A stretch of 64,000 bases of DNA from a virus. Position numbers and translations under genes: made by a program. The notes under the pieces are model-generated. The model did not search any database. It saw only the letters and a list, made by a program, of their open reading frames with translations, and was not told the origin of the DNA. The stretch covers positions 1 through 64,000 of the IMG/VR virus record IMGVR_UViG_3300021371_000010, one strand, 5' to 3'. Positions 1 through 64,000 of this stretch are shown here, one piece after another (within the stretch, counting starts at the first letter, position 1; each line of letters starts with the position of its first letter).

Positions 1-1
1 T

Positions 2-1039
2 GCAAATGCTCAAGTAATTACTCAAACACCAGCAACTGGTGGTGCAGAGAAAGAGACAATTGAATCAATTAAATTTAAAGCAACTAAGTTCTATACATCT
101 CAGAATAGACTTGTGACCCTTAACGACTATAAAGCAAAAGTATCAGAGTATTATCCAAACGCAGATGCAGTTGCAGTTTGGGGTGGCGAAGATAATGAAC
201 CACCTGAATATGGCAAAGTGTTCATCTCTCTCAAACCAAAGAACTCAGATTACTTGTCTGAAGCAGAGAAGCAACAAGTATCAAACAATCTTAATCAGTT
301 AAACATGTTAACTGTTAGACCAGTTATTGTAAACCCAGAGATTGTAAAGATTCTTTGCAGTACGACATTCAAATACAATAAGAACTTAACAACATTAGCA
401 CTAGGAGAATTAGAAACTATCGTAAGAGGTGCTATTGTGAATTTTGACAATACTAACTTAAATAATTTTGATAGTATATTCAGACATTCAAACCTACTTA
501 AAGCAATTGATGAGAGTGAAAACTCTATTCTTTCTAATACAACAAATATTAGATTATCTAAGAAGAAGACATTAAATCTAAACAAGAAAGAAGGTCACGT
601 TATTAAGTTTGGTAATGCATTCTATAATCCACATTCTGGACATAACGCAGAAGGTGGAGGTATATTACAATCTACAGGATTTAAAATACAAGGTGATGCA
701 TTAAACACACACTACTATGATGATGATGGAAAAGGCAATCTTAGAAGATACATCTTATCAGACGGTGTAAGAGTTATAAAGAACAGCACAGCAGGTACAA
801 TTGATTACACTGCTGGACAAATTTCAATTGATGCAGAAACATTTACCTCAACAGTAAATAATGACACATCAATAGAATTTACCATAGTACCTTCATCTAA
901 CGATGTTATTGCGATTAGGGGTTCTCTAATTGATATTGACGTTGATAGAATTAAGGTCACTGGTGAAGTAGACACCATCGCAAGTGGTGAGGCGAGTGCT
1001 GGAGTAGGATATACTTCAACATCTACGTCTAATTATTAA
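2..1039 (+). CDS. gp6: Baseplate wedge protein gp6, 3' part (5' truncated by window)
   Basis: An open frame runs from the first bases of the window to a TAA at 1039, giving 345 residues of the C-terminal part of gp6. In T4 this protein forms the wedge dimers that make the continuous ring of the baseplate. The stretch reading IKFKATKFYTSQNRLVT followed by LNDYKAKV and AVWGGEDNEPPEYGKVF is the characteristic conserved block of T4-like gp6 in marine phages. The true start lies upstream of the window; the internal GTG at 113 is not the start because the conserved block begins before it. The gene is followed by other baseplate genes, as in marine T4-like genomes. The family assignment rests on remembered sequence pattern, not an alignment. 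Confidence 0.87.
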   Translation, partial: ANAQVITQTPATGGAEKETIESIKFKATKFYTSQNRLVTLNDYKAKVSEYYPNADAVAVWGGEDNEPPEYGKVFISLKPKNSDYLSEAEKQQVSNNLNQLNMLTVRPVIVNPEIVKILCSTTFKYNKNLTTLALGELETIVRGAIVNFDNTNLNNFDSIFRHSNLLKAIDESENSILSNTTNIRLSKKKTLNLNKKEGHVIKFGNAFYNPHSGHNAEGGGILQSTGFKIQGDALNTHYYDDDGKGNLRRYILSDGVRVIKNSTAGTIDYTAGQISIDAETFTSTVNNDTSIEFTIVPSSNDVIAIRGSLIDIDVDRIKVTGEVDTIASGEASAGVGYTSTSTSNY

Positions 1040-1040
1040 T

Positions 1041-1080
1041 ATGCAAGAAGTGATCGTGTGGTTTTCCCACGAGTAGTTTC
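1041..1080 (+). other. Small imperfect hairpin between gp6 and the next gene
   Basis: TCGTGTGG, a TTTT loop and CCCACGA form a stem with one bulged base, just after the gp6 stop. No T-tract follows, so it does not look like an intrinsic terminator. It may be an RNA-processing or stability element. Confidence 0.3.
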
Positions 1081-1111
1081 CCATTTATTTGGATTATAGG
1101 AGGATAATTAA

Positions 1112-1612
1112 ATGGCAGATAAAAAGATAACGGCGTTAAACGCCATCGGAGAAGGTCAAGTAGACTCAGGTGATTTACTTCACGTGGTCGATGACCCACA
1201 GGGTACACCTGTAAATAAGAAAATGACGTTGGCAACTTTGTTCAACAACATTCCGACTTTCTTGGCACTTGATAGTGTTGAAGCATTGAACGAATCAACA
1301 TTTGTATCAGCAGGTGTTGGAGTTTCAACTGCAATAACAACACTAGACTTTACTGGTCAAAGTGGTTCATCAGATATTTCTGGTGACTTACCTGTACCAA
1401 GTCATGAAGGTCAAATTAAAGTCATCATCAGAAAGAAAGATGACGTTAGTGGTGTTGGTGGTTCAATCGATGTACCAGCGGCATCAAACTGGGTTTCAGG
1501 TGCTTCAGCAACAGCAGTTGCAGTTATGGAGTCAAACTCAGCAATGGTATTAGTTGGAGTAGGTTCAACATGGTACCCAGTTGCAACAGTAGGTACTGTT
1601 ACTCTTAGTTAA
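1112..1612 (+). CDS. Small virion-associated protein of unknown role
   Basis: This 166-residue protein sits in the baseplate block between gp6 and the gp7-like gene and has a clear ribosome binding site (AGGAGG, 8 nt before ATG). The N-terminus (KITALNAIGEGQVDSGDLLHV, DDP..TPVNKK) resembles the start of many phage tail-associated or fibre proteins that begin by listing a parameter such as 'DLLHVVDDP'. The remainder is rich in Ser, Val, Gly and Ala with alternating hydrophobic residues, which suggests beta structure. No catalytic motif, signal peptide or membrane segment is visible. I infer a structural role from position and composition only; a baseplate or fibre-attachment decoration protein is plausible. 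Confidence 0.6.
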   Translation: MADKKITALNAIGEGQVDSGDLLHVVDDPQGTPVNKKMTLATLFNNIPTFLALDSVEALNESTFVSAGVGVSTAITTLDFTGQSGSSDISGDLPVPSHEGQIKVIIRKKDDVSGVGGSIDVPAASNWVSGASATAVAVMESNSAMVLVGVGSTWYPVATVGTVTLS

Positions 1613-1628
1613 TTGATGGATTAATCAG

Positions 1629-4600
1629 ATGGCACATCAAAATCATATAGTAGATAGATTAACAAACAGACTATCGACAATTCTTCCTGAACATATCAGA
1701 GAAGATGCGCCGATATTTGAATCGTTCCTATCTTCTTATTTTGAGTACCTAGAATCTGAAATCATCGTTATTGAAGATGAGCAAGTATTAACAGCAATAC
1801 AATTAGAAGACGGAACTGTAATAGGTGATGGTAACTTAGTCACTGAAGATAGTTCCGATCTTCTATCTAATAGAATTTTAATTCCCAGAGTCGAACCGAC
1901 AGATGCAGAAGAATCAGAACCAATTGTTAAGGGTGAATACATCTATGGCAAAAATAATGGTTCAGTAGCAAAAGTTAAAGTACGACAAGGCAATGTTATA
2001 ATTGTCGATACAGTATCGGGAACAGGATTTGCAGTTGGCGAGACTATTGAAGGTCGTGATGGTGGTCAAACTGCAATAGTTAAAACATATAAAGAAAACT
2101 CTATTGTAGCATCTAACAGATTGCTAGACTATTCTAATATCGATCAGACATTAGAAACATTCTTAGAGTACTTTCAAAAAGATTTCATACCATCGTTAGA
2201 TTTAGCAGACACACAAAATAAAAGATTAACATTAAAGAATATAAGCACCCTTTATAAGCAAAAGGGTACTGCTGAATCTGTAGAGTTCTTGATGAGAATT
2301 CTATATGGTCAATCATCATCTGTAAAATATCCAATTGACGAAACTATATTTGCATCTAAATCAGATTATTCTGAAGTGCGAAAAATGGTTGTCGTTATGG
2401 AACAAGGTGGTATACCAGAAGCAACAGATAGAATCATACAATACAACGTAGAAGATCCCTCTCTCAAAGATGCAGAAGCAGTAGTAGAAACAGTAGAGAT
2501 TATTAATACGACAGATAGACGATACGGTCTTTCAATATCAAGAACACATAGAGGAACATTTACAGAAAATTCACCAGTCGTATTAGTAGACAGAGATGGA
2601 ATTACAAGATATCCTGGAACAACTAAAGGTATAATCTCCGAACTGATAGTAGATGATTCATCAACAACTTTCGGACTAGAAAGTGAATCTGGTGATCTAT
2701 TACTAGAAGATAACTCAGCACTTTTATTTGAGGGTGCATCTACTGGATCCATGTATAATCTTAATGATAAGATTAACTTTACTGGAGCAAAAACAGACAC
2801 TTCGGTAGTAGAAGCATTAACAACTGTATCAGAACTATCTAGAGGTTCTATAGAAGAGATATACATCGAGAGTGCTGGAACAGGTTATTCAGCAAACGAC
2901 ATTATCATCTTTGAAAATGCTAACACAGAAGGTAGTGGAGCAGAAGCAATCATTGGGGCAGTTGGTGACGAACTTATTTTAGAGAACGCAACTGTATTTG
3001 ATCAATACGAGTTAATCGCAACAGCAGGTCAAACAAAGTTTGGTGGAGTAGATAGTAACGGAGATGCAGTTAGAGATTTAAACAACAAACCAGTTGCTCT
3101 AAACGGATTAGATGTTACAGTTCTCGTAGATGGTTTAGAGCAAGACGTATCTCTTTACACTGTACAAAATGATGGTGTTCTATTCGACAGTTCACCAACA
3201 ACATCAGGTGGCGAGAGAGTTGAACTTGTAACTAAGTTTAGCAGAGTATCGTTAGAGAATGGCGATCAAGTCTATTTAGAGGGTGGAGATCAGAGAATAC
3301 GTAAAGTAACTATCACCTCAGGTGGTGCAGGTTATCAAACATTCCCACAAGTTTTTGTTGGTGGTTATCTTTACTTTGATAAAACTGTAAGTATAACAGG
3401 ATTCTCAGTTGGCGAACTTATAACAGGACAATCTTCAAATGCCACATCTAGTATATCACGTATTGATACTAAAAACAATAGATTAGTTGTTAGACGTTCA
3501 TCGACTGATACAGGAACATATCAAGACGGAGAATTAATTGTTGGTGGTTCTTCAAGTGCTGAAGCAATCATTAAGAATGCTAGAGTTACAGCAGGTACGG
3601 GAGCAAAACTTTTTGCATGGTCATCAAAAATTGGTGGTGTTGAGAAAGTAAGAATAACAAATCAGGGTTACGATTTTGATGAGAACGCAGTTATTTCTAG
3701 TACATCATTTGATAACATGCTTACGTTTGCACCAACAACAGCATCAGCACTTGATAAGGGTGTACAAATTACTGGTGTAACATCTGGTGCTACAGGAACT
3801 ATTGTATCATATGATACGCAAAGAAACTTACTTAAGTTTACAGATAGACAAGGTACTTTCTTAGTAGATGAGAAAGTTACATATGGTAATGATTCATTCA
3901 AAGTATTGAAGTACGATCCATATGATGCTAGAGGTAAGTTGTCTGGAGAAGGTATCACAAACGATAACTTCTTTGGTGATACTGGTTATTTATCTAACGA
4001 GTTCTCAAACATTCAAGATGGTAGAATCTATCAAACACATTCTTACATCATCAAAGTGGGTGAATCGATTGAAAAATATAGATCGATAGTTAAAGATTTA
4101 GTTCACCCTGCAGGGCATATATTTTTTGGTGAAGTTGCAGTTGAACGTGTCATCGCATCATCGGCATCACTAGCAGATAGATTTGCAATCAATCAAGATA
4201 ACAGATTAGGTATTATTAATACTACTTTTGTACCTACAATTCTAATTGAATTAGAACATACAGAGCATATCATAATGGAAGATTCTACTAGAGATAGTGA
4301 GAATAAACTTCTATATGAGAATGGCGATAGAATTGAAAACGAAGACGCATTCGAACCAAAAGCAAGAACACAAAGACAGACTCAACTTCTTATTCATACT
4401 AAAGCAGATGAACTTTCTAACATGGCAATGGCGCATGTATTAAGAGATTACTTAAATGAAGGTGCTGAAGTAGAGAGACATAGAGTTGAGACTATTAAGA
4501 AATTTATTAGTAGTGCTACACAAACACAGATAGCAAATGATATCAGTGATCCCGTGGCACCAACTGCATCTCTAGTTACAGTAATCAATCAAAGATCACC

Positions 4601-5381
4601 TAGACTTGATGGTGTCGTATCAGTATTGAACTTAGCAACAGCAGACAATGACTATCTAAAATTAGATAGAGAAGATGCAGTATCGCCAATCGGTGTAAGA
4701 CCACAAGATCAAGGTAAAGTCTATCAGATAGCAGACTTTAGTGAAGAGATGTTAGTCTTTGAAGATGGCACAAATATACAACTAGAAGAACCTAGAAATA
4801 GAATATCATTAGAACCTGAAAGAAGAAACCTTGAAGGGGAAAACATGGCACTAGAAGATGGCAGTGGTACGATTCTTTTAGAAGATGAAACAATTCCTGA
4901 GCATATCGAAAGATTTATATCAGAACGATCACGTGAATTGTTTAGTCCATATTTCTATTCAGAAAATAACATGGATAGAATAGTTATGGAAACAGGTGAA
5001 CCTTTAGTTCACGAACAGTTGGGGACAGGAACATTAAGCAGTTTTGTTCCACATGGACCAACTATAAGATCAATAAATAAGATTGCATTTCAAGATACAT
5101 ACAGAATTGCGTATTACATGCTCGATGAAGAGACAGGATCACAAGAAGAAGATAGATTTATCTTAGAAAGTGGCACTGATGGTGGTTCAGGATCTATCTT
5201 ATTAGAAGATACTGAAAGAGATGGATTAAGAATTAGTCAATTGAATGAACTTCTACAGACGTTCTACATAGCAGAATTACCAAGACATGAGAATAGAAGA
5301 ACCAATATTGCGTACTCTTCTTATGTAAATTCATCTAATATTACTAATGGTAACCTAGCATTATTAATAGAAAGTGAATAA
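1629..5381 (+). CDS. Large baseplate wedge protein, gp7-like
   Basis: This 1250-residue protein lies exactly between gp6 and gp8, the position of gp7 in T4-like phages, where gp7 links the wedge proteins gp6, gp8 and gp10. The N-terminus (MAHQNHIVDRLTNRLSTILP and a following DAPIFESFLSSYFEYLE) and the central block around residues 800-850 (YRSIVKDLVHPAGHIFFGE) match marine gp7-like proteins as I remember them. Between these are many repeats of a short beta motif (G..V.G..SGA.A.I), typical of phage beta-solenoid or carbohydrate-binding segments. T4 gp7 is 1032 residues, so this one is somewhat longer. Late residues contain several 'LLEDxT/LEDGS' acidic repeats. The start codon has no strong ribosome binding site. 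It could instead be annotated simply as a virion structural protein. Confidence 0.65.
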   Translation: MAHQNHIVDRLTNRLSTILPEHIREDAPIFESFLSSYFEYLESEIIVIEDEQVLTAIQLEDGTVIGDGNLVTEDSSDLLSNRILIPRVEPTDAEESEPIVKGEYIYGKNNGSVAKVKVRQGNVIIVDTVSGTGFAVGETIEGRDGGQTAIVKTYKENSIVASNRLLDYSNIDQTLETFLEYFQKDFIPSLDLADTQNKRLTLKNISTLYKQKGTAESVEFLMRILYGQSSSVKYPIDETIFASKSDYSEVRKMVVVMEQGGIPEATDRIIQYNVEDPSLKDAEAVVETVEIINTTDRRYGLSISRTHRGTFTENSPVVLVDRDGITRYPGTTKGIISELIVDDSSTTFGLESESGDLLLEDNSALLFEGASTGSMYNLNDKINFTGAKTDTSVVEALTTVSELSRGSIEEIYIESAGTGYSANDIIIFENANTEGSGAEAIIGAVGDELILENATVFDQYELIATAGQTKFGGVDSNGDAVRDLNNKPVALNGLDVTVLVDGLEQDVSLYTVQNDGVLFDSSPTTSGGERVELVTKFSRVSLENGDQVYLEGGDQRIRKVTITSGGAGYQTFPQVFVGGYLYFDKTVSITGFSVGELITGQSSNATSSISRIDTKNNRLVVRRSSTDTGTYQDGELIVGGSSSAEAIIKNARVTAGTGAKLFAWSSKIGGVEKVRITNQGYDFDENAVISSTSFDNMLTFAPTTASALDKGVQITGVTSGATGTIVSYDTQRNLLKFTDRQGTFLVDEKVTYGNDSFKVLKYDPYDARGKLSGEGITNDNFFGDTGYLSNEFSNIQDGRIYQTHSYIIKVGESIEKYRSIVKDLVHPAGHIFFGEVAVERVIASSASLADRFAINQDNRLGIINTTFVPTILIELEHTEHIIMEDSTRDSENKLLYENGDRIENEDAFEPKARTQRQTQLLIHTKADELSNMAMAHVLRDYLNEGAEVERHRVETIKKFISSATQTQIANDISDPVAPTASLVTVINQRSPRLDGVVSVLNLATADNDYLKLDREDAVSPIGVRPQDQGKVYQIADFSEEMLVFEDGTNIQLEEPRNRISLEPERRNLEGENMALEDGSGTILLEDETIPEHIERFISERSRELFSPYFYSENNMDRIVMETGEPLVHEQLGTGTLSSFVPHGPTIRSINKIAFQDTYRIAYYMLDEETGSQEEDRFILESGTDGGSGSILLEDTERDGLRISQLNELLQTFYIAELPRHENRRTNIAYSSYVNSSNITNGNLALLIESE

Positions 5382-5407
5382 TTTGTAAAAATCTTCATAG
5401 GCAATGT

Positions 5408-5415
5408 TATAAATA
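5408..5415 (+). promoter_or_regulatory. T4-type late promoter (TATAAATA) upstream of gp8
   Basis: Exact TATAAATA, about 43 nt before the gp8 ATG. Transcripts would have a leader containing the GAGGA ribosome binding site near 5448. T4-like phages use this octamer with the gp55 sigma factor, which is encoded in this window at 53459. Confidence 0.75.
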
Positions 5416-5458
5416 GTTTAATAAATACTTAACTGAGGAGTTAATCGAGGAACAAAAA

Positions 5459-6952
5459 ATGGCAGCAATTATTTTAGAAAAGTTTAGAACGCATAATGCG
5501 AAAGAATTCATCGCAGATTTTGGCGATTCATCAAACTATATTTTTATAGGCAGAACACATGCGTGGGTAGATGCAAGTGATTCATCAATAGACGACAATA
5601 ATCCACCTTCACCAGCAAATTCAGAGAGTGAAGAAGTAAGAGCATTCGAAGATATGATTGCACTTAAGCAAGTTGGTACAGGAGACGTATCACATGGATT
5701 AGTTAGACATAACTGGACAGTAGGAACTGTTTACGATGAGTATAGAGATGACTACAGTGCATCAAATCAGACTCCATCAGGTGCTAACAACTTCTTTGAT
5801 GGTAGAGGTTATGTTGTAACTTCAGACTACAAAGTTTATAAGTGTCTTAAAACTCCATTTTCCTCAGGAACAGCACAAGGCGCCGCAGTAAATAGTGAAC
5901 CAACTACTACTTCAACAACTGATCCTCAAGTTACAACAGATGGTTACATGTGGAAATTCATGTATCAAATTCCTGCCTCAGAAGTTATTAAGTATGTTAC
6001 TAACGATTTCATTCCAGTTAAAACACTAGGTGCTAAAACAACAGTTGCAGGTTCTGGCACAGGTGGTGGATTCGGAACATCTGCTTCAGATGACGGTTCA
6101 GCACAATGGGACGTAGAAGATGATGCAGTAGACGGAGCAATTTACAGATACATTGTTAAAACTGCAGGTACTGGTTATAGAAATAACTCTAACGCAACAG
6201 ACTTTTCAGTAGACGTAGCAGTAGAGGGAGATGGTTCTGGTGCAGTAGCAACATTATCATTCGTTGGTGGTGCATTGAACAACGTAGTATTCAAAGACTC
6301 ATCATCATATGGTGCAGGATATAAAAGAGCATCATTCCCAACAATTGGTTCTGCAATATCAGGAATCTCAAGTGGTTCTGGTGCAACTATTCATGCAGTT
6401 ATTTCTCCAATTCATGGACATGGAGCAAATCCAATCGAAGAACTTGGTGGTAACTTTGTTATCTTAAACTCAAGATTAGAATTCGGTGATGGTCAAGGAG
6501 ACTTCCCAACAGATAACGACTTTAGACAAATTGGATTGATTAAGAATCCTGCTAAAAGAGATGGATCAATCTCAAACTTGGGAACTATGACTGCTACTCA
6601 GAAACTAACACTTGATGATGCATCAACAGTATCAGTAGATGACATTATTGTGTCTGATCTAAATAACAATGCATCAACAAAAAGAGCAAGGGTTGTATCT
6701 AAAACAAGTAATGTTATCAGAGTACTTCCAATCGCAAATGGCGGTGGTGAGTTTGTAAACTTTGTAGCAGAAGATGACATTTATCTAAATGATGCGGGTT
6801 CTAAAGTAACAGATGTATCATTAAACGGTATTGATAATGATCACCCAGAAGTTTCTCGATTTACAGGTGACATCTTGTATGTTGAGAATAGAGGTCCAGT
6901 ATCAAGGGCCGCTGATCAGATTGAAGATATCAAACTGATTATTGAAATGTAA
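5459..6952 (+). CDS. gp8: Baseplate wedge protein gp8
   Basis: The 497-residue product starts MAAIILEKFRTHNAKEFIADF and continues with SNYIFIGRTHAWVD. This is the typical opening of gp8 in marine T4-like phages, where it forms a wedge dimer between gp7 and gp10. Aromatic and beta-rich segments such as DGYMWKFMYQIP near residue 160 also fit the family. T4 gp8 is 334 residues; marine versions are longer because of an inserted glycine-rich, repeat-like middle (about residues 195-300), which is visible here. It is preceded by a late promoter and a GAGGA ribosome binding site and is followed after 40 nt by the large DUF4815 protein. Confidence 0.85.
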   Translation: MAAIILEKFRTHNAKEFIADFGDSSNYIFIGRTHAWVDASDSSIDDNNPPSPANSESEEVRAFEDMIALKQVGTGDVSHGLVRHNWTVGTVYDEYRDDYSASNQTPSGANNFFDGRGYVVTSDYKVYKCLKTPFSSGTAQGAAVNSEPTTTSTTDPQVTTDGYMWKFMYQIPASEVIKYVTNDFIPVKTLGAKTTVAGSGTGGGFGTSASDDGSAQWDVEDDAVDGAIYRYIVKTAGTGYRNNSNATDFSVDVAVEGDGSGAVATLSFVGGALNNVVFKDSSSYGAGYKRASFPTIGSAISGISSGSGATIHAVISPIHGHGANPIEELGGNFVILNSRLEFGDGQGDFPTDNDFRQIGLIKNPAKRDGSISNLGTMTATQKLTLDDASTVSVDDIIVSDLNNNASTKRARVVSKTSNVIRVLPIANGGGEFVNFVAEDDIYLNDAGSKVTDVSLNGIDNDHPEVSRFTGDILYVENRGPVSRAADQIEDIKLIIEM

Positions 6953-6992
6953 TTGTTGTTTTAAACAACATTAAACTTAAAAAGTAGAAACT

Positions 6993-9900
6993 ATGACTGA
7001 GAAAACCGATCTAAATATTACACCCTATTACGACGACTATTCAGAGGACAAGAACTTTCATAAAGTCCTCTTTCGTGCTGGTAGACCTCTTCAAGCAAGA
7101 GAATTAACTCAGTCTCAATCTATTCTACAAGACCAAATCGAAAAGTTTGGTGGCCACTTCTTTAAAGAAGGTTCTATTGTTCAGGGCGCAGAAGCAAATA
7201 TAGACATGGACGTCTACTATGTTAAAGTGCAATCATCAAATCCAAATGTGGGCAATGGCGATACTAGTGTTGAAGGATATAGAGAATCGTTTCATGGTAA
7301 ATATATCAGAGGTGGTTCTACTGGTGTTGTAGCAAAAGTTATAACTTCAATTGCAGAAACATCTACAGATTCTATTACTCTAATTGTTAAAGCATATTCA
7401 AGAGGAACCGATTCTAAAGGTTCATTCATCTTTGTTGGCGACGAGACACTTAGAGAAGTCACAATTGATGGTGCAGGTGCAGTAACAAATAATGAAGGTA
7501 ATGAAAACTTCTTTAAGACAGTTACAGATGAAGACGTACCAACTGGTAGATCATCTATTGCACAAATTAGTCAAGGTACAGTTTACTCAAGAGGATTCTT
7601 TGTAAACGTAGATCAACAAGTTATTATCTTAGAGAAGTATAGTGGTGCACCTTCGTATAGAGTAGGATTACAGATTAAAGAAGAACTTATCAGTTCTGGT
7701 GCAGATACAACATTGTTAGATAATGCACAGGGTACTAATAATGAAAATGCCCCAGGTGCAGATAGATTAAAAATCACAATGATACTTAAAAAAATAGGTA
7801 TCGAAGAAGTAACAGACACTAACTTTATCGAATTAACAAGAGTTAATCAAGGTGTTATAGAACTTCACATCAATAGACCAATTTATAGTCATATTGAACA
7901 TACAATGGCAAGAAGAACTTTTGATACTTCAGGAGACTTTGTAACAAAACAATTCTTGACAACATTTAGAGAACATTTAAAAGAAGGTGACAACAAAGGA
8001 TTTTATACTGCTGGAGAAGGTGGTGATAATTCTAAGTTTGTTTGCCAGATCTCCCCAGGTAAAGCATACGTAAAAGGGTATGAGATCGAAAAGATTGGAA
8101 CATCTAATTTAGAATTATTAAAAGCAAGAACTACAGCATCGTTGACTAATACAGCAACGCCTGTTAGACTTGGTAACAAATTAAAAGTAAATAATGTACT
8201 AGCATTACCAGAATTCCAAGACGATGCAAGTACAAGTACAACAGCATTTAAACCAATAGAATTATATAACCAAGCACAGAGCAGTGGTGCTCCTGCTGGT
8301 GAAAAGATTGGATTTGCAAGAGTCAGACATGTCGATAATGACTTGAACGTCTCTACACAAGCAACTGATGAACTCAACTTATATCTATTTGATATTAAGA
8401 TGTTCACAAAACTTAAATTCAGTGCTAATATTAGTGCAAGTGATTACAGTGTAGGAGATAAAGTTCAAACATCTTCTGGCGCATCTGGTATTGTTGGAGT
8501 TATAGAACATAGTACAGATAGTATCTATCTACATGATGTAGTCGGTACATTCAATGATGGTGATACTGTTGGTGCTAGAGGTCTAAAATCTACAAGCAGA
8601 ACGATTGACACTGATGGTGTAATTGTATTTAATATTGCACAAGCAAAATCAGTATATCAAGCAACTCCAGGTGGCGGTAGTCAAAACTTTGTAGCAAACG
8701 TAGTACTAGATGATTTCAGAACATTATCTGGATTCGCAACATTGGGTGCTGGTGGAACTTCAGATGCCACAGTGACTGGTGTTGGTACTCAGTTCACTAG
8801 AGAACTAGTTGTTGGTGATACTATCTTAGATAGTACAGGAACAGAAAGACTAGTTAAAGCAATTACTTCAGATGTTGCATTTACAATCGACGATGTAGAT
8901 GGCACTTCAGCATCAGGAGTCTCAAGTCAAGTACAGGTTAATCTTGTTAGAAAAAGATCAGTACTAAGAGATCAAGACCAAACAGCGGCAATCTTTGCAT
9001 GGCCAAGAGACTATGTAAGCAAAGTAACTCCGTCTGATAACGGTCTACAAGTTAGAAAGCAAATTAGATTAACAATTTCAAATGGAGATATTACAATTCC
9101 ATGTGATACTGCTAACGAGAAGTTTGCTATAGGAAATGAAGACAATTTTCAATTTGCAGTTATAGAACAATCAACTAATGGTAGCAGAACACTTACAAAT
9201 GGTCAAGTTGTATATCCAAATGACATTTCTAGTTTCCCTACACCAGGTGATGCTAACTTAGTAATACCTATTGGTGATCAAAGCAGTAATCAATATGACG
9301 ATGGTGCAAAAGTATTAGTATCTTATTCAGTAGTAAGAAAAACACCAGACATTAAAAACAAATCACTGATTAAAAGTAGATCGATTTATTTCGAAGACAA
9401 AAACTCAACAAACACTGCAAGATACGGTACTGCTTACGATCATAAAGAATTGTCAATTGGTAAGTCAGACGTTAATAAAGTTTGGGCAGTATTAGAAGGA
9501 GTACCTGGTACATTAACTAATAGTCACCCTACACCACCAAACGCAACACTAAACAGAACATCAGGCACATTTAACTCAGGTGAAATTATAGTTGGTCAAA
9601 CATCTGGTGCTAAAGCAAGACTATTGACTTATAATGAGGGTTCAACTTCATATCTTCTATACATTAAAGAGGGTGTGCAGTTCTCAACAGGAGAAGCAGT
9701 TGTAGGACAGACAAATACTGGTGTAGCAACAATTCAGAGTTACGATGTAGGATCACCAAACATTAAGTCTAGATATTTCTTAGACAATGGTCAGAGAGAT
9801 GGTTATTACGATCTTGCTAAATTACAATTAAAAGAAGGTGAACCTACACCTAATAATCCTATCACTATAATCTTCGATCATTTTGAAGCAGGTGGTGGTG

Positions 9901-12900
9901 ATTACTTCGCAAGAGGATCATATAATGATTCAGAAATAGATTACGAAGATATACCAAATTATTCACCAAACAAAGTCGACCTTGGAGGGTTTGAACCTGA
10001 TGGACAATTCGAATTGTCCGATGCAGTTGACTTTAGATCACATACAGATTCACTTATCAGTGTTACTGCTTATGATCAAACAAACGTACCAAACATATCT
10101 AACATTACAACTGCACCATTTGCCTATGATTCTAGAGTGTTCTCATCATTTGATATTGCAACACCTACACCAGGTTCGACAGTTGATGCATCGTTAGAAT
10201 TCTATGTACCAAGAATTGATAAAGTATTCTTACATAAAGGTGGCATATTCGAAGTAGTATCTGGATATCCAGATATCTCACCACAGAAACCACAACCTAT
10301 CGATGATGCTATTGAAATGTTTGAAATTTTCATACCAGCATATACTGATAATCTCAAAGAGTTAAAAGTAAAAGCAAGAGATTACAGAAGATTCACCATG
10401 AAAGATATTGGTCGAATCAATCAAAGAGTATCAAACTTAGAAAGAATTACATCTCTATCATTATTAGAGAAAGATACTCAATCAAAACAAATTTTAGATG
10501 CAGATGGATTTGACAGATATAAGTCAGGATTCTTAGTAGATAACTTTAGAGGTCACAAGATTGGTGATGTATCACATCTTGACTATCATGTTGGTATTGA
10601 CACTAAGATGGGTCAATTAAGACCACAAAACTATACTCAGTTCTTTGACATTGAACACAAGTCTTCAGCATCAGCAAACTTTAAAAAGACTGGTGATCTA
10701 ATCACACTACCATATACTGAACACACTTTTGTTGATCAGAATAAAGCATCAAGACATTTGAATGTTAACCCATATCATGTCTTTGCATTTATTGGTAATG
10801 TTAAACTTACACCTGAAACAGACATATGGCAAGATACTGAAACTTTACCAGAAGTTAGAATCAATAAAGAAGGTAACTATGATGCCGTACTTGCAGAAAA
10901 TCAAAACTCATTAGGAACTGTATGGAATGCATGGCAAACAACATGGGTTGGAGAACCTCAAGTTGTATCAGAAGAAACACTAGCATCTGTACCTGCTAAC
11001 TGGGATGGTAATCCGTCTCAAGGTGGTACAGGACAAAGTACAGCAACTATTACTAGAGAGATAACAGAAACTCCAGAAACTCAAACAAGAAATGGGGTTA
11101 TTACTTCAGTAGTAGAAGAGTTCGTAGAAACAAGAAACGATAGAATTGTCAGTGTACAAGTTATACCTTTCTGTAGAGCAAGAACACTTGAGATTACTGC
11201 AACAAACTTAAAACCAAACACTAATCATTACATACTATTTGACGGAATTACAGTCAACGAATATGTAAGACCATTTAGCACAGACTATTCACAAACAACA
11301 CATACTGCCGCAAGTGCAGGTGTTAAGACAGATGCTAATGGTATGTTGAGAGCATATTTTGATCTACCAAATAATAGATTCCAAAAGTTCCCAACAGGAC
11401 AAAGAGAACTTAGAATTACATCTAGTTCAAATAACTTGTCTAACCCAGATTCATACGGTGTAGCAACTTATCAAGCACAAGGACTTTTACAATCAAGTCA
11501 AACTGAGATTGTATCTACAAGAAATGGTCGTGTGGTACTTGAAAGAATTACAGATCAAAGAGAGATCATGCAACGTGGTGAAAGGATTAATGTTAACGTA
11601 GTTCAGAGAGAACCTGAACCAGAACCACCACAATCTCCACCACCACCTCCGCCGCCTGATCCACCACAAGATCCAGATCCAGAACCGACGCCTGATCCAA
11701 CACCAGATCCGACGCCAGAACCGAATCCTGAACCTGCGCCAGAACCAACGCCAGAACCAACACCACCACCGTTGGAAGATCCACCACCAGTGGACCCACC
11801 AGTTGTGTTGCCAGTTGATGATGTTTGGAGACCTGTAAGAGACTTCCCAAGAGAGAGAAGATTCGAAGCAAGAGATTGGATGGATCCACTAGCAGAATCA
11901 TTCTTAGTTGAATCTGATGGTGGTATGTTCTTAACATCAATTGATATTTACTTTAAGTCAAAAGATAATAATTTACCATGTTCAGTACAAATTAGAAATA
12001 TGGTAAACGGATATCCTGGTCAAATAATTTTACCATTCTCAAATGTGACTAAAAATCCAGGTGATATTAATGTATCAGAAGATGGTTCAGTAGCAACTAC
12101 ATTTACTTTTGAGTCACCTGTATATGTTGAAGACAGAGCAGAATACTGTTTCGTAGTCTACTCAAACTCAAACGAATATGAGTGTTACATCTCTAGAATG
12201 GGTGAACCAGATATTATTACTGGTGAAACAATTTCAGGACAACCATATGGTGGTTCATTATTCAAATCACAAAACGCATCAACATGGAATGCAGAGCAAA
12301 CAGACGATCTTAAGTTTAAGATGAAAGTTGCTAAGTTTGATACATCGAAGGTATCATCACTTATATTTGAAAATGCACAATTGCCATCACAAAGTTTACA
12401 AGATAATCCTGTACAAACATTTGTTGGTGAACAATACGTAAAAGTAAATCACTACTCACATGGTATGTATGATAGTAATTCAGATGTTAAAATTATAAGT
12501 GTAACAGGCGATAAGAAGAACGCAATTTACAAACTAAGTACAGCATCTGGTAGTGTTACTAACGTAACAGCAGGTACTTACACAGGACTAACTCAGCATG
12601 TATCATCATCAACATCAGGTGAAGGTGCAGTATTTAATGTTGTAACAACAGGAACCACTGGTAACGAAACGATTGCTAGAATTGAAGTTACAAATCCAGG
12701 ACATGGATATTCAACTTCAGACAATATCGTAATCAATACAACTCTTGACGGTGATGCAGTAAATATCTCATTTGGTATTACAACAGTAGGTGACACTTTA
12801 GGTGGTATACCAATCACGTTGATTAATGCAGAACACAAAGGTATCACTGATTATAGTATCGATACTTATAACATAGACGTAGATGCCTCATTACTAGATA

Positions 12901-13751
12901 ACAATCTAACAAGTTCAACTTATAGTTTTGCAAGTACATATGGTGCTACAGAATCTACAATTGGCGGTGGTGATCAAGTAGTCGCAACTAGAAACTTATA
13001 CTATGATGCATTGCATACTATGATACCATCAACACAAGTTGCTGGTACACAAATCTTTGCAAGTGTCAATAGAACGGGTATGGGTTCACCAGAAGATTCA
13101 AACTTAGACACAGCATACAGCAGAAGAACATCAAGTAACTTTATCAAACTAAATGATAACGTGTACTTTGAAAGACCAAGTGTTATTGCTTCAGTTGTAA
13201 ATGAAGAAAACAACATGGGTAATACTAAGTCATTCAATTGTTTACTACAGTTGAGATCAGTAAATCCAAACGTATCACCAGTAATTGATATTGGTACAAT
13301 TGGTTGCTTAGGTATTATGAATAGAATTAACGATATAAACGAATCGGGTGATGTATCAACAGGAGAAGTATTCGTACCGTCTACTGCACCTGATGGAGAC
13401 AACAACGCAATGGTTTATATCACAAGAAAGGTAACATTGAAAAATCCTGCAACTTCATTAAAAGTGATTGCAGATAACTTCAGACCACCTAATACTGATC
13501 TGAAGTTCATGTTTAAGATTATTAAACAGGACGAAACAACACCTATCGATGATATTGGATTTGAGTATTTCAATACATCAGGTGGTCCAGACGTAGATAC
13601 ACCGAAAGACGGAAGAAACTTTAAAGAGTATGAATATACTGCTGATGCTCTTCCAGAATTCAGTGCATTCGTAGTTAAGATAGTAGGACAATCAAGCAAT
13701 ACATCTCAAGTGCCATTAGTACAATCACTTAGATGTCTGGCGTTAGCATAA
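6993..13751 (+). CDS. Giant virion structural protein with DUF4815-like N-terminus and Pro-rich hinge
   Basis: At 2252 residues this is the largest gene in the window. The N-terminal segment (PYYDDYSEDKNFHKVLFRAG then RPLQARELTQSQSILQDQIE, FGGHFFKEGSIVQGAE) is the hallmark of the DUF4815 family of myovirus tail and baseplate proteins. The middle has many short beta repeats (GEIIVGQTSGA, V.G..T) and a segment around residues 1130-1180 typical of an attachment region. Around residues 1540-1610 (about 11614-11810) lies a low-complexity run of alternating P with E, D, T and N, followed by a C-terminal region of about 640 residues. By position it corresponds to the gp10/peripheral baseplate slot, but I cannot assign it to a T4 gene. 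The stop codon overlaps the next ATG (TAATG), so translation is probably coupled. Confidence 0.75.
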   Translation: MTEKTDLNITPYYDDYSEDKNFHKVLFRAGRPLQARELTQSQSILQDQIEKFGGHFFKEGSIVQGAEANIDMDVYYVKVQSSNPNVGNGDTSVEGYRESFHGKYIRGGSTGVVAKVITSIAETSTDSITLIVKAYSRGTDSKGSFIFVGDETLREVTIDGAGAVTNNEGNENFFKTVTDEDVPTGRSSIAQISQGTVYSRGFFVNVDQQVIILEKYSGAPSYRVGLQIKEELISSGADTTLLDNAQGTNNENAPGADRLKITMILKKIGIEEVTDTNFIELTRVNQGVIELHINRPIYSHIEHTMARRTFDTSGDFVTKQFLTTFREHLKEGDNKGFYTAGEGGDNSKFVCQISPGKAYVKGYEIEKIGTSNLELLKARTTASLTNTATPVRLGNKLKVNNVLALPEFQDDASTSTTAFKPIELYNQAQSSGAPAGEKIGFARVRHVDNDLNVSTQATDELNLYLFDIKMFTKLKFSANISASDYSVGDKVQTSSGASGIVGVIEHSTDSIYLHDVVGTFNDGDTVGARGLKSTSRTIDTDGVIVFNIAQAKSVYQATPGGGSQNFVANVVLDDFRTLSGFATLGAGGTSDATVTGVGTQFTRELVVGDTILDSTGTERLVKAITSDVAFTIDDVDGTSASGVSSQVQVNLVRKRSVLRDQDQTAAIFAWPRDYVSKVTPSDNGLQVRKQIRLTISNGDITIPCDTANEKFAIGNEDNFQFAVIEQSTNGSRTLTNGQVVYPNDISSFPTPGDANLVIPIGDQSSNQYDDGAKVLVSYSVVRKTPDIKNKSLIKSRSIYFEDKNSTNTARYGTAYDHKELSIGKSDVNKVWAVLEGVPGTLTNSHPTPPNATLNRTSGTFNSGEIIVGQTSGAKARLLTYNEGSTSYLLYIKEGVQFSTGEAVVGQTNTGVATIQSYDVGSPNIKSRYFLDNGQRDGYYDLAKLQLKEGEPTPNNPITIIFDHFEAGGGDYFARGSYNDSEIDYEDIPNYSPNKVDLGGFEPDGQFELSDAVDFRSHTDSLISVTAYDQTNVPNISNITTAPFAYDSRVFSSFDIATPTPGSTVDASLEFYVPRIDKVFLHKGGIFEVVSGYPDISPQKPQPIDDAIEMFEIFIPAYTDNLKELKVKARDYRRFTMKDIGRINQRVSNLERITSLSLLEKDTQSKQILDADGFDRYKSGFLVDNFRGHKIGDVSHLDYHVGIDTKMGQLRPQNYTQFFDIEHKSSASANFKKTGDLITLPYTEHTFVDQNKASRHLNVNPYHVFAFIGNVKLTPETDIWQDTETLPEVRINKEGNYDAVLAENQNSLGTVWNAWQTTWVGEPQVVSEETLASVPANWDGNPSQGGTGQSTATITREITETPETQTRNGVITSVVEEFVETRNDRIVSVQVIPFCRARTLEITATNLKPNTNHYILFDGITVNEYVRPFSTDYSQTTHTAASAGVKTDANGMLRAYFDLPNNRFQKFPTGQRELRITSSSNNLSNPDSYGVATYQAQGLLQSSQTEIVSTRNGRVVLERITDQREIMQRGERINVNVVQREPEPEPPQSPPPPPPPDPPQDPDPEPTPDPTPDPTPEPNPEPAPEPTPEPTPPPLEDPPPVDPPVVLPVDDVWRPVRDFPRERRFEARDWMDPLAESFLVESDGGMFLTSIDIYFKSKDNNLPCSVQIRNMVNGYPGQIILPFSNVTKNPGDINVSEDGSVATTFTFESPVYVEDRAEYCFVVYSNSNEYECYISRMGEPDIITGETISGQPYGGSLFKSQNASTWNAEQTDDLKFKMKVAKFDTSKVSSLIFENAQLPSQSLQDNPVQTFVGEQYVKVNHYSHGMYDSNSDVKIISVTGDKKNAIYKLSTASGSVTNVTAGTYTGLTQHVSSSTSGEGAVFNVVTTGTTGNETIARIEVTNPGHGYSTSDNIVINTTLDGDAVNISFGITTVGDTLGGIPITLINAEHKGITDYSIDTYNIDVDASLLDNNLTSSTYSFASTYGATESTIGGGDQVVATRNLYYDALHTMIPSTQVAGTQIFASVNRTGMGSPEDSNLDTAYSRRTSSNFIKLNDNVYFERPSVIASVVNEENNMGNTKSFNCLLQLRSVNPNVSPVIDIGTIGCLGIMNRINDINESGDVSTGEVFVPSTAPDGDNNAMVYITRKVTLKNPATSLKVIADNFRPPNTDLKFMFKIIKQDETTPIDDIGFEYFNTSGGPDVDTPKDGRNFKEYEYTADALPEFSAFVVKIVGQSSNTSQVPLVQSLRCLALA
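11614..11810 (+). repeat. Low-complexity (P-E/D-P-T)n coding repeat
   Basis: About 65 codons alternate Pro with Glu, Asp, Thr or Asn (for example PEPTPDPTPDPTPEPNPEP). Pro is mostly CCA/CCG/CCT and the stretch is clearly more G+C-rich than its surroundings. Such segments form stiff extended linkers, as in TonB-type proteins. Confidence 0.85.
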
Positions 13752-13966
13752 TGACTATCAAAGTTGACGGTCATTCACATCTAATACGTGATGAAGAATC
13801 ACATGCTATTGTTAATACAGATAACGAAGCATATAGATTAACATTACGTAGAAGAAGTATTGTAACTGCTCAGAGGAACGAGATAAATACATTAAAGAAT
13901 GAAGTAAGTGAAATTAAAACATTATTAAAACAAGTTATAGAGAACGTAAATGGCAAAAACAGTTGA
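13751..13966 (+). CDS. Small coiled-coil protein, likely fibre accessory
   Basis: This product has 71 residues. I chose the ATG at 13751 because it overlaps the preceding stop (TAATG), which fits translational coupling, rather than the upstream TTG at 13733. The first half (KVDGHSHLIRDEESHAIVNT) is polar with no recognised motif. The second half (RNEINTLKNEVSEIKTLLKQ) has a clear heptad pattern of Ile and Leu, predicting a short coiled coil for oligomerisation. The end overlaps the next fibre gene by 17 nt. A role in assembling or anchoring the downstream fibre is an inference from the overlap and the coiled coil; marine T4-like phages often carry similar tiny proteins here. Confidence 0.6.
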   Translation: MTIKVDGHSHLIRDEESHAIVNTDNEAYRLTLRRRSIVTAQRNEINTLKNEVSEIKTLLKQVIENVNGKNS

Positions 13967-15941
13967 CAATTACAGCACAATAGAAGACTTCAGAAGAACG
14001 TACAACGAACTTGCAGTTGACGTTGGTGATATTCGTGGTTTAAGAACTACAAATCAAGCAACACTTACAGATGCAGTAAACAGTATCGAAGATAAATCAT
14101 TCTTCTTCCAAGAATTTGTGTATACTTCAGATGATACAGATGCAAACGATGGATCTGGTCCATACAATTTCTTTGGAGCAGATATCTTTGCTAACGTCTT
14201 AAAGTATAAGAAAGATAGGGTACAAGTATTTGTTAATGGGGTTCACTTGAGTGAAGGTATTGACTATACTGTTACGGGTCTTCAAGCAGATGCTACTTAC
14301 AATCAAATACAAATTTCAAACACTTCACCATCTTTTGGATCAGGTCTAACAGACGGTGATAGATTAACAGTTTACTCATATACAGGATCGTATCTTGGTG
14401 TAGCAGTTCAAAATACTGGCGCCCAGTTCTTCTTGCTTGATGAGACACAAACAATTTACAATAACAATGCTAACGGTCTCATATTCAATGGTAGTAACAG
14501 TAATCTTGTAACTACATTGCAATCTGGTTTCACAATTCAAAATGAAGGTAATACTTTAGTAAATGGTGAACTTACAGTTGATACAGGACATACACTAACA
14601 GCACCTACAATTACAGACGGAATTGCAACACTATCAAGTGGTTCAATCACAAATGGTGTGAATGGTACTTTCTCAGGTACTATTCAAGCAGAGCATCTCT
14701 ATACAACAGACGATTTACAAGTTGGTGATGATGCAACAATTAGTGGAGATTTGACAGTTAATGGTGCCGTAACCTTAAACGGTAGTACAATTACTCTAGG
14801 TAATCATGCAGATGATAATGTCGTATTTAATGCAGACGTAAACACAGATATCAAACCAAATCAAACTGGTCTCGATCTTGGTTCAAGTACTCAGAAGTGG
14901 GACAACTTATATGTAACAGAAGTTCAAGGTAATATCGATGGTAACGTTTACAGTGGTAGTACTCTTGTTCTGAATAATACTACTGCTCACCTAACAGGAA
15001 CAGTATCAGATATTTCAAATCACGATACAGATGATTTAACAGAAGGTTCAAGTAACTTATACTTCACTACTGCAAGAGCAAGAGAATCTATCAGTGAAAA
15101 CTCAACTCAGTTAGCATACGATAATTCAACTGGTGTATTAACATATACACAGGGCAACACTGATACTGTAGCAGAAGGAACATCTAATCTTTATTATACA
15201 AATGCTAGAGCAGATGAAAGAGTTGCTTTAGAAACAGGTGTTAATTTAGATTTATCAAATCAAGATACAGATGAACTAGCAGAAGGAAGTTCAAATCTAT
15301 ATTATACAAATACTAGAGCAGATGGTAGAATTGCATTACAAGTCGGTGCTAATCTAGATTTATCAAGCAAGTCTACAACTAATTTATCTGAAGGTACAAA
15401 CTTATATTACACAAATACTAGAGTAGATAATAGAATTGCCAGTGCTAGTATTGGTGATTTAGATGACGTATCTATCTCTAGCATTACGGCAGGTCAAGCA
15501 CTAACATGGTCAGATTCAGCAAATGATGGTAACGGTGGATTTACACCAACAACACTAGGTAGTAGTACAGATAGTTTTGCAGAGGGTTCAAATAACCTAT
15601 ACTTTACAAATGAGAGAGCAATGGACGCCGCCGCATCGATGATTACAACTGCTACTCACAGTAATATAACAGTAAGTTATGATGACGATGCAAATACATT
15701 GGCATTTAGTGCGGCCGCACAATATGGTGACTCAGATGTCGAGGCACATATTTCAGAAGGACCTGGTATTGATCTAGACACTTCTGGTTCAACTTTAGAA
15801 ATTTCTGCTTCGGCGCAGAAAGGGGTAAAAATATCAAGTACCCATGTAGAATTAGATTATGAAGTAGTATCGGCCTCTGGACTTTCAGGAACACCATCAG
15901 GAACAGGAAAACCAGAAGGACATCTATGGTTTGTGATATGA
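13950..15941 (+). CDS. Repeat-containing tail fibre protein
   Basis: The 663-residue product starts MAKTVDNYSTIEDFRRTYNE. It has an early segment DRVQVFVNGVHLSEGIDYTV seen in many phage fibre and neck-appendage proteins, then a 'TTDDLQVGDDATISGDLTVNG' segment. From about residue 350 come at least six copies of a repeat with core DDLTEGSSNLYFTTARARE (variants TNARADER, TNTRADGR, TNERAMDA), spaced unevenly. This core is widespread in marine phage fibres and in chaperone-type tail fibre modules. Composition is poor in Cys, Lys and Trp, as expected for a fibrous beta protein. Paralogous segments occur in the gene at 24264. It likely forms a trimeric fibre for host recognition; the receptor cannot be told. 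Confidence 0.8.
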   Translation: MAKTVDNYSTIEDFRRTYNELAVDVGDIRGLRTTNQATLTDAVNSIEDKSFFFQEFVYTSDDTDANDGSGPYNFFGADIFANVLKYKKDRVQVFVNGVHLSEGIDYTVTGLQADATYNQIQISNTSPSFGSGLTDGDRLTVYSYTGSYLGVAVQNTGAQFFLLDETQTIYNNNANGLIFNGSNSNLVTTLQSGFTIQNEGNTLVNGELTVDTGHTLTAPTITDGIATLSSGSITNGVNGTFSGTIQAEHLYTTDDLQVGDDATISGDLTVNGAVTLNGSTITLGNHADDNVVFNADVNTDIKPNQTGLDLGSSTQKWDNLYVTEVQGNIDGNVYSGSTLVLNNTTAHLTGTVSDISNHDTDDLTEGSSNLYFTTARARESISENSTQLAYDNSTGVLTYTQGNTDTVAEGTSNLYYTNARADERVALETGVNLDLSNQDTDELAEGSSNLYYTNTRADGRIALQVGANLDLSSKSTTNLSEGTNLYYTNTRVDNRIASASIGDLDDVSISSITAGQALTWSDSANDGNGGFTPTTLGSSTDSFAEGSNNLYFTNERAMDAAASMITTATHSNITVSYDDDANTLAFSAAAQYGDSDVEAHISEGPGIDLDTSGSTLEISASAQKGVKISSTHVELDYEVVSASGLSGTPSGTGKPEGHLWFVI

Positions 15942-15942
15942 T

Positions 15943-17574
15943 ATGTCAGATAAAATATATGTAAAGCATCAACTTGCAGGCGGTAGTTTTCAGCAACCGT
16001 ATAACTATCAGGTTCCAACACCTCTTAGAACTCCTGCAATTAAAAACCAAACTTATCGTCACCCGACAATAACGCAGGTCCCTCAGACCTATATTGCAAC
16101 TGGGAGAACAACTGCTAGGTATCCTTTCACATATCCATTTACAACGCAAGGAACTACTCAACAACCTAACACGTATAATATACAAACTTCAGCACAGGGT
16201 AACACGAGAGGTAATACTCGAATTTCTGCTCAAGAAACAACACCTGCTATTGGTAACTCTAGAGTTATTGGTAACACTAGGGCACCAATCGATGCACAGG
16301 GTACAACGATTACACGATACCCATATATTCAACCATTGATCGGGAATACTCAAGCAAACGCACAGCAACCAAATACGTATTCTTATCAATCACCGTTTAC
16401 ATATGATATTCAATCACCAACACAATATAGTATACAAACTTCTGTAAATGCACAGTCGCCCTCAATTGTTGATTATTCATATCAAACATCGTTACAGCAA
16501 CCTACAATTACACGTTATCCATTTACATATGAATACAATGTGCAAAATGCTACTCAAGGAAGTACTCGATACCCATTTACTTATCCGTTTACTGGGAGTT
16601 CTACAACACCAGTAATTAAAGTAGACAATTATAATATCGATGATCAAATTCATATACCAGATGAAACTGGTACTGGTACTTCAAGTAATAACCCTATGGT
16701 TTCAACTTTGACAGCAACTACTTTGTTGAGTACTCCTCAAACAAGAGGTGATGCAATTTACTTTAGACTTAGAAGAGTACTACCAACTACATCGGGTTAT
16801 ACATCTTCTAATGATTATCTAGTTCTCGAAGCAGTAAAAGATAGTGCCCAACATACTAAAACTGGTATAAGTGTATCAGTTGCTAACAGAGAAACATCTG
16901 GACCTCCAACTGGTCATACAGGAACAACTGTTATACAGAATTATAGTTCAACAGCAACGAATAATAATTATGTAGAAATAGCAAGATTCGGTTGTCCTGT
17001 AAGTGAAGGAGTGGTTTCTGAATTTGAAATTACATTAACACCAGACGCCACTACTACATTTAATACAACAGTGGGATCATTGTCAAATTCTGCTATTTCT
17101 GGTTGTTCTATATCTTTTGATACTACAACAAACTCAAATGGTTTCACTACTTATGCTTTTTCTAATTCAAATACTTCACATTATAATGACTGCTTAAATG
17201 CAAAAATATATGGAAGTTCTTTGATTTCTCCAAACTCTCAGGGATTTGGTATATTAACAACATACACATCAACGGGTACTGCTAGTTCGAGTTCATATAC
17301 AGTAAGGAATTATAGAGGTATTGATATATTAGTGAAACTTAAAAAGACGGGTAGGGGAACCCATACTACTCAGTATCCAATGAAACTAAATTTCATATAC
17401 TTAGCAAGTCATATTACTGGCGGCGGAGGCGGCGGAGGCGGTGGATTCCCATCACCATTCCCAAGTACTCCAAGTTTCCCAACGTTTGATCCGTTTAGTG
17501 ATCCATTCCACCCGTTCAACTTACCTCTTGTTCAGCAGTCAGTAGAACCTCTGGAGCAACGACTAGCAGGGTAA
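15943..17574 (+). CDS. Pro/Tyr/Asn/Gln-rich repeat fibre protein with poly-Gly C-terminus
   Basis: This 543-residue protein starts one base after the preceding stop. Residues about 20-225 are built from degenerate units of the type TRYPFTYPFT, TTQQPNTYNIQTSAQGNTRG. These have regularly spaced Pro, aromatic Tyr/Phe, Asn/Gln and a Gly-Asn-Thr-Arg turn. Residues about 225-490 form a non-repetitive Ser/Thr-rich domain with beta character. Near residue 493 comes a run of nine glycines, followed by a Pro/Phe-rich end (FPSPFPSTPSFPTFDPF). There is no Cys in the repeat region. The same repeat family makes up the genes at 17577, 26157 and 27934. I recognise no named family. A fibrous adhesin or shaft is inferred from the context of fibre genes on both sides. 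Confidence 0.7.
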   Translation: MSDKIYVKHQLAGGSFQQPYNYQVPTPLRTPAIKNQTYRHPTITQVPQTYIATGRTTARYPFTYPFTTQGTTQQPNTYNIQTSAQGNTRGNTRISAQETTPAIGNSRVIGNTRAPIDAQGTTITRYPYIQPLIGNTQANAQQPNTYSYQSPFTYDIQSPTQYSIQTSVNAQSPSIVDYSYQTSLQQPTITRYPFTYEYNVQNATQGSTRYPFTYPFTGSSTTPVIKVDNYNIDDQIHIPDETGTGTSSNNPMVSTLTATTLLSTPQTRGDAIYFRLRRVLPTTSGYTSSNDYLVLEAVKDSAQHTKTGISVSVANRETSGPPTGHTGTTVIQNYSSTATNNNYVEIARFGCPVSEGVVSEFEITLTPDATTTFNTTVGSLSNSAISGCSISFDTTTNSNGFTTYAFSNSNTSHYNDCLNAKIYGSSLISPNSQGFGILTTYTSTGTASSSSYTVRNYRGIDILVKLKKTGRGTHTTQYPMKLNFIYLASHITGGGGGGGGGFPSPFPSTPSFPTFDPFSDPFHPFNLPLVQQSVEPLEQRLAG

Positions 17575-17576
17575 TC

Positions 17577-18386
17577 ATGGCGCAATTTCAATCACAATGG
17601 ACACAACCTTACTCAGTACAGAGTCCCTTTATATATCAGGGACAAGGGAGCACTAGAGGAACAACACGATATACTTTTCAGTCACCTTCAACTGCTCAGG
17701 GTAACACAAGGGGAACTACAGACACTCCAAGTCCATATCGTCAACCAAATATTGGGTCAACAGATGCACAAAATACTGTAATTGTACAGCAACCAAGTCG
17801 AGGAACTACACAAACACCTTCAATTGGAAACACAAGAGCAACAGTACAGGGACAAACAAGGTCACCATACAGATCGCCATTTACGTATGCGTATCAAGTA
17901 GATGCTAGAGGAAATACTGAGACTAGATATCCGTTTACTTTTCAATCACCGTTTACGTATCAGAATCCTATAACATACGATTTTCAGTATCAGTCGCCAT
18001 ATAGATCACCTGCTAGATATCCCTTTACGTACCCGTTTAGAGTACCATCGATTGGGAATACTAGATCGCCGTTTACGTATGAAATTCAAAATACAGGTAA
18101 CACACGTGGTACTACACAAGTGCCTTATATATTTCAAGGCAACAGTAGAGTACCATATAATTTACAGACTGTTTCACCTACTACATACACTGTTAGATCA
18201 CCTAGCATTGTACAGTCACCAGCAATTGGCACAAGACCAATTGGTCCTGTAGCAGAAGTTAAAGCAGTATATTTTAAAGATTCTGATGGTGTAGTAAAGA
18301 AATTAGAAAAAGGATATGTAAAAGATTCTCAAGGGACTGTAAGAAAAATACATACTGGCATCCCATTTGCCCAACTAAGCAATTAA
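17577..18386 (+). CDS. Short Pro/Tyr/Asn-rich repeat fibre protein
   Basis: This 269-residue protein begins two bases after the preceding stop. Residues about 15-220 are repeat units of the same type as its neighbours (RSPFTYAYQVDARGNTETRY, QSPFTYQNPITYDFQ). The last 50 residues are different and charged (AEVKAVYFKDSDGVVKKLEK, then DSQGTVRKIHTG), with two copies of a K/D-rich 'VKxxDSxGxVxK' beta hairpin. This small C-terminal domain may cap or attach the repeat shaft. No enzyme motif is seen. It is the shortest member of the repeat family in the window and could have arisen by deletion within a longer repeat protein. Confidence 0.68.
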   Translation: MAQFQSQWTQPYSVQSPFIYQGQGSTRGTTRYTFQSPSTAQGNTRGTTDTPSPYRQPNIGSTDAQNTVIVQQPSRGTTQTPSIGNTRATVQGQTRSPYRSPFTYAYQVDARGNTETRYPFTFQSPFTYQNPITYDFQYQSPYRSPARYPFTYPFRVPSIGNTRSPFTYEIQNTGNTRGTTQVPYIFQGNSRVPYNLQTVSPTTYTVRSPSIVQSPAIGTRPIGPVAEVKAVYFKDSDGVVKKLEKGYVKDSQGTVRKIHTGIPFAQLSN

Positions 18387-18391
18387 AAACA

Positions 18392-18399
18392 TATAAATA
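18392..18399 (+). promoter_or_regulatory. Late promoter TATAAATA abutting a start codon
   Basis: Exact TATAAATA; the ATG at 18406 follows after only 6 nt (GTTACT), and no Shine-Dalgarno sequence is present. The T4 late start site lies about this distance from the box, so the mRNA may be leaderless. Confidence 0.75.
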
Positions 18400-18405
18400 G
18401 TTACT

Positions 18406-18741
18406 ATGGCAATCATAGCAAATATATACATCGATCAAGGCACAGATTTCAGCATTACAGTAGATGTTACTAATGCCGATGGCACAGCATTAAATCTAAG
18501 TGGTTATACTGCGGCCGCACAAATGAGAAAGACATATACTTCTTCGGCAGTTAGTGCATCTTTTGGAACAACAATAATTGAAGCATCAGGACAAGTAACA
18601 CTATCTTTGACTGATTCACAAACAAGTGCATTATCGCCAGGTAGATATTTGTATGATCTCAATATCACATCTTCAGGTGGAAATACGAGTAGAGTTGTTG
18701 AAGGACAAGCAATCGTTACACCGGGTGTAACGAGGAGTTAA
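18406..18741 (+). CDS. Small virion protein, BppU N-terminal-like beta domain
   Basis: The 111-residue protein MAIIANIYIDQGTDFSITVD reads through DGTALNLSGYTAAAQMRK and ends with a GRYLYDLNITSSGG segment. The pattern 'quite short strand, D-G-x-x-L-x-L-(S/T)-G-Y, ... G-x-Y-x-Y-D-L' matches the small immunoglobulin-like domain of phage upper-baseplate proteins of the BppU_N type. I recall similar stand-alone proteins in marine T4-like phages as virion components. The gene has no ribosome binding site and lies 6 nt behind a late promoter box. It is followed after 2 nt by the 80-residue gene. Assignment of the fold is tentative. Confidence 0.65.
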   Translation: MAIIANIYIDQGTDFSITVDVTNADGTALNLSGYTAAAQMRKTYTSSAVSASFGTTIIEASGQVTLSLTDSQTSALSPGRYLYDLNITSSGGNTSRVVEGQAIVTPGVTRS

Positions 18742-18743
18742 AT

Positions 18744-18986
18744 ATGGCAATTAAAGGCGTAGTAGGAAGAGTTGCAGGGATTTCTGGTAAAGTTCAGGGT
18801 CAAGGTAACTTACGTGTAAAGCAGGTTGCAGTAGGTAATTCATCTACAAACGTGAATTTATCTGCAAAATCTATCAATGAATTAGCAGACGTTGATGCTA
18901 CAGAAACAGATAACGGATTACTTTCATACGATCAAGCATCAGATAAGTGGACTACAACCACGGTTCTTGACGGCGGAACATTCTAA
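18744..18986 (+). CDS. Small structural protein ending in DGGTF
   Basis: The 80-residue product is glycine/valine-rich at the N-terminus (MAIKGVVGRVAGISGKVQGQ) and contains the segment SINELADVDATETDNGLLSY, which resembles the linking segments of phage fibre proteins ('ELADV...NG..L.Y'). It ends in TVLDGGTF. The same terminal motif closes the fibre-type proteins at 20171 (AIDGGTF) and 24004 (TVDGGTI), suggesting a common C-terminal function such as trimer tip or chaperone recognition. An ATA spacer of 2 nt separates it from the preceding stop. The function is unknown. Confidence 0.6.
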   Translation: MAIKGVVGRVAGISGKVQGQGNLRVKQVAVGNSSTNVNLSAKSINELADVDATETDNGLLSYDQASDKWTTTTVLDGGTF

Positions 18987-18996
18987 ATAACAATTA

Positions 18997-20019
18997 GTGA
19001 AACCTACATTATGGACACGTGATGAGTGGTCCCCTTTGCAAGAATGCATTTTAGGGACTGCAAAAGAGTTCAACCTCACGAAAGACATCTCACATTATGT
19101 CGTTGATTGGCATGATAGTTCTTGGTCTGATTATATTGAAGCAGATTTCGAATACATCACTAAAGACATTATTGCTGAAGCAGAAGCAGACTTAAACTAC
19201 TTTCAAACAGTGCTTAGGACTCACGGTGTTGTCGTCCATCGCCCGCAAACATCTTTGACATGTAATCAGATCAGTAATGGTATGTGGGAAACAGGCCAGA
19301 TGCAATTTTACAATGTCAGAGACATTGCTTTTGTTATCGACAATACCATTGTAGAGTCAGCAATGTCAGTTCGTACAAGGTATTTTGAACAGTATAGTAT
19401 ACAACATATCTTCAAACAAAAATTCTTAGAAGGTGCTAAATGGTTGTCTATGCCTAAACCAAAACTATCAGATGATCACTATTCATTAAATGTATTTCCA
19501 GATATACCAACGCATGAACCATTACTTGATGGTGCAAACATATTGAGAATGGGAGATGATTTATTAGTAAGCACAAATTTAACTGCTAATAAAATGGGTG
19601 TTGAATGGTTAAGAAGACATTTTCCTAATCATAGAATACATGAGATTGATCTCACACATAAAGTTACATCTCATATTGATACAACATTTACAGTATTAAA
19701 AGAAGGTGTAGTATTGATTAATGAAGAGAGAATTAAAGAAGATGAAGTTCCAGATCTTTTTAAAGATTGGACAAAAGTATTCATCACTAAAGACATTATA
19801 GCAGATGTGCAACCAAAAGTCAAGAGAGGAATCGCATCTAAATGGGTTGGTATGAATATGTTTTCTATAGATCCCAATAATGTTTGTGTAGATGCATCAC
19901 AAGAACGTCTTATGGAAGTGATATCACAATATGTAAATCCTATACCTATACCTATGAAGCATTCTAGAATTCTGGGTGGAGGATTACATTGTTGTACTTT
20001 AGACTTATTAAGAAATTAA
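18997..20019 (+). CDS. Amidinotransferase-like enzyme (AGAT/arginine deiminase superfamily)
   Basis: The 340-residue protein carries the triad layout of glycine/inosamine amidinotransferases. E174 and D178 lie in EPLLDGANILRMGDD, H226 in HIDTTFTVL, and C332 in GGGLHCCTLDLLR at the extreme C-terminus. An upstream R108-D109 lies in NVRDIAFVI. In this family the Cys attacks the guanidino carbon of arginine and passes the amidino group to an amine, or hydrolyses it. The length is close to bacterial members. The start is GTG at 18997 without a good ribosome binding site. It sits between fibre genes and has a late promoter just downstream, an unusual place for a metabolic enzyme. The true acceptor substrate cannot be read from sequence; a deiminase or a modifying enzyme are alternatives. 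Confidence 0.8.
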   Translation: MKPTLWTRDEWSPLQECILGTAKEFNLTKDISHYVVDWHDSSWSDYIEADFEYITKDIIAEAEADLNYFQTVLRTHGVVVHRPQTSLTCNQISNGMWETGQMQFYNVRDIAFVIDNTIVESAMSVRTRYFEQYSIQHIFKQKFLEGAKWLSMPKPKLSDDHYSLNVFPDIPTHEPLLDGANILRMGDDLLVSTNLTANKMGVEWLRRHFPNHRIHEIDLTHKVTSHIDTTFTVLKEGVVLINEERIKEDEVPDLFKDWTKVFITKDIIADVQPKVKRGIASKWVGMNMFSIDPNNVCVDASQERLMEVISQYVNPIPIPMKHSRILGGGLHCCTLDLLRN

Positions 20020-20023
20020 AACA

Positions 20024-20031
20024 TATAAATA
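20024..20031 (+). promoter_or_regulatory. Late promoter TATAAATA
   Basis: Exact TATAAATA five bases after the amidinotransferase stop. It would produce a leader of about 133 nt before the fibre gene at 20171. Confidence 0.75.
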
Positions 20032-20046
20032 AAAGTATCAATCAAG

Positions 20047-20084
20047 GTTGTCGACAGTGAGACAACGACCCACATAGTGAGTGG
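20047..20084 (+). other. Two consecutive small hairpins in the 5' leader of the 20171 gene
   Basis: GTTGTC (20047-20052) pairs with GACAAC (20061-20066). CCAC (20070-20073) pairs with GTGG (20081-20084). The two loops share AGTGA. The gene's ribosome binding site (AGGAGAG) is far downstream at about 20161, so this leader is unusually long for this genome. Confidence 0.4.
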
Positions 20085-20170
20085 ACGAGATATAATATGA
20101 TTTCTTCTAGGGATAATGAACTAGAATTTGCAAATTTAATAAACCAAAATTTTTCAATTAGGAGAGAAAA

Positions 20171-21739
20171 ATGGCAACAGTAATTCAGATTAAAAGAAGT
20201 ACAGGAGCAAGTGCGCCAGCAGTTAGTGATCTAGCAGAAGGCGAATTGGCGTATGTACAAGATAGATCGAATGATGGTGCTTCTGCTAAACTATTCATTG
20301 AGTCAGTAGATTCAGGATCTTCAGCAGTTATCCATGAAATCGGTGGTAAATACTACACGGACATCGTCGGTGGTAGTAAAGCAACTCCATCAGATTTCTT
20401 AGTTGGTAATGGTTCAACTTCAGGTGGTACTCTAAAACTTATCGAAGATTCCGATAACGGAACAAACTTCGTTGGTATTAAAGCACCAGACTCAGTTGGA
20501 TCTAACGTTACTTTTACAATGCCTTCAGCAGACGGCAGTGCTAACCAAGTATTAGGAACCAATGGTTCAGGACAACTATCATTCTTATCAACAACTTCAA
20601 CACTAGCAGGAGCAACAGACTCAGATATCAGTTCACCAGGTGCAGGACACATTCTTGTTCACGATGGTTCAGATTCATTTGACAACGTAGCACTTTCTGG
20701 TGATGTAACAATGACCTCTGCTGGTGTAGTAACCATCGGGTCAAACGCGGTACAAGTAGGAAACATTGATTTCTTAGTAGACGAAGATAACATGGCATCA
20801 GACTCAGCAGTTAAAGTGCCTTCACAGCAATCAGTCAAAGCATATGTTGATTCACAAGTAACAGCACAAGACTTAGACTTAGCAGGTGACAGTGGTACAG
20901 GTGCAGTTGATTTAGACTCACAATCAATCACTTTCACTGGTGGTACAGGGGTAACAACTTCTGTTTCTAACCAAGCAGTGTCCTTCGCAATTGGTCAATC
21001 AGTTGGAACAACAGACAACGTAACATTTAACAACGTTGAAGTTGACGGAACATTGACTTCAGATGATATCACATCTACAAACATCGCCGCTACAGGTAAC
21101 TTAACAGTTTCAGGAAACTTGACTGTTAATGGTACTACAACAACAGTAAACTCAACTACAGTATCAGTAGATGATCCAGTATTTGAATTGGGTGAAGGGG
21201 CATCAGATGACAACTTAGACAGAGGGATTAAATTCAACTGGCATAATGGTTCATCTGCTAAAGTTGGTTTCTTTGGTATGGACGACTCAGACGGGAAGTT
21301 CAAATTTATCCAAGATGCAACAGATACTTCATCAGTATTCTCAGGATCAGTTGGTAACGTAGCATTTGGTGGTATCGAAGGTACTTCACTTGCATTAAGT
21401 GGTTCAATCACTTCAGTTGACGGATCTGCCCCAACTGCTGGTCAATTAATGATCGGTAATGGATCAAATGGCGATCTAGAACTTGCAACATTGACTGCTG
21501 GTGAAGGTATTGACGTAGCAAACGCAGACGGAAGTATTACAATCAGTGCAGAGTCGGCAACAGCATCTAACTTAGGTGTTGCTTCATTCTCAGCATCATA
21601 CTTCACAGTTAGTTCTGGCGACGTTTCAATTAACGATGCTACAGCAAGTGCTAAAGGTATTGCATCATTCTCCAGTGATAACTTCACTGTATCAAGTGGT
21701 GCGGTAACTGTTACTGCTATCGACGGAGGTACATTCTAA
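20171..21739 (+). CDS. Tail fibre-like structural protein
   Basis: The 522-residue protein begins MATVIQIKRSTGASAPAVSD, the N-terminal signature of many marine phage fibre/structural proteins (ATVIQ.KRS, then LAEGELAYV). The middle contains PSADGSANQVLGTNGSGQLS, GHILVHDGSDSF.NVALSGDV and a paired NLTVSGNLTVNGTTTTVNST segment followed by VSVDDPVFELGEG. These are shared with the neighbouring fibre genes at 21788, 23101 and 24264. It ends AIDGGTF. Composition (Ser, Thr, Gly, Asp, Val) and repeats fit a trimeric beta-rich shaft. A good AGGAGA ribosome binding site lies 7 nt before the ATG. Confidence 0.75.
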   Translation: MATVIQIKRSTGASAPAVSDLAEGELAYVQDRSNDGASAKLFIESVDSGSSAVIHEIGGKYYTDIVGGSKATPSDFLVGNGSTSGGTLKLIEDSDNGTNFVGIKAPDSVGSNVTFTMPSADGSANQVLGTNGSGQLSFLSTTSTLAGATDSDISSPGAGHILVHDGSDSFDNVALSGDVTMTSAGVVTIGSNAVQVGNIDFLVDEDNMASDSAVKVPSQQSVKAYVDSQVTAQDLDLAGDSGTGAVDLDSQSITFTGGTGVTTSVSNQAVSFAIGQSVGTTDNVTFNNVEVDGTLTSDDITSTNIAATGNLTVSGNLTVNGTTTTVNSTTVSVDDPVFELGEGASDDNLDRGIKFNWHNGSSAKVGFFGMDDSDGKFKFIQDATDTSSVFSGSVGNVAFGGIEGTSLALSGSITSVDGSAPTAGQLMIGNGSNGDLELATLTAGEGIDVANADGSITISAESATASNLGVASFSASYFTVSSGDVSINDATASAKGIASFSSDNFTVSSGAVTVTAIDGGTF

Positions 21740-21787
21740 GCATTTTTTATGTTTAGTGTTTATTTTCAAAGTCAATAGGAGGAAACA

Positions 21788-22615
21788 ATGGCAACAGTAA
21801 TTCAGTTTAAAAGAAGTTCTACTCAGAATGCAGTTCCCGGTACTGGTGATTTATCACTAGGGGAATTAGCAGTCAACACTTATCACGGTAGATTCTATAC
21901 TGAGAAAAACGATGGTTCAGCGGCAGTCGTTGAAGTGGGATCTAATCCCTCATCGTTAACTATCAATGATGCTATTACTTTCCCAACAAGTGATGGTTCT
22001 GCAAACCAGGTATTAAAAACAGATGGAAGTGGATCAGTTTCATTTTCAGATTTACCTAGTTCAGGAATCACAATTTATACCTACTCAATATCGAGTACTA
22101 CAACTTCAATAACAGGTGCAGACGACAGTAGCAATACTTTAGTTTATACTCCTGGTACTGAACAAGTATTCATAAACGGTGTTAAATTGGTAGATGGCGG
22201 TAACGATTATACTGCAACAAACACATCTACAATCACATTGGCAGAGAACGCCATTAGTGGTGATATAGTAGAAGTAGTCGCAATATCAGATGCAAGTAAT
22301 CTTGTTGAAGGATATTTCACTGCTAATACTTTCACTGCTACAACGGCAAATCAGGTACTTTCCAGTAATGGACTAGCAATTAAAGGCATCAAGTATGTCA
22401 TCAATGCTACCCACAGTACAGCAGGAACACACGCGGCCGAAGTGCTATTGATCAATGATGGAACAGATGCATTCTTTGTGCAATACGGTGACGTATACTC
22501 AGATGCATCTCTCTTCACATTATCAGCAGATGTAAATTCAGGTAATATGAGACTTCTCGTAACACCTGCAAATACTAACACAACCATTGACACATTTCAA
22601 ATAAGACATAGTTAA
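21788..22615 (+). CDS. Short fibre paralogue with C-terminal beta domain
   Basis: The 275-residue product has the same N-terminus as the preceding gene (MATVIQFKRSSTQNAVPGTG, LSLGELAVNT) and the motif DGSANQVLKTDGSGSVSFSD. A central EQVFINGVKLVDGGNDYTA segment resembles the 'V.VNGV.L....DYT' module of the fibre at 13950. The last 80 residues (YVINATHSTAGTHAAEVLLI, DGTDAFFVQYGDVYSD, MRLLVTPANTNTTI) form a domain repeated in the next two genes. A GGAGG ribosome binding site precedes the ATG. It likely encodes a short fibre or fibre tip; no receptor-binding motif can be named. Confidence 0.72.
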   Translation: MATVIQFKRSSTQNAVPGTGDLSLGELAVNTYHGRFYTEKNDGSAAVVEVGSNPSSLTINDAITFPTSDGSANQVLKTDGSGSVSFSDLPSSGITIYTYSISSTTTSITGADDSSNTLVYTPGTEQVFINGVKLVDGGNDYTATNTSTITLAENAISGDIVEVVAISDASNLVEGYFTANTFTATTANQVLSSNGLAIKGIKYVINATHSTAGTHAAEVLLINDGTDAFFVQYGDVYSDASLFTLSADVNSGNMRLLVTPANTNTTIDTFQIRHS

Positions 22616-22626
22616 GGAGTAAAGAC

Positions 22627-23037
22627 ATGGCAAAAACAAACGCATTTAAACTTGCTGAGTTAATCAGAGTCTTCCAATACGATTCTTCAAATGATGTCAT
22701 AACAACTTCAAAGAGAACAGAAGACAAGAACAAAAAGAGAGGTAATGCAACTAAGACTGCTACTGATCAATTTGCACTTGACACTTTTGCGAAAAACGAC
22801 TTTAGAGCGGCAAGATATATTATTGCTATGACTAAAGGTAGTGATTTTCATTCGACTGAAGTTATGTTAGTACACGACGGAAGCACTGTGACTCTTACTC
22901 AGTATGGGACATTAAAAGATAGTACGTTAGCAACAATTGATGCAGATATCTCAGGATCAAACGTGAGATTGTTAGTAACACCAGCAAGTGCTACATCAAC
23001 AACAATCAAGTTTGACAGGACATTAGTAGACGCATAA
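22627..23037 (+). CDS. Small fibre-associated protein, shared C-terminal domain
   Basis: In this 136-residue protein, residues about 60-136 (ARYIIAMTKGSDFHSTEVML, VHDGSTVTLTQYGTL, VRLLVTPASATSTTIKF) repeat the C-terminal domain of the genes at 21788 and 23101. The N-terminal 55 residues are charged (KRTEDKNKKRGNATKTATDQ) and replace the long fibre shaft of its relatives. It looks like the tip domain on a minimal base, perhaps a fragment or a separately expressed adhesin. It has an AAGGAG ribosome binding site, lies 11 nt after the preceding stop, and is followed by an intrinsic terminator. Confidence 0.68.
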   Translation: MAKTNAFKLAELIRVFQYDSSNDVITTSKRTEDKNKKRGNATKTATDQFALDTFAKNDFRAARYIIAMTKGSDFHSTEVMLVHDGSTVTLTQYGTLKDSTLATIDADISGSNVRLLVTPASATSTTIKFDRTLVDA

Positions 23038-23057
23038 TTTTTTAACGATATATTATT

Positions 23058-23087
23058 AGGGGGACATAAAGTCCCCCTTTCTTTTTG
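23058..23087 (+). terminator. Intrinsic terminator after the 22627 gene
   Basis: GGGGGAC, a short ATAAA loop and GTCCCCC are followed by TTTCTTTTT. It ends directly before a late promoter, so it separates two transcription units. Confidence 0.9.
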
Positions 23088-23095
23088 TATAAATA
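23088..23095 (+). promoter_or_regulatory. Late promoter TATAAATA abutting a start codon
   Basis: Exact TATAAATA directly behind the terminator T-tract; the ATG at 23101 follows after 5 nt (GTATT) with no Shine-Dalgarno sequence. A leaderless late mRNA is likely. Confidence 0.78.
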
Positions 23096-23100
23096 GTATT

Positions 23101-23928
23101 ATGGCAACGAAAGCAAAGTTTTACACTGATCTAGGATTACAATCAGCATTAGATTCACAAGTTGATGGCGACTTAACTGTTACAGGTGATCTTACTGTTC
23201 AGGGTTCAAACGTAATTGTCAATTCAACGACAACTTCAGTTGCAGATAACTTATTTGAATTAGCAAATGGTAATACAAGTTCTGATATATTAGATATTGG
23301 TTTTTACGGAAACTATGATGACGGATTATCAGATAGTGGTGCCACTGAATACACAGGATTATTCAGAGATGCTAGTGATTCAACATGGAAATTATTTGAT
23401 GGGTTAGAAGTAGAACCTGGTAATACAGTCAATACTTCGGGGTCAGGTTATGCATTAGCAGACTTACAAGTAGGAGATATTACAGCAACTACTTTAACTG
23501 TTACTAATAGTATAACAGGATCAAACATCTCTTACCCAACGTCTGATGGATCAGCAGGGCAAGTACTTACTACAAATGGAAGTGGTACACTATCATTTCA
23601 AGATCGAGATGATGAGGGTTCGTTAACAACTACTTCAACAAGTATTACAAATCTCGATACATTCTCAGTATCAAGTTTTAGAGGTGGCAACTACACTATA
23701 ACATTATCAGATGCAACAAGTGGTGTGTACGAAGTGACTCAGATAAATATAATACATGATGGTTCCAACGTATCAATGTCGCAATTTGGTACAGTGTTAC
23801 AAGGCGGAAGCAGTGAACTTGCAACATTTAGTGTTGATATAAGTTCTTCAAGTGTTAGACTTAGAATTACTCCAGCATCAACAAATTCAACTATTACAAA
23901 ATTCAAAAAAAGTTTGATAGATGTTTAG
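23101..23928 (+). CDS. Fibre paralogue with C-terminal beta domain
   Basis: The 275-residue product has a fibre-type N-terminus (KAKFYTDLGLQSALDSQVDG), then a VTGDLTVQGSNVIVNST segment paired with VADNLFELANGNTSSDILD. This is the same 'define, then FELG' module as in the genes at 20171 and 24264. The motif DGSAGQVLTTNGSGTLSFQD follows. The last 80 residues (YTITLSDATSGVYEVTQINI, VRLRITPASTNSTITKF) repeat the domain of its two upstream neighbours. It is transcribed from its own late promoter between a terminator and the ATG, with no ribosome binding site. Confidence 0.72.
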   Translation: MATKAKFYTDLGLQSALDSQVDGDLTVTGDLTVQGSNVIVNSTTTSVADNLFELANGNTSSDILDIGFYGNYDDGLSDSGATEYTGLFRDASDSTWKLFDGLEVEPGNTVNTSGSGYALADLQVGDITATTLTVTNSITGSNISYPTSDGSAGQVLTTNGSGTLSFQDRDDEGSLTTTSTSITNLDTFSVSSFRGGNYTITLSDATSGVYEVTQINIIHDGSNVSMSQFGTVLQGGSSELATFSVDISSSSVRLRITPASTNSTITKFKKSLIDV

Positions 23929-24003
23929 TAATCCCTGTTTTAGAGTGAACAGTCTTACTAAATAATAATGTTAACAATCTTAGATTAGAGGATTATATAA
24001 ACC

Positions 24004-24264
24004 ATGGCAACACAAAACTCATTTGTTATTGAATACGGACTCACAGTAGGGTCCACTGAAGTAATCAACTCCTCAGGTAAAATCATAGCAAGTGCATTGT
24101 CAAATATTGACGCCGATGATATTTCCGAAGGATCAACGAATACATACTTCACAAACGCAAAGGCAAGAGGTGCTATAAGTTTAGCATCAGGCGAAACAAA
24201 TTTAAACTACAATTCTACCACTGGAGAATTTTCATTACCAACAGTTGACGGAGGAACCATTTAA
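24004..24264 (+). CDS. Mini-fibre: N-terminal module of the following fibre plus DGGTI end
   Basis: The 86-residue protein begins with NSFVIEYGLTVGSTEVINSS. The next gene begins with the equivalent NFIIKNGLSVGSNEVIDSNG, so this is a short paralogue of that N-terminal module. It carries one copy of the EGSTNTYFTNAKARGAISLA repeat and ends TVDGGTI, like the ends of the genes at 18744 and 20171. The final base of its stop overlaps the ATG of the next gene (TTTAATG), so the two are probably co-translated. It may be a partner or assembly factor of the long fibre; function unknown. Confidence 0.65.
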   Translation: MATQNSFVIEYGLTVGSTEVINSSGKIIASALSNIDADDISEGSTNTYFTNAKARGAISLASGETNLNYNSTTGEFSLPTVDGGTI

Positions 24265-26129
24265 TGTCAAGCAAAAATTTTATAATCAAAAATGGACTTT
24301 CAGTTGGAAGTAATGAGGTAATCGACAGTAATGGTAATATTGTAGCAAGTAACCTGAGTGAAACAATTGACGATAGAGTCAATACACTTTTAACAGCAGG
24401 TTCAGGAATCTCATTGTCATATAATGACAGTGCAAATACTTTAACAATTACAGGTAATGTCGGAGACATCACAGGAGTTAACGCAGGTGCTGGTTTAACA
24501 GGAACTGCAACTTCAGGTGATGCAACACTAAACATTGGTGCTGGTACTGGTATCACTGTAAACGCAGATGATATCGCAGTTAATATGTCTGCATTCGATA
24601 CAGACAACCTTTCAGAAGGTTCTTCAAACTTATACTTTTCAAACGAGAGAGTTGATGATAGAGTAAATGCATTAATCACAGCAGGTTCTAACATTACAAC
24701 ATCATATGATGATGCGGCAGGAACATTAACAATTAATGCTACTGAAGATAATCTTTCTAATAATGATACAGATGATTTAACAGAAGGTTCAACAAACTTG
24801 TATCATACGACAGCAAGAGCAAGAGCATCTATCAGTGCTGGTGGCGATCTAAGTTATAACTCTTCAACAGGTGTCATCTCATTTACAAACGATGCTGGTG
24901 ATATATCATCAGTTGTTGCTGGAGATGGTTTAACAGGTGGTGGTACATCAGGAGATGTAACACTAAACGTAGTTGCTGGTACAGGTATTACTGCAAATGC
25001 AAATGACATTGCAGTTAATATGGGTGCTTTTGATACAGACAATCTATCAGAAGGGTCATCTAATCTTTACCACACTTCAGCAAGAGTAGATTCAAGAATT
25101 GCATTACAAGTCGGTGCTAATCTAAGTTTAGCAAATAAAGATACCGATGATCTAGGAGAAGGTTCAAGTAACCTTTATCATACAGCAGAAAGAGTTTCAG
25201 ATGTTGTTGGTGCCATGGTATCATCTAACACTGAAAGTGGCATTAGTGTCACATATGACGATAATGATAATACACTAGACTTTGCAGTAAGTCTATCACC
25301 ATTTAGTACAACTAATTTATCTGAAGGTTCTAATCTATACTTTACTAACGCAAGAGCAGATGCTAGAGTTTCAGCAACTTTACCAGACACAGATTCATTA
25401 AGTGAAGGTTCAAGTAACCTTTACCACACTACAGCAAGAGTTAGAGGGGCAGTATCTGCCTCTGGAGATTTATCTTATAACTCTTCTACTGGTGTATTCT
25501 CATACTCAGAACCTACAATGTATGCTGATTCAGATGCCAGAGGTGCTATCAGTGTAACAGATAGTGGTGGTGACGGATCGTTAACATACAATTCGGGTAC
25601 AGGTGTTATCACATATAACGGACCAAGTTCATCTGAAGTAAGATCACACTTCTCAGCAGGAACAGGGGTTGGATTATCAGGCGGTTCAATTAGTATCGGT
25701 CAGGCAGTTTCAACCAGCAGTAACGTAACTTTTAATGACTTAGTTGTTTCAGGTGACTTAACTGTTAATGGTTCAACTTCAACAGTATCATCAACTAATA
25801 CAACTATCGAAGATACGTTGTTAGAGTTAGGAACAGGAACTACTGGTAGTCCTTCAAATGATGCTGGTATCGTCATCGAAAGAGGTGACGAGTCAAATGT
25901 CTTTATGGGATGGGACGATAGTGCAAGTAGATTTGTAGTTGCAACAACAACTGCAACTGGATCTTCTACAGGTGCTTTATCGTTAACTGAGGCCAACTTT
26001 AGGGCATCTCAGATTACAACATCATACGCATCTAATAGTGGTGGTGTTGCAAGGAATGTGTATCAATCAACTTCTGCTCCAACTGGTTCAGACGGTGCAG
26101 TTGGTGATATGTGGATTACATATTCTTAA
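24264..26129 (+). CDS. Long repeat-containing tail fibre protein
   Basis: The 621-residue protein has, after the N-terminal module shared with the preceding gene, at least seven copies of the core TDNLSEGSSNLYFSNERVDD (variants YHTSARVDSR, YHTTARARAS, YFTNARADAR). These are interleaved with GDITGVNAGAGLTGTATSGD and its variant GDISSVVAGDGLTGGGTSGD, an internal duplication of about 110 residues. The C-terminal part has the NVTFNDLVVSGDLTVNGSTS and EDTLLELGTG module found in the other fibre genes, and it ends in YQSTSAPTGSDGAVGDMWIT. This end resembles the 'GDMWI/GHLWF' terminus of the fibre at 13950. It is probably a homotrimeric fibre; repeats may allow length change by recombination. Confidence 0.8.
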   Translation: MSSKNFIIKNGLSVGSNEVIDSNGNIVASNLSETIDDRVNTLLTAGSGISLSYNDSANTLTITGNVGDITGVNAGAGLTGTATSGDATLNIGAGTGITVNADDIAVNMSAFDTDNLSEGSSNLYFSNERVDDRVNALITAGSNITTSYDDAAGTLTINATEDNLSNNDTDDLTEGSTNLYHTTARARASISAGGDLSYNSSTGVISFTNDAGDISSVVAGDGLTGGGTSGDVTLNVVAGTGITANANDIAVNMGAFDTDNLSEGSSNLYHTSARVDSRIALQVGANLSLANKDTDDLGEGSSNLYHTAERVSDVVGAMVSSNTESGISVTYDDNDNTLDFAVSLSPFSTTNLSEGSNLYFTNARADARVSATLPDTDSLSEGSSNLYHTTARVRGAVSASGDLSYNSSTGVFSYSEPTMYADSDARGAISVTDSGGDGSLTYNSGTGVITYNGPSSSEVRSHFSAGTGVGLSGGSISIGQAVSTSSNVTFNDLVVSGDLTVNGSTSTVSSTNTTIEDTLLELGTGTTGSPSNDAGIVIERGDESNVFMGWDDSASRFVVATTTATGSSTGALSLTEANFRASQITTSYASNSGGVARNVYQSTSAPTGSDGAVGDMWITYS

Positions 26130-26156
26130 TTGATTTATAACAGGAAAAATTTGTAA

Positions 26157-27914
26157 ATGGCGTCAGGCAATCAGAAAATAAAAACCCCTTCGGGTTGGAA
26201 TAGCACAAGAGGTGCTTGGGTAAAGACTGGTGGTACAACTTGGAAGTCAGTAGATCAAATCTATGTCAAGACTCCTACAGGTTGGAACGATGCATCTGGT
26301 CAAGAGAACGCACAGCAACCATATCCTTATATTGCCAATGCTCAAAATCCTGTTATAAGACAACAAGTACAACCATATCCGTACATTGCAAATGCTCAAA
26401 ATCCGGTTATAAGACAGCAAACGCAACCGTATCCTTACATTGCGAATGCACAGAATCCGTTCATACGTCAACAGACACAACCTTATCCTTATATTGCGAA
26501 TGCACAGAATCCATTTATAAGAAATAGACAAACGCCGTTTACGTATCAGTATCAGTCCCCAAGTACATATGCTACTCAAGGAAATACACAGGTACCTTAT
26601 GATCATCAATCACCATTTACTTACGAAACGCAAGGGTCGACAAGAGGTAATACTCAAACACCATTTACTTACCCATACATTCAACCACTGATCGGGAATA
26701 CTCAAGAGTCAAACTCGTATATACATCAGGTTGCAACTACTGGTAATACAAGATCACCATTTACATATGCATATCAAGTAGATGCTAGAGGCAATACACA
26801 AGAACCGAATATCTATAATTATCAAGTAACAACTACTGGTAATACAAGATCGCCGTTTACATACGCATACCAAGTTGATGCTAGAGGTAGTACACAAGAA
26901 CCGAATACTTACATCTATCAAGTATCAACTACTGGTCAGACAAGGTCACCATTTACTTACCCTTTCATTGCTAACGCAACAGGGAATACTCAGGAACCTA
27001 ATACATATTCATATGGTGTTCCTAATATTGGTAATACAAGATCACCATTTACATACGCATTCCAAGTAGATGCACAAGGTGTAACTGCTGGAGTTACTAG
27101 ATCACCATTTACATATGCATATCAAGTAGATGCTAGAGGAAGTACGCAACAACCTAATACATATAATATACAAACAGCAACGATTGGTCAGACAAGGTCA
27201 CCATTCACGTATGCATATCAAGTAGATGCTAGAGGAAGTACTCAGCAACCTAATACTTACATTTATCAAGTTACTACAACTGGTAATACAAGATCACCAT
27301 TCACGTATGCATATCAAGTAGATGCTAGAGGAAGTACTCAACAACCAAACACTTACCCATTTACTGTAAATGCTAATGGGTCAACTAGATCGCCATTTAC
27401 TTACCCTTATATCGCCAATGCTACTGGTAATACTAGATCACCATTTACGTACCCTTACATAGCAAACGCAACAGGGAATACTAGATCACCATTTAGATAC
27501 CCTTATATACAACCTTTAATTGGGAACACCACAGGAAATACTACGGGTAACACAAGAGTTAATGCACAGGAACCTAATACAACACCTACAACATATCCGT
27601 ATACAGTAAATGCTCAAGAACCAAACAGAACACCTACAACATATCCGTATACAGTAAATGCACAGCAACCAGTGCCATATCCGTTTACATACCCATACAC
27701 AGTAAACGCAACAGGGAATTCACGAAATCCATTTACATACCCGTATACAGTCAATGCAACAGGGAATTCAATCGGTAGTACAAGATCACCATACAGATTC
27801 CCATTTAGAACACCGACTAGAGTACCATGGAGAGTCACAGCACAGCAACCCAGTCAGGGAAGATTCCCATTCTTCTTTAGTCCAGGAGGAGGTTTACCAC
27901 AATTCTTAAAATAA
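26157..27914 (+). CDS. Long Pro/Tyr/Asn/Gln-rich 16-residue repeat protein
   Basis: This 585-residue protein has an N-terminal unit of about 50 residues with two copies of 'KTPSGWN...W' (KIKTPSGWNSTRGAWVKTGG, IYVKTPTGWNDASG), a Trp-containing module that may anchor the protein. Next come four copies of an 18-residue unit (QPYPYIANAQNPVIRQQ), then about 25 units of a 16-residue repeat such as VTTTGNTRSPFTYAYQ and VDARGSTQEPNTYIYQ. Each repeat has a Gly-x-Thr turn, a single Pro and a Tyr-x-Tyr-like pair. The C-terminus becomes Pro/Arg/Phe-rich (RSPYRFPFRTPTRVPWRV) and ends FFSPGGGLPQFLK. No Cys and only the initiator Met are present. I recognise no family; a fibrous shaft is inferred. Confidence 0.7.
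   Translation: MASGNQKIKTPSGWNSTRGAWVKTGGTTWKSVDQIYVKTPTGWNDASGQENAQQPYPYIANAQNPVIRQQVQPYPYIANAQNPVIRQQTQPYPYIANAQNPFIRQQTQPYPYIANAQNPFIRNRQTPFTYQYQSPSTYATQGNTQVPYDHQSPFTYETQGSTRGNTQTPFTYPYIQPLIGNTQESNSYIHQVATTGNTRSPFTYAYQVDARGNTQEPNIYNYQVTTTGNTRSPFTYAYQVDARGSTQEPNTYIYQVSTTGQTRSPFTYPFIANATGNTQEPNTYSYGVPNIGNTRSPFTYAFQVDAQGVTAGVTRSPFTYAYQVDARGSTQQPNTYNIQTATIGQTRSPFTYAYQVDARGSTQQPNTYIYQVTTTGNTRSPFTYAYQVDARGSTQQPNTYPFTVNANGSTRSPFTYPYIANATGNTRSPFTYPYIANATGNTRSPFRYPYIQPLIGNTTGNTTGNTRVNAQEPNTTPTTYPYTVNAQEPNRTPTTYPYTVNAQQPVPYPFTYPYTVNATGNSRNPFTYPYTVNATGNSIGSTRSPYRFPFRTPTRVPWRVTAQQPSQGRFPFFFSPGGGLPQFLK
26311..26530 (+). repeat. Four tandem copies of a 54-bp (18-codon) repeat
   Basis: The unit encodes QPYPYIANAQNPVIRQQ with V/T and V/F variants. 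Copies differ at many third positions (TATCCTTAT/TATCCGTAC), so the protein rather than the DNA sequence is conserved. Confidence 0.85.
26700..27500 (+). repeat. Tandem 48-bp (16-codon) repeats
   Basis: Units alternate between 'xxxTGNTRSPFTYAYQ' and 'VDARGSTQEPNTYIYQ', giving a 32-residue super-period. DNA identity between copies is high but with scattered synonymous changes. Boundaries are approximate. Confidence 0.8.
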
Positions 27915-27933
27915 GAATTAAGGAAAAGTAATT

Positions 27934-29556
27934 ATGGCACAAGGACCTTATCAATATAGAGCAACAGTTAGAAGTCCAACAGACTACCCTGTGTTTATCA
28001 ATGCACAAGGGAGTGCCCAACAACCGAATGGATATCCGTTCACTTACCCGTATATTGCTAACGCAACAGGGAACAGTAGACAACCATTCACTTACCCATA
28101 TATTGCTAACGCAACAGGGAGTACAATTGGTGCTACTAGATCCCCTTACATAGCAAACGCAACTGGTAATACAAGGGTACCATTTAGATCCCCTTACATA
28201 GCAAACGCAACTGGTAACACGATTGTACCATTTAGGTCGCCATATAGACAACCTACTACTTATCCATTTACTTATCCGTTTACATATGCGTATCAAGTAG
28301 ATGCTAGAGGTAGTACACAGCAACCTAATACTTACCCATTTACTGTAAATGCTACAGGGAGCACACAGCAACCTAACACTTACCCATTTACTGTAAATGC
28401 TACAGGGAATACTCAAGAACCAAATATTTACCCTTATATCGCCAATGCTACTGGTAATACTAGATCACCATTTAGATATCCGTATATTCAACCGTTAATC
28501 GGGAATACACAAGAACCAAATACGTATATCTTCCAAACAGCAACAATTGGTAATACTAGATCGCCGTTTAGATACCCATATATTCAACCTCTAATCGGGA
28601 ATACACAAGAACCTAATACTTACATATATCAGACACCAAGTATTGGTAACACTAGATCACCATTTAGATACCCTTACATTCAACCTCTAATCGGGAATAC
28701 ACAAGAGGCAAATCCGTATGCATTTAGATATCCGTATATTCAACCACTAATTGGGAATACGCAAGAACCTAACACATACTCATTCCAAGTTACAACTATT
28801 GGTAATACTAGATCGCCTTTCACTTACCCATATACAGTGAATGCTACAGGGAATACTCAGGAACCAAATACGTATATCTATCAAACAGCAACGATTGGTA
28901 ACACTAGATCGCCGTTTAGATACCCATATATACAACCTCTGATTGGGAATACACAAGAACCTAACACATATATTTTCCAGTCACCAGCATCTGGTAGCAC
29001 AAGATCGCCGTTTAGATATCCGTTTATTCAACCGTTGATCGGGTCTACTCAAGAACCTAATACTTACATATATCAAGTTTCTACACCAGGTATAACTAGA
29101 TCGCCATTTACATATGCGTATCAAGTAGATGCAACAGGTAACACTAGACAACCTAACAGATATCCATTTACATATCCGTACATTGCAACTGGTCAGCAAC
29201 CTAATATTAGACAGCAGACACAACCGTATCCTTATATTGCTAACGCAGTGAATCCGTTCATTAGAGATGCTAGACAACCAGCAACATATAATCACAGATC
29301 ACCTAGCACTTACGCAACTCAAGGGAATACACAAGTGCCATATAATCATAGATCCCCAAGTACATATGCTACTCAAGGAAATACTCAAGTGCCTTATAAC
29401 CATAGATCCCCAAGTACATATGCTACTCAAGGAACTACAAGGGTACCATACAGTCATAGATCCCCAAGTACATATGCAAGACAGGGTAGAAATCCTGTGA
29501 TCAGATGGGATGGAGACTTAGATAACCAATGGCCAGGTTCTCCAATTACGTCATAA
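27934..29556 (+). CDS. Second long Pro/Tyr/Asn-rich repeat protein
   Basis: The 540-residue protein begins MAQGPYQYRATVRSPTDYPV and moves at once into repeats. The first part has YPFTYPYIANATGNSRQ-type units. Residues about 180-390 consist of a 32-residue super-repeat (YPYIQPLIGNTQEPNTY + IFQTATIGNTRSPFR). The C-terminal part has an 18-residue unit SPSTYATQGNTQVPYNHR in four copies, then a short unique end RWDGDLDNQWPGSPITS. It is 19 nt downstream of its paralogue and has an AAGGAAA ribosome binding site. One copy is truncated (NTQEANPYAFRYPYIQPL), a visible deletion product. Immediately downstream is a glycosyltransferase and oxygenase cluster, which may modify these repeats (inference). Confidence 0.7.
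   Translation: MAQGPYQYRATVRSPTDYPVFINAQGSAQQPNGYPFTYPYIANATGNSRQPFTYPYIANATGSTIGATRSPYIANATGNTRVPFRSPYIANATGNTIVPFRSPYRQPTTYPFTYPFTYAYQVDARGSTQQPNTYPFTVNATGSTQQPNTYPFTVNATGNTQEPNIYPYIANATGNTRSPFRYPYIQPLIGNTQEPNTYIFQTATIGNTRSPFRYPYIQPLIGNTQEPNTYIYQTPSIGNTRSPFRYPYIQPLIGNTQEANPYAFRYPYIQPLIGNTQEPNTYSFQVTTIGNTRSPFTYPYTVNATGNTQEPNTYIYQTATIGNTRSPFRYPYIQPLIGNTQEPNTYIFQSPASGSTRSPFRYPFIQPLIGSTQEPNTYIYQVSTPGITRSPFTYAYQVDATGNTRQPNRYPFTYPYIATGQQPNIRQQTQPYPYIANAVNPFIRDARQPATYNHRSPSTYATQGNTQVPYNHRSPSTYATQGNTQVPYNHRSPSTYATQGTTRVPYSHRSPSTYARQGRNPVIRWDGDLDNQWPGSPITS
28474..29080 (+). repeat. Tandem 96-bp (32-codon) repeats
   Basis: Six to seven copies of YPYIQPLIGNTQEPNTY + xxQTxTIGNTRSPFR, one with an internal deletion near 28706. 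These are dimers of the 16-residue unit. Confidence 0.85.
29296..29486 (+). repeat. Four tandem copies of a 54-bp (18-codon) repeat
   Basis: The unit encodes SPSTYATQGNTQVPYNHR. Copies 2-4 share long identical DNA (AGATCCCCAAGTACATATGC), suggesting recent duplication. A single copy also occurs near 26556 in the upstream paralogue. Confidence 0.85.
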
Positions 29557-29559
29557 ATA
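29552..29559 (+). promoter_or_regulatory. Late promoter-like CATAAATA before the glycosyltransferase gene
   Basis: One mismatch to TATAAATA, overlapping the stop codon of the repeat protein. It would give a leader of about 26 nt for the gene at 29591, which lacks a clear ribosome binding site. Confidence 0.5.
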
Positions 29560-29590
29560 CTTTTAGTATTTAAAAACAATTAGTTATATT

Positions 29591-31171
29591 ATGAAACCAG
29601 ATTACGAAACCACCCTTGCTCAATTAAAAGACCTAGACAAAGGCGATAAGACTTATGTACATCTAGGCAGTTTTGATGCTGATAAAGAGTATAAAGAAAC
29701 AGATGCATATAAACTATTGAAGTATGTCTTTGAGAATAAATTAGATTCACTTAAACGTGTGAAATGGAAAGACATATCAAAACTGCAAAGTACTAGACTA
29801 GGCAAATTTGGCGATCAAATGAAATTGAATAGTTATGGTATGATGCAACATCAATCATATATCTACAATCATTATCTTCCATTTGGTTACACACAAATAA
29901 TGGATCCTGAAAGAAATATTAAGGGTCAGATGATTATGGATTTTATGAATCATGATGGAGAATATGAAAGTCTTGCTAAGTATTCTAACTTCGAAGGATT
30001 GACATGTGATCAAAATACAGACTATGTGAGAGATCAATTAGGAAGTTTCTATTATCATGCGGCCAAAGGTCACTGGTTAATTCACAATTTACAGAAAGAG
30101 GGATTGTGGTTTCCAATTCAAGGACAGATCAATAAGAATGGTGACAGTGCTAGTTTACAAATACACCCAGGTTCTATACGTACTCCAGTATTTGAGTTAT
30201 TGAATGATGATAATTTAGAAGTTCTTTTATACAATGACAAAGATATGTTTCCAGATGTTGCACCATTAGAACTAGATGAATACTTAGAACAGATAATAGA
30301 AGAAGTAGATATTCATGGATCACATTCTAATATATCTTTTGCTTACAGTATGGGTTATATTGAAACTAATTTAAGTCTTCAATCTAAAAGAGATTTCAGA
30401 AAAGAAGTATACGACTTCAATAAAAAAGTTAGTGAACAAGTTAAAGGTAAAAGAGTAACTATCTACATTGGTTATGATAGTCGTCATTCTAATTTAGCAG
30501 AGCAAAGTAAAGCATTGATAGAAAGAATGATTGAAAAGAATACTTCATGTTTGGGTGGCGTAAACACGTCTGACCCAATCAAAGCAGTATCAGACTGGAA
30601 ACCAGAAGTTAAACTTTTAGATATATCAAAAATACCAGAGTATACTAGAGAGTATGCTAATCAATCAACAGAATTTACATATAGTAGATTTCTTATCCCT
30701 CATTTAGAAAATTATGAAGGGTATAGTATATTCGTAGACGATGACTACATCTTTAGAAAGTCTATACTACCATTCTTTTTATTTTTAAATCCCGACGATG
30801 CAGTAGCATGTGTTCAATATGATTTTGATAATCATGGCGAGACAAAGTTTGATGGAGAAAAGAACGTTTCTTATCCTAAAAAACTATGGTCAAGTTTCAT
30901 GGTATTCAATAACGGACACGAAGACTGTAAAAAACTAACACCAGAAACTGTAAACTCAGAATCTGGTAAGTATCTACATCAATTTGAGTGGACAGATAAG
31001 ATCAGTAAAATACCAGACTTTCATTTTGTGACAGAAGGGTATGATCACTTAGATGATAAACCACAAGCATTTGCGATACATTATACACGTGGTGGTCCAT
31101 GGATAAAAGACATGGATACCAGCAACATAAATATGTTAAACATATATGATATGTTAACAGACACCGATTAG
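29591..31171 (+). CDS. Two-domain protein with C-terminal glycosyltransferase (GT8-like) domain
   Basis: The 526-residue product has an N-terminal half (about 1-270) of unknown family containing QMKLNSYGMMQHQSYIYNHY, LPFGYTQIMDPERN and LQIHPGSIRTPVFELL. The C-terminal half begins KGKRVTIYIGYDSRHSNLAE and continues with TEFTYSRFLIPHLENYEGYS, IFVDDDYIFRKSILPFF, and KLWSSFMVFNNGH. The order 'start strand, (F)TYSRFL.P.L..Y.G..IF.D.D, ... W.S.M.FN..H' is typical of GT8-type nucleotide-sugar transferases, with the DDD near residue 383 as the metal-binding DxD. The gene follows the repeat proteins directly, so glycosylation of virion fibres is a reasonable role, but host lipopolysaccharide modification is an alternative. 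Confidence 0.75.
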   Translation: MKPDYETTLAQLKDLDKGDKTYVHLGSFDADKEYKETDAYKLLKYVFENKLDSLKRVKWKDISKLQSTRLGKFGDQMKLNSYGMMQHQSYIYNHYLPFGYTQIMDPERNIKGQMIMDFMNHDGEYESLAKYSNFEGLTCDQNTDYVRDQLGSFYYHAAKGHWLIHNLQKEGLWFPIQGQINKNGDSASLQIHPGSIRTPVFELLNDDNLEVLLYNDKDMFPDVAPLELDEYLEQIIEEVDIHGSHSNISFAYSMGYIETNLSLQSKRDFRKEVYDFNKKVSEQVKGKRVTIYIGYDSRHSNLAEQSKALIERMIEKNTSCLGGVNTSDPIKAVSDWKPEVKLLDISKIPEYTREYANQSTEFTYSRFLIPHLENYEGYSIFVDDDYIFRKSILPFFLFLNPDDAVACVQYDFDNHGETKFDGEKNVSYPKKLWSSFMVFNNGHEDCKKLTPETVNSESGKYLHQFEWTDKISKIPDFHFVTEGYDHLDDKPQAFAIHYTRGGPWIKDMDTSNINMLNIYDMLTDTD

Positions 31172-31175
31172 TCTA

Positions 31176-31204
31176 TTGACTAATCAATACATTTGGAGTA
31201 TAAT
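31176..31204 (+). promoter_or_regulatory. Sigma70-like promoter TTGACT-17-TATAAT
   Basis: TTGACT (31176-31181), a 17-nt spacer, and TATAAT (31199-31204). The ATG of the next gene is at 31214, about where transcription should begin, so the mRNA may have almost no leader. It may let the modification genes be expressed by the host polymerase independently of the late system. Confidence 0.65.
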
Positions 31205-31213
31205 TAAAAGATT

Positions 31214-31765
31214 ATGAATATGTTTATATACGATGAAAATGGAAATCTAACTATTCGAAAAGAGAGTGGTTTAGAATACTCATTTGACAATACAGATAAA
31301 CCAGTCCTTGGTTTTGACTACGATGTACTAATCTATGATGAAATAGAAGTTAAGATTACTAATTGGGAAGAGGGTAAACACTTTGACGATCAAGTCAAAC
31401 AGAACCTAACTCCTGAAGAATGTGATTCTATTGAGTTGTATATTAAGAACTCAGAACCACCTATGGGGTTCTCATTGAATCAACAACTATCAGAGAGATT
31501 GAATATGGCATGTAAGGATTACATTGTCCAAGCAATTCAAGAATATGGTTTTACTGATTTAACAGAGATCACTTATGCTGGTCGTGAAGGTTCAAATCAC
31601 CCTCTAAGATCAGATGCTAGATATTGCTTAGATTATTGTGATACTGTTTGGGGTGTTTATATGAATATTGTTGAAGAAATTAGAAACACTAGAGAAGATA
31701 CACTAAAAAGTTTCGAAGAGTATCTTGCACCAATTCCTGGTGCTTCACGGAACTTAATGAGATAA
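31214..31765 (+). CDS. Conserved-looking hypothetical protein, first gene of the oxygenase cluster
   Basis: The 183-residue protein contains no motif I recognise. The N-terminal 55 residues (MNMFIYDENGNLTIRKESGL, FDYDVLIYDEIEVKI) look like paired beta strands. The centre, LTPEECDSIELYIKNSEPP followed by LNMACKDYIVQAIQEYGFTD, is probably helical. A Cys/Tyr/His-containing stretch HPLRSDARYCLDYCDTVWGV follows. The stop overlaps the ATG of the oxygenase gene at 31765 (ATAATG), indicating translational coupling and hence a shared process. The role is unknown; a partner of the oxygenase is possible. Confidence 0.6.
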   Translation: MNMFIYDENGNLTIRKESGLEYSFDNTDKPVLGFDYDVLIYDEIEVKITNWEEGKHFDDQVKQNLTPEECDSIELYIKNSEPPMGFSLNQQLSERLNMACKDYIVQAIQEYGFTDLTEITYAGREGSNHPLRSDARYCLDYCDTVWGVYMNIVEEIRNTREDTLKSFEEYLAPIPGASRNLMR

Positions 31766-32466
31766 TGCAGTGTCGTCCGCTTGACGAACCTATCGAACAG
31801 TTAAGTGTTGAATATATAGATCAACCATTTCAAATATCAGAACTACCTTTAGATAGAGTATACGTCTTAGATAACTATTTGCCATTGACCGTATGGCGAA
31901 AGATGGATCAGTTATGTACAGATAATATGATCTGGTCTAAAACAAATCAAGTTGGTTCACAAAGTCCTACAGGATTACCTTCTCATAGTTTTTGGGGTTC
32001 AAGTATTTTTCAAAAGAATAGACGACCTGATACTATCAATTCAGGCGTAATTCATTTCATGGATATCATCGACAAGAAGATTCAAAATGATTTTGGATTT
32101 GAGTGGTTAAGATTTCAATATATGGGTTTAAATTCACAGACAGCAGGTTGTCATGGTACAACTCATTCAGATTGTGATAAAGATGATGTTTGGAATTTAT
32201 CGTTTCTTTTTTACTATAATAGTTTTTGGAATCCAGCATGGGGTGGTAGTTTAAGATTTTATGACTCACCTCAACAAGGATTAGATGGTCGTGATGAACA
32301 CATAGAGAATCATCAACTCGCAGAAGTTGAATTCAAACCAAATAGATTGCTTATGTTTGATGGTAGAATACCACACGGAGCAGATGCACCCAAAGAACGT
32401 GCCAGATATATGGACAGAAGGTCGTTAGTTTTGAGGGGCGATGAAGTAAAACTCACTCATGTATAA
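31765..32466 (+). CDS. 2OG-Fe(II) dioxygenase, prolyl-4-hydroxylase type
   Basis: The 233-residue protein has the complete iron and cosubstrate set: H134-S-D136 in GTTHSDCDKDD, H204 in IPHGADAP and R219 in DRRSLVLRG. These are spaced as in prolyl-4-hydroxylase-like enzymes. A WGGSLRFYDSP strand between them is the usual 'GG.L.FY' element. Such enzymes couple oxidation of 2-oxoglutarate to hydroxylation of a protein side chain or other substrate. The gene overlaps its neighbours on both sides by a few bases and is part of a tight cluster downstream of the Pro-rich fibre proteins. Proline or asparagine hydroxylation of these fibres is a hypothesis. Confidence 0.82.
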   Translation: MQCRPLDEPIEQLSVEYIDQPFQISELPLDRVYVLDNYLPLTVWRKMDQLCTDNMIWSKTNQVGSQSPTGLPSHSFWGSSIFQKNRRPDTINSGVIHFMDIIDKKIQNDFGFEWLRFQYMGLNSQTAGCHGTTHSDCDKDDVWNLSFLFYYNSFWNPAWGGSLRFYDSPQQGLDGRDEHIENHQLAEVEFKPNRLLMFDGRIPHGADAPKERARYMDRRSLVLRGDEVKLTHV

Positions 32467-33022
32467 AGTAGTAGACAGTCAGTTCATAATCGATAATCAT
32501 GCAGAGTTAGAGTACACTGCAACACAAATATGTAAACAGTATATGCCCTTTCTAAGTCAAGATGAATATGCAGGTACATTTAAAAAGGGTGGTGGAGACT
32601 ATACAGAAAATCACGATACATATAATATATGGTCACTACTTAGAGATTTTAAAATTTGGCAACCAGTATATGAAGAAGTCACTGATACTATAAAAAGTTG
32701 CTATGACGGTCCGAGTGATTATCTTTATCTAAAATCATGGATCAATTATAGTGAGGGTAAAGAGTTATTAGGTTGGCATGGTCATAATTGTAAGTTACAT
32801 GGATATGTTTCAATAACTCCTCATAAAACTACTACTGAGTTTGAAAGATTTGAAGTAGAAAATAAAATCGGTAGAATTTATGTAGGACCAGGTATATATT
32901 TACATAGAGTAAATATTGTTAAACCATTTACAGGAAAAAGAATAACAATTGGTTTTGATGTATATGACAACGTAGATCATTCTAGAAGACCGCTAAATAC
33001 AATACCAATAAGAGTACACTAA
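32459..33022 (+). CDS. 2OG-Fe(II) oxygenase-fold protein with HxH instead of HxD
   Basis: The 187-residue product has a shape like the cupin-type oxygenases: YLYLKSWINYSEGKELLGWH, then GHNCKLHGYVSI, a middle strand with IYVGPGIYLHRVNIVKPF and KRITIGFDVYD. The likely ligands are H107, H109 (or H114), H149 and R161. The usual Asp of HxD is replaced, which also occurs in some phage members of this fold and in halogenase-like variants where Asp is lost. It overlaps the preceding gene by 8 nt and abuts the next. Whether it is catalytically active with iron cannot be told from sequence. Confidence 0.6.
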   Translation: MYKVVDSQFIIDNHAELEYTATQICKQYMPFLSQDEYAGTFKKGGGDYTENHDTYNIWSLLRDFKIWQPVYEEVTDTIKSCYDGPSDYLYLKSWINYSEGKELLGWHGHNCKLHGYVSITPHKTTTEFERFEVENKIGRIYVGPGIYLHRVNIVKPFTGKRITIGFDVYDNVDHSRRPLNTIPIRVH

Positions 33023-33924
33023 TGCCACATATAGATTTCATAACAAACAGTAAAGATACACTTAGAGATTTCAAACCAGTTCTTGCAAAATCTATTATGC
33101 CCGAATGGTGGAAGAAAGGAAAAATTGATCAGTATATACGTGGTGAATTTGTTCAAACTATCAGAGCATGTCCTGCCATGGACGATTGGACTAAATCAGG
33201 ATATTACATCGTAGCAAATAGAGACTTTAAAATTCTTGCTGGTGAAGAAAGAATACATGAAGAAGCAAATACTATTGGTGCTTTAGATACATCAGGACAT
33301 TTGTATGAATCACAGTCACACCCTAAAGATCAGATGTTTAATACATTTGAATATCTAGGCGATGATGGACCAGTTAAAGATGCATTTAAAATGAGAAATC
33401 CATGGAACGTCAAAACACCTCCTGGTTATTCGACTTTATACTTAGACCCGTTCTTATTTCAAGGAAGAGCATTTGCGGCATGGCAAGGCATTATAGATAC
33501 TGATAAGATGCATGTCAATCAAGACAACGCACAGATAATATTTTATCCAAGATTCAATACAAGTTTTACAATTAAAAAGGGTACACCTTTAGTTCAATGT
33601 ATTCCATTTAAAAGAGAAGAGTGGCATGCATCTTTTCAATATCAAGACCCTAAAACATTTCATGAAAATAGATCTGGTCCTAAAGAACATGGTGGAATAT
33701 CTAACGAAGATGTATTGTCAGTAGATTATTGGAATAGATGTGGTAGATACGACCAAGATGTTATGGACGGAAAAACTCAGAGAGATGAAAGAAAAAAAGG
33801 CACTATGAAAATGGGTCCTTATAGAACTGAAGGTTATTGGACAGAAAAGTCAAAGTTCTTTAAGACTATGGAAGAAGTTACACCACCACCTGAGTGTCCT
33901 ATGCACAAGAGTGAGGAAGAATAA
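33022..33924 (+). CDS. Conserved phage protein, DUF6065-like, of unknown function
   Basis: The 300-residue protein starts MPHIDFITNSKDTLRDFKPV and has a central section PWNVKTPPGYSTLYLDPFLF, then AAWQGIIDTDKMHVNQDNAQ, IIFYPRFNTSFTIKKGTPLV and QCIPFKREEW. The pattern 'tppGyS.l.....(P/N)..(F)...G.iDTD.....N........' followed by 'KGTPLvQ.iPf.R..W' resembles a conserved uncharacterised family found beside oxygenases in phages and bacteria. The jelly-roll-like order of strands suggests a cupin fold. A CPAMDDW segment (residues 53-59) and the C-terminal CPMHKS contain Cys/His but no full metal site. Start and stop overlap both neighbours (TAATG), so it belongs to the same operon. Confidence 0.62.
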   Translation: MPHIDFITNSKDTLRDFKPVLAKSIMPEWWKKGKIDQYIRGEFVQTIRACPAMDDWTKSGYYIVANRDFKILAGEERIHEEANTIGALDTSGHLYESQSHPKDQMFNTFEYLGDDGPVKDAFKMRNPWNVKTPPGYSTLYLDPFLFQGRAFAAWQGIIDTDKMHVNQDNAQIIFYPRFNTSFTIKKGTPLVQCIPFKREEWHASFQYQDPKTFHENRSGPKEHGGISNEDVLSVDYWNRCGRYDQDVMDGKTQRDERKKGTMKMGPYRTEGYWTEKSKFFKTMEEVTPPPECPMHKSEEE

Positions 33925-34631
33925 TGAGTACAGTACACTATCTATTTCCTAGTTTTGTTTTTGAAAGAGATTTCTTAGGCAGACATCAACATGTCGAACC
34001 ATCTATGAACGAAGACTACTTCGAGCAGTTAAAAAATGAAATCGATTCTATGAGAAAGAAAGATCCAGTTGGTAGAAGAGTTTCAAATGCATATACAGGT
34101 TGGCAATCACATGATGGTTGCGATAATAATCCTGCTTTTATCAAATGTATAAGATCAATCAAACGTATGATGAGAGACGAAGTAATGTTGCACTTAGGTG
34201 TAAAGAGTGGGTTTCAAGTAGAGTTTCATAATTGTTGGGCAAACATAAACGATAATATGGCATGGAATAGACCACATTTACACAATGGTTGCTTTATGAG
34301 TGGTGTCTTATATATTAAAGCAGATGGTGATGAAGGAAACTTCAGTGCAATCGATACAGATGCAAGAGTTGTTGGTGCCCATCCTGTCATGCCAAAAATG
34401 AAAGAGTCAGTACAGTTTCAACCTAGAACTGGTACGATGTATTTATTTCCTAGTGGGTTGATGCATATGGTCGAACCTAATCTAACTGATAAAGATAGAT
34501 ACAGTATATCTTTTAACATGAATGTTGTTCAGAATAATTTAAAGATTGGCAGTGTCGACGAGAACGATTTTACTGAAGATAATCATAGTTTATCATGGGA
34601 ATTAGACGAGCAGGGCAAACTGATTATCTAA
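33924..34631 (+). CDS. 2OG-Fe(II) oxygenase-like protein (TIGR02466 type)
   Basis: In this 235-residue protein, CWANINDNMAWNRPHLHNGC, FMSGVLYIKAD, then GTMYLFPSGLMHMVEPN and DRYSISFNMNV match the family of phage proteins annotated as putative 2OG-Fe(II) oxygenase (TIGR02466). Ligands by pattern are H118-L-H120 (HxH rather than HxD), H181 and R192. The family is common in cyanophages and other marine T4-like phages; its substrate is not known to me. The gene overlaps the preceding stop (ATAATG). Its own stop codon is embedded in a late promoter-like box that drives the next gene. Confidence 0.75.
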   Translation: MSTVHYLFPSFVFERDFLGRHQHVEPSMNEDYFEQLKNEIDSMRKKDPVGRRVSNAYTGWQSHDGCDNNPAFIKCIRSIKRMMRDEVMLHLGVKSGFQVEFHNCWANINDNMAWNRPHLHNGCFMSGVLYIKADGDEGNFSAIDTDARVVGAHPVMPKMKESVQFQPRTGTMYLFPSGLMHMVEPNLTDKDRYSISFNMNVVQNNLKIGSVDENDFTEDNHSLSWELDEQGKLII

Positions 34632-34634
34632 ATA
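34627..34634 (+). promoter_or_regulatory. Late promoter-like TCTAAATA abutting a start codon
   Basis: One mismatch to TATAAATA, containing the TAA stop of the preceding gene. The ATG at 34641 follows after GTTACT, the same six bases as at 18400-18405. No ribosome binding site is present. Confidence 0.55.
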
Positions 34635-34640
34635 GTTACT

Positions 34641-34901
34641 ATGGAAATAGTAGTAGATGCACACATTGTCTGGAACTTAATACTCACTTGTATATTTTTA
34701 CCAATGGGGTTCTTGGTACGTTCAGTACTAGCAGAACAAAAAAGACTAGACATATTAGTTAACAAGACTAGAGAAGAGATTGCTAAAGAGTACGTTACAA
34801 GAGAGCAACTCGAAAAAGACTTACAGAAACTTATCGACACTATGGAAAGAATCGACGAGAAGTTAGATAAACTACAGACCAAAACATATTTCCAAGACTA
34901 G
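34641..34901 (+). CDS. Small membrane-anchored coiled-coil protein upstream of gp13
   Basis: In this 86-residue protein, residues about 8-28 (HIVWNLILTCIFLPMGFLV) form one hydrophobic segment, followed by a charged helix with heptads (LAEQKRLDILVNKTREEIAK, LEKDLQKLIDTMERIDEKLD). A small protein with the same layout and the sequence 'NKTREE.AKEYVT' sits just before gp13 in marine T4-like phages as I remember them. The function is unknown; it could be a membrane-associated assembly factor or a virion protein. The apparent leaderless start is noted under the promoter. Confidence 0.68.
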   Translation: MEIVVDAHIVWNLILTCIFLPMGFLVRSVLAEQKRLDILVNKTREEIAKEYVTREQLEKDLQKLIDTMERIDEKLDKLQTKTYFQD

Positions 34902-34913
34902 ACTCCCAAAACA

Positions 34914-34921
34914 TATAAATA
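34914..34921 (+). promoter_or_regulatory. Late promoter TATAAATA upstream of gp13
   Basis: Exact TATAAATA 25 nt before the gp13 ATG; the leader holds a CAGGAAA ribosome binding site. Confidence 0.78.
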
Positions 34922-34946
34922 GTAGTATTAGACAGGAAATACTACT

Positions 34947-35762
34947 ATGGCAAAACCAACCACTAGAGCAGAATTAAAAGAATACATCAAAAGAAAACTT
35001 GGTGCTCCTGTACTTGAAATCAACGTTGATGATGATCAGTTAGATGATAGAGTAGACGAAGCATTACAGTATTTCTATACGTACCATTATGATGGTACTA
35101 TGAAAGTGTATCTAAAGCATTTAATTACATCGACTAAAAAAGAGACTATGAAGACCAACGAAACGTTCACAGAGAACGCCGCTGGTACTCATGCGTATAC
35201 AGACGAACAAGTATTGCAACAACAAAACTATGTTGTCTTGCCAGATTTTGTAACTGCCGTAGTCAACATCTTTCCATTTCACGATAAAAATAATTTAAAC
35301 ATGTTCGATCTTAGATATCAATTAAGATTGAATGACCTCTATGATCTAACAGCAACAAATATTCTATATTACGAACAAGTTCAACAACACATCTCATTGA
35401 TGGATAGAATGTTAGTTGGTAGACAACCAATTAGATATAATCAACACATGAATAGATTATACTTAGATTTAGATGTTGACTCTATTTCAGATGATGAGTA
35501 CATACTAATTGAATGTTATAGAAAGATAGACCCGACAACATTTACAGATGTATACGATGATATGTGGTTAAAGAAATATGCTACAGCATTAGTCAAGTAT
35601 CAATGGGGTGAAAACTTAAGTAAGTTCCAAGGTATAGCATTACCAGGTGGGGTTACACTAGATGCTTCACAAATGAAACAGGAAGCACAGGAAGAAATTC
35701 AAAGATTAGAAGAAGAGTCAAGACTGAATCATGAAATGCCAGTTCTTGATATGATAGGTTAA
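34947..35762 (+). CDS. gp13: Neck protein gp13
   Basis: The 271-residue protein opens with TTRAELKEYIKRKLGAPVLE and INVDDDQLDDRVDEALQYFY, the diagnostic start of T4-like gp13, which with gp14 forms the neck that closes the filled head and receives the tail. T4 gp13 is 309 residues. Further typical segments are VVLPDFVTAVVNIFPFHDKN and IECYRKIDPTTFTDVYDDMW. It is followed after 2 nt by gp14, as in all T4-like genomes. Confidence 0.93.
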   Translation: MAKPTTRAELKEYIKRKLGAPVLEINVDDDQLDDRVDEALQYFYTYHYDGTMKVYLKHLITSTKKETMKTNETFTENAAGTHAYTDEQVLQQQNYVVLPDFVTAVVNIFPFHDKNNLNMFDLRYQLRLNDLYDLTATNILYYEQVQQHISLMDRMLVGRQPIRYNQHMNRLYLDLDVDSISDDEYILIECYRKIDPTTFTDVYDDMWLKKYATALVKYQWGENLSKFQGIALPGGVTLDASQMKQEAQEEIQRLEEESRLNHEMPVLDMIG

Positions 35763-35764
35763 TT

Positions 35765-36616
35765 ATGCCAACAAATGTATTTTTCAACCATGCAGTAAAT
35801 ACTGAGCAACATCTTTATGAAGATATTGTTGTTGAGTCTTTAAGAATGTATGGCCATGATTTGTATTATCTACCAAGAGAGATAATCGAAGAAGATTCTA
35901 TATTGAATGAAGATGTTCAATCTAGATTTGGCGATGCATACTCAGTTGAGATGTACATTGAAAACACAGATGGTTTCGAAGGCGAAGGCGATCTTATGTC
36001 AAAGTTTGGCGTACAGATAAGAGACCAAGCAACATTCATTATCTCTCTCAGATCATGGGAAAGATTTATCTCATTGGATACTAATCTTGCATCATCACTT
36101 AGACCAAACGAAGGCGATCTGATCTATTTCCCTTTGTCTGGCGGGTTATTTGAGATTAAGTTTGTAGAACATGAAGACCCGTTCTATCAAGTAGGAAAAC
36201 TATTTGTGTTCAAACTAAGATGTGAATTGTTCGAATACAGTGGTGAAGATTTCGATACAGATATTGCAGTGATCGACCAAGTAGAAGATGAACAAGCATA
36301 TACAATTAGTATGACTATGGGTGCTGGTTCAGGTAACTATGCAGTAAACGAAAATGTTAAACTCAATGGTTCTGTAGTTGGTGAAGTTGTCAGATGGGTA
36401 GACAATGGTAATAAGTTAACAATTAAAGATAATGCTCAAACTCTTGCAGTAGATGATACACTTGTTGGAGATTTATCTGAAGCATCGTATGTAATTAGTA
36501 GCATCGATGATACTATGACATTTGAAAATGATGGATCAGCACAGAACAAAGACTTTGAAGACAAAGACTCTTCATACTTAGACTTAAGTGAAGTGAATCC
36601 ATTTGGAGAACCATAA
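35765..36616 (+). CDS. gp14: Neck protein gp14
   Basis: The 283-residue product starts MPTNVFFNHAVNTEQHLYED, followed by SLRMYGHDLYYLPREIIEED and YIENTDGFEGEGDLMSKFG, all highly conserved in T4-like gp14. The protein forms the lower part of the head-tail connector with gp13. T4 gp14 is 256 residues; the extra length here comes from a C-terminal beta-repeat segment with VVGEVVRWVDNGNKLTIKD, also seen in marine relatives. The stop overlaps the ATG of gp15 (ATAATG). Confidence 0.93.
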   Translation: MPTNVFFNHAVNTEQHLYEDIVVESLRMYGHDLYYLPREIIEEDSILNEDVQSRFGDAYSVEMYIENTDGFEGEGDLMSKFGVQIRDQATFIISLRSWERFISLDTNLASSLRPNEGDLIYFPLSGGLFEIKFVEHEDPFYQVGKLFVFKLRCELFEYSGEDFDTDIAVIDQVEDEQAYTISMTMGAGSGNYAVNENVKLNGSVVGEVVRWVDNGNKLTIKDNAQTLAVDDTLVGDLSEASYVISSIDDTMTFENDGSAQNKDFEDKDSSYLDLSEVNPFGEP

Positions 36617-37665
36617 TGTTCGGAACATATTTTTACAATGAAACTATAAAAAGGTGTGTATCAGTATTTGGTACATGCTTTAATAATCTCACATATAAAA
36701 AAATTAAAGGAGATGGTACTGTTCTAGCAGAGAACAGAGTACCTATTTCATATGGTCCTGGTCATGCATATCTAAGAAGACTAAGAGAAGAACCAGACTT
36801 ATCAGATAAGAATAGAACAGCAATCAGTCTACCTAGAATGGCATTTCAATTGATGGGTTTTACATATGATCAGCAAAGACAACAAAACAAATTAATTAAG
36901 ACAAATAAAACGTCACTTGAAACAACAGGGACTAGTAGAAAGTTTCAATACGCACCTGCACCATATGATTTAGAATTTGAATTGTCAATTCTAGCATACA
37001 ATCAAAATGATGCTTTACAAATTATAGAACAAATTTTACCTTACTTTCAACCAGAATACACAGTTACTATGAAGATGATCGATGACTTAACAGAAGTCAG
37101 AGATGTGCCTATCGTTTTAACAGGTGTATCGATGAATGATGATTATGAAGGTGACTTCGAGACACGAAGAACTATTGAATATACTATGAACTTTACTATG
37201 AAGACATACTTCTTTGGACCTATCTATACAGGTAATATCATTAGAAACGTTATCGAAAGAGACTACATTAATGATAGTTCAGGTCAATTCACTACATCAC
37301 AAATTGATGAATCTGGTCTTGTTAAAGAAGTTAAACATTATGAACCTGCCTTTGGCGAGTTATGTAATCCAGTAGAAAACTCACAAACAATCACTTTCCC
37401 AACTGCTATAAATAGTAAGATAAGTGTTGATGATGAAGTGTTCTATACGGGATATGAGGGAACTAACCCCCTAGTCTCTAGCATTGCAAGTGATAGATTG
37501 TCTATTACTATTAATCAAAACGTAACTATAGATAATGCTAAGACACTTATGTTTGTTGGTTCAGTAGATCCATCAGACACGTTTGTTGTAGCAGAACAAG
37601 TATCCTTCTCAAACGAAGCAGGATTTACAACATACGCAGAAGATAAAGTTAGTGACGCCAGTTAA
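36616..37665 (+). CDS. gp15: Tail sheath stabiliser and completion protein gp15
   Basis: The 349-residue protein begins MFGTYFYNETIKRCVSVFGT with NLTYKKIKGDGTVLAENRVP, the conserved gp15 opening. The middle contains RKFQYAPAPYDLEFELSILA and DFETRRTIEYTMNFTMKTYF. gp15 forms the terminal ring on the finished tail that docks to the neck. T4 gp15 is 272 residues; the extra C-terminal region of about 80 residues is a beta-rich extension. A TATAAATA at 37407-37414 inside the gene is probably a chance coding match. Confidence 0.92.
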   Translation: MFGTYFYNETIKRCVSVFGTCFNNLTYKKIKGDGTVLAENRVPISYGPGHAYLRRLREEPDLSDKNRTAISLPRMAFQLMGFTYDQQRQQNKLIKTNKTSLETTGTSRKFQYAPAPYDLEFELSILAYNQNDALQIIEQILPYFQPEYTVTMKMIDDLTEVRDVPIVLTGVSMNDDYEGDFETRRTIEYTMNFTMKTYFFGPIYTGNIIRNVIERDYINDSSGQFTTSQIDESGLVKEVKHYEPAFGELCNPVENSQTITFPTAINSKISVDDEVFYTGYEGTNPLVSSIASDRLSITINQNVTIDNAKTLMFVGSVDPSDTFVVAEQVSFSNEAGFTTYAEDKVSDAS

Positions 37666-37680
37666 GGCATTGAAATAATT

Positions 37681-38094
37681 ATGGAAAATGTAGATCAAAA
37701 ACTGAACGATATCATGGGTATCGAATCAGAAATCAAAACAGAGACAGCAGAAGTAGTCAAGAAAGTACCTGTGAGAGCAGATAATATTGAAACAGACTAT
37801 AGATATGCTAGAGAAAATCTGTACTCTCTTGTCGAAAGAGGACAAGATGCTATTGATGGCATCTTAGAACTATCAAAAGAAACTGAACACCCTAGAGCAT
37901 ATGAAGTCGCAGGGCAATTAATTAAAACTGTTTCAGATACAGCAGAGAAACTTATTGATCTACAGAAGAAACTTAAGGATATAGAAGGTGAGTCTCAAGT
38001 AAAGACTCAACACAATCATCTATATGTTGGTTCAACATCTGAACTCCAAAAGTTTTTGAAGAAGTCTAAAAAAAATGAAACTGAAGAAACCTGA
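37681..38094 (+). CDS. gp16: Terminase small subunit gp16
   Basis: The 137-residue protein has the segments ETDYRYARENLYSLVERGQD and AIDGILELSKETEHPRAYEV, then AGQLIKTVSDTAEKLIDLQK. These are the conserved central coiled-coil core of T4-like gp16, which forms ring oligomers, binds DNA and regulates the gp17 motor. T4 gp16 is 164 residues. In T4 gp17 follows directly and overlaps; here a methyltransferase gene lies between, overlapping the gp16 end by 20 nt. Confidence 0.9.
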   Translation: MENVDQKLNDIMGIESEIKTETAEVVKKVPVRADNIETDYRYARENLYSLVERGQDAIDGILELSKETEHPRAYEVAGQLIKTVSDTAEKLIDLQKKLKDIEGESQVKTQHNHLYVGSTSELQKFLKKSKKNETEET

Positions 38095-38869
38095 TAAAGA
38101 AGATTTATATTTCTCAATACCACACTTTGAACTCTGGCACTCAGTGTTCGATGCTGAAAGAACTCATGCTTACGAAGAGTGGATAAAAAACAACGTCAAA
38201 GATAAGGTTGTTATCGATCTAGGATCGGGAAGTGGTATATTATGCTATCTTGCATGGAAATATGGTGCAAAGAAAGTGTATGGTATAGAACTAGGCAAAG
38301 AACGTGCCGAAATGTCTAGACGTATATTACCAGACGATATAGAAATAATTACTGGTGATATAGAAACTCATGAACTACCAGAATGTGATATCTATCTACA
38401 TGAAAACTTCTCATCTAACTTAGTAGCAGAGATTGGTGTGTTCATAACTGAGAGAGCAGTGAAAGAGGGATGGGCAGACAAAATATATCCTAACATGATG
38501 ACATTATATGATGTTGATATTATTGAAGAAGAAAGACTACAAACAAAAATCGATCCAAATACCTATGAAGGTGGAACACAAGAGTTTATAGAATTACTTG
38601 AACTAGAAGGTGTATTACCAGATAAATTTGGCACTAGATTAAATACTAATATTAAAATTAATTCTAAGGTATGGGAAGGTAAATTCATAGATTTATATAA
38701 TGACTACGGTCCTGCACTAACTAGACCAGACTTAAATTATCTGGGTTGGGAATCATCTTTTGATGGCAAACATATTATAACAAACTTTAGTGGAAAAGAA
38801 ACACACTGGAACATACACAAATGGCGTAAAAGATTAACATCTTTTTCACCAGATGGTGCTGAAGAATAA
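38075..38869 (+). CDS. Class I SAM-dependent methyltransferase, PRMT-like, inserted between gp16 and gp17
   Basis: The 264-residue protein has motif I VVIDLGSGSGILCYLAWKYG (residues 46-64) and an acidic residue E72 at the end of strand 2 (VYGIELGKERAE). A DIYLHENFSSNLVAE loop (from about residue 105) lies where protein arginine methyltransferases carry their first catalytic Glu; E110 is the candidate. The C-terminal half is beta-rich and ends SGKETHWNIHKWRKRL, similar to the PRMT barrel motif 'THW'. The substrate is probably a protein, but this is inference. The start overlaps gp16 and the stop overlaps the gp17 ATG (ATAATG), so it is translated within the terminase operon. Confidence 0.8.
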   Translation: MKLKKPDKEDLYFSIPHFELWHSVFDAERTHAYEEWIKNNVKDKVVIDLGSGSGILCYLAWKYGAKKVYGIELGKERAEMSRRILPDDIEIITGDIETHELPECDIYLHENFSSNLVAEIGVFITERAVKEGWADKIYPNMMTLYDVDIIEEERLQTKIDPNTYEGGTQEFIELLELEGVLPDKFGTRLNTNIKINSKVWEGKFIDLYNDYGPALTRPDLNYLGWESSFDGKHIITNFSGKETHWNIHKWRKRLTSFSPDGAEE

Positions 38870-40455
38870 TGAAACCTAAAAACGAAGGATACTTAGGGAA
38901 TCCACTGATTAAAAGATCTGGTGTAGAAATACAATACACCAAGGAAGAACTAGAAGAATACATGAAGTGTTCAGAAAATCCTTCTTACTTCATTGAGACA
39001 TATACACAGATCATTTCATTAGATGAGGGTATGGTACCCTTTAAACTTCGTGGTTATCAAGAGAATCTAATAGACTTTTACAATTCTAATCGTTTCAATG
39101 TAGTACTTGCATCACGTCAAAGTGGTAAATCAATAACATCTTGTGCATACTTATTATGGTTTATACTATTTAATCCAGAAGTTACAGTGGCAATTCTTGC
39201 TAACAAAGGTGCAATTGCAAGAGAGATGATTGCTCGTTTAGTTACTATGCTAGAATCAGTGCCGTTCTTCTTACAACCTGGTGTTAAGATTCTTAACAAA
39301 GGGTCAATTGAGTTTGGTAATGATAGTAAAGTTGTTGCCGCGGCAACATCATCAAGTTCGATTCGTGGTATGTCAATCAACTTACTATACCTCGATGAGT
39401 TCGCATTCGTAGACGATGCAGAGACATTCTATACTGCAACATATCCCGTTGTTACATCTGGTAAAGATTCTAAAGTAATCATTACTTCTACTGCAAATGG
39501 TGTGGGTAATATGTTTCATAAGATATACGAAAGTGCTATTCACGAACAGTCAGAGTATAAAGCATTTACTATTAATTGGTATGATGTGCCAGGTAGAGAT
39601 GAAGCATGGAAGAAAGAAACTATTGCAAATACTTCAGAAGCACAGTTCGAACAAGAGTATGGTAACAGTTTCTTAGGAACTGGTAATACACTTATTAATA
39701 GTAATACATTATTGGGCATGAGAGCAGAAGAGGCATTCTGGAATAAAGATAATGTAAATGTATACGAGAGACCTAAAGAAGGTCACACATACGTCTGTAC
39801 AGTAGACGTATCAAAAGGAAGAGGATTAGATTACTCAACGTTTAGTATATTTGATGTAACGACACAACCATTTCAACAAGTGTGTACGTATAGAGACAAT
39901 ACAGTAAGTCCCATGCTATACCCAGATTTACTAAATAAGTATTGTAAACCATATAATGATGCATTAGTTATTATAGAAAACAATGCAGAAGGTGGCATGG
40001 TAGCAACTCAGTTGCATTATGATATAGAATATCCTAATGTCTTTGTTCAAGGCATGACTAAAGCAGATGATATTGGTGTTACGATGAGTAGAAGAATCAA
40101 ACGTATTGGTTGTTCTACTATGAAGGAGTTGCTCGAAGAAAATAGATTAACGTTACGAGATCGAGCAACAATAACGGAATTGATGACCTTTGTAAGTAAA
40201 GGTACATCATTCGAAGCAGATAAAGGTTACCATGATGATATGGTAATGAATTTGGTACTGTTTAGTTGGTTTATTACGACAGATCATTTCACCCATTTAA
40301 CTGATAAGTTAGTAAAGAATCTGTTATATGCAGAGCAACAAAAACTTATAGAAGATGATTTATTACCACCAGGGGTGTTCGGAAATAGTTCAGAACAAGA
40401 ATCCTTTGTAGATAATAGTGGTGATAGATGGTTTTTAAGTGGTGATGAGAATTAA
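38869..40455 (+). CDS. gp17: Terminase large subunit gp17
   Basis: The 528-residue DNA-packaging motor has Walker A SRQSGKS at residues 82-88, Walker B LLYLDEFAF at about 172-180 with catalytic Glu, and the coupling motif ITSTANG at 205-211. The RNase H-like nuclease has its first metal ligand D313 in TVDVSKGRGLDYST and further acidic residues in VIIENNAEGG and GYHDDMVMNL. T4 gp17 is 610 residues. It is followed by a late promoter and the sheath gene. All elements for ATPase and headful nuclease activity look intact. Confidence 0.96.
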   Translation: MKPKNEGYLGNPLIKRSGVEIQYTKEELEEYMKCSENPSYFIETYTQIISLDEGMVPFKLRGYQENLIDFYNSNRFNVVLASRQSGKSITSCAYLLWFILFNPEVTVAILANKGAIAREMIARLVTMLESVPFFLQPGVKILNKGSIEFGNDSKVVAAATSSSSIRGMSINLLYLDEFAFVDDAETFYTATYPVVTSGKDSKVIITSTANGVGNMFHKIYESAIHEQSEYKAFTINWYDVPGRDEAWKKETIANTSEAQFEQEYGNSFLGTGNTLINSNTLLGMRAEEAFWNKDNVNVYERPKEGHTYVCTVDVSKGRGLDYSTFSIFDVTTQPFQQVCTYRDNTVSPMLYPDLLNKYCKPYNDALVIIENNAEGGMVATQLHYDIEYPNVFVQGMTKADDIGVTMSRRIKRIGCSTMKELLEENRLTLRDRATITELMTFVSKGTSFEADKGYHDDMVMNLVLFSWFITTDHFTHLTDKLVKNLLYAEQQKLIEDDLLPPGVFGNSSEQESFVDNSGDRWFLSGDEN

Positions 40456-40460
40456 AGGAT

Positions 40461-40468
40461 TATAAATA
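40461..40468 (+). promoter_or_regulatory. Late promoter TATAAATA upstream of gp18
   Basis: Exact TATAAATA, 36 nt before the gp18 ATG; the leader contains AGGAGA 6 nt before the ATG. Confidence 0.8.
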
Positions 40469-40504
40469 AACTAGTATCAACTTTTACATTAACAGGAGAA
40501 AAGT

Positions 40505-42487
40505 ATGGCATTTCAAGTATCACCAGGCGTTCAGATCAAAGAGATTGATCTATCGAATGTTGTTCCAGCAGTGTCCTCTACAGTAGGGGCGTTTGCAGGT
40601 GTATTCCAATGGGGTCCTGTTGACGAAGTAAAAACAGTTTCAAGCGGACAACAATTAGTTGATGAGTTCTACAAACCAGCAGACTCAGACTTAGGGACTG
40701 AAGACTTTTATTCAGCAGATTCTTTTTTAAGATATGGTTCTGCTCTTAAAGTAGTTAGAATAAGTAATTCTGCTATGAAAAGTGCAAACTCATCTGGTGC
40801 TTCATCGGCACTTCTTAAAAACGAAACGGATTACGAGTCTACCTACGAGAGTGGTGGACAAAACGGAACAGTGGGAAGATGGATATCAAAATATGCAGGA
40901 GTCTTAGGTAATTCACTTCAAGTTTCTGTATGTGCATCTAACAACGCATATTTCAACAGTGGTGCATCAGCAATCAATAACGCAGACGGTTATGATGTTG
41001 GCGCAACTACAGTCACGGTTGATGCAGGGGCAAATTTCGTCGTAGGCGATATCATTAAGTTTGCTCATGCTCAAAAATATAAAATAACAGACATCGCCTC
41101 TAACGCACTTACCATTCAAGCAATTGGTGAATCCGCTGGAACCGGGTTACTTACAGCAGTTGCAGATGACGAGTCAGTCGACAGATGGTGGGAACATTAC
41201 GCATTATTCGATAAAGCACCAGGAACTTCAGCACATGCTGAAAAACTAGGAGCATCAAACGACGAACTACACGTAGTTGTAGTAGACGAAGATGGTGCTT
41301 TCTCAGGAAGCAAAGGTACAGTATTAGAAACACACGGTTTCTTATCACTCGGTTCAGATGCTAAAGACGAACAAGGCGAATCAAATTATTACAGAGACGT
41401 AATCGCAAGACAATCTGGTTACGTATACTGGACAGGTCACTCAACATTATTGATGGGTACAGGTAATGAAGCACAGCATAGAACACTGTCAACAGCAGTA
41501 AGTACTGCATTCGTACAAGAAGCAGAACCAATCAATGATTCATTATCCGGGGGTGCAGATGCAACAGCACCAACAACAGTAGAAAAAATTAGTGCATGGG
41601 ATGCCTTCTTTGCAGATGCAGAGACACAAGACTTTTCATTCTTAGTCATAGGTTCTACTAGATCAAATAATGGTGACACAGTTTCAGATCATAACACATT
41701 AGTAAACAGTGCAGTTTCATTAGCAGAATTAAGAAAAGACTGCTTAGTAATCGCATCACCAAGAAAAACATCTATTGTAAATGTTTCATCCGAAGCAAGT
41801 CAGTTGGCGAATGTCGAAGCAGACTTCACTAACGTAACTTCAAGTTCATATCTAGTGATTGATTCAGGTTGGGTATATCAGTATGATAGATTCAACGACA
41901 AATATGTATGGGTCCCAGGTAACGGGCATACAGCAGGAATCATGGCAAGATCAGACTTACTACAAGATCCTTGGTATTCACCAGCAGGATTCAGTAGAGG
42001 TCAATATTTAGGAATCACTAAACTTGCTTTCAATCCAAAACAAGCATCGAGAGATGAACTATATAGAAAGAGAATTAATCCAATCGTTACTTTCCCAGGA
42101 CAAGGAACTGTTCTATTCGGAGACAAGACTGGATTAGCATCACCTTCAGCATTTGATAGAATCAATGTTAGAAGATTGTTCATCGTACTAGAGAAAGCAA
42201 TCTCAATTGCCGCTAAAGCACAACTCTTTGAATTCAATGACGCATTCACAAGGGCACAATTTAGATCAGCAGTTGAACCTTTCTTAAGAGATGTAAAAAA
42301 TAGACGTGGTTTAATAGATTTCTCAGTAGTTTGTGACGAATCAAACAACACTGATTCAGTCATTGACAGAAACGAGTTCGTATGTTCGATCTTCGTGAAA
42401 CCTGCTAAATCAATTAACTTTATTACTTTGAACTTTGTAGCATCAAGAAGTGGTGTAGAGTTTGAAGAAATCTACGGAGCAGTATAA
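40505..42487 (+). CDS. gp18: Tail sheath protein gp18
   Basis: The 660-residue product begins MAFQVSPGVQIKEIDLSNVV then SSTVGAFAGVFQWGPVDEVK, the invariant start of T4-like sheath proteins. The C-terminal core contains QYLGITKLAFNPKQASRDEL, RINPIVTFPGQGTVLFGDKT and INVRRLFIVLEKAI, followed by RRGLIDFSVVCDESNN. T4 gp18 is 659 residues, so length matches. The central region (about 90-330) is variable in the family and is exposed on the outside of the tail. It forms the contractile sheath around gp19. Confidence 0.96.
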   Translation: MAFQVSPGVQIKEIDLSNVVPAVSSTVGAFAGVFQWGPVDEVKTVSSGQQLVDEFYKPADSDLGTEDFYSADSFLRYGSALKVVRISNSAMKSANSSGASSALLKNETDYESTYESGGQNGTVGRWISKYAGVLGNSLQVSVCASNNAYFNSGASAINNADGYDVGATTVTVDAGANFVVGDIIKFAHAQKYKITDIASNALTIQAIGESAGTGLLTAVADDESVDRWWEHYALFDKAPGTSAHAEKLGASNDELHVVVVDEDGAFSGSKGTVLETHGFLSLGSDAKDEQGESNYYRDVIARQSGYVYWTGHSTLLMGTGNEAQHRTLSTAVSTAFVQEAEPINDSLSGGADATAPTTVEKISAWDAFFADAETQDFSFLVIGSTRSNNGDTVSDHNTLVNSAVSLAELRKDCLVIASPRKTSIVNVSSEASQLANVEADFTNVTSSSYLVIDSGWVYQYDRFNDKYVWVPGNGHTAGIMARSDLLQDPWYSPAGFSRGQYLGITKLAFNPKQASRDELYRKRINPIVTFPGQGTVLFGDKTGLASPSAFDRINVRRLFIVLEKAISIAAKAQLFEFNDAFTRAQFRSAVEPFLRDVKNRRGLIDFSVVCDESNNTDSVIDRNEFVCSIFVKPAKSINFITLNFVASRSGVEFEEIYGAV

Positions 42488-42498
42488 GGGAGTAAAAC

Positions 42499-42996
42499 AT
42501 GGCAACAATAGATCAGTTTAAAGCACAGTTAATCGGTGGTGGCCCAAGAGCAAACCGATTTAGAGTTTTTATACCAAGATCTGGCAATAAGATTGAGTTC
42601 TTATGTCAGGCCGCACAAATCCCTGCCGCTACAGTAGGTGTTGTTGAGCAAAACTTTAGAGGACACATTCTGAAACTCGCAGGAGACAGAACCTTTGAAC
42701 CTTGGTCAGTAACAATCATTAATGATGTAGAGTTTTCAGCAAGATCGGCACTCGAAGAATGGCAAACAGACATTCAAGAGTTAGATTCTGGTGAAGGTAT
42801 GACATCATTAGATTACTTAGTAGACAGAGCATTTGTCGAACAACTTAACAAAGACGACTCAGTGTTAGCAAGATACGAATTCTTTAACATGTTTCCAACT
42901 AGTATTGGTGCAATTGACTTATCTTATGAGACAGTCGATGCATTGGAGACATTTGATGTTGAATTCCAATACTCACACTGGAACAGAGTCGTTTAA
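42499..42996 (+). CDS. gp19: Tail tube protein gp19
   Basis: The 165-residue product has FKAQLIGGGPRANRFRVFIP, FLCQAAQIPAATVGVVEQNF, and ending SYETVDALETFDVEFQYSHW. This is the standard T4-like tail tube layout; T4 gp19 is 163 residues. Hexameric rings stack to form the DNA conduit inside the sheath. It is 11 nt after gp18 and is followed by a hairpin that overlaps the late promoter of the portal gene. Confidence 0.94.
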   Translation: MATIDQFKAQLIGGGPRANRFRVFIPRSGNKIEFLCQAAQIPAATVGVVEQNFRGHILKLAGDRTFEPWSVTIINDVEFSARSALEEWQTDIQELDSGEGMTSLDYLVDRAFVEQLNKDDSVLARYEFFNMFPTSIGAIDLSYETVDALETFDVEFQYSHWNRVV

Positions 42997-43004
42997 TAAG
43001 GTGA

Positions 43005-43028
43005 ATATCGCCCTTGATTGGGCGATAT
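43005..43028 (+). other. Perfect 9-bp hairpin between gp19 and gp20
   Basis: ATATCGCCC (43005-43013), loop TTGATT, GGGCGATAT (43020-43028). The right arm overlaps the TATAAATA box by three bases. No T-tract follows. It may process or protect the abundant gp19 mRNA 3' end, or expose the promoter strand. Confidence 0.8.
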
Positions 43029-43033
43029 AAATA
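43026..43033 (+). promoter_or_regulatory. Late promoter TATAAATA abutting the portal start codon
   Basis: Exact TATAAATA; the ATG at 43039 follows after 5 nt (TAATT) with no ribosome binding site. This decides the portal start and suggests a leaderless transcript. Confidence 0.78.
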
Positions 43034-43038
43034 TAATT

Positions 43039-44568
43039 ATGGAAATATTTGGGTTTGAAATAACTCGTAGAAAAGACGAGTTAAGAGAAATAGACATCGA
43101 AAAGAAGTCTGCTTCTTCGTTTGTACCACCTCAGATCGATGATGGCACCCCTGTCATTCAGCAATCTCCCGGTGGTTTCATATCAGGAGGGGCATACGGT
43201 TCGTATGTCGACATGGAAGGAAATATCAAGAATGAAGTACAACTCATTCGAAGATATAGAGAAACTTCTTTGGTACCTGAGTGCGATGCGGCCATTGACG
43301 ATATCGTTAATGAATGCGTAGTATCTGATACACAAGATAGAATTGTAGCACTCGACTTGCAAGATGTTGATCTTTCAGAAAGCATCAAAAAGAAGGTGCA
43401 AGGCGAGTTCAAGCACATCTTATCTTTAATGAAGTTCAATCAGAACTCTCATGAACTATTCAGAAAATGGTACGTCGATGGAAGAATCTACTTCCATAAA
43501 GTTGTCGACTCTAAAAACCCTAATAGAGGTATCGTAGATATCAGAAATGTTGACCCTCTTAAAATTAAGAAGGTCAGAAACGTCGAGAAGGAAAAAGATC
43601 CTAAGACGAAGATCGATAAGATCAAAAAAGTTGAAGAGTTTTATGTCTTCAACGATAAAGGATTCGACAGAAGTGGCACTAATGAAGGTGCTACTATTAG
43701 AATCGCACCAGAGGCAGTATGTTATACTACTTCTGGTATGTTAGATTACACTAAGAATATTGTAATCGGGTATTTGCATAAAGCACTGAAGACTTCTAAT
43801 CAGTTAGCAATGATGGAAGATGCACTTGTTATTTACAGAATATCAAGGGCACCTGAAAGAAGAATCTTCTACATTGATGTTGGTAACTTACCAAAAGCAA
43901 AGGCAGAACAATACCTTGCTGAAACAATGAACAAGTATAGAAATAAACTTGTTTACAATTCAGACACAGGTGAGATCAAAGATGATCGAAGACATATGTC
44001 CATGCTTGAAGATTTTTGGTTACCTAGGAGAGAAGGTGGTAGAGGGACAGAAATATCTACTTTACCAGGTGGTCAGAACTTAGCAGATATTGATGATATA
44101 GAATACTTTAAAAAGAAACTATATCGATCACTGAATGTACCCATTAGTAGAATGGAGTCAGACAACGGTTTTAATATGGGCCGTGCTTCAGAGATCAGTA
44201 GAGATGAACTTAAGTTCAACAAATTTACAAAGAGATTGCAAAATAAATTTGCTAGACTCTTTACAGACATACTGAGAACTCAGTTGATACTAAAGAATGT
44301 TGTATCAGGTGATGAGTTCGATGAATTCAAAGATTTCATCAGGTATGATTTCTCTACAGATAATCACTTCTCAGAGTTAAAAGAGCAAGAGATTTTTAGA
44401 GAAAGATTAGATATATTATCACAAGCAGAGAACTATCTCGGTAAGTTCTTCTCAGAAAAATACATTGCTAAAAATGTATTGAGAATGACAGACGATGACA
44501 TTGAAAAGATGGCAAAAGAGATAGAAGATGAAGGTGGTAATGAAGAAGATGGAGACATGGACTTTTAA
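43039..44568 (+). CDS. gp20: Portal vertex protein gp20
   Basis: This 509-residue protein is read from the ATG at 43039; a TTG seven codons upstream lies inside the hairpin and promoter and is rejected. Conserved segments are EVQLIRRYRETSLVPECDAA, IDDIVNECVVSD, LHKALKTSNQLAMMEDALVI and YRISRAPERRIFYIDVGNLP, followed by DFWLPRREGGRGTEISTLPG and NVPISRMESDNGFNMGRASE. T4 gp20 is 524 residues. The dodecameric portal nucleates prohead assembly and is the conduit for packaging by gp17. It is followed by the gp67/68-like core genes. Confidence 0.96.
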   Translation: MEIFGFEITRRKDELREIDIEKKSASSFVPPQIDDGTPVIQQSPGGFISGGAYGSYVDMEGNIKNEVQLIRRYRETSLVPECDAAIDDIVNECVVSDTQDRIVALDLQDVDLSESIKKKVQGEFKHILSLMKFNQNSHELFRKWYVDGRIYFHKVVDSKNPNRGIVDIRNVDPLKIKKVRNVEKEKDPKTKIDKIKKVEEFYVFNDKGFDRSGTNEGATIRIAPEAVCYTTSGMLDYTKNIVIGYLHKALKTSNQLAMMEDALVIYRISRAPERRIFYIDVGNLPKAKAEQYLAETMNKYRNKLVYNSDTGEIKDDRRHMSMLEDFWLPRREGGRGTEISTLPGGQNLADIDDIEYFKKKLYRSLNVPISRMESDNGFNMGRASEISRDELKFNKFTKRLQNKFARLFTDILRTQLILKNVVSGDEFDEFKDFIRYDFSTDNHFSELKEQEIFRERLDILSQAENYLGKFFSEKYIAKNVLRMTDDDIEKMAKEIEDEGGNEEDGDMDF

Positions 44569-44578
44569 GGAATAAATT

Positions 44579-44764
44579 ATGAACGACATAAGTAGAAAGA
44601 TAGTAGACCAAATCGAAGCAGGTAAAATGCAAGATGCTAAAGACTCTATCAATGACGGTATCAAGGCGAAAGCAGGAGAAGTCGTTGACATGAAGAGAGT
44701 TGAAATGCAAATGGATTGGATGGAAACTTCACATGAAGAAGACGTTTCAACAGATAACGATTGA
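44579..44764 (+). CDS. gp67: Prohead core protein, gp67-like
   Basis: The 61-residue product starts MNDISRKIVDQIEAGKMQDA and is helical and charged, ending in an acidic tail (METSHEEDVSTDND). Between gp20 and gp21 T4 has the two small prohead core genes 67 and 68; this is the first of the two here and has the same place and size (T4 gp67 is 80 residues). Marine T4-like phages carry the same short helical protein. It would be an internal scaffold component, probably cleaved by gp21. It overlaps the next gene by 32 nt. Confidence 0.72.
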   Translation: MNDISRKIVDQIEAGKMQDAKDSINDGIKAKAGEVVDMKRVEMQMDWMETSHEEDVSTDND

Positions 44765-45041
44765 GTTAAACGAGGCGAAGTTTAAACTTCCTTCAGATCA
44801 GAAAGAGGTCAAACGTGAGACTGAGAAAGTCGCAGGTAAAACGATTGATGTAGTATACGCACAATCGTCTAAGAGAAAGATTTACGTGTACATAGATGGT
44901 AACGTAGTGGGCGAACCATTTAGAAATTTAAAAGACGCCCAGAAAGAGATGAAAAATATTAAATTAGTAATGAAGCAAATGGGTGAAGAAAACATCTCTA
45001 AAGAGGAAATTTTAGGAGTTATAAATGAAACTAATATCTGA
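44733..45041 (+). CDS. gp68: Prohead core protein, gp68-like
   Basis: This 102-residue protein is read from ATG 44733 (MKKTFQQITIELNEAKFKLP), preferred to a TTG at 44700 because the extra residues are a frame shadow of the upstream gene. The middle has VKRETEKVAGKTIDVVYAQS and YVYIDGNVVGEPFRNLKDAQ, with lysine-rich character as in T4 gp68 (141 residues). It lies between the gp67-like gene and gp21 and overlaps gp21 by 17 nt. Assignment is mainly by gene order and charge; it is probably a scaffold component of the prohead. Confidence 0.65.
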   Translation: MKKTFQQITIELNEAKFKLPSDQKEVKRETEKVAGKTIDVVYAQSSKRKIYVYIDGNVVGEPFRNLKDAQKEMKNIKLVMKQMGEENISKEEILGVINETNI

Positions 45042-45678
45042 ATTCAACGACTATAGTATCTCACCCGTTATTATAGAAGAGAACGAAAAAGGGGAAAAAG
45101 ATTACTTCATCGAAGGTATCTTTATGCAATCTGAAATTAAAAACAGAAATGGCAGAGTATACCCTAAAGATGTAATGAGAAAAGAAGTAGATCGTTACAG
45201 AAAAGAGTTTGTTGAGAAGCAAAGAGCATTCGGAGAGTTAGGACATCCTGAAGGACCTACAATTAATTTAGACAAAGTATCTCACTTAATTACAAAACTA
45301 GACGAAGATGGAAATAATTATGTGGGTAGAGCAAAGATTTTAAGTACACCAAATGGTCAGATTGTCAGAAATTTGATTGATGACGGTGCAAAGTTGGGAG
45401 TATCATCTAGAGGACTAGGTTCACTAGAACAAAAAGGTGGTGCCCAATATGTTAAAGGTGACTTTCAGTTGGCAACTGCCGCTGATATTGTCGCAGATCC
45501 TTCTGCACCTGAGGCGTTTGTCGAAGGCATAATGGAGGGAGTAGAGTGGATCTACGAAAATGGTATTCTTAAGTGTACTGAAGTAGAGCAGATGAGAGAT
45601 AAACTTTTATCTACAAAACTAAATAAACTTGAGGAAACTAAATTAAATCTATGGAAAAAGTTCGTTGAGAACTTGTAA
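45025..45678 (+). CDS. gp21: Prohead core protease gp21
   Basis: The 217-residue serine protease matures the prohead by cutting scaffold and capsid proteins. FIEGIFMQSEIKNRNGRVYP, AFGELGHPEGPTINLDKVSH (candidate catalytic His at 74) and AKLGVSSRGLGSLE (Ser at 127/128) match the T4 gp21 catalytic regions. T4 gp21 is 212 residues. The cut site of this family is (I/L)xE, and such a site is present in gp23 here (see gp23). Confidence 0.95.
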   Translation: MKLISEFNDYSISPVIIEENEKGEKDYFIEGIFMQSEIKNRNGRVYPKDVMRKEVDRYRKEFVEKQRAFGELGHPEGPTINLDKVSHLITKLDEDGNNYVGRAKILSTPNGQIVRNLIDDGAKLGVSSRGLGSLEQKGGAQYVKGDFQLATAADIVADPSAPEAFVEGIMEGVEWIYENGILKCTEVEQMRDKLLSTKLNKLEETKLNLWKKFVENL

Positions 45679-45680
45679 CA

Positions 45681-45688
45681 TATAAATA
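45681..45688 (+). promoter_or_regulatory. Late promoter TATAAATA upstream of gp22
   Basis: Exact TATAAATA three bases after the gp21 stop, 30 nt before the gp22 ATG; AGGAGA ribosome binding site in the leader. Confidence 0.8.
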
Positions 45689-45718
45689 AAAGAGTTATTA
45701 CTCAAACAGGAGAAAAAA

Positions 45719-47083
45719 ATGGCAGATTTAGAGAAAAACCTAAATGACGCAATAGAGGAAGTAATGTCTGAAGGACAGCAACCTGACTCTAAGGCGGAAA
45801 AAGGTGATCAAAAACCTGTTAAACAAGGTTCATCAGACGCCGAGAAAATCGAAGGCGGGAAAGGTGAAGTCGTCAAACCTGAAGAAAATCCTGTTGACAA
45901 AGCAGTTGATTCAGTTAAAAAAGCAGAGAAGCAGAAAGAAGTTTCTGGTGATCCTCAACAGAAAGGGGAAGCACCTGCTGAGAGTCAACCTAAGTTGAAA
46001 AAAGTTTCAGAAGAAGAAGATTCAGAAGATGAAAAACCTTCTAAAATGAAAATGATCAAGGCAATGGTCAACAAAATGAAGGATCTAGATAAAGAAAAAC
46101 TTCAGGCAATGTACTCTGAGATGTCAGAGGAAAGTGTTGACGAAACCTTGTCAAAGGCAGAGATCGCAAGAGCAATCGTAGAACTCATGAAGAAAAAAGG
46201 TGAGGACGAGGTAGAAGAAGGTTTCAATAAACTTCTTGAATCAGAAAAAGACGAAGACGAAGACGAAGATGAAGATGAGAAAAAAGACGATAAAGAAGTC
46301 AAAGAATCATCTGAAGTTGAATCTTCACTAGTTGAGATTGAAGTAGAAGACGACCTAGAGAAAATCTCAGAAGCACTTGAACTCTCGGAAGAGAATCAAG
46401 AGAAGGCAAAAGTTATCTTCAAGGCCGCAGTATCATCTAAAGTCTCAGAGATCAAAGAGCAACTTGAATCAGAGTATTCAGAGAATTTAAAAACCTCAAC
46501 AGAGAAAGTTAAAGACGACCTAGCGGAAGCAGTCGACAAGTACCTTTCTTACTGTGCAGAAGAGTGGACGAAAGAAAACGAACTTGCAATAGAAAGAGGT
46601 TTGAGATCAGAAATGACTGAAAACTTCATCGAAGGATTAAAAACATTGTTCACAGAACATTATGTTGAAGTTCCAGAAGATAAGTACGACGTTATTGATG
46701 AACTCGCAAATCGTCTTGACGAAATGGAAGACAAACTTGACGTAGAAGTATCTAAGAATATGGAAATCGTTGAGGAAAGAGATTCCTTGTTAAGACAAAA
46801 TGTTGTGAAAGAGGCATGTGCAGACTTGTCTGAGTCACAAATTGAAAAATTGGTTTCACTATCAAATGGTGTAGACTTCAATAGTACTGAAGATTTCGCA
46901 GAGAAAGTTTCAGAACTTAAAGAAGCATACTTTCCTGCTGATAAAGGTGAGACCGTTGCAGAAGAAACAGTAGTTGAAGAAGGAACAGGATCTTTCGAAG
47001 ATGATTCATCATCTGAAAAAGTTGTTGATCCTACTATGAATGCTTATTCTTCAGCATTAAGTAAACTAAAACCATTAGGTTAA
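45719..47083 (+). CDS. gp22: Major prohead scaffold protein gp22
   Basis: This 454-residue protein is extremely charged: an N-terminal Lys/Glu/Pro-rich region, a run of alternating Asp and Glu near residues 178-190 (KDEDEDEDEDEKKDDKE), and long helical stretches (ENQEKAKVIFKAAVSSKVSE, LANRLDEMEDKLDVEVSKNM). The second half with YVEVPEDKYDVIDELANRLD and the C-terminal PTMNAYSSALSKLKPL are typical of T4-like gp22. T4 gp22 is 269 residues; marine versions are longer because of the acidic N-terminal half. It forms the internal core around which gp23 assembles, and is then degraded by gp21. Confidence 0.9.
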   Translation: MADLEKNLNDAIEEVMSEGQQPDSKAEKGDQKPVKQGSSDAEKIEGGKGEVVKPEENPVDKAVDSVKKAEKQKEVSGDPQQKGEAPAESQPKLKKVSEEEDSEDEKPSKMKMIKAMVNKMKDLDKEKLQAMYSEMSEESVDETLSKAEIARAIVELMKKKGEDEVEEGFNKLLESEKDEDEDEDEDEKKDDKEVKESSEVESSLVEIEVEDDLEKISEALELSEENQEKAKVIFKAAVSSKVSEIKEQLESEYSENLKTSTEKVKDDLAEAVDKYLSYCAEEWTKENELAIERGLRSEMTENFIEGLKTLFTEHYVEVPEDKYDVIDELANRLDEMEDKLDVEVSKNMEIVEERDSLLRQNVVKEACADLSESQIEKLVSLSNGVDFNSTEDFAEKVSELKEAYFPADKGETVAEETVVEEGTGSFEDDSSSEKVVDPTMNAYSSALSKLKPLG

Positions 47084-47089
47084 TTTTAA

Positions 47090-47107
47090 AGGAGAAAATG
47101 TAAAATG
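47090..47107 (+). promoter_or_regulatory. Ribosome binding site with start-stop codon pair before gp23
   Basis: AGGAG is followed after AAA by ATG-TAA and one base later by the gp23 ATG (47105). The first ATG is immediately followed by a stop. The gp23 ATG is chosen because it opens the conserved protein; its spacing to GGAG is 10 nt. Confidence 0.7.
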
Positions 47108-48415
47108 TTCTTATCAGAAAATTTACAAGAAAAGTGGTCCCCTATACTTGAGCATTCTGATCTTCCAAAGATCGAAGACAACTATAAGAGAGCGGTCACT
47201 GCTGTTATCCTCGAGAACCAAGAGAAAGCACTAGCAGAAGATAGAGCAACTCTTTCCGAGGCAGCACCTTTAAATGCTACAGGTGGTACAGCAATCAACA
47301 ATTGGGATCCTATTTTGATCTCATTAGTTAGACGTGCTATGCCAAATCTCGTTGCTTACGACATTTGCGGTGTTCAACCAATGACAGGTCCAACAGGACT
47401 TATCTTTGCTATGAAGGCAAGGTATCAAGATTATCCTTCAGCAGGACGTGAAGGACAATCAGAAGCATTAGGTATCAAAGAACCTAGAACTGGTTATTCT
47501 GCTTCAGCAGGACCAAACAGTACAGCAGGTGTTGATGCAGACCCAGAAGGAAATCCTTTTGCAGGGTCAAGTGCTTATCAAAACCAAACTTCAGGCGCAA
47601 TGGATACACAAAATGCAGAAGCATTAGGTGATGGAGCATCGAACCACTTTCAAGAGATGTCATTTACTATTGAGAAATCAACTGTAACTGCTAACTCTAG
47701 AGCATTAAAGGCCGAGTATTCACTCGAACTTGCACAAGACTTAAAAGCAATCCACGGTCTTGATGCAGAATCAGAACTAGCAAATATTCTTTCATCAGAA
47801 ATTCTTGCTGAAATCAACCGTGAAGTTGTTAGAGAAGTTAACAACCAAGCAAAAACTGGTGCGGAAGCAACTGCTTCAGCAGGTACTTTCAACCTAGACG
47901 TTGATGCTAACGGTAGATGGTCAGTTGAGAAATTCAAAGGATTATTGTTCCAAATCGAAAGAGAATCTAACAAGATCGCAAAAGAAACAAGAAGAGGTAA
48001 AGGTAACTTTATTCTATGTTCTTCAGACGTTGCATCTGCTCTTTCAATGGCAGGAGTATTAGATTACGCACCTGCTCTTAACACTAACATTAACGTTGAT
48101 GATACTGGCAATACTTTTGCTGGTGTTCTTAACGGTAGAGTTAAAGTATACATCGATCCATATGCTGGATCAGATTACTTGACTGTTGGTTATAGAGGAT
48201 CAAATCCGTATGATGCTGGTATGTTCTACTGTCCATATGTACCTTTACAAATGGTCAGAGCAGTTGGAGAGAATACTTTCCAACCAAAAATCGGATTCAA
48301 GACAAGATACGGAATGGTATCTAACCCATTTGTAGGTGATGCACCTGTAAGTGGTCTTGCACCAGATGGAAACAACCAGTACTACAGAAAGATGTTAGTA
48401 TCTAACATTCTGTAA
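47105..48415 (+). CDS. gp23: Major capsid protein gp23
   Basis: The 436-residue product starts MFLSENLQEKWSPILEHSDL and contains the conserved WDPILISLVRRAMPNLVAYD, GVQPMTGPTGLIFAMKARY and VTANSRALKAEYSLELAQDL, then RGSNPYDAGMFYCPYVPLQM. A maturation site for gp21 fits L50-S-E52 before A53 (LSEAAPLNATGG), the same position class as in other marine gp23 proteins. T4 gp23 is 521 residues; marine ones are around this length. It is followed by a strong intrinsic terminator, as expected for the most abundant virion protein. Confidence 0.97.
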   Translation: MFLSENLQEKWSPILEHSDLPKIEDNYKRAVTAVILENQEKALAEDRATLSEAAPLNATGGTAINNWDPILISLVRRAMPNLVAYDICGVQPMTGPTGLIFAMKARYQDYPSAGREGQSEALGIKEPRTGYSASAGPNSTAGVDADPEGNPFAGSSAYQNQTSGAMDTQNAEALGDGASNHFQEMSFTIEKSTVTANSRALKAEYSLELAQDLKAIHGLDAESELANILSSEILAEINREVVREVNNQAKTGAEATASAGTFNLDVDANGRWSVEKFKGLLFQIERESNKIAKETRRGKGNFILCSSDVASALSMAGVLDYAPALNTNINVDDTGNTFAGVLNGRVKVYIDPYAGSDYLTVGYRGSNPYDAGMFYCPYVPLQMVRAVGENTFQPKIGFKTRYGMVSNPFVGDAPVSGLAPDGNNQYYRKMLVSNIL

Positions 48416-48432
48416 AAAAGTTTCGAACTTTT

Positions 48433-48461
48433 AAAAAGGTCTCTTCGGAGACCTTTTTTTT
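48433..48461 (+). terminator. Strong intrinsic terminator after gp23
   Basis: AAAAAGGTCTC, loop TTCG, GAGACCTTTTT then more T. An 11-bp stem with a UUCG tetraloop closed by C-G, typical of T4-like terminators. Confidence 0.95.
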
Positions 48462-48507
48462 GCACTAAATATAATTGTCATTAACACACATACACACAGG
48501 AGGAAAA

Positions 48508-48726
48508 ATGGCAAATCAAGCAAAATCAGGTTACGAAATTCGTGCCGACTTACTATCCCTTGCAGAGGGCGTCTTAATCAACAACATCGAGAATGAGAGG
48601 ACTACCATATATACATGGAATGATAACCATCCCGAGTCGAAGAAAGATATGCCCCTAAGAACTTACTCAGCACAAGATGTCATTGATACTGCAAAGCAGT
48701 TTAATGATTTCGTAAACGAGAAGTAA
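48508..48726 (+). CDS. Small hypothetical protein after gp23
   Basis: This 72-residue protein is read from ATG 48508, which is preceded by the strong AGGAGG ribosome binding site; the TTG at 48475 is too close to the terminator. The sequence KSGYEIRADLLSLAEGVLIN and RTYSAQDVIDTAKQFNDFVN is helical and lacks recognised motifs. Similar short proteins after gp23 occur in marine T4-like phages, some labelled as hypothetical. A late promoter-like CTAAATAT near 48465 may drive it. Confidence 0.65.
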   Translation: MANQAKSGYEIRADLLSLAEGVLINNIENERTTIYTWNDNHPESKKDMPLRTYSAQDVIDTAKQFNDFVNEK

Positions 48727-48728
48727 CG

Positions 48729-48736
48729 CATAAATA
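48729..48736 (+). promoter_or_regulatory. Late promoter-like CATAAATA
   Basis: One mismatch to TATAAATA, three bases after the preceding stop. It lies upstream of a hairpin and the 47-residue gene. Confidence 0.45.
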
Positions 48737-48743
48737 GTATTGT

Positions 48744-48768
48744 GGGGTGATATTATTCACCCCCTTTT
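48744..48768 (+). terminator. Possible weak terminator or leader hairpin
   Basis: GGGGTGA (48744-48750), loop TATTAT, TCACCCC (48757-48763), C and TTTT. The short T-run and its position just before a ribosome binding site leave open that it is a leader hairpin. Confidence 0.5.
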
Positions 48769-48779
48769 GAGGAAATATA

Positions 48780-48923
48780 ATGTATACAAGTACACTTAAA
48801 CCAGACCCTAGTAGATTTGTTGAGTCTAGTACACCACAAGATCAGCAAGTACATAAAGGTTGGTATTGGGATTACAAAACAAAAAAGTTTTACAGATGGG
48901 ATAATATACCCAAGGATAAATAA
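48780..48923 (+). CDS. Tiny Trp/Tyr-rich protein (47 aa)
   Basis: ATG at 48780 follows GAGG at 7 nt. The 47-residue product contains PDPSRFVESSTPQDQQVHKG and WYWDYKTKKFYRWDNIPKD. The stop overlaps the next ATG (TAATG), the same coupling used by known genes here, so it is probably translated. The dense aromatic C-terminal half (WYWDY..KKFYRW) looks like a small folded or binding element. No family recognised. Confidence 0.6.
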   Translation: MYTSTLKPDPSRFVESSTPQDQQVHKGWYWDYKTKKFYRWDNIPKDK

Positions 48924-49465
48924 TGCCAGAGACATCAATCAACAAGTCAATACTTAATAAGAATAATTTTAGATTACTTATTGACAAAACACCAACAGTA
49001 GAGTACTTCGTCAGATCAGTTAATATTCCAGGATTAACATTTGGTGAAACAGTACAGGCGGCAGGTGTAGGACTTGATGCTTTCTTTCCTGGAGATAAAG
49101 TTTCTTTTGATACACTTGATGTATCTTTTCTTGTCGATGAAGACTTAGAAAACTTTAAAGAAATATATGATTGGATGGACGCAATCGTTCCTATAGCAGA
49201 TCCCTCTGCCTATGGGGCATATGTCAATTCAGTTAAAACAGATGCAGGTACATTCTCAGCAGTAGAGAATGATCTCTTACAGTATTCAGATATTACATTA
49301 GTATTGAATACTAATAAGAACATACCAAACAAATTTTTTAGATTCCACGATTGCTTTCCAATCAGTTTAGGTGGTATCGAACTTGAGAGTGGTGCAGATA
49401 CTGAGGCAGTTATCGCAAATGTATCATTCAGATTTACATATTACGAGATAGAAAGCACTAGTTAA
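48923..49465 (+). CDS. gp3: Tail tube-fold protein, probable tail completion protein gp3
   Basis: The 180-residue protein with NFRLLIDKTPTVEYFVRSVN, IPGLTFGETVQAAGVGLDAF and GDKVSFDTLDVSFLVDEDLE, then NFKEIYDWMD resembles gp19-type tube proteins. In marine T4-like phages a protein with this pattern and place after gp23 is annotated as gp3, the tail tube terminator; T4 gp3 is 176 residues. The tube-like fold is consistent with gp3 sitting at the end of the tube. It could also be another gp19-like minor tube protein. Confidence 0.7.
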   Translation: MPETSINKSILNKNNFRLLIDKTPTVEYFVRSVNIPGLTFGETVQAAGVGLDAFFPGDKVSFDTLDVSFLVDEDLENFKEIYDWMDAIVPIADPSAYGAYVNSVKTDAGTFSAVENDLLQYSDITLVLNTNKNIPNKFFRFHDCFPISLGGIELESGADTEAVIANVSFRFTYYEIESTS

Positions 49466-49517
49466 ATCTCAATAAATATGTTATACTATTAGTATTTAAT
49501 AGTATATTAGGTAAATT

Positions 49518-49961
49518 ATGAAACTAGATGAAATCAAAGTGATGTGGTCAAACGACTGTGAGATCGATGATATCGAACTCGACAAGTCATCATTAGAAGT
49601 TCCAAAATTACATGCTAAATATTCAGAGTTACTAACTGATAATATTTTATTGTTAAGAAGTCAGCAGATGAAATTCAACATGCTTAGAAAAGATAAGTGG
49701 ATGTGGTTCAACGGCAAACTTGACGATGATAGAATTAGAGAACTTGGTTGGGCACCTGATCCATTTGATGGATTAAAAGTAATGAAAAGTGACTTTGGTA
49801 TATGGTTCGATTCTGATCCAGATCTACAAAGTCTCAAAGCAAAAATAGATTACTTACAGGAAACAATTGAATTTATTAAGAGATGTATGGATAATATCAC
49901 TTGGAGACATCAAACAATAAAGAACACTATCGAGTGGCGTAAATTTATGGCGGGTCAATAA
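49518..49961 (+). CDS. uvsY: UvsY recombination mediator
   Basis: The 147-residue protein has the UvsY layout: KLDEIKVMWSNDCEIDDIEL, LHAKYSELLTDNILLLRSQQ and WFNGKLDDDRIRELGWAPD, ending in a helical FIKRCMDNITWRHQTIKNTI. T4 UvsY is 137 residues; it forms rings, binds single-stranded DNA and gp32, and loads the UvsX recombinase. It is next to uvsW in the usual marine order, with an oxygenase gene between. The stop overlaps the next ATG (TAATG). Confidence 0.93.
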   Translation: MKLDEIKVMWSNDCEIDDIELDKSSLEVPKLHAKYSELLTDNILLLRSQQMKFNMLRKDKWMWFNGKLDDDRIRELGWAPDPFDGLKVMKSDFGIWFDSDPDLQSLKAKIDYLQETIEFIKRCMDNITWRHQTIKNTIEWRKFMAGQ

Positions 49962-50641
49962 TGCTTTATCACAATAACGTATGGATATATAAAGACTTTT
50001 TAACAAATGCAGAATGTGAAGTTGTTCATGCTACTGCTGAGAAACACGAACTTATGTCAGGTCGTATTGGATATAAGAACAATGACCCTGATGCACCACC
50101 TAAAACTGATGGTCAACAGAACAGTGAGATCAGACAATCAGACGTTAGATGGATACCCCATAATTCATTCGTAGAAGAGATAAGTCAAAAGATTGAAGAC
50201 GGCATCAACAGTGCTAATAGAGAAGCAGGTTGGAATTTACATTGGGATCAACCAGAGTCTCATCAATATACTATCTATCATCATAGACCAGAAGCAGAAG
50301 TAAAGGGAGATCATTACACTTGGCATATTGATTCAAGTCCAGATTGGCAAGGTCAAGGTGAAAGAATTAGAAAGTTAAGTTCAACACTTCAATTGTCAGA
50401 TCCAAATGATTATGAGGGTGGACACTTTCAATACATCAATCCAAATGGTATATTCGATAAGTTAAAAAGAAACGAAGAGTGGGTAGATATGCAACAGCAT
50501 ATTACAACAGTCCCATTCTCTGCCAAATCTAAAGGAACACTTATAGTTTTTCCTTCTCATACATATCATCAAGTAACACCAGTAACGAGAGGAACAAGAA
50601 TATCACTAGTCAGTTGGTTTCATGGTCCTAAGCATGTCTAA
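49961..50641 (+). CDS. 2OG-Fe(II) dioxygenase, PKHD-type
   Basis: The 226-residue product has H122-I-D124 in YTWHIDSSPDW, H203 in FPSHTYHQVTPV and R213 in GTRISLVSWFHGP. This is a complete set of iron and 2-oxoglutarate ligands in the PKHD-type hydroxylase pattern. The N-terminal WIYKDFLTNAECEVVHATAE and middle DPNDYEGGHFQY also fit. A similar gene between uvsY and uvsW occurs in cyanophages. Substrate unknown. It overlaps the next small gene by 8 nt. Confidence 0.87.
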   Translation: MLYHNNVWIYKDFLTNAECEVVHATAEKHELMSGRIGYKNNDPDAPPKTDGQQNSEIRQSDVRWIPHNSFVEEISQKIEDGINSANREAGWNLHWDQPESHQYTIYHHRPEAEVKGDHYTWHIDSSPDWQGQGERIRKLSSTLQLSDPNDYEGGHFQYINPNGIFDKLKRNEEWVDMQQHITTVPFSAKSKGTLIVFPSHTYHQVTPVTRGTRISLVSWFHGPKHV

Positions 50642-50786
50642 GAAGAAAGCATTAATTAAACTATGTGTCATGACAGATGAAGACATCGGTCCAATGGACA
50701 TGGACGAACAAATGAAAATCGTAGAGAAAGCAATAGAGGAAAAAAGATTCTATCTTGAATCTATCAATCCACCCAAAGATGTCTAA
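50634..50786 (+). CDS. Tiny helical protein between oxygenase and uvsW
   Basis: The 50-residue product MSKKKALIKLCVMTDEDIGP + MDMDEQMKIVEKAIEEKRFY is read from ATG 50634. It overlaps the upstream stop by 8 nt and the uvsW start by 8 nt, the spacing pattern used throughout this operon. Charged amphipathic helix, no recognised motif. Its overlap on both ends and absence of frame alternatives support that it is a real gene. Confidence 0.55.
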   Translation: MSKKKALIKLCVMTDEDIGPMDMDEQMKIVEKAIEEKRFYLESINPPKDV

Positions 50787-52215
50787 TTTAGTTACAGTAC
50801 AGAAGATCGACGAGGTCTTCATGAAAGTTAATTGTGATGATGGTCTTGCAAGAGACTTGTACGATTTCTTTTCATATACAGTTCCTAATGCTAAGTTCAT
50901 GCCCTCATATAAAAATAAATTTTGGGATGGAAAAGTCAGACTCTTTTCATTAAAAACAAATAAAATTTATATTGGTCTACTGCCATATGTAGATGAGTTT
51001 TGTAGAGAAAGAGGATATGATTTTGATGGTATACAAGATGTTATAGGCAAGAAAGAACGAGACGAGTCGAATAAGATAGACGACTTTATTGATATGCTTA
51101 GTCTACCATTCGCACCAAGAGACTACCAGTTAGAAGCATTTAAAACAGCAGTGCAGTATGGTCGACAATTGCTTTTGTCTCCTACAGCATCTGGTAAGTC
51201 CCTAATCATATATCTACTAGCACGATACTATGCTGGTAAAAAAATTATTATTGTACCAACAACTTCTTTAGTTGAGCAAATGGCAAAAGACTTTGAAGAG
51301 TATGGATATACAGATAGAGTTTGTAAAATTTACAGTGGTCAAGAAGTATTTGATGCAGACATTACTGTTACTACATGGCAATCATTTGCAAAAGCACCTA
51401 AAGATGTAATGCAATCGTTTGATGTAGTTATAGGAGATGAAGCACATTTATTTAAAGCACAAACTCTCAAAGGCATCCTAGAGAAGATGAAGACTACAGC
51501 AGTGAGAATAGGAACTACAGGTACACTTGATGGTTCTGAAGTACATAGACTACAACTTGAAGGTTTGTTTGGTCCAGTAAAGAAAGTCATAACGTCATAC
51601 GAGTTGATGGAAGAAGGTACGATAGCAAATTTAACTATTGATTGTGTCATACTTCGTCATACTAAACAAAAGAAAATGACTTATCAAGAAGAGATGGATT
51701 ATCTTGTAAGCAATGAACAGAGAAATAAATTTATCACTAATCTAGTTAGTTCATTGAAAGGTAATACACTTGTACTCTTTCAGTACGTAGAAAAACATGG
51801 TGAAGTACTGTGGGAAATGTTTAACCCAATGGTCAGTAGAATGAACGGGACATTGCATTATGTTTATGGTGGTACAGATACAGAAGATAGAGAGTCAGTC
51901 AGAACTATCGTTGATTCTCCGAAGAAGAAAAATAATGTCATACTAGCATCATACGGAACATTCTCAACTGGAGTAAATATCAAGAAGATCGACAATGTTG
52001 TATTCGCATCTCCTTCAAAGTCACGTATACGTAATCTACAGTCTATTGGTAGAGGGTTACGTAAGACAGATGGTAAGACATCGATGAGACTCTTTGATAT
52101 CTCAGACAATTTACAAAACAATAATTATACACTCGAACACTTGAAAGAACGCATAAATATTTACAATGAAGAGCAATTCTCATATGAAATTAAGGAGTTC
52201 GATCTAGATGGTTAA
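50779..52215 (+). CDS. uvsW: UvsW RNA-DNA/DNA helicase
   Basis: This 478-residue protein is read from ATG 50779. It is a superfamily 2 helicase with motif I SPTASGKS (134-141), Ia IIIVPTTSLVEQM, II DEAH (220-223), III GTTGTL, and C-terminal motifs including SYGTFSTGVNIKKIDNVVFA and SIGRGLRK. The N-terminal VPNAKFMPSYKNKFWDGKVR is the UvsW-specific domain. T4 UvsW is 587 residues; the marine form is shorter. It resolves R-loops and branched DNA and shifts origin replication to recombination-dependent replication. Confidence 0.95.
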   Translation: MSNLVTVQKIDEVFMKVNCDDGLARDLYDFFSYTVPNAKFMPSYKNKFWDGKVRLFSLKTNKIYIGLLPYVDEFCRERGYDFDGIQDVIGKKERDESNKIDDFIDMLSLPFAPRDYQLEAFKTAVQYGRQLLLSPTASGKSLIIYLLARYYAGKKIIIVPTTSLVEQMAKDFEEYGYTDRVCKIYSGQEVFDADITVTTWQSFAKAPKDVMQSFDVVIGDEAHLFKAQTLKGILEKMKTTAVRIGTTGTLDGSEVHRLQLEGLFGPVKKVITSYELMEEGTIANLTIDCVILRHTKQKKMTYQEEMDYLVSNEQRNKFITNLVSSLKGNTLVLFQYVEKHGEVLWEMFNPMVSRMNGTLHYVYGGTDTEDRESVRTIVDSPKKKNNVILASYGTFSTGVNIKKIDNVVFASPSKSRIRNLQSIGRGLRKTDGKTSMRLFDISDNLQNNNYTLEHLKERINIYNEEQFSYEIKEFDLDG

Positions 52216-52708
52216 ACCAGCAAACTTAGTTCCACAAAAGTACGAAGTACTTAAGACAAGAACAGGTGCAGAGATAGTTGGCATGACTAGAGAAACTCCA
52301 ACAGGCGTTGAAATTACTTTGCCAATGATTTGTCATTTGCAAGTTGTACCAGGAACAAACAGAACTCAATGCTTATTTTATCCTTACTCGCCACTCTCAG
52401 AAGAAGAAAAGATTATAATACCAAACGAACACATTGCACACAAGTCTAAAATGAATGAGCAATTCATTCCGTTCTATGATAATGCAAGTTCGACTTGGAT
52501 GAAAATGATAGAGAACAAAACTATACCTCTTACAGAGTTTAAGAATAGATATAGTGACAATGATCTAAAAAAGTTAGTAGAAGAGTTGGCAGAAAAATAT
52601 GGACTCGAAGATACTTACATTGACGGCGATGAGTATAATCAGTTAGTCGAAGAGTGGGAAGAATTCGAGTTTGCTGAAGTTCCTAAAGACCCTAAAAAAA
52701 TTCACTAA
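52208..52708 (+). CDS. Conserved hypothetical, Sm-like N-terminus
   Basis: The 166-residue protein overlaps uvsW by 8 nt. KYEVLKTRTGAEIVGMTRET and VEITLPMICHLQVVPG form a beta pattern resembling Sm/LSm strands. A helical tail follows, KLVEELAEKYGLEDTYID with EWEEFEFAEVP. I recall similar proteins beside uvsW in marine T4-like phages without assigned function. An RNA-binding role is only a guess from the strand pattern. Confidence 0.6.
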   Translation: MVKPANLVPQKYEVLKTRTGAEIVGMTRETPTGVEITLPMICHLQVVPGTNRTQCLFYPYSPLSEEEKIIIPNEHIAHKSKMNEQFIPFYDNASSTWMKMIENKTIPLTEFKNRYSDNDLKKLVEELAEKYGLEDTYIDGDEYNQLVEEWEEFEFAEVPKDPKKIH

Positions 52709-52796
52709 CCTTACCTCTAGAACTTTAGAGAATACTAAATAAACCGTGTATAACGCGGTGTTATATGATATTATCAATGGAGATTATAATTTAATC

Positions 52797-52940
52797 ATGA
52801 CTGAACTAGTCAATAAACTTAACGAAACTGTAGAAACCTTAAAACATATTACAACAGATGACATTACCCAATTCTTAGAAATAGCAGTTCTAATTGGTAC
52901 GTTTGTCTTTTGTGTATATGCAGTGTCACCAATTATATGA
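52797..52940 (+). CDS. Small single-span membrane protein
   Basis: This 47-residue protein is read from ATG 52797; the GTG at 52746 is less likely. The N-terminal half is polar and helical (NKLNETVETLKHITTDDITQ); residues about 26-45 (LEIAVLIGTFVFCVYAVSPI) form a membrane segment. No function is evident; it opens a set of three small membrane proteins. Confidence 0.5.
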   Translation: MTELVNKLNETVETLKHITTDDITQFLEIAVLIGTFVFCVYAVSPII

Positions 52941-53005
52941 TGCTAAGAAAAGTAATTCAAATTTTCTTTAAATACTGGATCCAACCATGGCATCCGAGAA
53001 GTTAA
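52940..53005 (+). CDS. Possible 21-residue basic peptide
   Basis: MLRKVIQIFFKYWIQPWHPR followed by S, overlapping both neighbours by a few bases (GATGATG at the upstream stop). It is cationic and amphipathic. It is short enough to be chance; its only support is position in a tightly packed region. Confidence 0.22.
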   Translation: MLRKVIQIFFKYWIQPWHPRS

Positions 53006-53181
53006 CACAAAAGGCCCTACAGGTGGCCAATCTATCCCCTCCTGTTGAGCATTCTTTTATAAACAATTTAGAGAACGTACACCCAATGAGGCAAGTGGCG
53101 ATCATGTCGGTTGTCCAAGTTGCGGTCTTTGGATTTATGTTGTTAGCATTTTGGATCATCAATCTTTTTGTTGGTCATTAG
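52987..53181 (+). CDS. Small single-span membrane protein
   Basis: In this 64-residue protein, ASEKLTQKALQVANLSPPVE is soluble and residues about 38-60 (VAIMSVVQVAVFGFMLLAFW) form a membrane segment near the C-terminus, so it is a likely tail-anchored or type II protein. The next gene starts directly after its stop. Function unknown; small phage membrane proteins of this sort can be holin-related or immunity factors, but nothing here shows it. Confidence 0.52.
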   Translation: MASEKLTQKALQVANLSPPVEHSFINNLENVHPMRQVAIMSVVQVAVFGFMLLAFWIINLFVGH

Positions 53182-53298
53182 ATGCGATATATACTATACA
53201 CTACATTAATTGTTACATTCTTTTACGTTACAACGGGTGACCAAGAAAGAATGGGAAGAGCAATACTAAGAGATAATGTAGTGATGTCGAGAGCATAA
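53182..53298 (+). CDS. Tiny membrane/secreted peptide (38 aa)
   Basis: ATG directly follows the preceding TAG. The product MRYILYTTLIVTFFYVTTGD has a hydrophobic segment right after the start, then a polar tail QERMGRAILRDNVVMSRA. It looks like a signal-anchor. Supported by the tight packing; no known family. Confidence 0.42.
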   Translation: MRYILYTTLIVTFFYVTTGDQERMGRAILRDNVVMSRA

Positions 53299-53458
53299 TA
53301 TATCCCTTATTAGATATATCTGCCCCCGGCGACATATTAATCATAACATGTGAATTTTATCCTCACAAGAGGGTTTTCAAAAAAACTTTAAAAAACTTTC
53401 TAAAATAAATACTTAAAACCCACTAGCAAAAACTACTGTTTTAGAGTATTATAGATAC
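53299..53458 (+). other. Intergenic stretch before gp55
   Basis: 160 bp without a gene. It contains a weak ATATATC/GATATAT hairpin (53298-53319), a CCTCACAAGAGG mini-hairpin followed by TTTT (53361-53377), A/T-rich runs, and AATAAATACTT near 53403 resembling a degraded late box. No Shine-Dalgarno sequence precedes gp55. The control of gp55 is therefore unclear. Confidence 0.5.
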
Positions 53459-54013
53459 ATGACTAAAAGAAAAGACCCTAAAAAGGCAGAACACTATGTT
53501 AATAACAAAGAGTTCACTCAAGCAGTTGCCGAGTATAACGAAGCAGTAAAACTCGCCAAGGAGAAGGATAAAACACCTCCTCAAATGTCAAACTACATAG
53601 GGGAGTGTATCTATAAGATTGCAACTCGTCTATCTACTAGACCAAACTTTATTAATTATACTTACAGAGACGAAATGATCTGTGATGCAATTGAAAATTG
53701 TATACAGTATATTAATAACTTCAACAGAGAAAAGTCCAACAACGCATTCGCATATGTAACACAGATTTGTTATTATGCATTTCTTAGAAGAATCCAAAAG
53801 GAGAAAAAGCAAGTCTTTATCAAACAACAGATAACAAATGAGACGGGTATTTCTGAGGCGGCATTTGATACAATTGATGGTGATACGTCTGGACTAATAA
53901 ACACAAATGTTGAATGGATGCAAGAGAACATGAAAGTTGTCGAGTATTCACCAAGAAAGTCAAAGAGAGCAAAGAAAACTACAAAGAAAAATTTAGACAA
54001 CTTTACTGAATGA
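53459..54013 (+). CDS. gp55: Late transcription sigma factor gp55
   Basis: The 184-residue product (T4: 185) has PPQMSNYIGECIYKIATRLS, RPNFINYTYRDEMICDAIEN and CIQYINNFNREKSNNAFAYV, then TQICYYAFLRRIQKEKK, the region-2-like core conserved among T4-like gp55 proteins that recognises TATAAATA. The C-terminus is very basic (PRKSKRAKKTTKKN). It overlaps gp47 by 4 nt. Its presence explains the late promoters listed here. Confidence 0.93.
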   Translation: MTKRKDPKKAEHYVNNKEFTQAVAEYNEAVKLAKEKDKTPPQMSNYIGECIYKIATRLSTRPNFINYTYRDEMICDAIENCIQYINNFNREKSNNAFAYVTQICYYAFLRRIQKEKKQVFIKQQITNETGISEAAFDTIDGDTSGLINTNVEWMQENMKVVEYSPRKSKRAKKTTKKNLDNFTE

Positions 54014-55077
54014 AAATAGCATTATTAAACGATACACATGCGGGTGTCAGAGGCGACATGATGGCAATGTCCGAATATCAAGGACGTTTCTATACTGAAG
54101 TATTCTTCCCGTATCTTGACGAACATGATATCAAACATATCATTCATTTAGGAGATTACTTTGATAGACGTAAGTATGTAAACTTTGCTAGTCTACATAA
54201 TAATCGTAAGCATTTCATTGATCCTATGTTAGAGAGAGGGATATCAATGGACCTTATATTGGGTAACCATGATGTCTATTATAAATCTACAAATGATGTA
54301 AATGCACCTGAACTATTGCTTTTTGCAGATGATAACATTAACGTTATCTCAGACCCCATTGTTAAAGAATACGATGGGTTCAATATAGCATTAGTGCCAT
54401 GGATTAATAATGAGAACTATGCAGACTCAGTAGACTTTTTGCTATCAGCAAATGCATCTTGGTGTATGGGTCATTTCGAAATTGAAGGTGCAATCATGCA
54501 CCCAGGAATGACATGCCCACATGGATTAGATCACACTTACGTAAAACGTTTTGAAAAAGTACTTAGTGGTCACTTTCATCATAAATCAGAAGTAGGTAAT
54601 GTTAGATACCTAGGTTCTCAAATGCAATTTACATGGTCAGATTATGGTGATCAAAAATACTTCCATGTATTTGATACAGAGGATCAAAGTCTAACGCCTG
54701 TTCATAACCCACTTACTATGTTCGAAAAAGTATTCTATGATGATACAAAAGAATCATTCGAAACAATTAGTAATAGAGATTACAGTCAATATAATAATAA
54801 GTTTGTCAAAGTTGTTGTAGTAAACAAAGACAATCCATATTGGTTTGATACAATGATTGATAAGTTACATGGTGCAGAACCACTGCACATGACGATTGTT
54901 GATGATCACAAACACATGGACTTATTATCAGATGAAGAATTAGAGGGTGTAGAAGATACACTTACGATTCTACAGAAGTATGTTGACGGTCTAGAAATTC
55001 AAGGAGAAAAAAATCACTTAACAGAATTGGTTACTTCATTGTATAATGAAGCATTAGATGAACACAATTATATATGA
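54010..55077 (+). CDS. gp47: Recombination nuclease subunit gp47 (Mre11-like)
   Basis: The 355-residue calcineurin-like phosphoesterase has motifs LNDTHAGVRGD (D7, H9), HLGDYFDRRKY, LGNHDVYY, and later MGHFEIEG and SGHFHHKSE, supplying the two-metal site. T4 gp47 is 339 residues. It pairs with gp46 to resect DNA ends for recombination-dependent replication and host DNA degradation. It overlaps gp46 by 4 nt. Confidence 0.96.
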   Translation: MKIALLNDTHAGVRGDMMAMSEYQGRFYTEVFFPYLDEHDIKHIIHLGDYFDRRKYVNFASLHNNRKHFIDPMLERGISMDLILGNHDVYYKSTNDVNAPELLLFADDNINVISDPIVKEYDGFNIALVPWINNENYADSVDFLLSANASWCMGHFEIEGAIMHPGMTCPHGLDHTYVKRFEKVLSGHFHHKSEVGNVRYLGSQMQFTWSDYGDQKYFHVFDTEDQSLTPVHNPLTMFEKVFYDDTKESFETISNRDYSQYNNKFVKVVVVNKDNPYWFDTMIDKLHGAEPLHMTIVDDHKHMDLLSDEELEGVEDTLTILQKYVDGLEIQGEKNHLTELVTSLYNEALDEHNYI

Positions 55078-56792
55078 TAAAATTTAAACAGGTACGATGG
55101 AAGAACTTGCTTTCATCTGGTAATAAATTTACCACAATTGAATTAGATAGATCGAGTACAACTCTTATACTTGGTGAAAACGGTGCAGGAAAGTCAACGT
55201 TATTAGATGCATTATGTTTTGGACTATATGGTAAGGGGTTTAGAAATCTAAAAAAAGAACTACTTGTTAACTCAGTCAATGGAAAAGAACTACTTGTAGA
55301 AGTCGACTTCGAAGTAGGAAAGAAAAAATATAAAGTCATAAGGGGTACACGCCCCAATCGTTTCGAATTATATCTCGGAAAAACTATGCTCAATCAAGAT
55401 GCAAGTGTACGAGATTATCAAGACCACTTAGAAAAGAATATACTCAAAATGAGTCATAGGTCTTTTACTCAAGTGGCAATACTAGGATCAGCAAACTTTA
55501 CACCGTTCATGCAACTGAAAGCAAAAGATAGGCGTAAACTAGTTGAAGACCTACTAGATATATCTATATTCTCTACTATGAGAGACATACTTAGAAAGAA
55601 AGTACAGTCACATAAAATAGAGATTAAAGATACAGATCATGAAGTTGAAATTCTTGAAGAAAGAATTAGTGGTCTTACTGAACAGTTGAATGCTCTTCAG
55701 AAGAATCGTGATGAACAAATTGGTAAGTATGAATCTACAGTGAAGGAAACAGAAAACAACATTGCAAACCTCATGGAGAAAGTAGATGAAAAGACGCAAA
55801 ATGTGGTGGAGAAAGAATCCACTATCACGAATAAAAGTACTACAGAAAGTAAACTCAAACAGATTGTTGAATTGGAGAAACAACTCGAAGCAACTCGAAA
55901 GAAAGCAAATACAGATATTGAATTCTACGAGAACAACGACAACTGCCCCACATGTAAACAGGGTCTAGACCATGAACACAAGAAGAAGCACATTGAGGAG
56001 AAGCAGAATAAAATCTCAGAGATCAAGACGGCGATGTCAACTCTTGACAAACAAGTCTCAGAACTCAGAGACGAAATCGACAGAATCAATGAAGTCCAGC
56101 ACCAGATAAATGAAGTACAAAGAGAGATAGGACTTTTACAGACTGAAGTTACATCTAATCAAAAGTATATTCATAAACTTAATGGTCAAATAAAAGAGTT
56201 AAGTAAGAATATTTCTGGTGATGATAGTGTACAGAATAGACTTACATCAAACGAGGACGACTTAGATAAACTACATGCTAAACAGAAGACACTAAAAGAA
56301 CGAGGTCATTACTTTGAACTTGCTCAGTTACTTCTTAAAGATGAGGGCATCAAGTCAAAAATAATTAAACAATATGTACCAGTGATGAACAAGATGATTA
56401 CAAAGTATCTTGCATCATTAGAATTCTATGTAGGGTTTGAACTTGATGAGAACTTTGAAGAGACTATTAAGTCTAGATTCAGAGACGTATTCAAATACGA
56501 TAACTTCTCTCAAGGTGAGAAGATGAGAATCGATTTAGCATTACTCTTTACATGGAGATCAGTTGCAAGAATGAAGAATTCTGTTAACACTAATCTGTTA
56601 ATACTAGATGAGGTGTTTGACTCTTCACTTGATGCACAGGGTACAGACGACTTTTTAAGATTGTTAAATACATTATCTGAAAAGACGAATGCATTTATCA
56701 TATCTCACAAGGGCGATCAACTCTATGATAAGTTTGAAGAGGTGATTAAATTTGAGAAGTATAAAAACTTCTCTCGAATTTCAGTATCATAA
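55074..56792 (+). CDS. gp46: Recombination nuclease ATPase gp46 (Rad50-like)
   Basis: The 572-residue SMC-like ATPase has Walker A LGENGAGKST (33-42), a signature FSQGEKMRIDLAL, Walker B NLLILDEVFDSSLD, and a coiled coil with the zinc hook NCPTCKQG near residue 291. T4 gp46 is 560 residues. The coiled-coil arms include EKVDEKTQNVVEKESTIT and EIKTAMSTLDKQVSELRDEI. It acts with gp47. Confidence 0.97.
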   Translation: MIKFKQVRWKNLLSSGNKFTTIELDRSSTTLILGENGAGKSTLLDALCFGLYGKGFRNLKKELLVNSVNGKELLVEVDFEVGKKKYKVIRGTRPNRFELYLGKTMLNQDASVRDYQDHLEKNILKMSHRSFTQVAILGSANFTPFMQLKAKDRRKLVEDLLDISIFSTMRDILRKKVQSHKIEIKDTDHEVEILEERISGLTEQLNALQKNRDEQIGKYESTVKETENNIANLMEKVDEKTQNVVEKESTITNKSTTESKLKQIVELEKQLEATRKKANTDIEFYENNDNCPTCKQGLDHEHKKKHIEEKQNKISEIKTAMSTLDKQVSELRDEIDRINEVQHQINEVQREIGLLQTEVTSNQKYIHKLNGQIKELSKNISGDDSVQNRLTSNEDDLDKLHAKQKTLKERGHYFELAQLLLKDEGIKSKIIKQYVPVMNKMITKYLASLEFYVGFELDENFEETIKSRFRDVFKYDNFSQGEKMRIDLALLFTWRSVARMKNSVNTNLLILDEVFDSSLDAQGTDDFLRLLNTLSEKTNAFIISHKGDQLYDKFEEVIKFEKYKNFSRISVS

Positions 56793-56795
56793 ATA
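56788..56795 (+). promoter_or_regulatory. Late promoter-like CATAAATA before the deformylase
   Basis: One mismatch to TATAAATA, overlapping the gp46 stop. The ATG at 56803 follows after 7 nt without a ribosome binding site. Confidence 0.5.
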
Positions 56796-56802
56796 AAAGC
56801 AT

Positions 56803-57435
56803 ATGTACGAATTAATAGAAGAAGCAAGTAAAGTTTTAAGAACTCCACCACCCGAGTTTGATTTTGAGAATCCTAAGGAAGATCCTAAGGAAATCGAAAA
56901 GAATATGATTGAAGCAATGGACAAGTTTGGTGGTATAGGTCTATCTGCTAATCAAGTTGGATTACCTTACAAAATGTTTGTAATGAAATCTGCTGATAAG
57001 GGTACAGTTGCTTTTTTTAATCCAAAGATAACAAGGTTGTCACAAGAAACGGATATGATGAAAGAAGGGTGTTTGTCATTTCCCGACATATACCTAATGA
57101 TTAAACGGGCAAAAGTGGTAGAACTTGAATACCAAGATGCAGATGGAGAACAACATACACTTGTATTAGAAGGACTAGCAAGTCGATGTGTACAACATGA
57201 AGTCGATCATCTAAATGGTATTGTGTTTCTACAAAGAGCATCAAGACTTAAAATTGAACGTGCATTAAAGTCACGAGATAAAGAAAAACGTAAACGGTTA
57301 GAATATGAAAGAAGAGTTGCAATCGCAAAATACTTCCAAGAACGTGCAGAAGCAGATAAAGATTCCAGCGGATCCAGTGATGATACCGAATCTACTGGAG
57401 AAGAATCAAGCACAGGAACTGATCAAGTTTCATAG
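56803..57435 (+). CDS. def: Peptide deformylase with Ser/Asp/Glu-rich tail
   Basis: The 210-residue product has motif 1 GIGLSANQVG (44-53), motif 2 EGCLSFP with metal ligand C90, and motif 3 QHEVDHLNG with H132 and H136 and catalytic E133. All active-site residues for removing N-terminal formyl groups are present. Motif 1 has Ser-Ala-Asn-Gln rather than AAxQ. Beyond the usual phage core of about 150 residues it has a basic helix (RDKEKRKRLEYERRVAIAKY) and an acidic, Ser/Thr-rich tail. The tail overlaps the start of the next gene by 56 nt in another frame. Deformylases are frequent in marine T4-like phages. Confidence 0.95.
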   Translation: MYELIEEASKVLRTPPPEFDFENPKEDPKEIEKNMIEAMDKFGGIGLSANQVGLPYKMFVMKSADKGTVAFFNPKITRLSQETDMMKEGCLSFPDIYLMIKRAKVVELEYQDADGEQHTLVLEGLASRCVQHEVDHLNGIVFLQRASRLKIERALKSRDKEKRKRLEYERRVAIAKYFQERAEADKDSSGSSDDTESTGEESSTGTDQVS

Positions 57436-58024
57436 AGAACACGATCATCTGTACAGAATAGGAAACGAAAGGGAATACTTAGGTATTCGTTTCATGCATA
57501 TCCATACACAATGGATTCGTGATTTATTGATAAGAATTTCATATGATTTGGTTGGCAATATCAGAAAGATATCTAATCAAGTAGTGTGGCCAGAAATGAT
57601 TGCTTTAAATGAATGGCCAATTGGGGGTGAACAACACCCTCATGTCGACACATATTCTAATCAAGAAATGAATCATCAAACAACTATCGATAGACCAGCA
57701 AGAGAATGGACATGTATTCTATATCTCAATGATGATTTCAGAGGTGGTCGAACTTATATACCTGAAGGTCAAGAAATGAACTTTGATGGTGTTGTAAGAG
57801 ACTATCAATATCAAGTCTTTGAACCAGAAGCATGTGCTGGACTTCTCTTTCAAGGAATCTATCTACCCCATGGCGTAGAAAAAATCAGAAGAAATTCACG
57901 ATACACTGTATCATTTTGGTTCTCATCATCACCAGAAAAGCAGATGATGATGCAACCTGTCCACGATCTAAATCTAGATGAAGATTCATGGCGACTTGCT
58001 ATGAAAGAAGACGGCCGAATCTAA
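57380..58024 (+). CDS. 2OG-Fe(II) dioxygenase, prolyl-4-hydroxylase type
   Basis: This 214-residue protein is read from ATG 57380; an ATG at 57305 would extend it by 25 residues inside the deformylase frame, with no Shine-Dalgarno support for either. The ligand set is complete: H88-V-D90 in GGEQHPHVDTY, H164 in LPHGVEKI and R174 in NSRYTVSFWF. DFRGGRTYIPEGQEM is the usual linking strand. It has a prolyl-hydroxylase-like layout and is one of several such genes in the window. Substrate unknown. Confidence 0.85.
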   Translation: MIPNLLEKNQAQELIKFHREHDHLYRIGNEREYLGIRFMHIHTQWIRDLLIRISYDLVGNIRKISNQVVWPEMIALNEWPIGGEQHPHVDTYSNQEMNHQTTIDRPAREWTCILYLNDDFRGGRTYIPEGQEMNFDGVVRDYQYQVFEPEACAGLLFQGIYLPHGVEKIRRNSRYTVSFWFSSSPEKQMMMQPVHDLNLDEDSWRLAMKEDGRI

Positions 58025-58042
58025 AAAAACTTTCCTAAGACC

Positions 58043-58072
58043 TTGACAATGGGTCTCACTTTTTTATATACT
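58043..58072 (+). promoter_or_regulatory. Host sigma70-type early promoter with conserved spacer (copy 1)
   Basis: TTGACA (58043-58048) and TATACT (58067-58072) with 18 nt between; an alternative TATATA gives 16. The spacer contains CTCACTTTTTTA, shared with copies at 58581 and 61823. Confidence 0.82.
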
Positions 58073-58101
58073 AGTAGAGTAATAAAGAAAGGAGATACAT
58101 T

Positions 58102-58305
58102 ATGTCAAACAATACAAATACAATGATACTTGAGAAGATTCAGGACGATGTTCTTGAACTGTTCGATGGTGATGTCTGGAATGTAATCTGGGCAATAGAG
58201 AAAGAGTTCGGAATCGGTGCTTTACCGGGTGAATTCACTACAGATGATTGCTTCATCGATTGTCTAATCAATCTTAGATTCGAACAACTAGGAGATATGG
58301 CGTGA
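58102..58305 (+). CDS. Small acidic early protein
   Basis: The 67-residue product MILEKIQDDVLELFDGDVWN then VIWAIEKEFGIGALPGEFTT and DDCFIDCLINLRFEQLG is acidic and helical with two closely spaced Cys. AAAGGAGA ribosome binding site at 7 nt; expressed from the promoter at 58043. The next gene starts in its stop codon (GTGA). No family recognised. Confidence 0.65.
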   Translation: MSNNTNTMILEKIQDDVLELFDGDVWNVIWAIEKEFGIGALPGEFTTDDCFIDCLINLRFEQLGDMA

Positions 58306-58577
58306 GTCTGTTATCAATAGTTAACGAGTTCGATCTTTTTAGATACAAACAAAACGGAAAATCATACGAAGGTTTCGTAAAGAAAGTGGGCAATGATTTC
58401 ATAGAAGGAAGATTCTTTGAGACAGACCAATACAGTCTGAGAAAAGGAGACTTCTTTGATACAACAATTCTTCTAGAATCTTTTGAAGGTCTAGAAATGG
58501 AATGGTGGTTTGATGGACAAGGTTGCGACAACTCTGCAATTGGTGTAAGTGGTTGTTGGGAAACTTTTTTAAATTAA
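58302..58577 (+). CDS. Small early protein of unknown function
   Basis: The 91-residue product starts at a GTG that overlaps the upstream stop. LFRYKQNGKSYEGFVKKVGN and DFIEGRFFETDQYSLRKGDF form alternating strands, ending with aromatic MEWWFDGQGCDNSAIGVSGC. A small beta-barrel-like fold is plausible. It is co-transcribed with the upstream gene. Function unknown. Confidence 0.6.
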   Translation: MSLLSIVNEFDLFRYKQNGKSYEGFVKKVGNDFIEGRFFETDQYSLRKGDFFDTTILLESFEGLEMEWWFDGQGCDNSAIGVSGCWETFLN

Positions 58578-58580
58578 ACC

Positions 58581-58610
58581 TTGACAGTAACCCCTACTTT
58601 TTTATATACT
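58581..58610 (+). promoter_or_regulatory. Host sigma70-type early promoter with conserved spacer (copy 2)
   Basis: TTGACA (58581-58586), 18 nt, TATACT (58605-58610). The downstream ATG (58617) lies only 6 nt after the -10 box, at the expected transcription start. Confidence 0.82.
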
Positions 58611-58616
58611 AATCCT

Positions 58617-61007
58617 ATGACTGAGAAACTTAAAAATCAAAAATCAACTCTTGCGAAACTGATGGCGTCAGAAGACATCACAGTTCTTCACAAGAAAATA
58701 CCAACTGCATACTTTGATGTAAAGAACAGGATACTTGCTTGTCCTACTTTCAAAGATGATATTTCACCAGAACTTTATGACTTGTTTATGGGTCACGAAG
58801 TTGGTCATGCATTGAATACACCTTTCGAAGGGTTACATTCTACTCTTAAAGAGAATAGAACTCTCAAGGGTTATCTCAATGTTGTAGAAGATGTCAGAAT
58901 TGAAAGAAAGATTAAAGACAAGTTTGCTGGACTTAGAAAGTCTTTTTATGCCGCATACAATGAATTGATGCAGAGAGACTTCTTTGGAATCAAAGATAGA
59001 AATCTTCAAGAACTTTCATTGATTGACAAGATCAATTTGATCACCAAGTGTGGTTCAAGAGTTTCAATTACACTGACCGATGAAGAGCAGGTGTTCTTAG
59101 ATGCTTCACTTAAGTGTGAGACATGGGAAGATGTTGTTCAAGTTGCTACAGCAATCTATGAGTGGTCAAAAGAAAACGAAACAAGAGACGAATCAGACCA
59201 AGCAATCACTTATCAGTATTCAGATATCGAAGATATCGACGAAGATGAGGACGATTTCGAAGAAGATTATGAAGATGATTTTGGTTCTGATGGCGAAGAG
59301 TCAGACGTAGAGCAAGAGAACTCAGAGCAAGAAGACTCTCTCCCAGACGTTCCTACGGGTACTGGAGACGTTCCAGCGGGTGCTTCTGAAGAGACTGAAG
59401 ACGATGTATCAGAGTCAGAAGAGCAGATTAAACAGACTGGTGGCAAGTTCGGTGGTACTTCTTACGGAATGCATGACGATGAAAATGGTGCTAGAGAATC
59501 ATTGACTGAACATTTTGCTCACAATAATGAAGACCAGTTCATAGATGAGAATGCTTGTATCAAAACTAGCATCGATCTTAAAAAGAACTGGAAGAACATA
59601 GATGATATGTACTACTCTTACACTGAGGTGTTCAACGACTTCGATCAAATGATGGTGATCACTGATGCCGACAAAGCAGATAATTGGAAGTTAAAAAGAA
59701 AACAAGAGTCAATGCAATTTATACCTCTTGCTGGACCTGGTACTAGAAAATATCTACAAGACAAAAACAAAAGTATTGTTGCCCACATGGCAAAAGAGTT
59801 TGAAATGAGACAGACTGCCATGAGATCAGCAAAAGCATTCACTGGTAAAAGTGGTCAACTTGATATGAATAGACTTGCAAAGTATCAGATCATTGAAGAT
59901 GTATTCAAGAGAGTTACTTATTTACCAGACGGAAAGAATCACGGTGTTAACGTGTTACTTGACTGGTCAGGTTCTATCTCTCATGAGATTAAAGACTTGA
60001 TCGAGCAAACTTTCATCTTATCAGAATTCTGTAACAAAGTTCAGATTCCTTTCAGAATCTTCTTGTTCTCAGATTCAATTATGAGAGGTGAAGATTACTG
60101 GTCAAGTGGTGAGGGCAAACTTGTAGAACTTCTTTCAAACGAAATGAGTGGTAAAAAGTACACTAAGGGTTTGAATATTCTTTCTCAAATGTACATGCAC
60201 TTCTGGAAATCTGAAATACTTCAAGGTTGGGAACCTGCTGATTCAGAAGATGTTGAATTATTAAATTCAATATTCAACCTTGACCCAGAAGATGCCTCAT
60301 ATTATGATAAGAGAAATGATCTTAATTATTGTGACTTGGTCCCAAACAACTTCAGACTTGGCGGGACACCTCTTAATCACTGTTTACTAGCAATGAGAAA
60401 GTGGATCCCAGAGTTCAACAGAATGTACGGAATTGAAAAGTCAATCATGACAATTATCACTGATGGTTTCAGTCATGAATCAGACTTGCTCAGACAGTCC
60501 GACGAAGAGTTTGCAGATGCTAAGTCTCAGATGGGTAGTGACTGGATCGGCAGATCAAACATGAAAAGATACTTGATTGATCCTTACACTAACAAGACGT
60601 ATCTTTACCATGAACCAAGTGACTACAACTATGGTGACTGGAACAGAACTGCTAATCTACTTGAGTGGATATCAGAAACTTGTAACGTTACAATCACTGG
60701 TTACTTTGTCTTCAGTAAGAAGAAAGATTTTTCAACTACTACCCACTACATGCCTGGCATTTCTTGGGAAGAGAAAGATGAAATCTGGAAAGCAATGAGA
60801 AAGACTGGTTACGTTTTCAAAACTAAAGGTTACAACAAGTTATTCTTTACTTACAAAAATAACTTAACTGCATCAAGTGATACTGAATTGTCAGACGACT
60901 TGGTCGATGCTAAGAAGTCTAGGTTGACTTCAGCATTTAAAAAGAATCAGAAGTCTAAAGTAACATCTAGATTTCTAACAACTGAGTTCATAAAGGAGAT
61001 AGCATAA
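58617..61007 (+). CDS. CobT-like protein: zincin-type HExxH domain plus VWA domain
   Basis: This 796-residue protein is read from ATG 58617; a longer frame starting at TTG 58581 would begin inside the -35 box. Near the N-terminus is FMGHEVGHALNTPF (HEVGH at 60-64) followed by LNVVEDVRIERKIKDKF, the pattern of gluzincin-like metallopeptidase domains fused to VWA domains and of CobT relatives. Residues about 200-280 are an acidic linker (DEDEDDFEEDYEDDFGSD). The C-terminal VWA domain has the metal-ion motif LLDWSGSISHEIK near residue 447, GGTPLNHCLLAM and ITDGFSHES. VWA proteins of this kind act with MoxR/CobS AAA+ ATPases, one of which is encoded at 61896. Cobalt chelation cannot be assumed. 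Confidence 0.82.
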   Translation: MTEKLKNQKSTLAKLMASEDITVLHKKIPTAYFDVKNRILACPTFKDDISPELYDLFMGHEVGHALNTPFEGLHSTLKENRTLKGYLNVVEDVRIERKIKDKFAGLRKSFYAAYNELMQRDFFGIKDRNLQELSLIDKINLITKCGSRVSITLTDEEQVFLDASLKCETWEDVVQVATAIYEWSKENETRDESDQAITYQYSDIEDIDEDEDDFEEDYEDDFGSDGEESDVEQENSEQEDSLPDVPTGTGDVPAGASEETEDDVSESEEQIKQTGGKFGGTSYGMHDDENGARESLTEHFAHNNEDQFIDENACIKTSIDLKKNWKNIDDMYYSYTEVFNDFDQMMVITDADKADNWKLKRKQESMQFIPLAGPGTRKYLQDKNKSIVAHMAKEFEMRQTAMRSAKAFTGKSGQLDMNRLAKYQIIEDVFKRVTYLPDGKNHGVNVLLDWSGSISHEIKDLIEQTFILSEFCNKVQIPFRIFLFSDSIMRGEDYWSSGEGKLVELLSNEMSGKKYTKGLNILSQMYMHFWKSEILQGWEPADSEDVELLNSIFNLDPEDASYYDKRNDLNYCDLVPNNFRLGGTPLNHCLLAMRKWIPEFNRMYGIEKSIMTIITDGFSHESDLLRQSDEEFADAKSQMGSDWIGRSNMKRYLIDPYTNKTYLYHEPSDYNYGDWNRTANLLEWISETCNVTITGYFVFSKKKDFSTTTHYMPGISWEEKDEIWKAMRKTGYVFKTKGYNKLFFTYKNNLTASSDTELSDDLVDAKKSRLTSAFKKNQKSKVTSRFLTTEFIKEIA

Positions 61008-61279
61008 TGAGAAACTTAGCAATTGATATAACTGAATACGAAAACTTCCCAGATGGTGGCAATGTCGCAAGGAACAAATTTGCTGAAGCAATGGCAAACA
61101 TTGGTCCTGGTCCATGTGTGAAGTTCAACTGTGAGAGGCAACAAGAATGTGCATCTGAAAAAGTTGAATGTAAGGCATTTAGATACTGGGTAAACAATGA
61201 CAGTTACTGGACAAAAAGAAAAGGTGTTAAGACATCAATCAGTGTTGACCTAGGCAGATTAATCAAGGAGATGGAATAA
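61007..61279 (+). CDS. Small four-cysteine protein between CobT-like and CobS-like genes
   Basis: The 90-residue product starts within the stop of the preceding gene (ATAATG) and contains four Cys in PCVKFNCERQQECASEKVEC, spaced C-x4-C-x5-C-x6-C. This could hold zinc or an iron-sulphur cluster. The following FRYWVNNDSYWTKRKG is aromatic and basic. Marine T4-like phages have comparable short Cys proteins in early regions. Function unknown; its place suggests a link with the VWA/AAA+ pair. Confidence 0.6.
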   Translation: MRNLAIDITEYENFPDGGNVARNKFAEAMANIGPGPCVKFNCERQQECASEKVECKAFRYWVNNDSYWTKRKGVKTSISVDLGRLIKEME

Positions 61280-61818
61280 TGACCAAGATAGCACTATCAC
61301 AAATTGGTGAAAAGGGAGAAGCAAAAGCAAGGTGTGTAATGAGGGATATAATTGTCCCATTCAAAATCGTACCTGGTTTAACTGAAGAATCAATCAAGAT
61401 GTGCAAAGCATTCAATGTTGAATACTTAATCGAACTAGCACTAGCAAAGGTCGGAGGGTACAATTTTGTAGATGAATCTGGATTTGATTTTGATGATTAC
61501 TCAGATAGTAAGACTGCAAGTGTGGAACCTAGAGGTGGGGTGTCCATCGGGTCACTCGAAACAAAGATTGGTTCTATAAGAGCAGTGATCTATAATCCAT
61601 TTGAAGATAGGTTAGACTACTTCTTTTTTCCAGTTGATGGGTGGAAAGATTTAGAAGAAGCATCATACGGAAAAGCAAAGCACAAAACAAGAATCAGATC
61701 ATCTTATAATAAGACAACTCAGATGTATTCTAAGTTTGAACCTTATAGATGTAAAGACTTTAAAGAACTGGCAAAAAAAGTTGCCTGTGAAGTAGATGCA
61801 GAAATTATTTTGGGTTAA
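61279..61818 (+). CDS. Hypothetical early protein between CobT-like and CobS-like genes
   Basis: The 179-residue product starts within the preceding stop (ATAATG). MTKIALSQIGEKGEAKARCV; SIGSLETKIGSIRAVIYNPF, EDRLDYFFFPVDGWKDLEEA and RIRSSYNKTTQMYSKFEPYR. The latter part has a strand-rich core with basic and aromatic residues, which may hint at nucleic-acid contact. No motif assigned. A promoter for the CobS-like gene begins just after it. Confidence 0.55.
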   Translation: MTKIALSQIGEKGEAKARCVMRDIIVPFKIVPGLTEESIKMCKAFNVEYLIELALAKVGGYNFVDESGFDFDDYSDSKTASVEPRGGVSIGSLETKIGSIRAVIYNPFEDRLDYFFFPVDGWKDLEEASYGKAKHKTRIRSSYNKTTQMYSKFEPYRCKDFKELAKKVACEVDAEIILG

Positions 61819-61822
61819 GGGG

Positions 61823-61852
61823 TTGACAATGACCCTCACTTTTTGATACCAT
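61823..61852 (+). promoter_or_regulatory. Host sigma70-type early promoter with conserved spacer (copy 3)
   Basis: TTGACA (61823-61828), spacer with CTCACTTTTT, extended -10 TGATACCAT (61844-61852). The -10 hexamer is weaker than in the other copies but is supported by the TG. The next ATG is at 61896 with an AAGGAGA ribosome binding site. Confidence 0.72.
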
Positions 61853-61895
61853 TATAACTGATGAGAAATTTAACGTGTAATTTTAAGGAGACTAT

Positions 61896-63164
61896 ATGAA
61901 AGCACACAATGAGTATAATATAAAAAGATCGTATGACGAATCGGAGTCAGTCATACTTTCTACAGGGAAGAAATTCCACATGACTCCAGATAGGAAAGAA
62001 TTCTTAGCAGAACTTCAATCTGCCTTTCCTGAGCAATCTGTTTTTCTAAAAGAAGATTTAGAAAAACTATCACACACCCCATACTGGGTGAAGTCAACAA
62101 GGTTCCCTTTTGCTTCTGCTGATAAATCGTCATATGATTTGACTATGTTACTTGGTGGTTTGTCACCGACAGCAGTTCAAAATGTGAAACAACCAACGGT
62201 TATTCCAATGACACCAGCACCTGTTTCTAATAACATGCCTGTCGCCGCTCAGACTCAAGCAGTGAATCTGATCGAAGACAATGTAAAAATCATTCCTGAG
62301 AAAATGACTAACTATGTTCCGTTTGGACATTTCAAAGATGTCAAACAGATTATCAAGTCTAAGATTTTCTTCCCAGTCTTTGTGACAGGGTTATCTGGTA
62401 ATGGTAAAACATTGATGATCGAACAAGTATGTGCCCAACTGAAGAGAGAACTCTACAGGGTCAATATCACCATCGAGACTGATGAAGATGATTTGATGGG
62501 TGGTCATACTCTTCAAAATGGTAACATTACTTTCAGAGAAGGTCCTGTTATCAAAGCAATGAGAAAGGGTGCCGTACTCTTGCTCGATGAAGTCGATCTT
62601 GGTTCTAACAAGTTGATGTGTCTACAATCAGTTCTTGAAGGTAAAGGTTATCTAATCAAGAAAACTGGTGAGTGGGTGACACCTGCACCAGGATTTACAA
62701 TTCTTGCGACTGCTAATACAAAGGGTCAAGGTTCAGAAGATGGCAAGTTCATCGGAACTCAGATCATGAACGAGGCGATGCTTGAAAGATTCGCCATCAC
62801 AATGCAACAAGAATATCCACCAGTGTCAACTGAGAAGAGAATTCTTAAGAAAGAAATGGAACTAAGTGGTTCTGTTGATGAAGAGTTCTGTGACAAACTT
62901 GTCGACTGGGCAGACATTATCAGAAAGACCTATTACGAGGGTGCTATCGATGATGTTGTTACTACAAGGAGACTTGTTCACATTGTCAATGCATTCAGAA
63001 TGTTTGACGACAAAATGAAGTCAATCGAAATGTGTATTACAAGATTCGATGAAGAAACTAGAAGTTCCATTCTCGACCTCTACACCAAAGTAGATGCAGG
63101 GGTCGACATGGAAAACCCTCTTGAAGATTCAGAGTCTTCAGAGTATAATGAATACGATGAGTAA
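61896..63164 (+). CDS. cobS: CobS/MoxR-type AAA+ ATPase
   Basis: The 422-residue product has Walker A VTGLSGNGKTLM near residue 165, Walker B AVLLLDEVDLGS, a sensor region ILATANTKGQGSEDGKF, and an arginine-finger-like MLERFAITMQQEYP. The insert DEDDLMGGHTLQNGNITFRE (from about 197) is characteristic of CobS and MoxR proteins. Phage CobS genes are typical of cyanophages and other marine T4-like phages. In bacteria CobS works with CobT in cobalt insertion; here the likely partner is the VWA protein at 58617. The N-terminal 130 residues are phage-specific, with a Pro/Ala/Gln-rich linker. Confidence 0.9.
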   Translation: MKAHNEYNIKRSYDESESVILSTGKKFHMTPDRKEFLAELQSAFPEQSVFLKEDLEKLSHTPYWVKSTRFPFASADKSSYDLTMLLGGLSPTAVQNVKQPTVIPMTPAPVSNNMPVAAQTQAVNLIEDNVKIIPEKMTNYVPFGHFKDVKQIIKSKIFFPVFVTGLSGNGKTLMIEQVCAQLKRELYRVNITIETDEDDLMGGHTLQNGNITFREGPVIKAMRKGAVLLLDEVDLGSNKLMCLQSVLEGKGYLIKKTGEWVTPAPGFTILATANTKGQGSEDGKFIGTQIMNEAMLERFAITMQQEYPPVSTEKRILKKEMELSGSVDEEFCDKLVDWADIIRKTYYEGAIDDVVTTRRLVHIVNAFRMFDDKMKSIEMCITRFDEETRSSILDLYTKVDAGVDMENPLEDSESSEYNEYDE

Positions 63165-63447
63165 TAATATCGACTACAAATATAACGAGGACAAACTCTT
63201 AAACGAGTTTTCCTCTTATATTGATAATACATACGACCAACATTACTCACTAAACAAATACCAGAGTACTGAGTTTATTATTGACTCAGGACATGGTGAA
63301 GGTTTTTGTATCGGCAATATTATGAAATATGCACAAAGATACGGAAAGAAAGGTGGCAAGAATAGAGCAGACTTGTTAAAAGTTTTGCACTATGCCTTGT
63401 TTATGTTACACGTTCACGATAAGGAGACTGAGAATGAAATTAAGTGA
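63157..63447 (+). CDS. DUF3310-like protein (nucleotide kinase-type annotation)
   Basis: This 96-residue protein is read from ATG 63157, overlapping the preceding stop. LNKYQSTEFIIDSGHGEGFC and IGNIMKYAQRYGKKGGKNRA followed by DLLKVLHYALFMLH match the DUF3310 pattern (F..GN..KY..R...K.....DL.K...Y), small helical proteins common in phages and often labelled nucleotide kinase-like without proof. It overlaps gp45 by 14 nt. Confidence 0.78.
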   Translation: MSNNIDYKYNEDKLLNEFSSYIDNTYDQHYSLNKYQSTEFIIDSGHGEGFCIGNIMKYAQRYGKKGGKNRADLLKVLHYALFMLHVHDKETENEIK

Positions 63448-64000
63448 AGAAACAAGAAGTATATTAAAAAACTTCGCAACAATAAATTCGGGTATCAAAG
63501 TTGAGACAGGTTCTCAATTGAAGACTATTTCGAATATGAAAAACATCTTGGCAGTAGCAACTGTTTCAGAAGCATTTGACCAAGGGTTTAGTATATACAA
63601 TCTAGGAGAATTTCTAGGTGCAGTATCATTGCTAGATAATCCAGACTTTGCATTTAACGATGCATCTGCAAGTATCAGTGATGATAATACTAGCATGACT
63701 TACTTCTATGCAAGTGAGGGTATGGTGACATCGCCAGAGAAGATGATTACAATGCCTGATGCAGAGATTAAAGTTGATCTATCATCAACACTACTTGGCG
63801 AATTGCAAAAAGCGGCCAGTGTTTTAGGTGTTAGTGATTTAGTACTACAATCAGATGGTACTAAAATCGAGTTAGTAGTAACTGATAAAAAGAATGCAAC
63901 ATCAAATACATTCAGCAGAATCGTTGGAGAAGGTACAGGTGTTTCATTTACAATGAACTTTAAGATTGATAACTTGAAAGTTCTAGATGGTAATTATGAA
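63434..64000 (+). CDS. gp45: Sliding clamp gp45, 5' part (3' truncated by window)
   Basis: The 189 residues present begin MKLSEETRSILKNFATINSG, close to the T4 gp45 start, then YNLGEFLGAVSLLDNPDFAF and MNFKIDNLKVLDGNYE at the window edge. T4 gp45 is 228 residues, so about 40 residues are missing. The trimeric clamp tethers the DNA polymerase and also activates late transcription with gp55 and gp33. A GGAGA ribosome binding site lies 6 nt before the ATG inside the upstream gene. Confidence 0.94.
   Translation, partial: MKLSEETRSILKNFATINSGIKVETGSQLKTISNMKNILAVATVSEAFDQGFSIYNLGEFLGAVSLLDNPDFAFNDASASISDDNTSMTYFYASEGMVTSPEKMITMPDAEIKVDLSSTLLGELQKAASVLGVSDLVLQSDGTKIELVVTDKKNATSNTFSRIVGEGTGVSFTMNFKIDNLKVLDGNYE

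Follow-up and report, generated by a model that had tools for sequence, protein, structure and literature searches.

Complete or near-complete elimination of recognition sites occurs in about one-tenth of viral genomes, and avoidance concerns almost only the sites of orthodox Type II enzymes, not those of Type I, IIG or III systems (PMC6286503). Among marine phages, GANTC is depleted in about half of the pelagiphages, the cause being left open in that study, which found no restriction systems in SAR11 MAGs (PMC9516812); elsewhere, a restriction system was recorded in one of more than 100 SAR11 genomes (PMC7029224). Here we describe a phage genome, G000, from which a set of AGC-containing words is missing. 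G000 is an IMG/VR record of 71,925 bases, about half of a genome (complete relatives are of 140–151 kb); "the window" denotes its first 64,000 bases, the whole stretch to which the original prediction refers.

Gene content and relatives

Judged by its predicted genes, G000 is a marine T4-like myovirus. PHROG and Pfam matches include a terminase large subunit (38869..40455, + strand), which puts the phage among the T4-like myoviruses, a tail sheath (40505..42487, +), a portal protein (43018..44568, +), a gp23-like major head protein (47105..48415, +) and baseplate wedge proteins, as well as UvsY, a UvsW-like helicase, an SbcC/SbcD-like (gp46/gp47) pair and a CobS-like ATPase. Beyond the window lie ORFs that comparison with annotated relatives suggests to be curli-like genes and a gp44-like clamp loader. 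Relatives were found using the head protein, the portal, the clamp loader gp44 and other genes as queries and were then screened for missing 4-mers. The major head protein is 91% identical to that of L002/G001 and 65% identical to those of the OM43 phage Melnitz and the SAR11 phage HTVC008M; together with a second SAR11 phage, Mosig, these two are the relatives with known hosts. Contigs with head proteins 89, 85 and 83% identical to that of G000 lie in Flavobacteriales/Sphingobacteriales MAG bins, possibly through mis-binning, and give a weak hint as to its host. When gene starts were checked with a Bacteroidota host in mind, a Shine-Dalgarno-like 4-mer was present at 21 of 43 genes.

Word counts

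The original prediction, made from the sequence alone, was that AGCT, AGCC and GGCT are absent from the window. Direct 4-mer counting bears this out, with zero occurrences of each both there and in the 7.9 kb by which the record extends beyond it. Also as predicted, AGCA (486) and TGCT (271) number in the hundreds in the window and GGCC (24) exceeds twenty. Every null model gives tens to hundreds of the missing words. For the window, maximal-order Markov models predict 83 AGCT, 45 AGCC and 49 GGCT, and dinucleotide shuffles contain, on both strands, 187 matches to AGCT and 170 to AGCC. Shuffling of synonymous codons in 43 window genes, which preserves proteins and codon use, yields 115.7 AGCT (sd 9.9), 62.1 AGCC and 50.7 GGCT where none is observed, and 24.1 GGCC where 17 are observed. 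Sequences simulated with the second-order statistics of G003, a 140 kb relative, hold on average 60 AGCT (minimum 39) and 130 AGCC plus GGCT (minimum 101). The absence of the three words from G000 is far outside chance. The ratio of observed to expected counts lies below 0.1, the value used as a criterion for Type II site elimination, for AGCT (0/96), AGCC (0/115) and also GCAGC (2/46). Across the whole record there is no avoidance of GGCC (28, with 35 expected), GATC (300), ACGT (179) or most other palindromes; CCGG (10 against 28 expected) and CGCG (4 against 15) are both low.

Comparison with a Markov model, with synonymous codons and with related phages, as the prediction had proposed, upheld the purge in each case. 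Sharing of the depletion by other genomes of equal base composition, which would have told against the prediction, is not seen: in T4-like phages of equal G+C, AGCY is at normal levels. The prediction's remarks on codon choice hold; its statement that genes begin with ATGGCA or ATGGCG and never ATGGCT was right as regards ATGGCT, which is missing, and the prevalence of ATGGCA (48) and ATGGCG (19), but ATGGCC also occurs four times; these tallies cover all such strings, gene starts and others alike.

G000 is AT-rich and its coding strand A-rich, which would favour loss of the words through mutational bias, codon usage or some other compositional effect. We see next to no chance of this, given zero occurrences against tens to hundreds in all null models, the over-representation of AGCA and TGCT, and sister phages with equal G+C that contain the words. 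A compositional artefact is ruled out by these sister phages, with their AGCY, and by the simulations. The enrichment of AGCA and TGCT is itself expected if these words take up synonymous replacements.

Almost all gene-like long ORFs in G000 share one direction, and yet each word is gone in both orientations (AGCC/GGCT, AGCGH/DCGCT and GCAGC/GCTGC). Against synonymous shuffles, AGCGH is found 0 times with 23 expected and DCGCT 0 times with 36, GCAGC twice with 26 expected and GCTGC 0 times with 6.5. An effect at the level of codons or mRNA would deplete just one orientation, and is excluded by purging of both orientations on the gene-bearing strand; codon bias or mRNA-level selection is likewise ruled out by this symmetry combined with the synonymous shuffles. 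Strand symmetry despite one-way genes points to selection on double-stranded DNA. In orthologous genes, relatives carry the purged words where G000 carries substitutes, often via synonymous changes: AGCT is replaced by AGCA, GGCT by GGCA, ACGCT by ATGCT and GCWGC by GCSGC.

Shape of the purge

The predicted motif, AGCY/RGCT, holds as far as it was stated but is incomplete, since AGCGH and GCWGC are gone too and GGCC and AGCGG are spared. It had missed that AGCG occurs solely as AGCGG, the scarcity of GCWGC and a reduction of GGATG.

Counting its complement CGCT, AGCG has 22 sites in G000, and 22 of 22 are AGCGG; AGCGA, AGCGC and AGCGT are not found. In the window, AGCG begins at 1477 (the spared AGCGG at 1477..1481, +, found by word count), 8984, 21919, 22806, 40643, 46522, 47191, 57367, 59375 and 63811, and CGCT, always as CCGCT, at 6910, 21088, 31778, 32991, 35180, 41134, 42211, 42627, 45480 and 62246; two further sites beyond the window are also AGCGG. 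With a base rate of G after AGCG of 18.4% in relatives without the purge, 22 of 22 has a probability of ~7e-17, and pooling with the related contig L261 gives 26 of 26 sites.

GCAGC/GCTGC is found twice in G000 with 46 expected, and GCCGC plus GCGGC are kept (36). One surviving GCAGC, at 5462, is contained in the start, ATGGCAGCA, of a baseplate wedge gene (phrog_438; 5459..6952, +), and the other (47261..47265, +) lies within the major head protein gene. GGATG is reduced, with 20 sites left of 89 expected, and is low too in phages with normal AGCY.

Purges in related contigs

L261, an 8.4 kb contig from another metagenome whose gp44 is 87% identical to that of G000, has no AGCC, AGCT or GCAGC, all four of its AGCG sites are AGCGG, and it retains eight GGCC: it is the signature of G000 in an independent contig. 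Farther off, L338 (20.9 kb examined of a 24.4 kb contig, 30% G+C, gp44 about 61% identical) lacks AGCY, GCAGC, RCAGC and CATG, with AGCGH nearly gone and GRAGC down to one or two sites. In its kin L424–L429, lineages about 60% identical, AGCY is missing and RCAGC nearly gone; one of them, L427, is without RGCY and keeps AGCG and some GCAGC. L049/L111 lack RGCY (GGCC included) and GCWGC and keep AGCG, L113 lacks RGCY including GGCC and nothing else, L203 nearly so, with GCAGC spared in both, and in L181 RGCY including GGCC is nearly gone. AGCY so appears lethal across these lineages, with a varying fringe of other AGC-containing words, and this graded fringe leads us to prefer an enzyme built around AGC to a set list of sites.

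Missing words are widespread among closer relatives. With gp44 at least 73% identical and contigs of at least 5 kb, 30 of 31 are without at least one 4-mer; several of these contigs are short, so that single zeros are weak there, word states below 6 kb are uncertain, and we rely on pooled statements. The words missing in close relatives vary (GATC, ACGT, GTAC, CCGG, CGCG, CATG and TCGA) and are typical 4-bp Type II sites. G003 has ACGT 0/152, CGCG 0/70 and GATC 18/546, the 151 kb G002 has nearly lost the degenerate palindrome CSSG (8/179), and G008 has one AGCT and 52 AGCC. T4-like relatives farther off, with similar G+C, often have no missing word. On a gp44 tree, a quick one with open forks, the minimum number of changes is 15 for GATC, 10 for ACGT, 9 for CATG, 7 for GTAC and 3 for AGCY. 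The missing words of these relatives are subject to rapid, lineage-specific turnover. G000 and L261 are nested in a group mostly without GATC and ACGT, and GATC in G000 stands at 77% of expectation; by parsimony, the G000 line appears to have dropped one constraint (GATC) and taken up another (AGCY) near its branch.

Agent of the purge

Avoidance of restriction endonucleases is the best-supported kind of explanation for the purge of G000. The prediction's claim of selection, as by a restriction system, is well supported, for selection that acts on double-stranded DNA, by the total absence of the words, the strand symmetry, the failure of codon use as an explanation and the fast lineage-specific turnover; for unusual DNA modification, which it had also offered, we found no evidence. 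Most of the longer genes in the record were scanned against Pfam and PHROG without revealing a DNA methyltransferase or restriction enzyme, and the whole 71,925 bases gave no match to the C5 or N4/N6 methyltransferase families (PF00145, PF01555). A cargo ORF at 38075..38869 (+), which lacks a homologue in the compared loci, matches Pfam FtsJ/PrmA/Methyltransf_11; its product is a generic class I methyltransferase outside the DNA methyltransferase families, and these Pfam families give no evidence that it protects DNA. Four ORFs, at 18997–20019, 32459–33022, 38075–38869 and 61279–61818, have no homologue in the main relatives; they were considered as candidate nucleases and rejected, having no Pfam nuclease domain. 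A search with G003 gp41 for the other half of the genome found no contig with the G000 signature.

We consider it somewhat probable, from the pattern of words, that one host restriction endonuclease with a graded AGC core drove the purge. Selection on double-stranded DNA would strip every sequence cleaved by the enzyme of the host or hosts, whose core would be AGC on either strand. AGCY would always be lethal; AGC followed by G would be lethal unless a second G comes next, so that AGCGG is spared; AGCA would be tolerated except after GC (GCAGC); and GGCC, having AGC on neither strand, would be ignored. The agent would then be a host enzyme, the word classes would all trace to one enzyme with graded specificity and not to two or three, and AGCGG would probably be spared through the enzyme's own preference, not through overlapping methylation. 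We know of no catalogued specificity in REBASE that equals AGCY plus AGCGH without GGCC. Against a single enzyme, the lost words do not make up one orthodox palindrome, whereas avoidance in the survey (PMC6286503) is almost confined to orthodox Type II sites, GCWGC and GGATG may belong to separate enzymes, and GCAGC is spared in L113/L203 despite their RGCY purge.

Several ordinary host systems might instead have acted together, namely a CviJI-like one (or an AluI-like one plus another), a TseI/BbvI-like one and a FokI-like one, with a methyltransferase protecting sites that overlap GGCC or GCGG; this might be a multispecific C5 enzyme whose gene lies in the other half of the genome. This is possible, if doubtful. 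Pure RGCY purges including GGCC do exist in L113 and L049/L111, the sparing of the known site GCWGC in L113/L203 means that it can vary independently of RGCY, and many relatives are without two to four words simultaneously, so that several systems per lineage would be normal. Methyltransferases occur in related phages too: Melnitz has a C5 enzyme and L338 encodes C5 and N4/N6 methyltransferase-like genes. The combination would, however, call for three or four enzymes and a special methyltransferase besides, for which the scans of the 71,925-base record gave no match, the signature of G000 and L261 recurs as a block, and AGCGH is, to our knowledge, the site of no enzyme.

The purge could also protect against nucleases borne by phages, whether the phage's own host-degrading or competitor-killing enzyme or those of co-infecting phages, and not against host defence. 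Mosig and HTVC008M, both isolated on SAR11 strain HTCC1062, show similarly total purges: Mosig has ACGT 0/188, CGCG 0/45 and GATC 19/381, and HTVC008M (99 kb examined) has CGCG 0/48, TCGA 2/76 and CCGA 7/96. These are a puzzle, and tell against a host enzyme, since SAR11 is reported to be nearly without restriction systems; either the phages met other hosts, or their purges are aimed at phage-carried nucleases. The fast change of missing words between close relatives would suit such nucleases. We nevertheless think this origin very unlikely for G000, as the Pfam and PHROG scans, which covered most of the longer genes in the 71,925-base record, show no sequence-specific endonuclease, and other, restriction-bearing hosts, which the phages may meet, would explain the SAR11 isolates.

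Discussion

G000 very probably lacks its words because a sequence-specific defence that cuts DNA destroys copies in which they occur; its close relatives having purged other words, the letters absent from each virus would reflect which defence its lineage met. Missing words would then record directly in the genome which sequence-specific nucleases a lineage has come through, a record that metagenomes offer even without the host. Their fast turnover could serve as a clock by which to time shifts of host or of defence. The word set of G000 fits no single specificity known to us and may point to an uncharacterised enzyme. Purges in SAR11 phages raise a testable question, namely who cuts these phages. 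Going further, a nuclease with a three-base AGC core and graded flanking specificity, unlike catalogued enzymes, may circulate in marine bacteria or phages, with T4-like marine phages rewriting their whole genomes instead of methylating them; we regard this as rather improbable. If it were true, in hosts without restriction the nuclease would be a phage weapon, and missing words would mark phage–phage warfare or self/non-self marking, the latter operating during host DNA breakdown.

Compared with known site elimination in phages (Rusinov et al. 2018, PMC6286503), G000 is alike in being a dsDNA phage that has almost totally lost short words on both strands. The known cases concern almost only orthodox Type II sites matching host enzymes, whereas G000 has lost the non-palindromic AGCC and AGCGH, with the exceptions GGCC and AGCGG. 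As with Type II avoidance, both strands are affected equally and beyond codon use, as judged by synonymous shuffles, but the target is not one orthodox palindromic site, AGCC and AGCGH being non-palindromic and GGCC being kept. The AluI site (AGCT) is gone, but AGCC/GGCT are equally absent, as is AGCGH. The purge includes the sites AGCT, AGCC and GGCT of CviJI (RGCY), an enzyme of a chlorella virus, but keeps the RGCY site GGCC (28 against 35) and extends to AGCGH and GCWGC, which are not RGCY. A single AluI or CviJI specificity is ruled out by the AGCC and GGCC counts. TseI/ApeKI/BbvI (GCWGC) fit the loss of GCAGC/GCTGC (2 against 46) and the sparing of GCSGC, with GCAGC/GCTGC eliminated and GCCGC/GCGGC retained as TseI/BbvI avoidance would have it, and cover that part only; the site of FokI/BtsCI (GGATG) stands at 20 against 89. 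The depletion of GANTC in pelagiphages (PMC9516812) is likewise lineage-specific and found in marine phages whose hosts have no recognised restriction systems, but it concerns a host cell-cycle methylation mark, a 5-bp gapped site, and mainly podoviruses.

Missing words in relatives and other phages

Counting over the whole 151 kb record of the relative G002 (L093–L100), we found 8 occurrences of CSSG compared to 179 expected, with CCCG, CCGG and CGCG eliminated together. The CSSG purge is a further degenerate specificity, and to our knowledge it matches none recognised. In the same record GGATC is almost gone, with 3 left.

The non-palindromic word CCGA is almost eliminated in a second relative, G008 (L061), and in the SAR11 phage HTVC008M (L082, L611). 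In the latter TCGA is also almost eliminated and word counts show no avoidance of CCGG; the loss of CCGA and TCGA hints at a YCGA-like specificity in this phage. In cyanophage P-TIM40 (L612; NC_028663 100000–149000) CCGG (0/36 expected) and GCGC (0/35) are absent, and GAAC/GTTC, a phosphorothioation (Dnd) motif, is reduced to 40 from 341 expected. The first 49 kb of Stenotrophomonas phage DLP6 (L613; genome 55% G+C) contain no GGCC, where 141 were expected.

Three phage contigs closely related to the window (L580, L581 and L582; head protein 83–89% identical) lie in bins of Flavobacteriales and Sphingobacteriales MAGs. Purged words may skew binning that relies on composition.

Methyltransferase-like and oxygenase-like genes

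The contig L338 is free of AGCY and CATG and itself encodes a C5 cytosine methyltransferase-like gene (826–1965) and an N4/N6 methyltransferase-like gene (15609–16805). Many contigs carry close kin of the former, and almost all of them do contain AGCY.

In the window, at least four predicted 2OG-Fe(II) oxygenase-like genes (31765–34631, 49961–50641 and 57305–58024) are dispersed among structural and replication genes. Adjoining the large terminase gene is a cargo gene for a generic class I methyltransferase (38075–38869), with no homologue found in the loci compared; at the matching position HTVC008M and the OM43 phage Melnitz carry different cargo.

Follow-up and report, generated by a model that had tools for sequence, protein, structure and literature searches.

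The genes at positions 26157-34631 of the window (the whole 64,000-nucleotide stretch of the viral record IMGVR_UViG_3300021371_000010 analysed here) are best read, if only with modest confidence, as a cassette for the modification of virion fibres, with the encoded enzymes acting on the adjoining repeat proteins. The enzymes would modify these proteins before or during assembly: a prolyl-4-hydroxylase-type (P4H-type) 2OG oxygenase would hydroxylate residues of the repeats, with proline as the likeliest target and asparagine as a possible one, a TIGR02466 protein would carry out a second oxidation and a two-domain glycosyltransferase (GT) would attach a sugar. What the genes listed here show directly is their content, the conserved catalytic residues, the fold or family of the products and the grammar of the repeats; comparative evidence supports the notion that the enzymes serve the repeats.

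15943..17574, + strand: upstream repeat protein, 543 aa; N-terminal ~220 aa P/Y/T-rich, C-terminal part non-repetitive
17577..18386, + strand: upstream repeat protein, 269 aa; conserved C-terminal module ...VAEVKAVYFKDSDGVVKK...KIH
26157..27914, + strand: REP1, 585 aa; N-terminal module KTPSGWN..WVKTGG.TWKSVDQIYVKTPTGWN, followed by 16-aa repeats
27934..29556, + strand: REP2, 540 aa; 16-aa repeats, conserved C-terminus RWDG..QWPGSPITS
29591..31171, + strand: two-domain GT; N-terminal domain with invariant HPGS.R, C-terminal GT-A fold (GT8/GT24-like)
31214..31765, + strand: orphan (ORP), 183 aa; seen here only together with the cassette
31765..32466, + strand: P4H-type Fe(II)/2OG oxygenase, PF13640
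32459..33022, + strand: extra gene, phrog_2696; lineage-specific, weakly 2OG-FeII_Oxy_5-like
33022..33924, + strand: DUF6065-related protein; looks dUTPase-like (beta-clip), not cupin
33924..34631, + strand: TIGR02466 / 2OG-FeII_Oxy_5 oxygenase; H118-x-H120...H181 and R192 invariant

The family from which the window derives comprises uncultured marine T4-like phages. Gene order and coordinates of the 26157-34631 block stand as first described in the earlier note, and the two repeat proteins it reported are both real, but they belong to a total of four that includes a weaker pair at 15943-18386. The repeat arrangement is non-random: self-matching of REP1 and REP2 is strongest at lag 32, followed by lag 16, with a lag 32 identity of 0.38 and 0.41, respectively, against shuffled maxima of 0.114 and 0.116 (sd 0.006). 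The 16-residue period initially proposed is real, but the description of one fixed Pro and one Y-x-Y per period is only approximate, since REP1 and REP2 contain 64 and 70 prolines and 22 and 17 strict Y-x-Y motifs; the corresponding counts are 29 and 32 for P-x-x-Y and 23 and 25 for P-x-x-Y-x-[Y/F/I/H]. In the window clade, Pro-Pro spacing is even and Tyr sits at odd offsets, which constitutes a two-residue, beta-like grammar. The collagen test on the repeats found Pro spacing to be 95-98% even, with no mod-3 excess and no Gly-X-Y, and this two-residue parity without a period of three led us to reject, for the window clade, the structural analogy to collagens and extensins that had been suggested. 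The upstream pair follows the same grammar (81% even Pro-Pro spacing, z 8.5, in the 543-aa protein; 94% in the 269-aa protein) with weak tandem periodicity, and the counterpart of the 269-aa protein in relatives ends in VAKVKGVF.. instead. Two-residue parity is absent from the clade-iii repeat, and there is therefore no common repeat fold.

To go by their location between fibre-type structural genes and the neck gene gp13, the repeat proteins probably serve the tail as adhesive parts or spacers, and we infer their presence on the virion. REP1 and REP2 are under purifying selection, with dN/dS values of 0.10 for REP1 (against L003/L082) and 0.08 for REP2. A set of 50,697 phage records yielded no convincing match to REP or to the N-terminal module of REP1, and none to ORP; in a local control of REP search sensitivity 87 of 98 loci were recovered, so that REPs in isolates would have been found. 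Two weak Vibrio matches were discarded because their gene context looked unrelated.

The GT was originally described as GT8-like, which holds for its C-terminal domain but leaves out an additional, uncharacterised N-terminal part of ~280 aa. D383-x-D385 and H497...GGPW are invariant in the C-terminal domain, and PF01501 is matched by 13 of 16 GT relatives (best E 7e-6), the window GT itself scoring 15.9 bits, under the 24.3 cut-off. The predicted fold matches LgtC, glycogenin and UGGT (Z 11-12.8), and among its neighbours are the mimivirus collagen glucosyltransferase R699 (Z 10.8) and the Skp1 galactosyltransferase 6mw5 (Z 11.6). A Pfam search of the N-terminal domain returned no match; a ParB-like fold, suspected from HPGS.R, was not retained, Pfam being empty and the fold searches having mostly covered the C-terminal domain. 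The nearest GT-domain relatives in isolates (Mosig and S-SCSM2R) lie away from tail genes, amid sugar and nucleotide genes. This setting would suit a GT and oxygenases that act on host surface glycans or proteins, for receptor masking or superinfection exclusion, with their position among tail genes reflecting only late expression. Such a function seems unlikely to us, because the match to these relatives is confined to the C-terminal GT domain, whereas the two-domain form accompanies a repeat protein in three lineages.

Assignment of the 31765..32466 product to the prolyl-4-hydroxylase-type 2OG oxygenases was borne out by PF13640 (33.4 bits, cut-off 27), as was that of the last cassette gene to TIGR02466 (NCBIfam; 93.7 bits, cut-off 62.5). 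The metal triad of the former, H134-x-D136...H204, and R218 are invariant in 16 relatives, with R or K at position 214, which satisfies the expectation of a basic 2OG-binding residue, and prolyl hydroxylases come first in a search with the family profile (6t8m, E 0.002). The nearest solved relatives are thus prolyl hydroxylases, though weak matches, and the protein is a putative peptidyl-proline hydroxylase whose substrate is not settled by homology. The HxH oxygenase fold attributed to the 32459-33022 gene retains some backing in a weak likeness to PF13759 (E 0.14), but of the sampled cassette loci only those of the window and of its closest relatives contain this extra gene, and its low dS (0.086) suggests acquisition by recent transfer. 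The product of 33022-33924 had been taken for a cupin-like orphan, a label that we abandoned because it has no Pfam cupin match and a single invariant His. Judged on fold and on the motifs G-[IL]-I-D-x-D and G-x-x-[AC]-Q, this DUF6065-related protein looks more like the beta-clip dUTPases: the top 50 matches of a structure search were all dUTPases (Z 7.5-8.3), from a low-confidence model (pLDDT 54), and its profile aligned to E. coli Dut with a probability of 59%. A part for it and for ORP in fibre modification is presumed.

A 2OG oxygenase together with a GT is a known DNA-modification pairing, and the uncharacterised N-terminal domain of the GT and the dUTPase-like character of the DUF6065 protein might likewise point to hypermodification of the bases of phage DNA, a process present in other members of the T4-like group. 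We regard this as very improbable, in view of an oxygenase of the PF13640/P4H type, of the location of the cassette inside a tail-structural block and of the repeated association with Pro-rich repeat proteins.

Conservation of the cassette in the main clade is pronounced. The gene order REP-GT-ORP-P4H-DUF6065-TIGR02466 is found in 46 of 61 GT clusters (90% identity), and two more are cut by contig ends. When sampling by gp13 only, and counting cassette loci with ~6 kb or more of upstream sequence, REP and GT are both present in 15 of 16 cassette loci and both absent in all 16 cassette-less relatives (Fisher p 6e-8, uncorrected for phylogeny). The cassette occurs in almost every locus with a gp13 identity of at least 66% and in none at 56% or below, and the co-occurrence in the main clade may thus reflect one gain and vertical synteny. 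The same pattern would be left by hitchhiking, that is, by an accessory island gained once beside the fibres and preserved by synteny, unconnected with the repeats. This account is quite improbable, given the purifying selection acting on the cassette (dN/dS about 0.08-0.17) and two lines of support that are independent of synteny: the persistence of both GT and repeat protein where they lie far apart, and the presence of similar modules in which unrelated repeats lie beside other PF13640 oxygenases.

The first of these lines comes from two divergent T4-like lineages that retain both genes, spaced between 19 and about 100 kb apart. The slot of record G001 is filled by REP-ORP-P4H-DUF6065-TIGR02466 without GT, and the same two-domain GT is located ~19 kb off, adjoining another PF13640 oxygenase. 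The REP2 query missed the repeat protein of this record, which was revealed by reading the DNA, a false negative of similarity searching on repeats; conversely, a 'REP180' match in clade ii turned out to be the gene after gp23, which does not encode a repeat protein. Record G011 (160 kb) has a P/Y repeat protein of another kind, with 17-aa repeats; a PF13640 oxygenase comes 44 bp after it, DUF6065 is next, and the GT sits about 100 kb away from the repeat protein. Among the closest relatives of the G011 oxygenase, a Pro-rich repeat gene lies 17-58 bp upstream in 10 of the 11 with upstream sequence, and repeat genes beside G011-type oxygenases span about six lineages with differing repeats, DUF6065 following the oxygenase; among 80 wider relatives of the clade-iii oxygenase, a Pro-rich repeat gene lies within 3 kb in only 16. 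The clade-i PF13640 family profile shows no close match to the clade-ii or clade-iii PF13640 proteins, which argues for repeated recruitment of these oxygenases. On the co-occurrence check that the earlier note had proposed, the link it drew between repeats and enzymes extends beyond one window, through the near-invariant cassette, the distant retention and the unrelated repeats beside PF13640 and DUF6065 genes.

This pairing has two exceptions, which bear on whether the repeats are the substrate and in part fulfil what the earlier note said would refute it, enzymes in relatives lacking repeat proteins. Contig L281 (14.9 kb) has ORP-P4H-DUF6065-TIGR02466 beside baseplate-like genes and neither REP nor GT upstream, although both may sit elsewhere in the genome, the contig being so short. 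In cyanophage syn9 (gp41-gp54), DUF6065, extra-gene and TIGR02466 homologues are grouped after fibre genes, as in the window, but halogenase-annotated genes are present and the stretch read contains no GT, ORP or Pro-rich repeat protein. Since the three shared families follow Gly-rich adhesin-like proteins there, they are not Pro-specific, and neither TIGR02466 nor DUF6065 has a known substrate. It is therefore conceivable, if rather unlikely, that the enzymes modify virion adhesins but act on other fibre proteins or residues (Asn, Arg, His or Tyr), the repeats being mere neighbours. The recurrence of unrelated Pro-rich repeats directly beside PF13640 oxygenases speaks against this, as does a homologous repeat pair in which 41 of 61 Tyr sites have turned to Phe, whereas 60 of 70 Pro and 94 of 100 Asn are retained. 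Tyr is hence a less likely target, on the strength of one related lineage.

Returning to modification of the repeats, the closest parallel is the collagen-modifying set of mimivirus, composed of L230 (lysyl hydroxylase and glucosyltransferase), L593 (prolyl hydroxylase) and R699 (collagen glucosyltransferase), for which enzyme activity has been demonstrated (PMC9546862). In both cases the viral genome provides the repetitive structural-type proteins as well as 2OG hydroxylases and a GT with a GT-A fold. The mimivirus repeats, however, are Gly-X-Y collagen and those of the window obey a two-residue grammar; the GT here differs in its N-terminal domain, ORP and DUF6065 are additional and the system is a predicted one. 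The cytoplasmic Skp1 pathway of Dictyostelium and Toxoplasma, which glycosylates hydroxyproline, consists of a prolyl 4-hydroxylase, whose product is the acceptor, and of GTs that include Gat1. The Skp1 galactosyltransferase matches the fold of the GT here, but the Skp1 target is one proline in one regulatory protein, whereas each repeat protein of the window has dozens. Pro and Tyr are also combined in the short repeats of mussel foot proteins and extensins, a likeness of composition for which no homology is claimed, and Tyr is replaceable by Phe in the related phage lineage. The GT might use the hydroxylated residue; this use, the residue modified and the order of the steps are our conjecture, and the strict sequence from hydroxylation to glycosylation advanced previously was not supported. 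The earlier interpretation as a whole is upheld in part.

Marine phages often encode 2OG oxygenases, mostly with an undefined substrate, and these tend to be classed as auxiliary metabolic genes (PHROGs class). The recurrent link, one gene apart, between Pro-rich repeats and PF13640 provides a testable substrate for a subset of them. Searches of the open-access PMC literature yielded no account of hydroxyproline in the proteins of phage virions. More generally, and decidedly more tentatively, it may be that Pro-rich repeat fibres arose independently and repeatedly in marine tailed phages, along with prolyl hydroxylases encoded by the phages themselves and, in the T4-like ones, a dedicated two-domain GT, so that their virions would carry hydroxylated, glycosylated adhesive fibres built on a new beta-like repeat. 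If true, this would represent a bacterial-virus counterpart of collagen- and extensin-type modification on such a repeat, and phages would make hydroxyproline and glycosylated structural repeats within bacteria, with relevance to host attachment and to the engineering of prokaryotic hydroxylation.

The gene order that the earlier note had described for positions 26157-34631 proved to be correct and comprises the following genes, those after the repeat proteins being referred to as the cassette.

26157-27914, REP1, Pro/Tyr-rich repeat protein
27934-29556, REP2, Pro/Tyr-rich repeat protein
29591-31171, GT, two-domain glycosyltransferase
31214-31765, ORP, orphan
31765-32466, P4H, prolyl-4-hydroxylase-type 2OG oxygenase
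32459-33022, extra oxygenase-like gene
33022-33924, DUF6065-related gene
33924-34631, TIGR02466 oxygenase

The source fragment (71.9 kb) belongs to an uncultured T4-like phage, as judged from neck and tail-sheath-stabiliser genes with cyanophage relatives. Cassette-bearing loci are metagenomic and for the most part fragments, and no isolate of this phage family was found in a search that included 50,697 phage records. In the clade of the window (clade i), the 157 GT loci collapse into 61 clusters at 90% identity, 46 of which display the full order REP-GT-ORP-P4H-DUF6065-TIGR02466; two clusters (L040 and L044) are interrupted by contig ends, and the "REPup" score of cluster L131 was rejected as a false label. 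Since this sampling starts from GT, a second one was based only on gp13, a neck gene. Among loci whose upstream sequence extends to roughly 6 kb or beyond, REP and GT are present in 15 of 16 cassette-positive loci and both missing from all 16 cassette-negative ones (Fisher p 6e-8, ignoring kinship of loci). The exception, L281, carries baseplate-like genes followed by ORP-P4H-DUF6065-TIGR02466, with both REP and GT missing upstream. The positives form a single gp13 similarity group, and hence one gain could account for the co-occurrence.

The association also extends to genomes in which GT is not adjacent. In clade ii (record G001), the equivalent slot holds REP (459 aa, 16-aa period), ORP, P4H, DUF6065 and TIGR02466, and the two-domain GT lies elsewhere, two genes past a major-capsid-type gene and adjoining another PF13640 oxygenase. 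Clade iii is represented by the 160-kb record G011. Here, a P/Y-rich protein with a 17-aa repeat opens a module that continues with a PF13640 oxygenase, DUF6065, another gene resembling DUF6065, a JmjC/cupin_8 protein and a PF13759 oxygenase, and some 100 kb separate this module from GT. ORP was looked for in G011 and not found. A profile of the clade-i PF13640 family aligns poorly with its counterparts in clades ii and iii. The search for relatives of the clade-iii enzyme, with this oxygenase as the sole criterion, gave 80 loci in all. Among the closest, 11 have upstream sequence, and in 10 of these a Pro-rich repeat gene precedes the oxygenase gene by 17-58 bp, with one or two DUF6065 genes nearby. 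About six lineages are involved, and their repeats differ (e.g. QPAYSVTTNYPSR, GPANYNAPTNGPQNYN, VPGNATGTYNIIPGN, PTPGNYVAGTNP). A Pro-rich repeat gene lies within 3 kb in 16 of the 80 loci, so the link is limited to a subfamily and does not apply to PF13640 at large. The co-occurrence of repeats and enzymes that the earlier note had proposed to check across marine phages is thus borne out by a near-fixed cassette in clade i, by the retention of GT and REP apart from each other in clades ii and iii, and by other modules.

The repeats follow a distinct grammar. Periodicity in REP1 and REP2 is strong and far exceeds that of shuffled sequences, and two further proteins upstream (15943-18386) share their composition and grammar. 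In a set of 141 non-redundant repeat proteins, prolines are an even number of residues apart in ~91% of cases and Pro-Tyr distances are odd. Pro, Ile, Gln and Thr prefer one parity, and the opposite parity is preferred by Tyr, Phe, His, Ala and Glu; the 17-aa clade-iii repeat is an exception. The even share reaches 95% and 98% in REP1 and REP2 (shuffle z of 19 and 26), but shuffling single residues ignores tandem repeats and these values overstate independence. The variety of Pro-Pro spacings (2, 4, 6, 8, 10, 12 and beyond) is therefore the better argument for the parity rule, which we read as a beta-like in/out alternation with two-residue indels. As a structural analogy, the likeness to collagen put forward earlier is not supported in the clade of the window: Pro-Pro distances are mostly even numbers, and a three-residue excess is absent from REP1 and REP2, which speaks against a fold of the collagen or polyproline-II type. 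In a homologous repeat pair (L200/L197), Tyr is replaced by Phe at 41 of 61 sites, whereas Pro (60/70), Asn (94/100) and Gly (76/81) are kept. The Tyr hydroxyl is hence not needed in that lineage, where Pro or Asn would be a better candidate for the modified residue.

The repeat proteins are also rearranged among relatives. The order of REP1 and REP2 is swapped in L092 (8077-9872), and a single protein in L093 (4811-5947) joins the REP1 N-terminus to the REP2 C-terminus, so that both modules probably work within one structure. The L092 and L093 contigs are assigned to Bacteroidota MAGs, and this assignment may be a host hint or misbinning. The C-terminal ~200 aa of REP1 form a Hint/intein-like domain in L005, L009, L012, L021 and L083 (PF01079 exceeds its cut-off in L083), suggesting self-cleavage or splicing in several relatives; the domain is absent from the window REP1. 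Adjoining the upstream repeat genes, 18997-20019 weakly matches amidinotransferase/dimethylargininase-like proteins and possibly encodes an arginine-modifying enzyme; a relative is part of a cluster of glycan and 2OG genes in cyanophage S-SCSM2R.

The active sites of the cassette enzymes are conserved. In P4H, PF13640 exceeds its cut-off, H-x-D...H and Arg are invariant, and the closest solved structures are prolyl hydroxylases, with weak E-values. PHROG 274, named "DNA endonuclease V", matches this oxygenase at 3e-19, and the "denV" label on such cyanophage genes may be a misannotation. The final gene has invariant H-x-H...H and Arg. The predicted GT structure (pLDDT 79) matches GT8/GT24 enzymes in its C-terminal part, including glycogenin, UGGT, Skp1 galactosyltransferase and the mimivirus collagen glucosyltransferase R699, and its D-x-D aspartates are invariant. 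Pfam returned no match for the N-terminal ~280 aa. ORP has no relatives outside the cassette in the sequences searched (including the 50,697 phage records). The DUF6065 product, previously labelled cupin-like, is not a cupin and looks like a dUTPase-type beta-clip protein, as suggested by fold ranking of a low-confidence model, weak Pfam hits and motifs (GIIDTD and GTPL.Q) that align with E. coli Dut; in many phages it is again encoded beside oxygenases and Pro-rich repeat proteins. A comparison of the window with its nearest relative (L003/L082) gave dN/dS of 0.08-0.17 for the repeat and cassette genes apart from the extra one, implying purifying selection. The extra gene has a dS of 0.086, versus 0.35-1.0 in its neighbours, and was probably transferred or recombined recently.

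With the gene content, active sites, fold class and repeat grammar observed here, the most economical reading of cassette and repeats is a virion-fibre modification system, and comparison across phages supports a functional link between enzymes and repeats. In this reading, the repeats would lie on the virion, be hydroxylated at Pro (or Asn) and receive a sugar, possibly with hydroxylation as the first reaction. Mimivirus has genes for collagens as well as for lysyl and prolyl hydroxylases and glucosyltransferases of demonstrated activity (PMC9546862). The phage cassette, associated with repeats that are not collagen, is not a member of this type; nonetheless, the mimivirus set is the nearest known system, and the cassette would work alike if our inference is right. 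Another phage encodes collagen-like (Gly-Pro-Thr)n proteins (L265, 12146-14659) upstream of gp13 and in the vicinity of an oxygenase of the PF13640 family. In L087/L192 (cyanophage syn9 gp36-gp54), Gly-rich adhesin-like proteins precede two halogenase-annotated genes and several 2OG-type genes with a DUF6065-type gene, and on this evidence fibre-adjacent protein modification may be broader than Pro-rich repeats.
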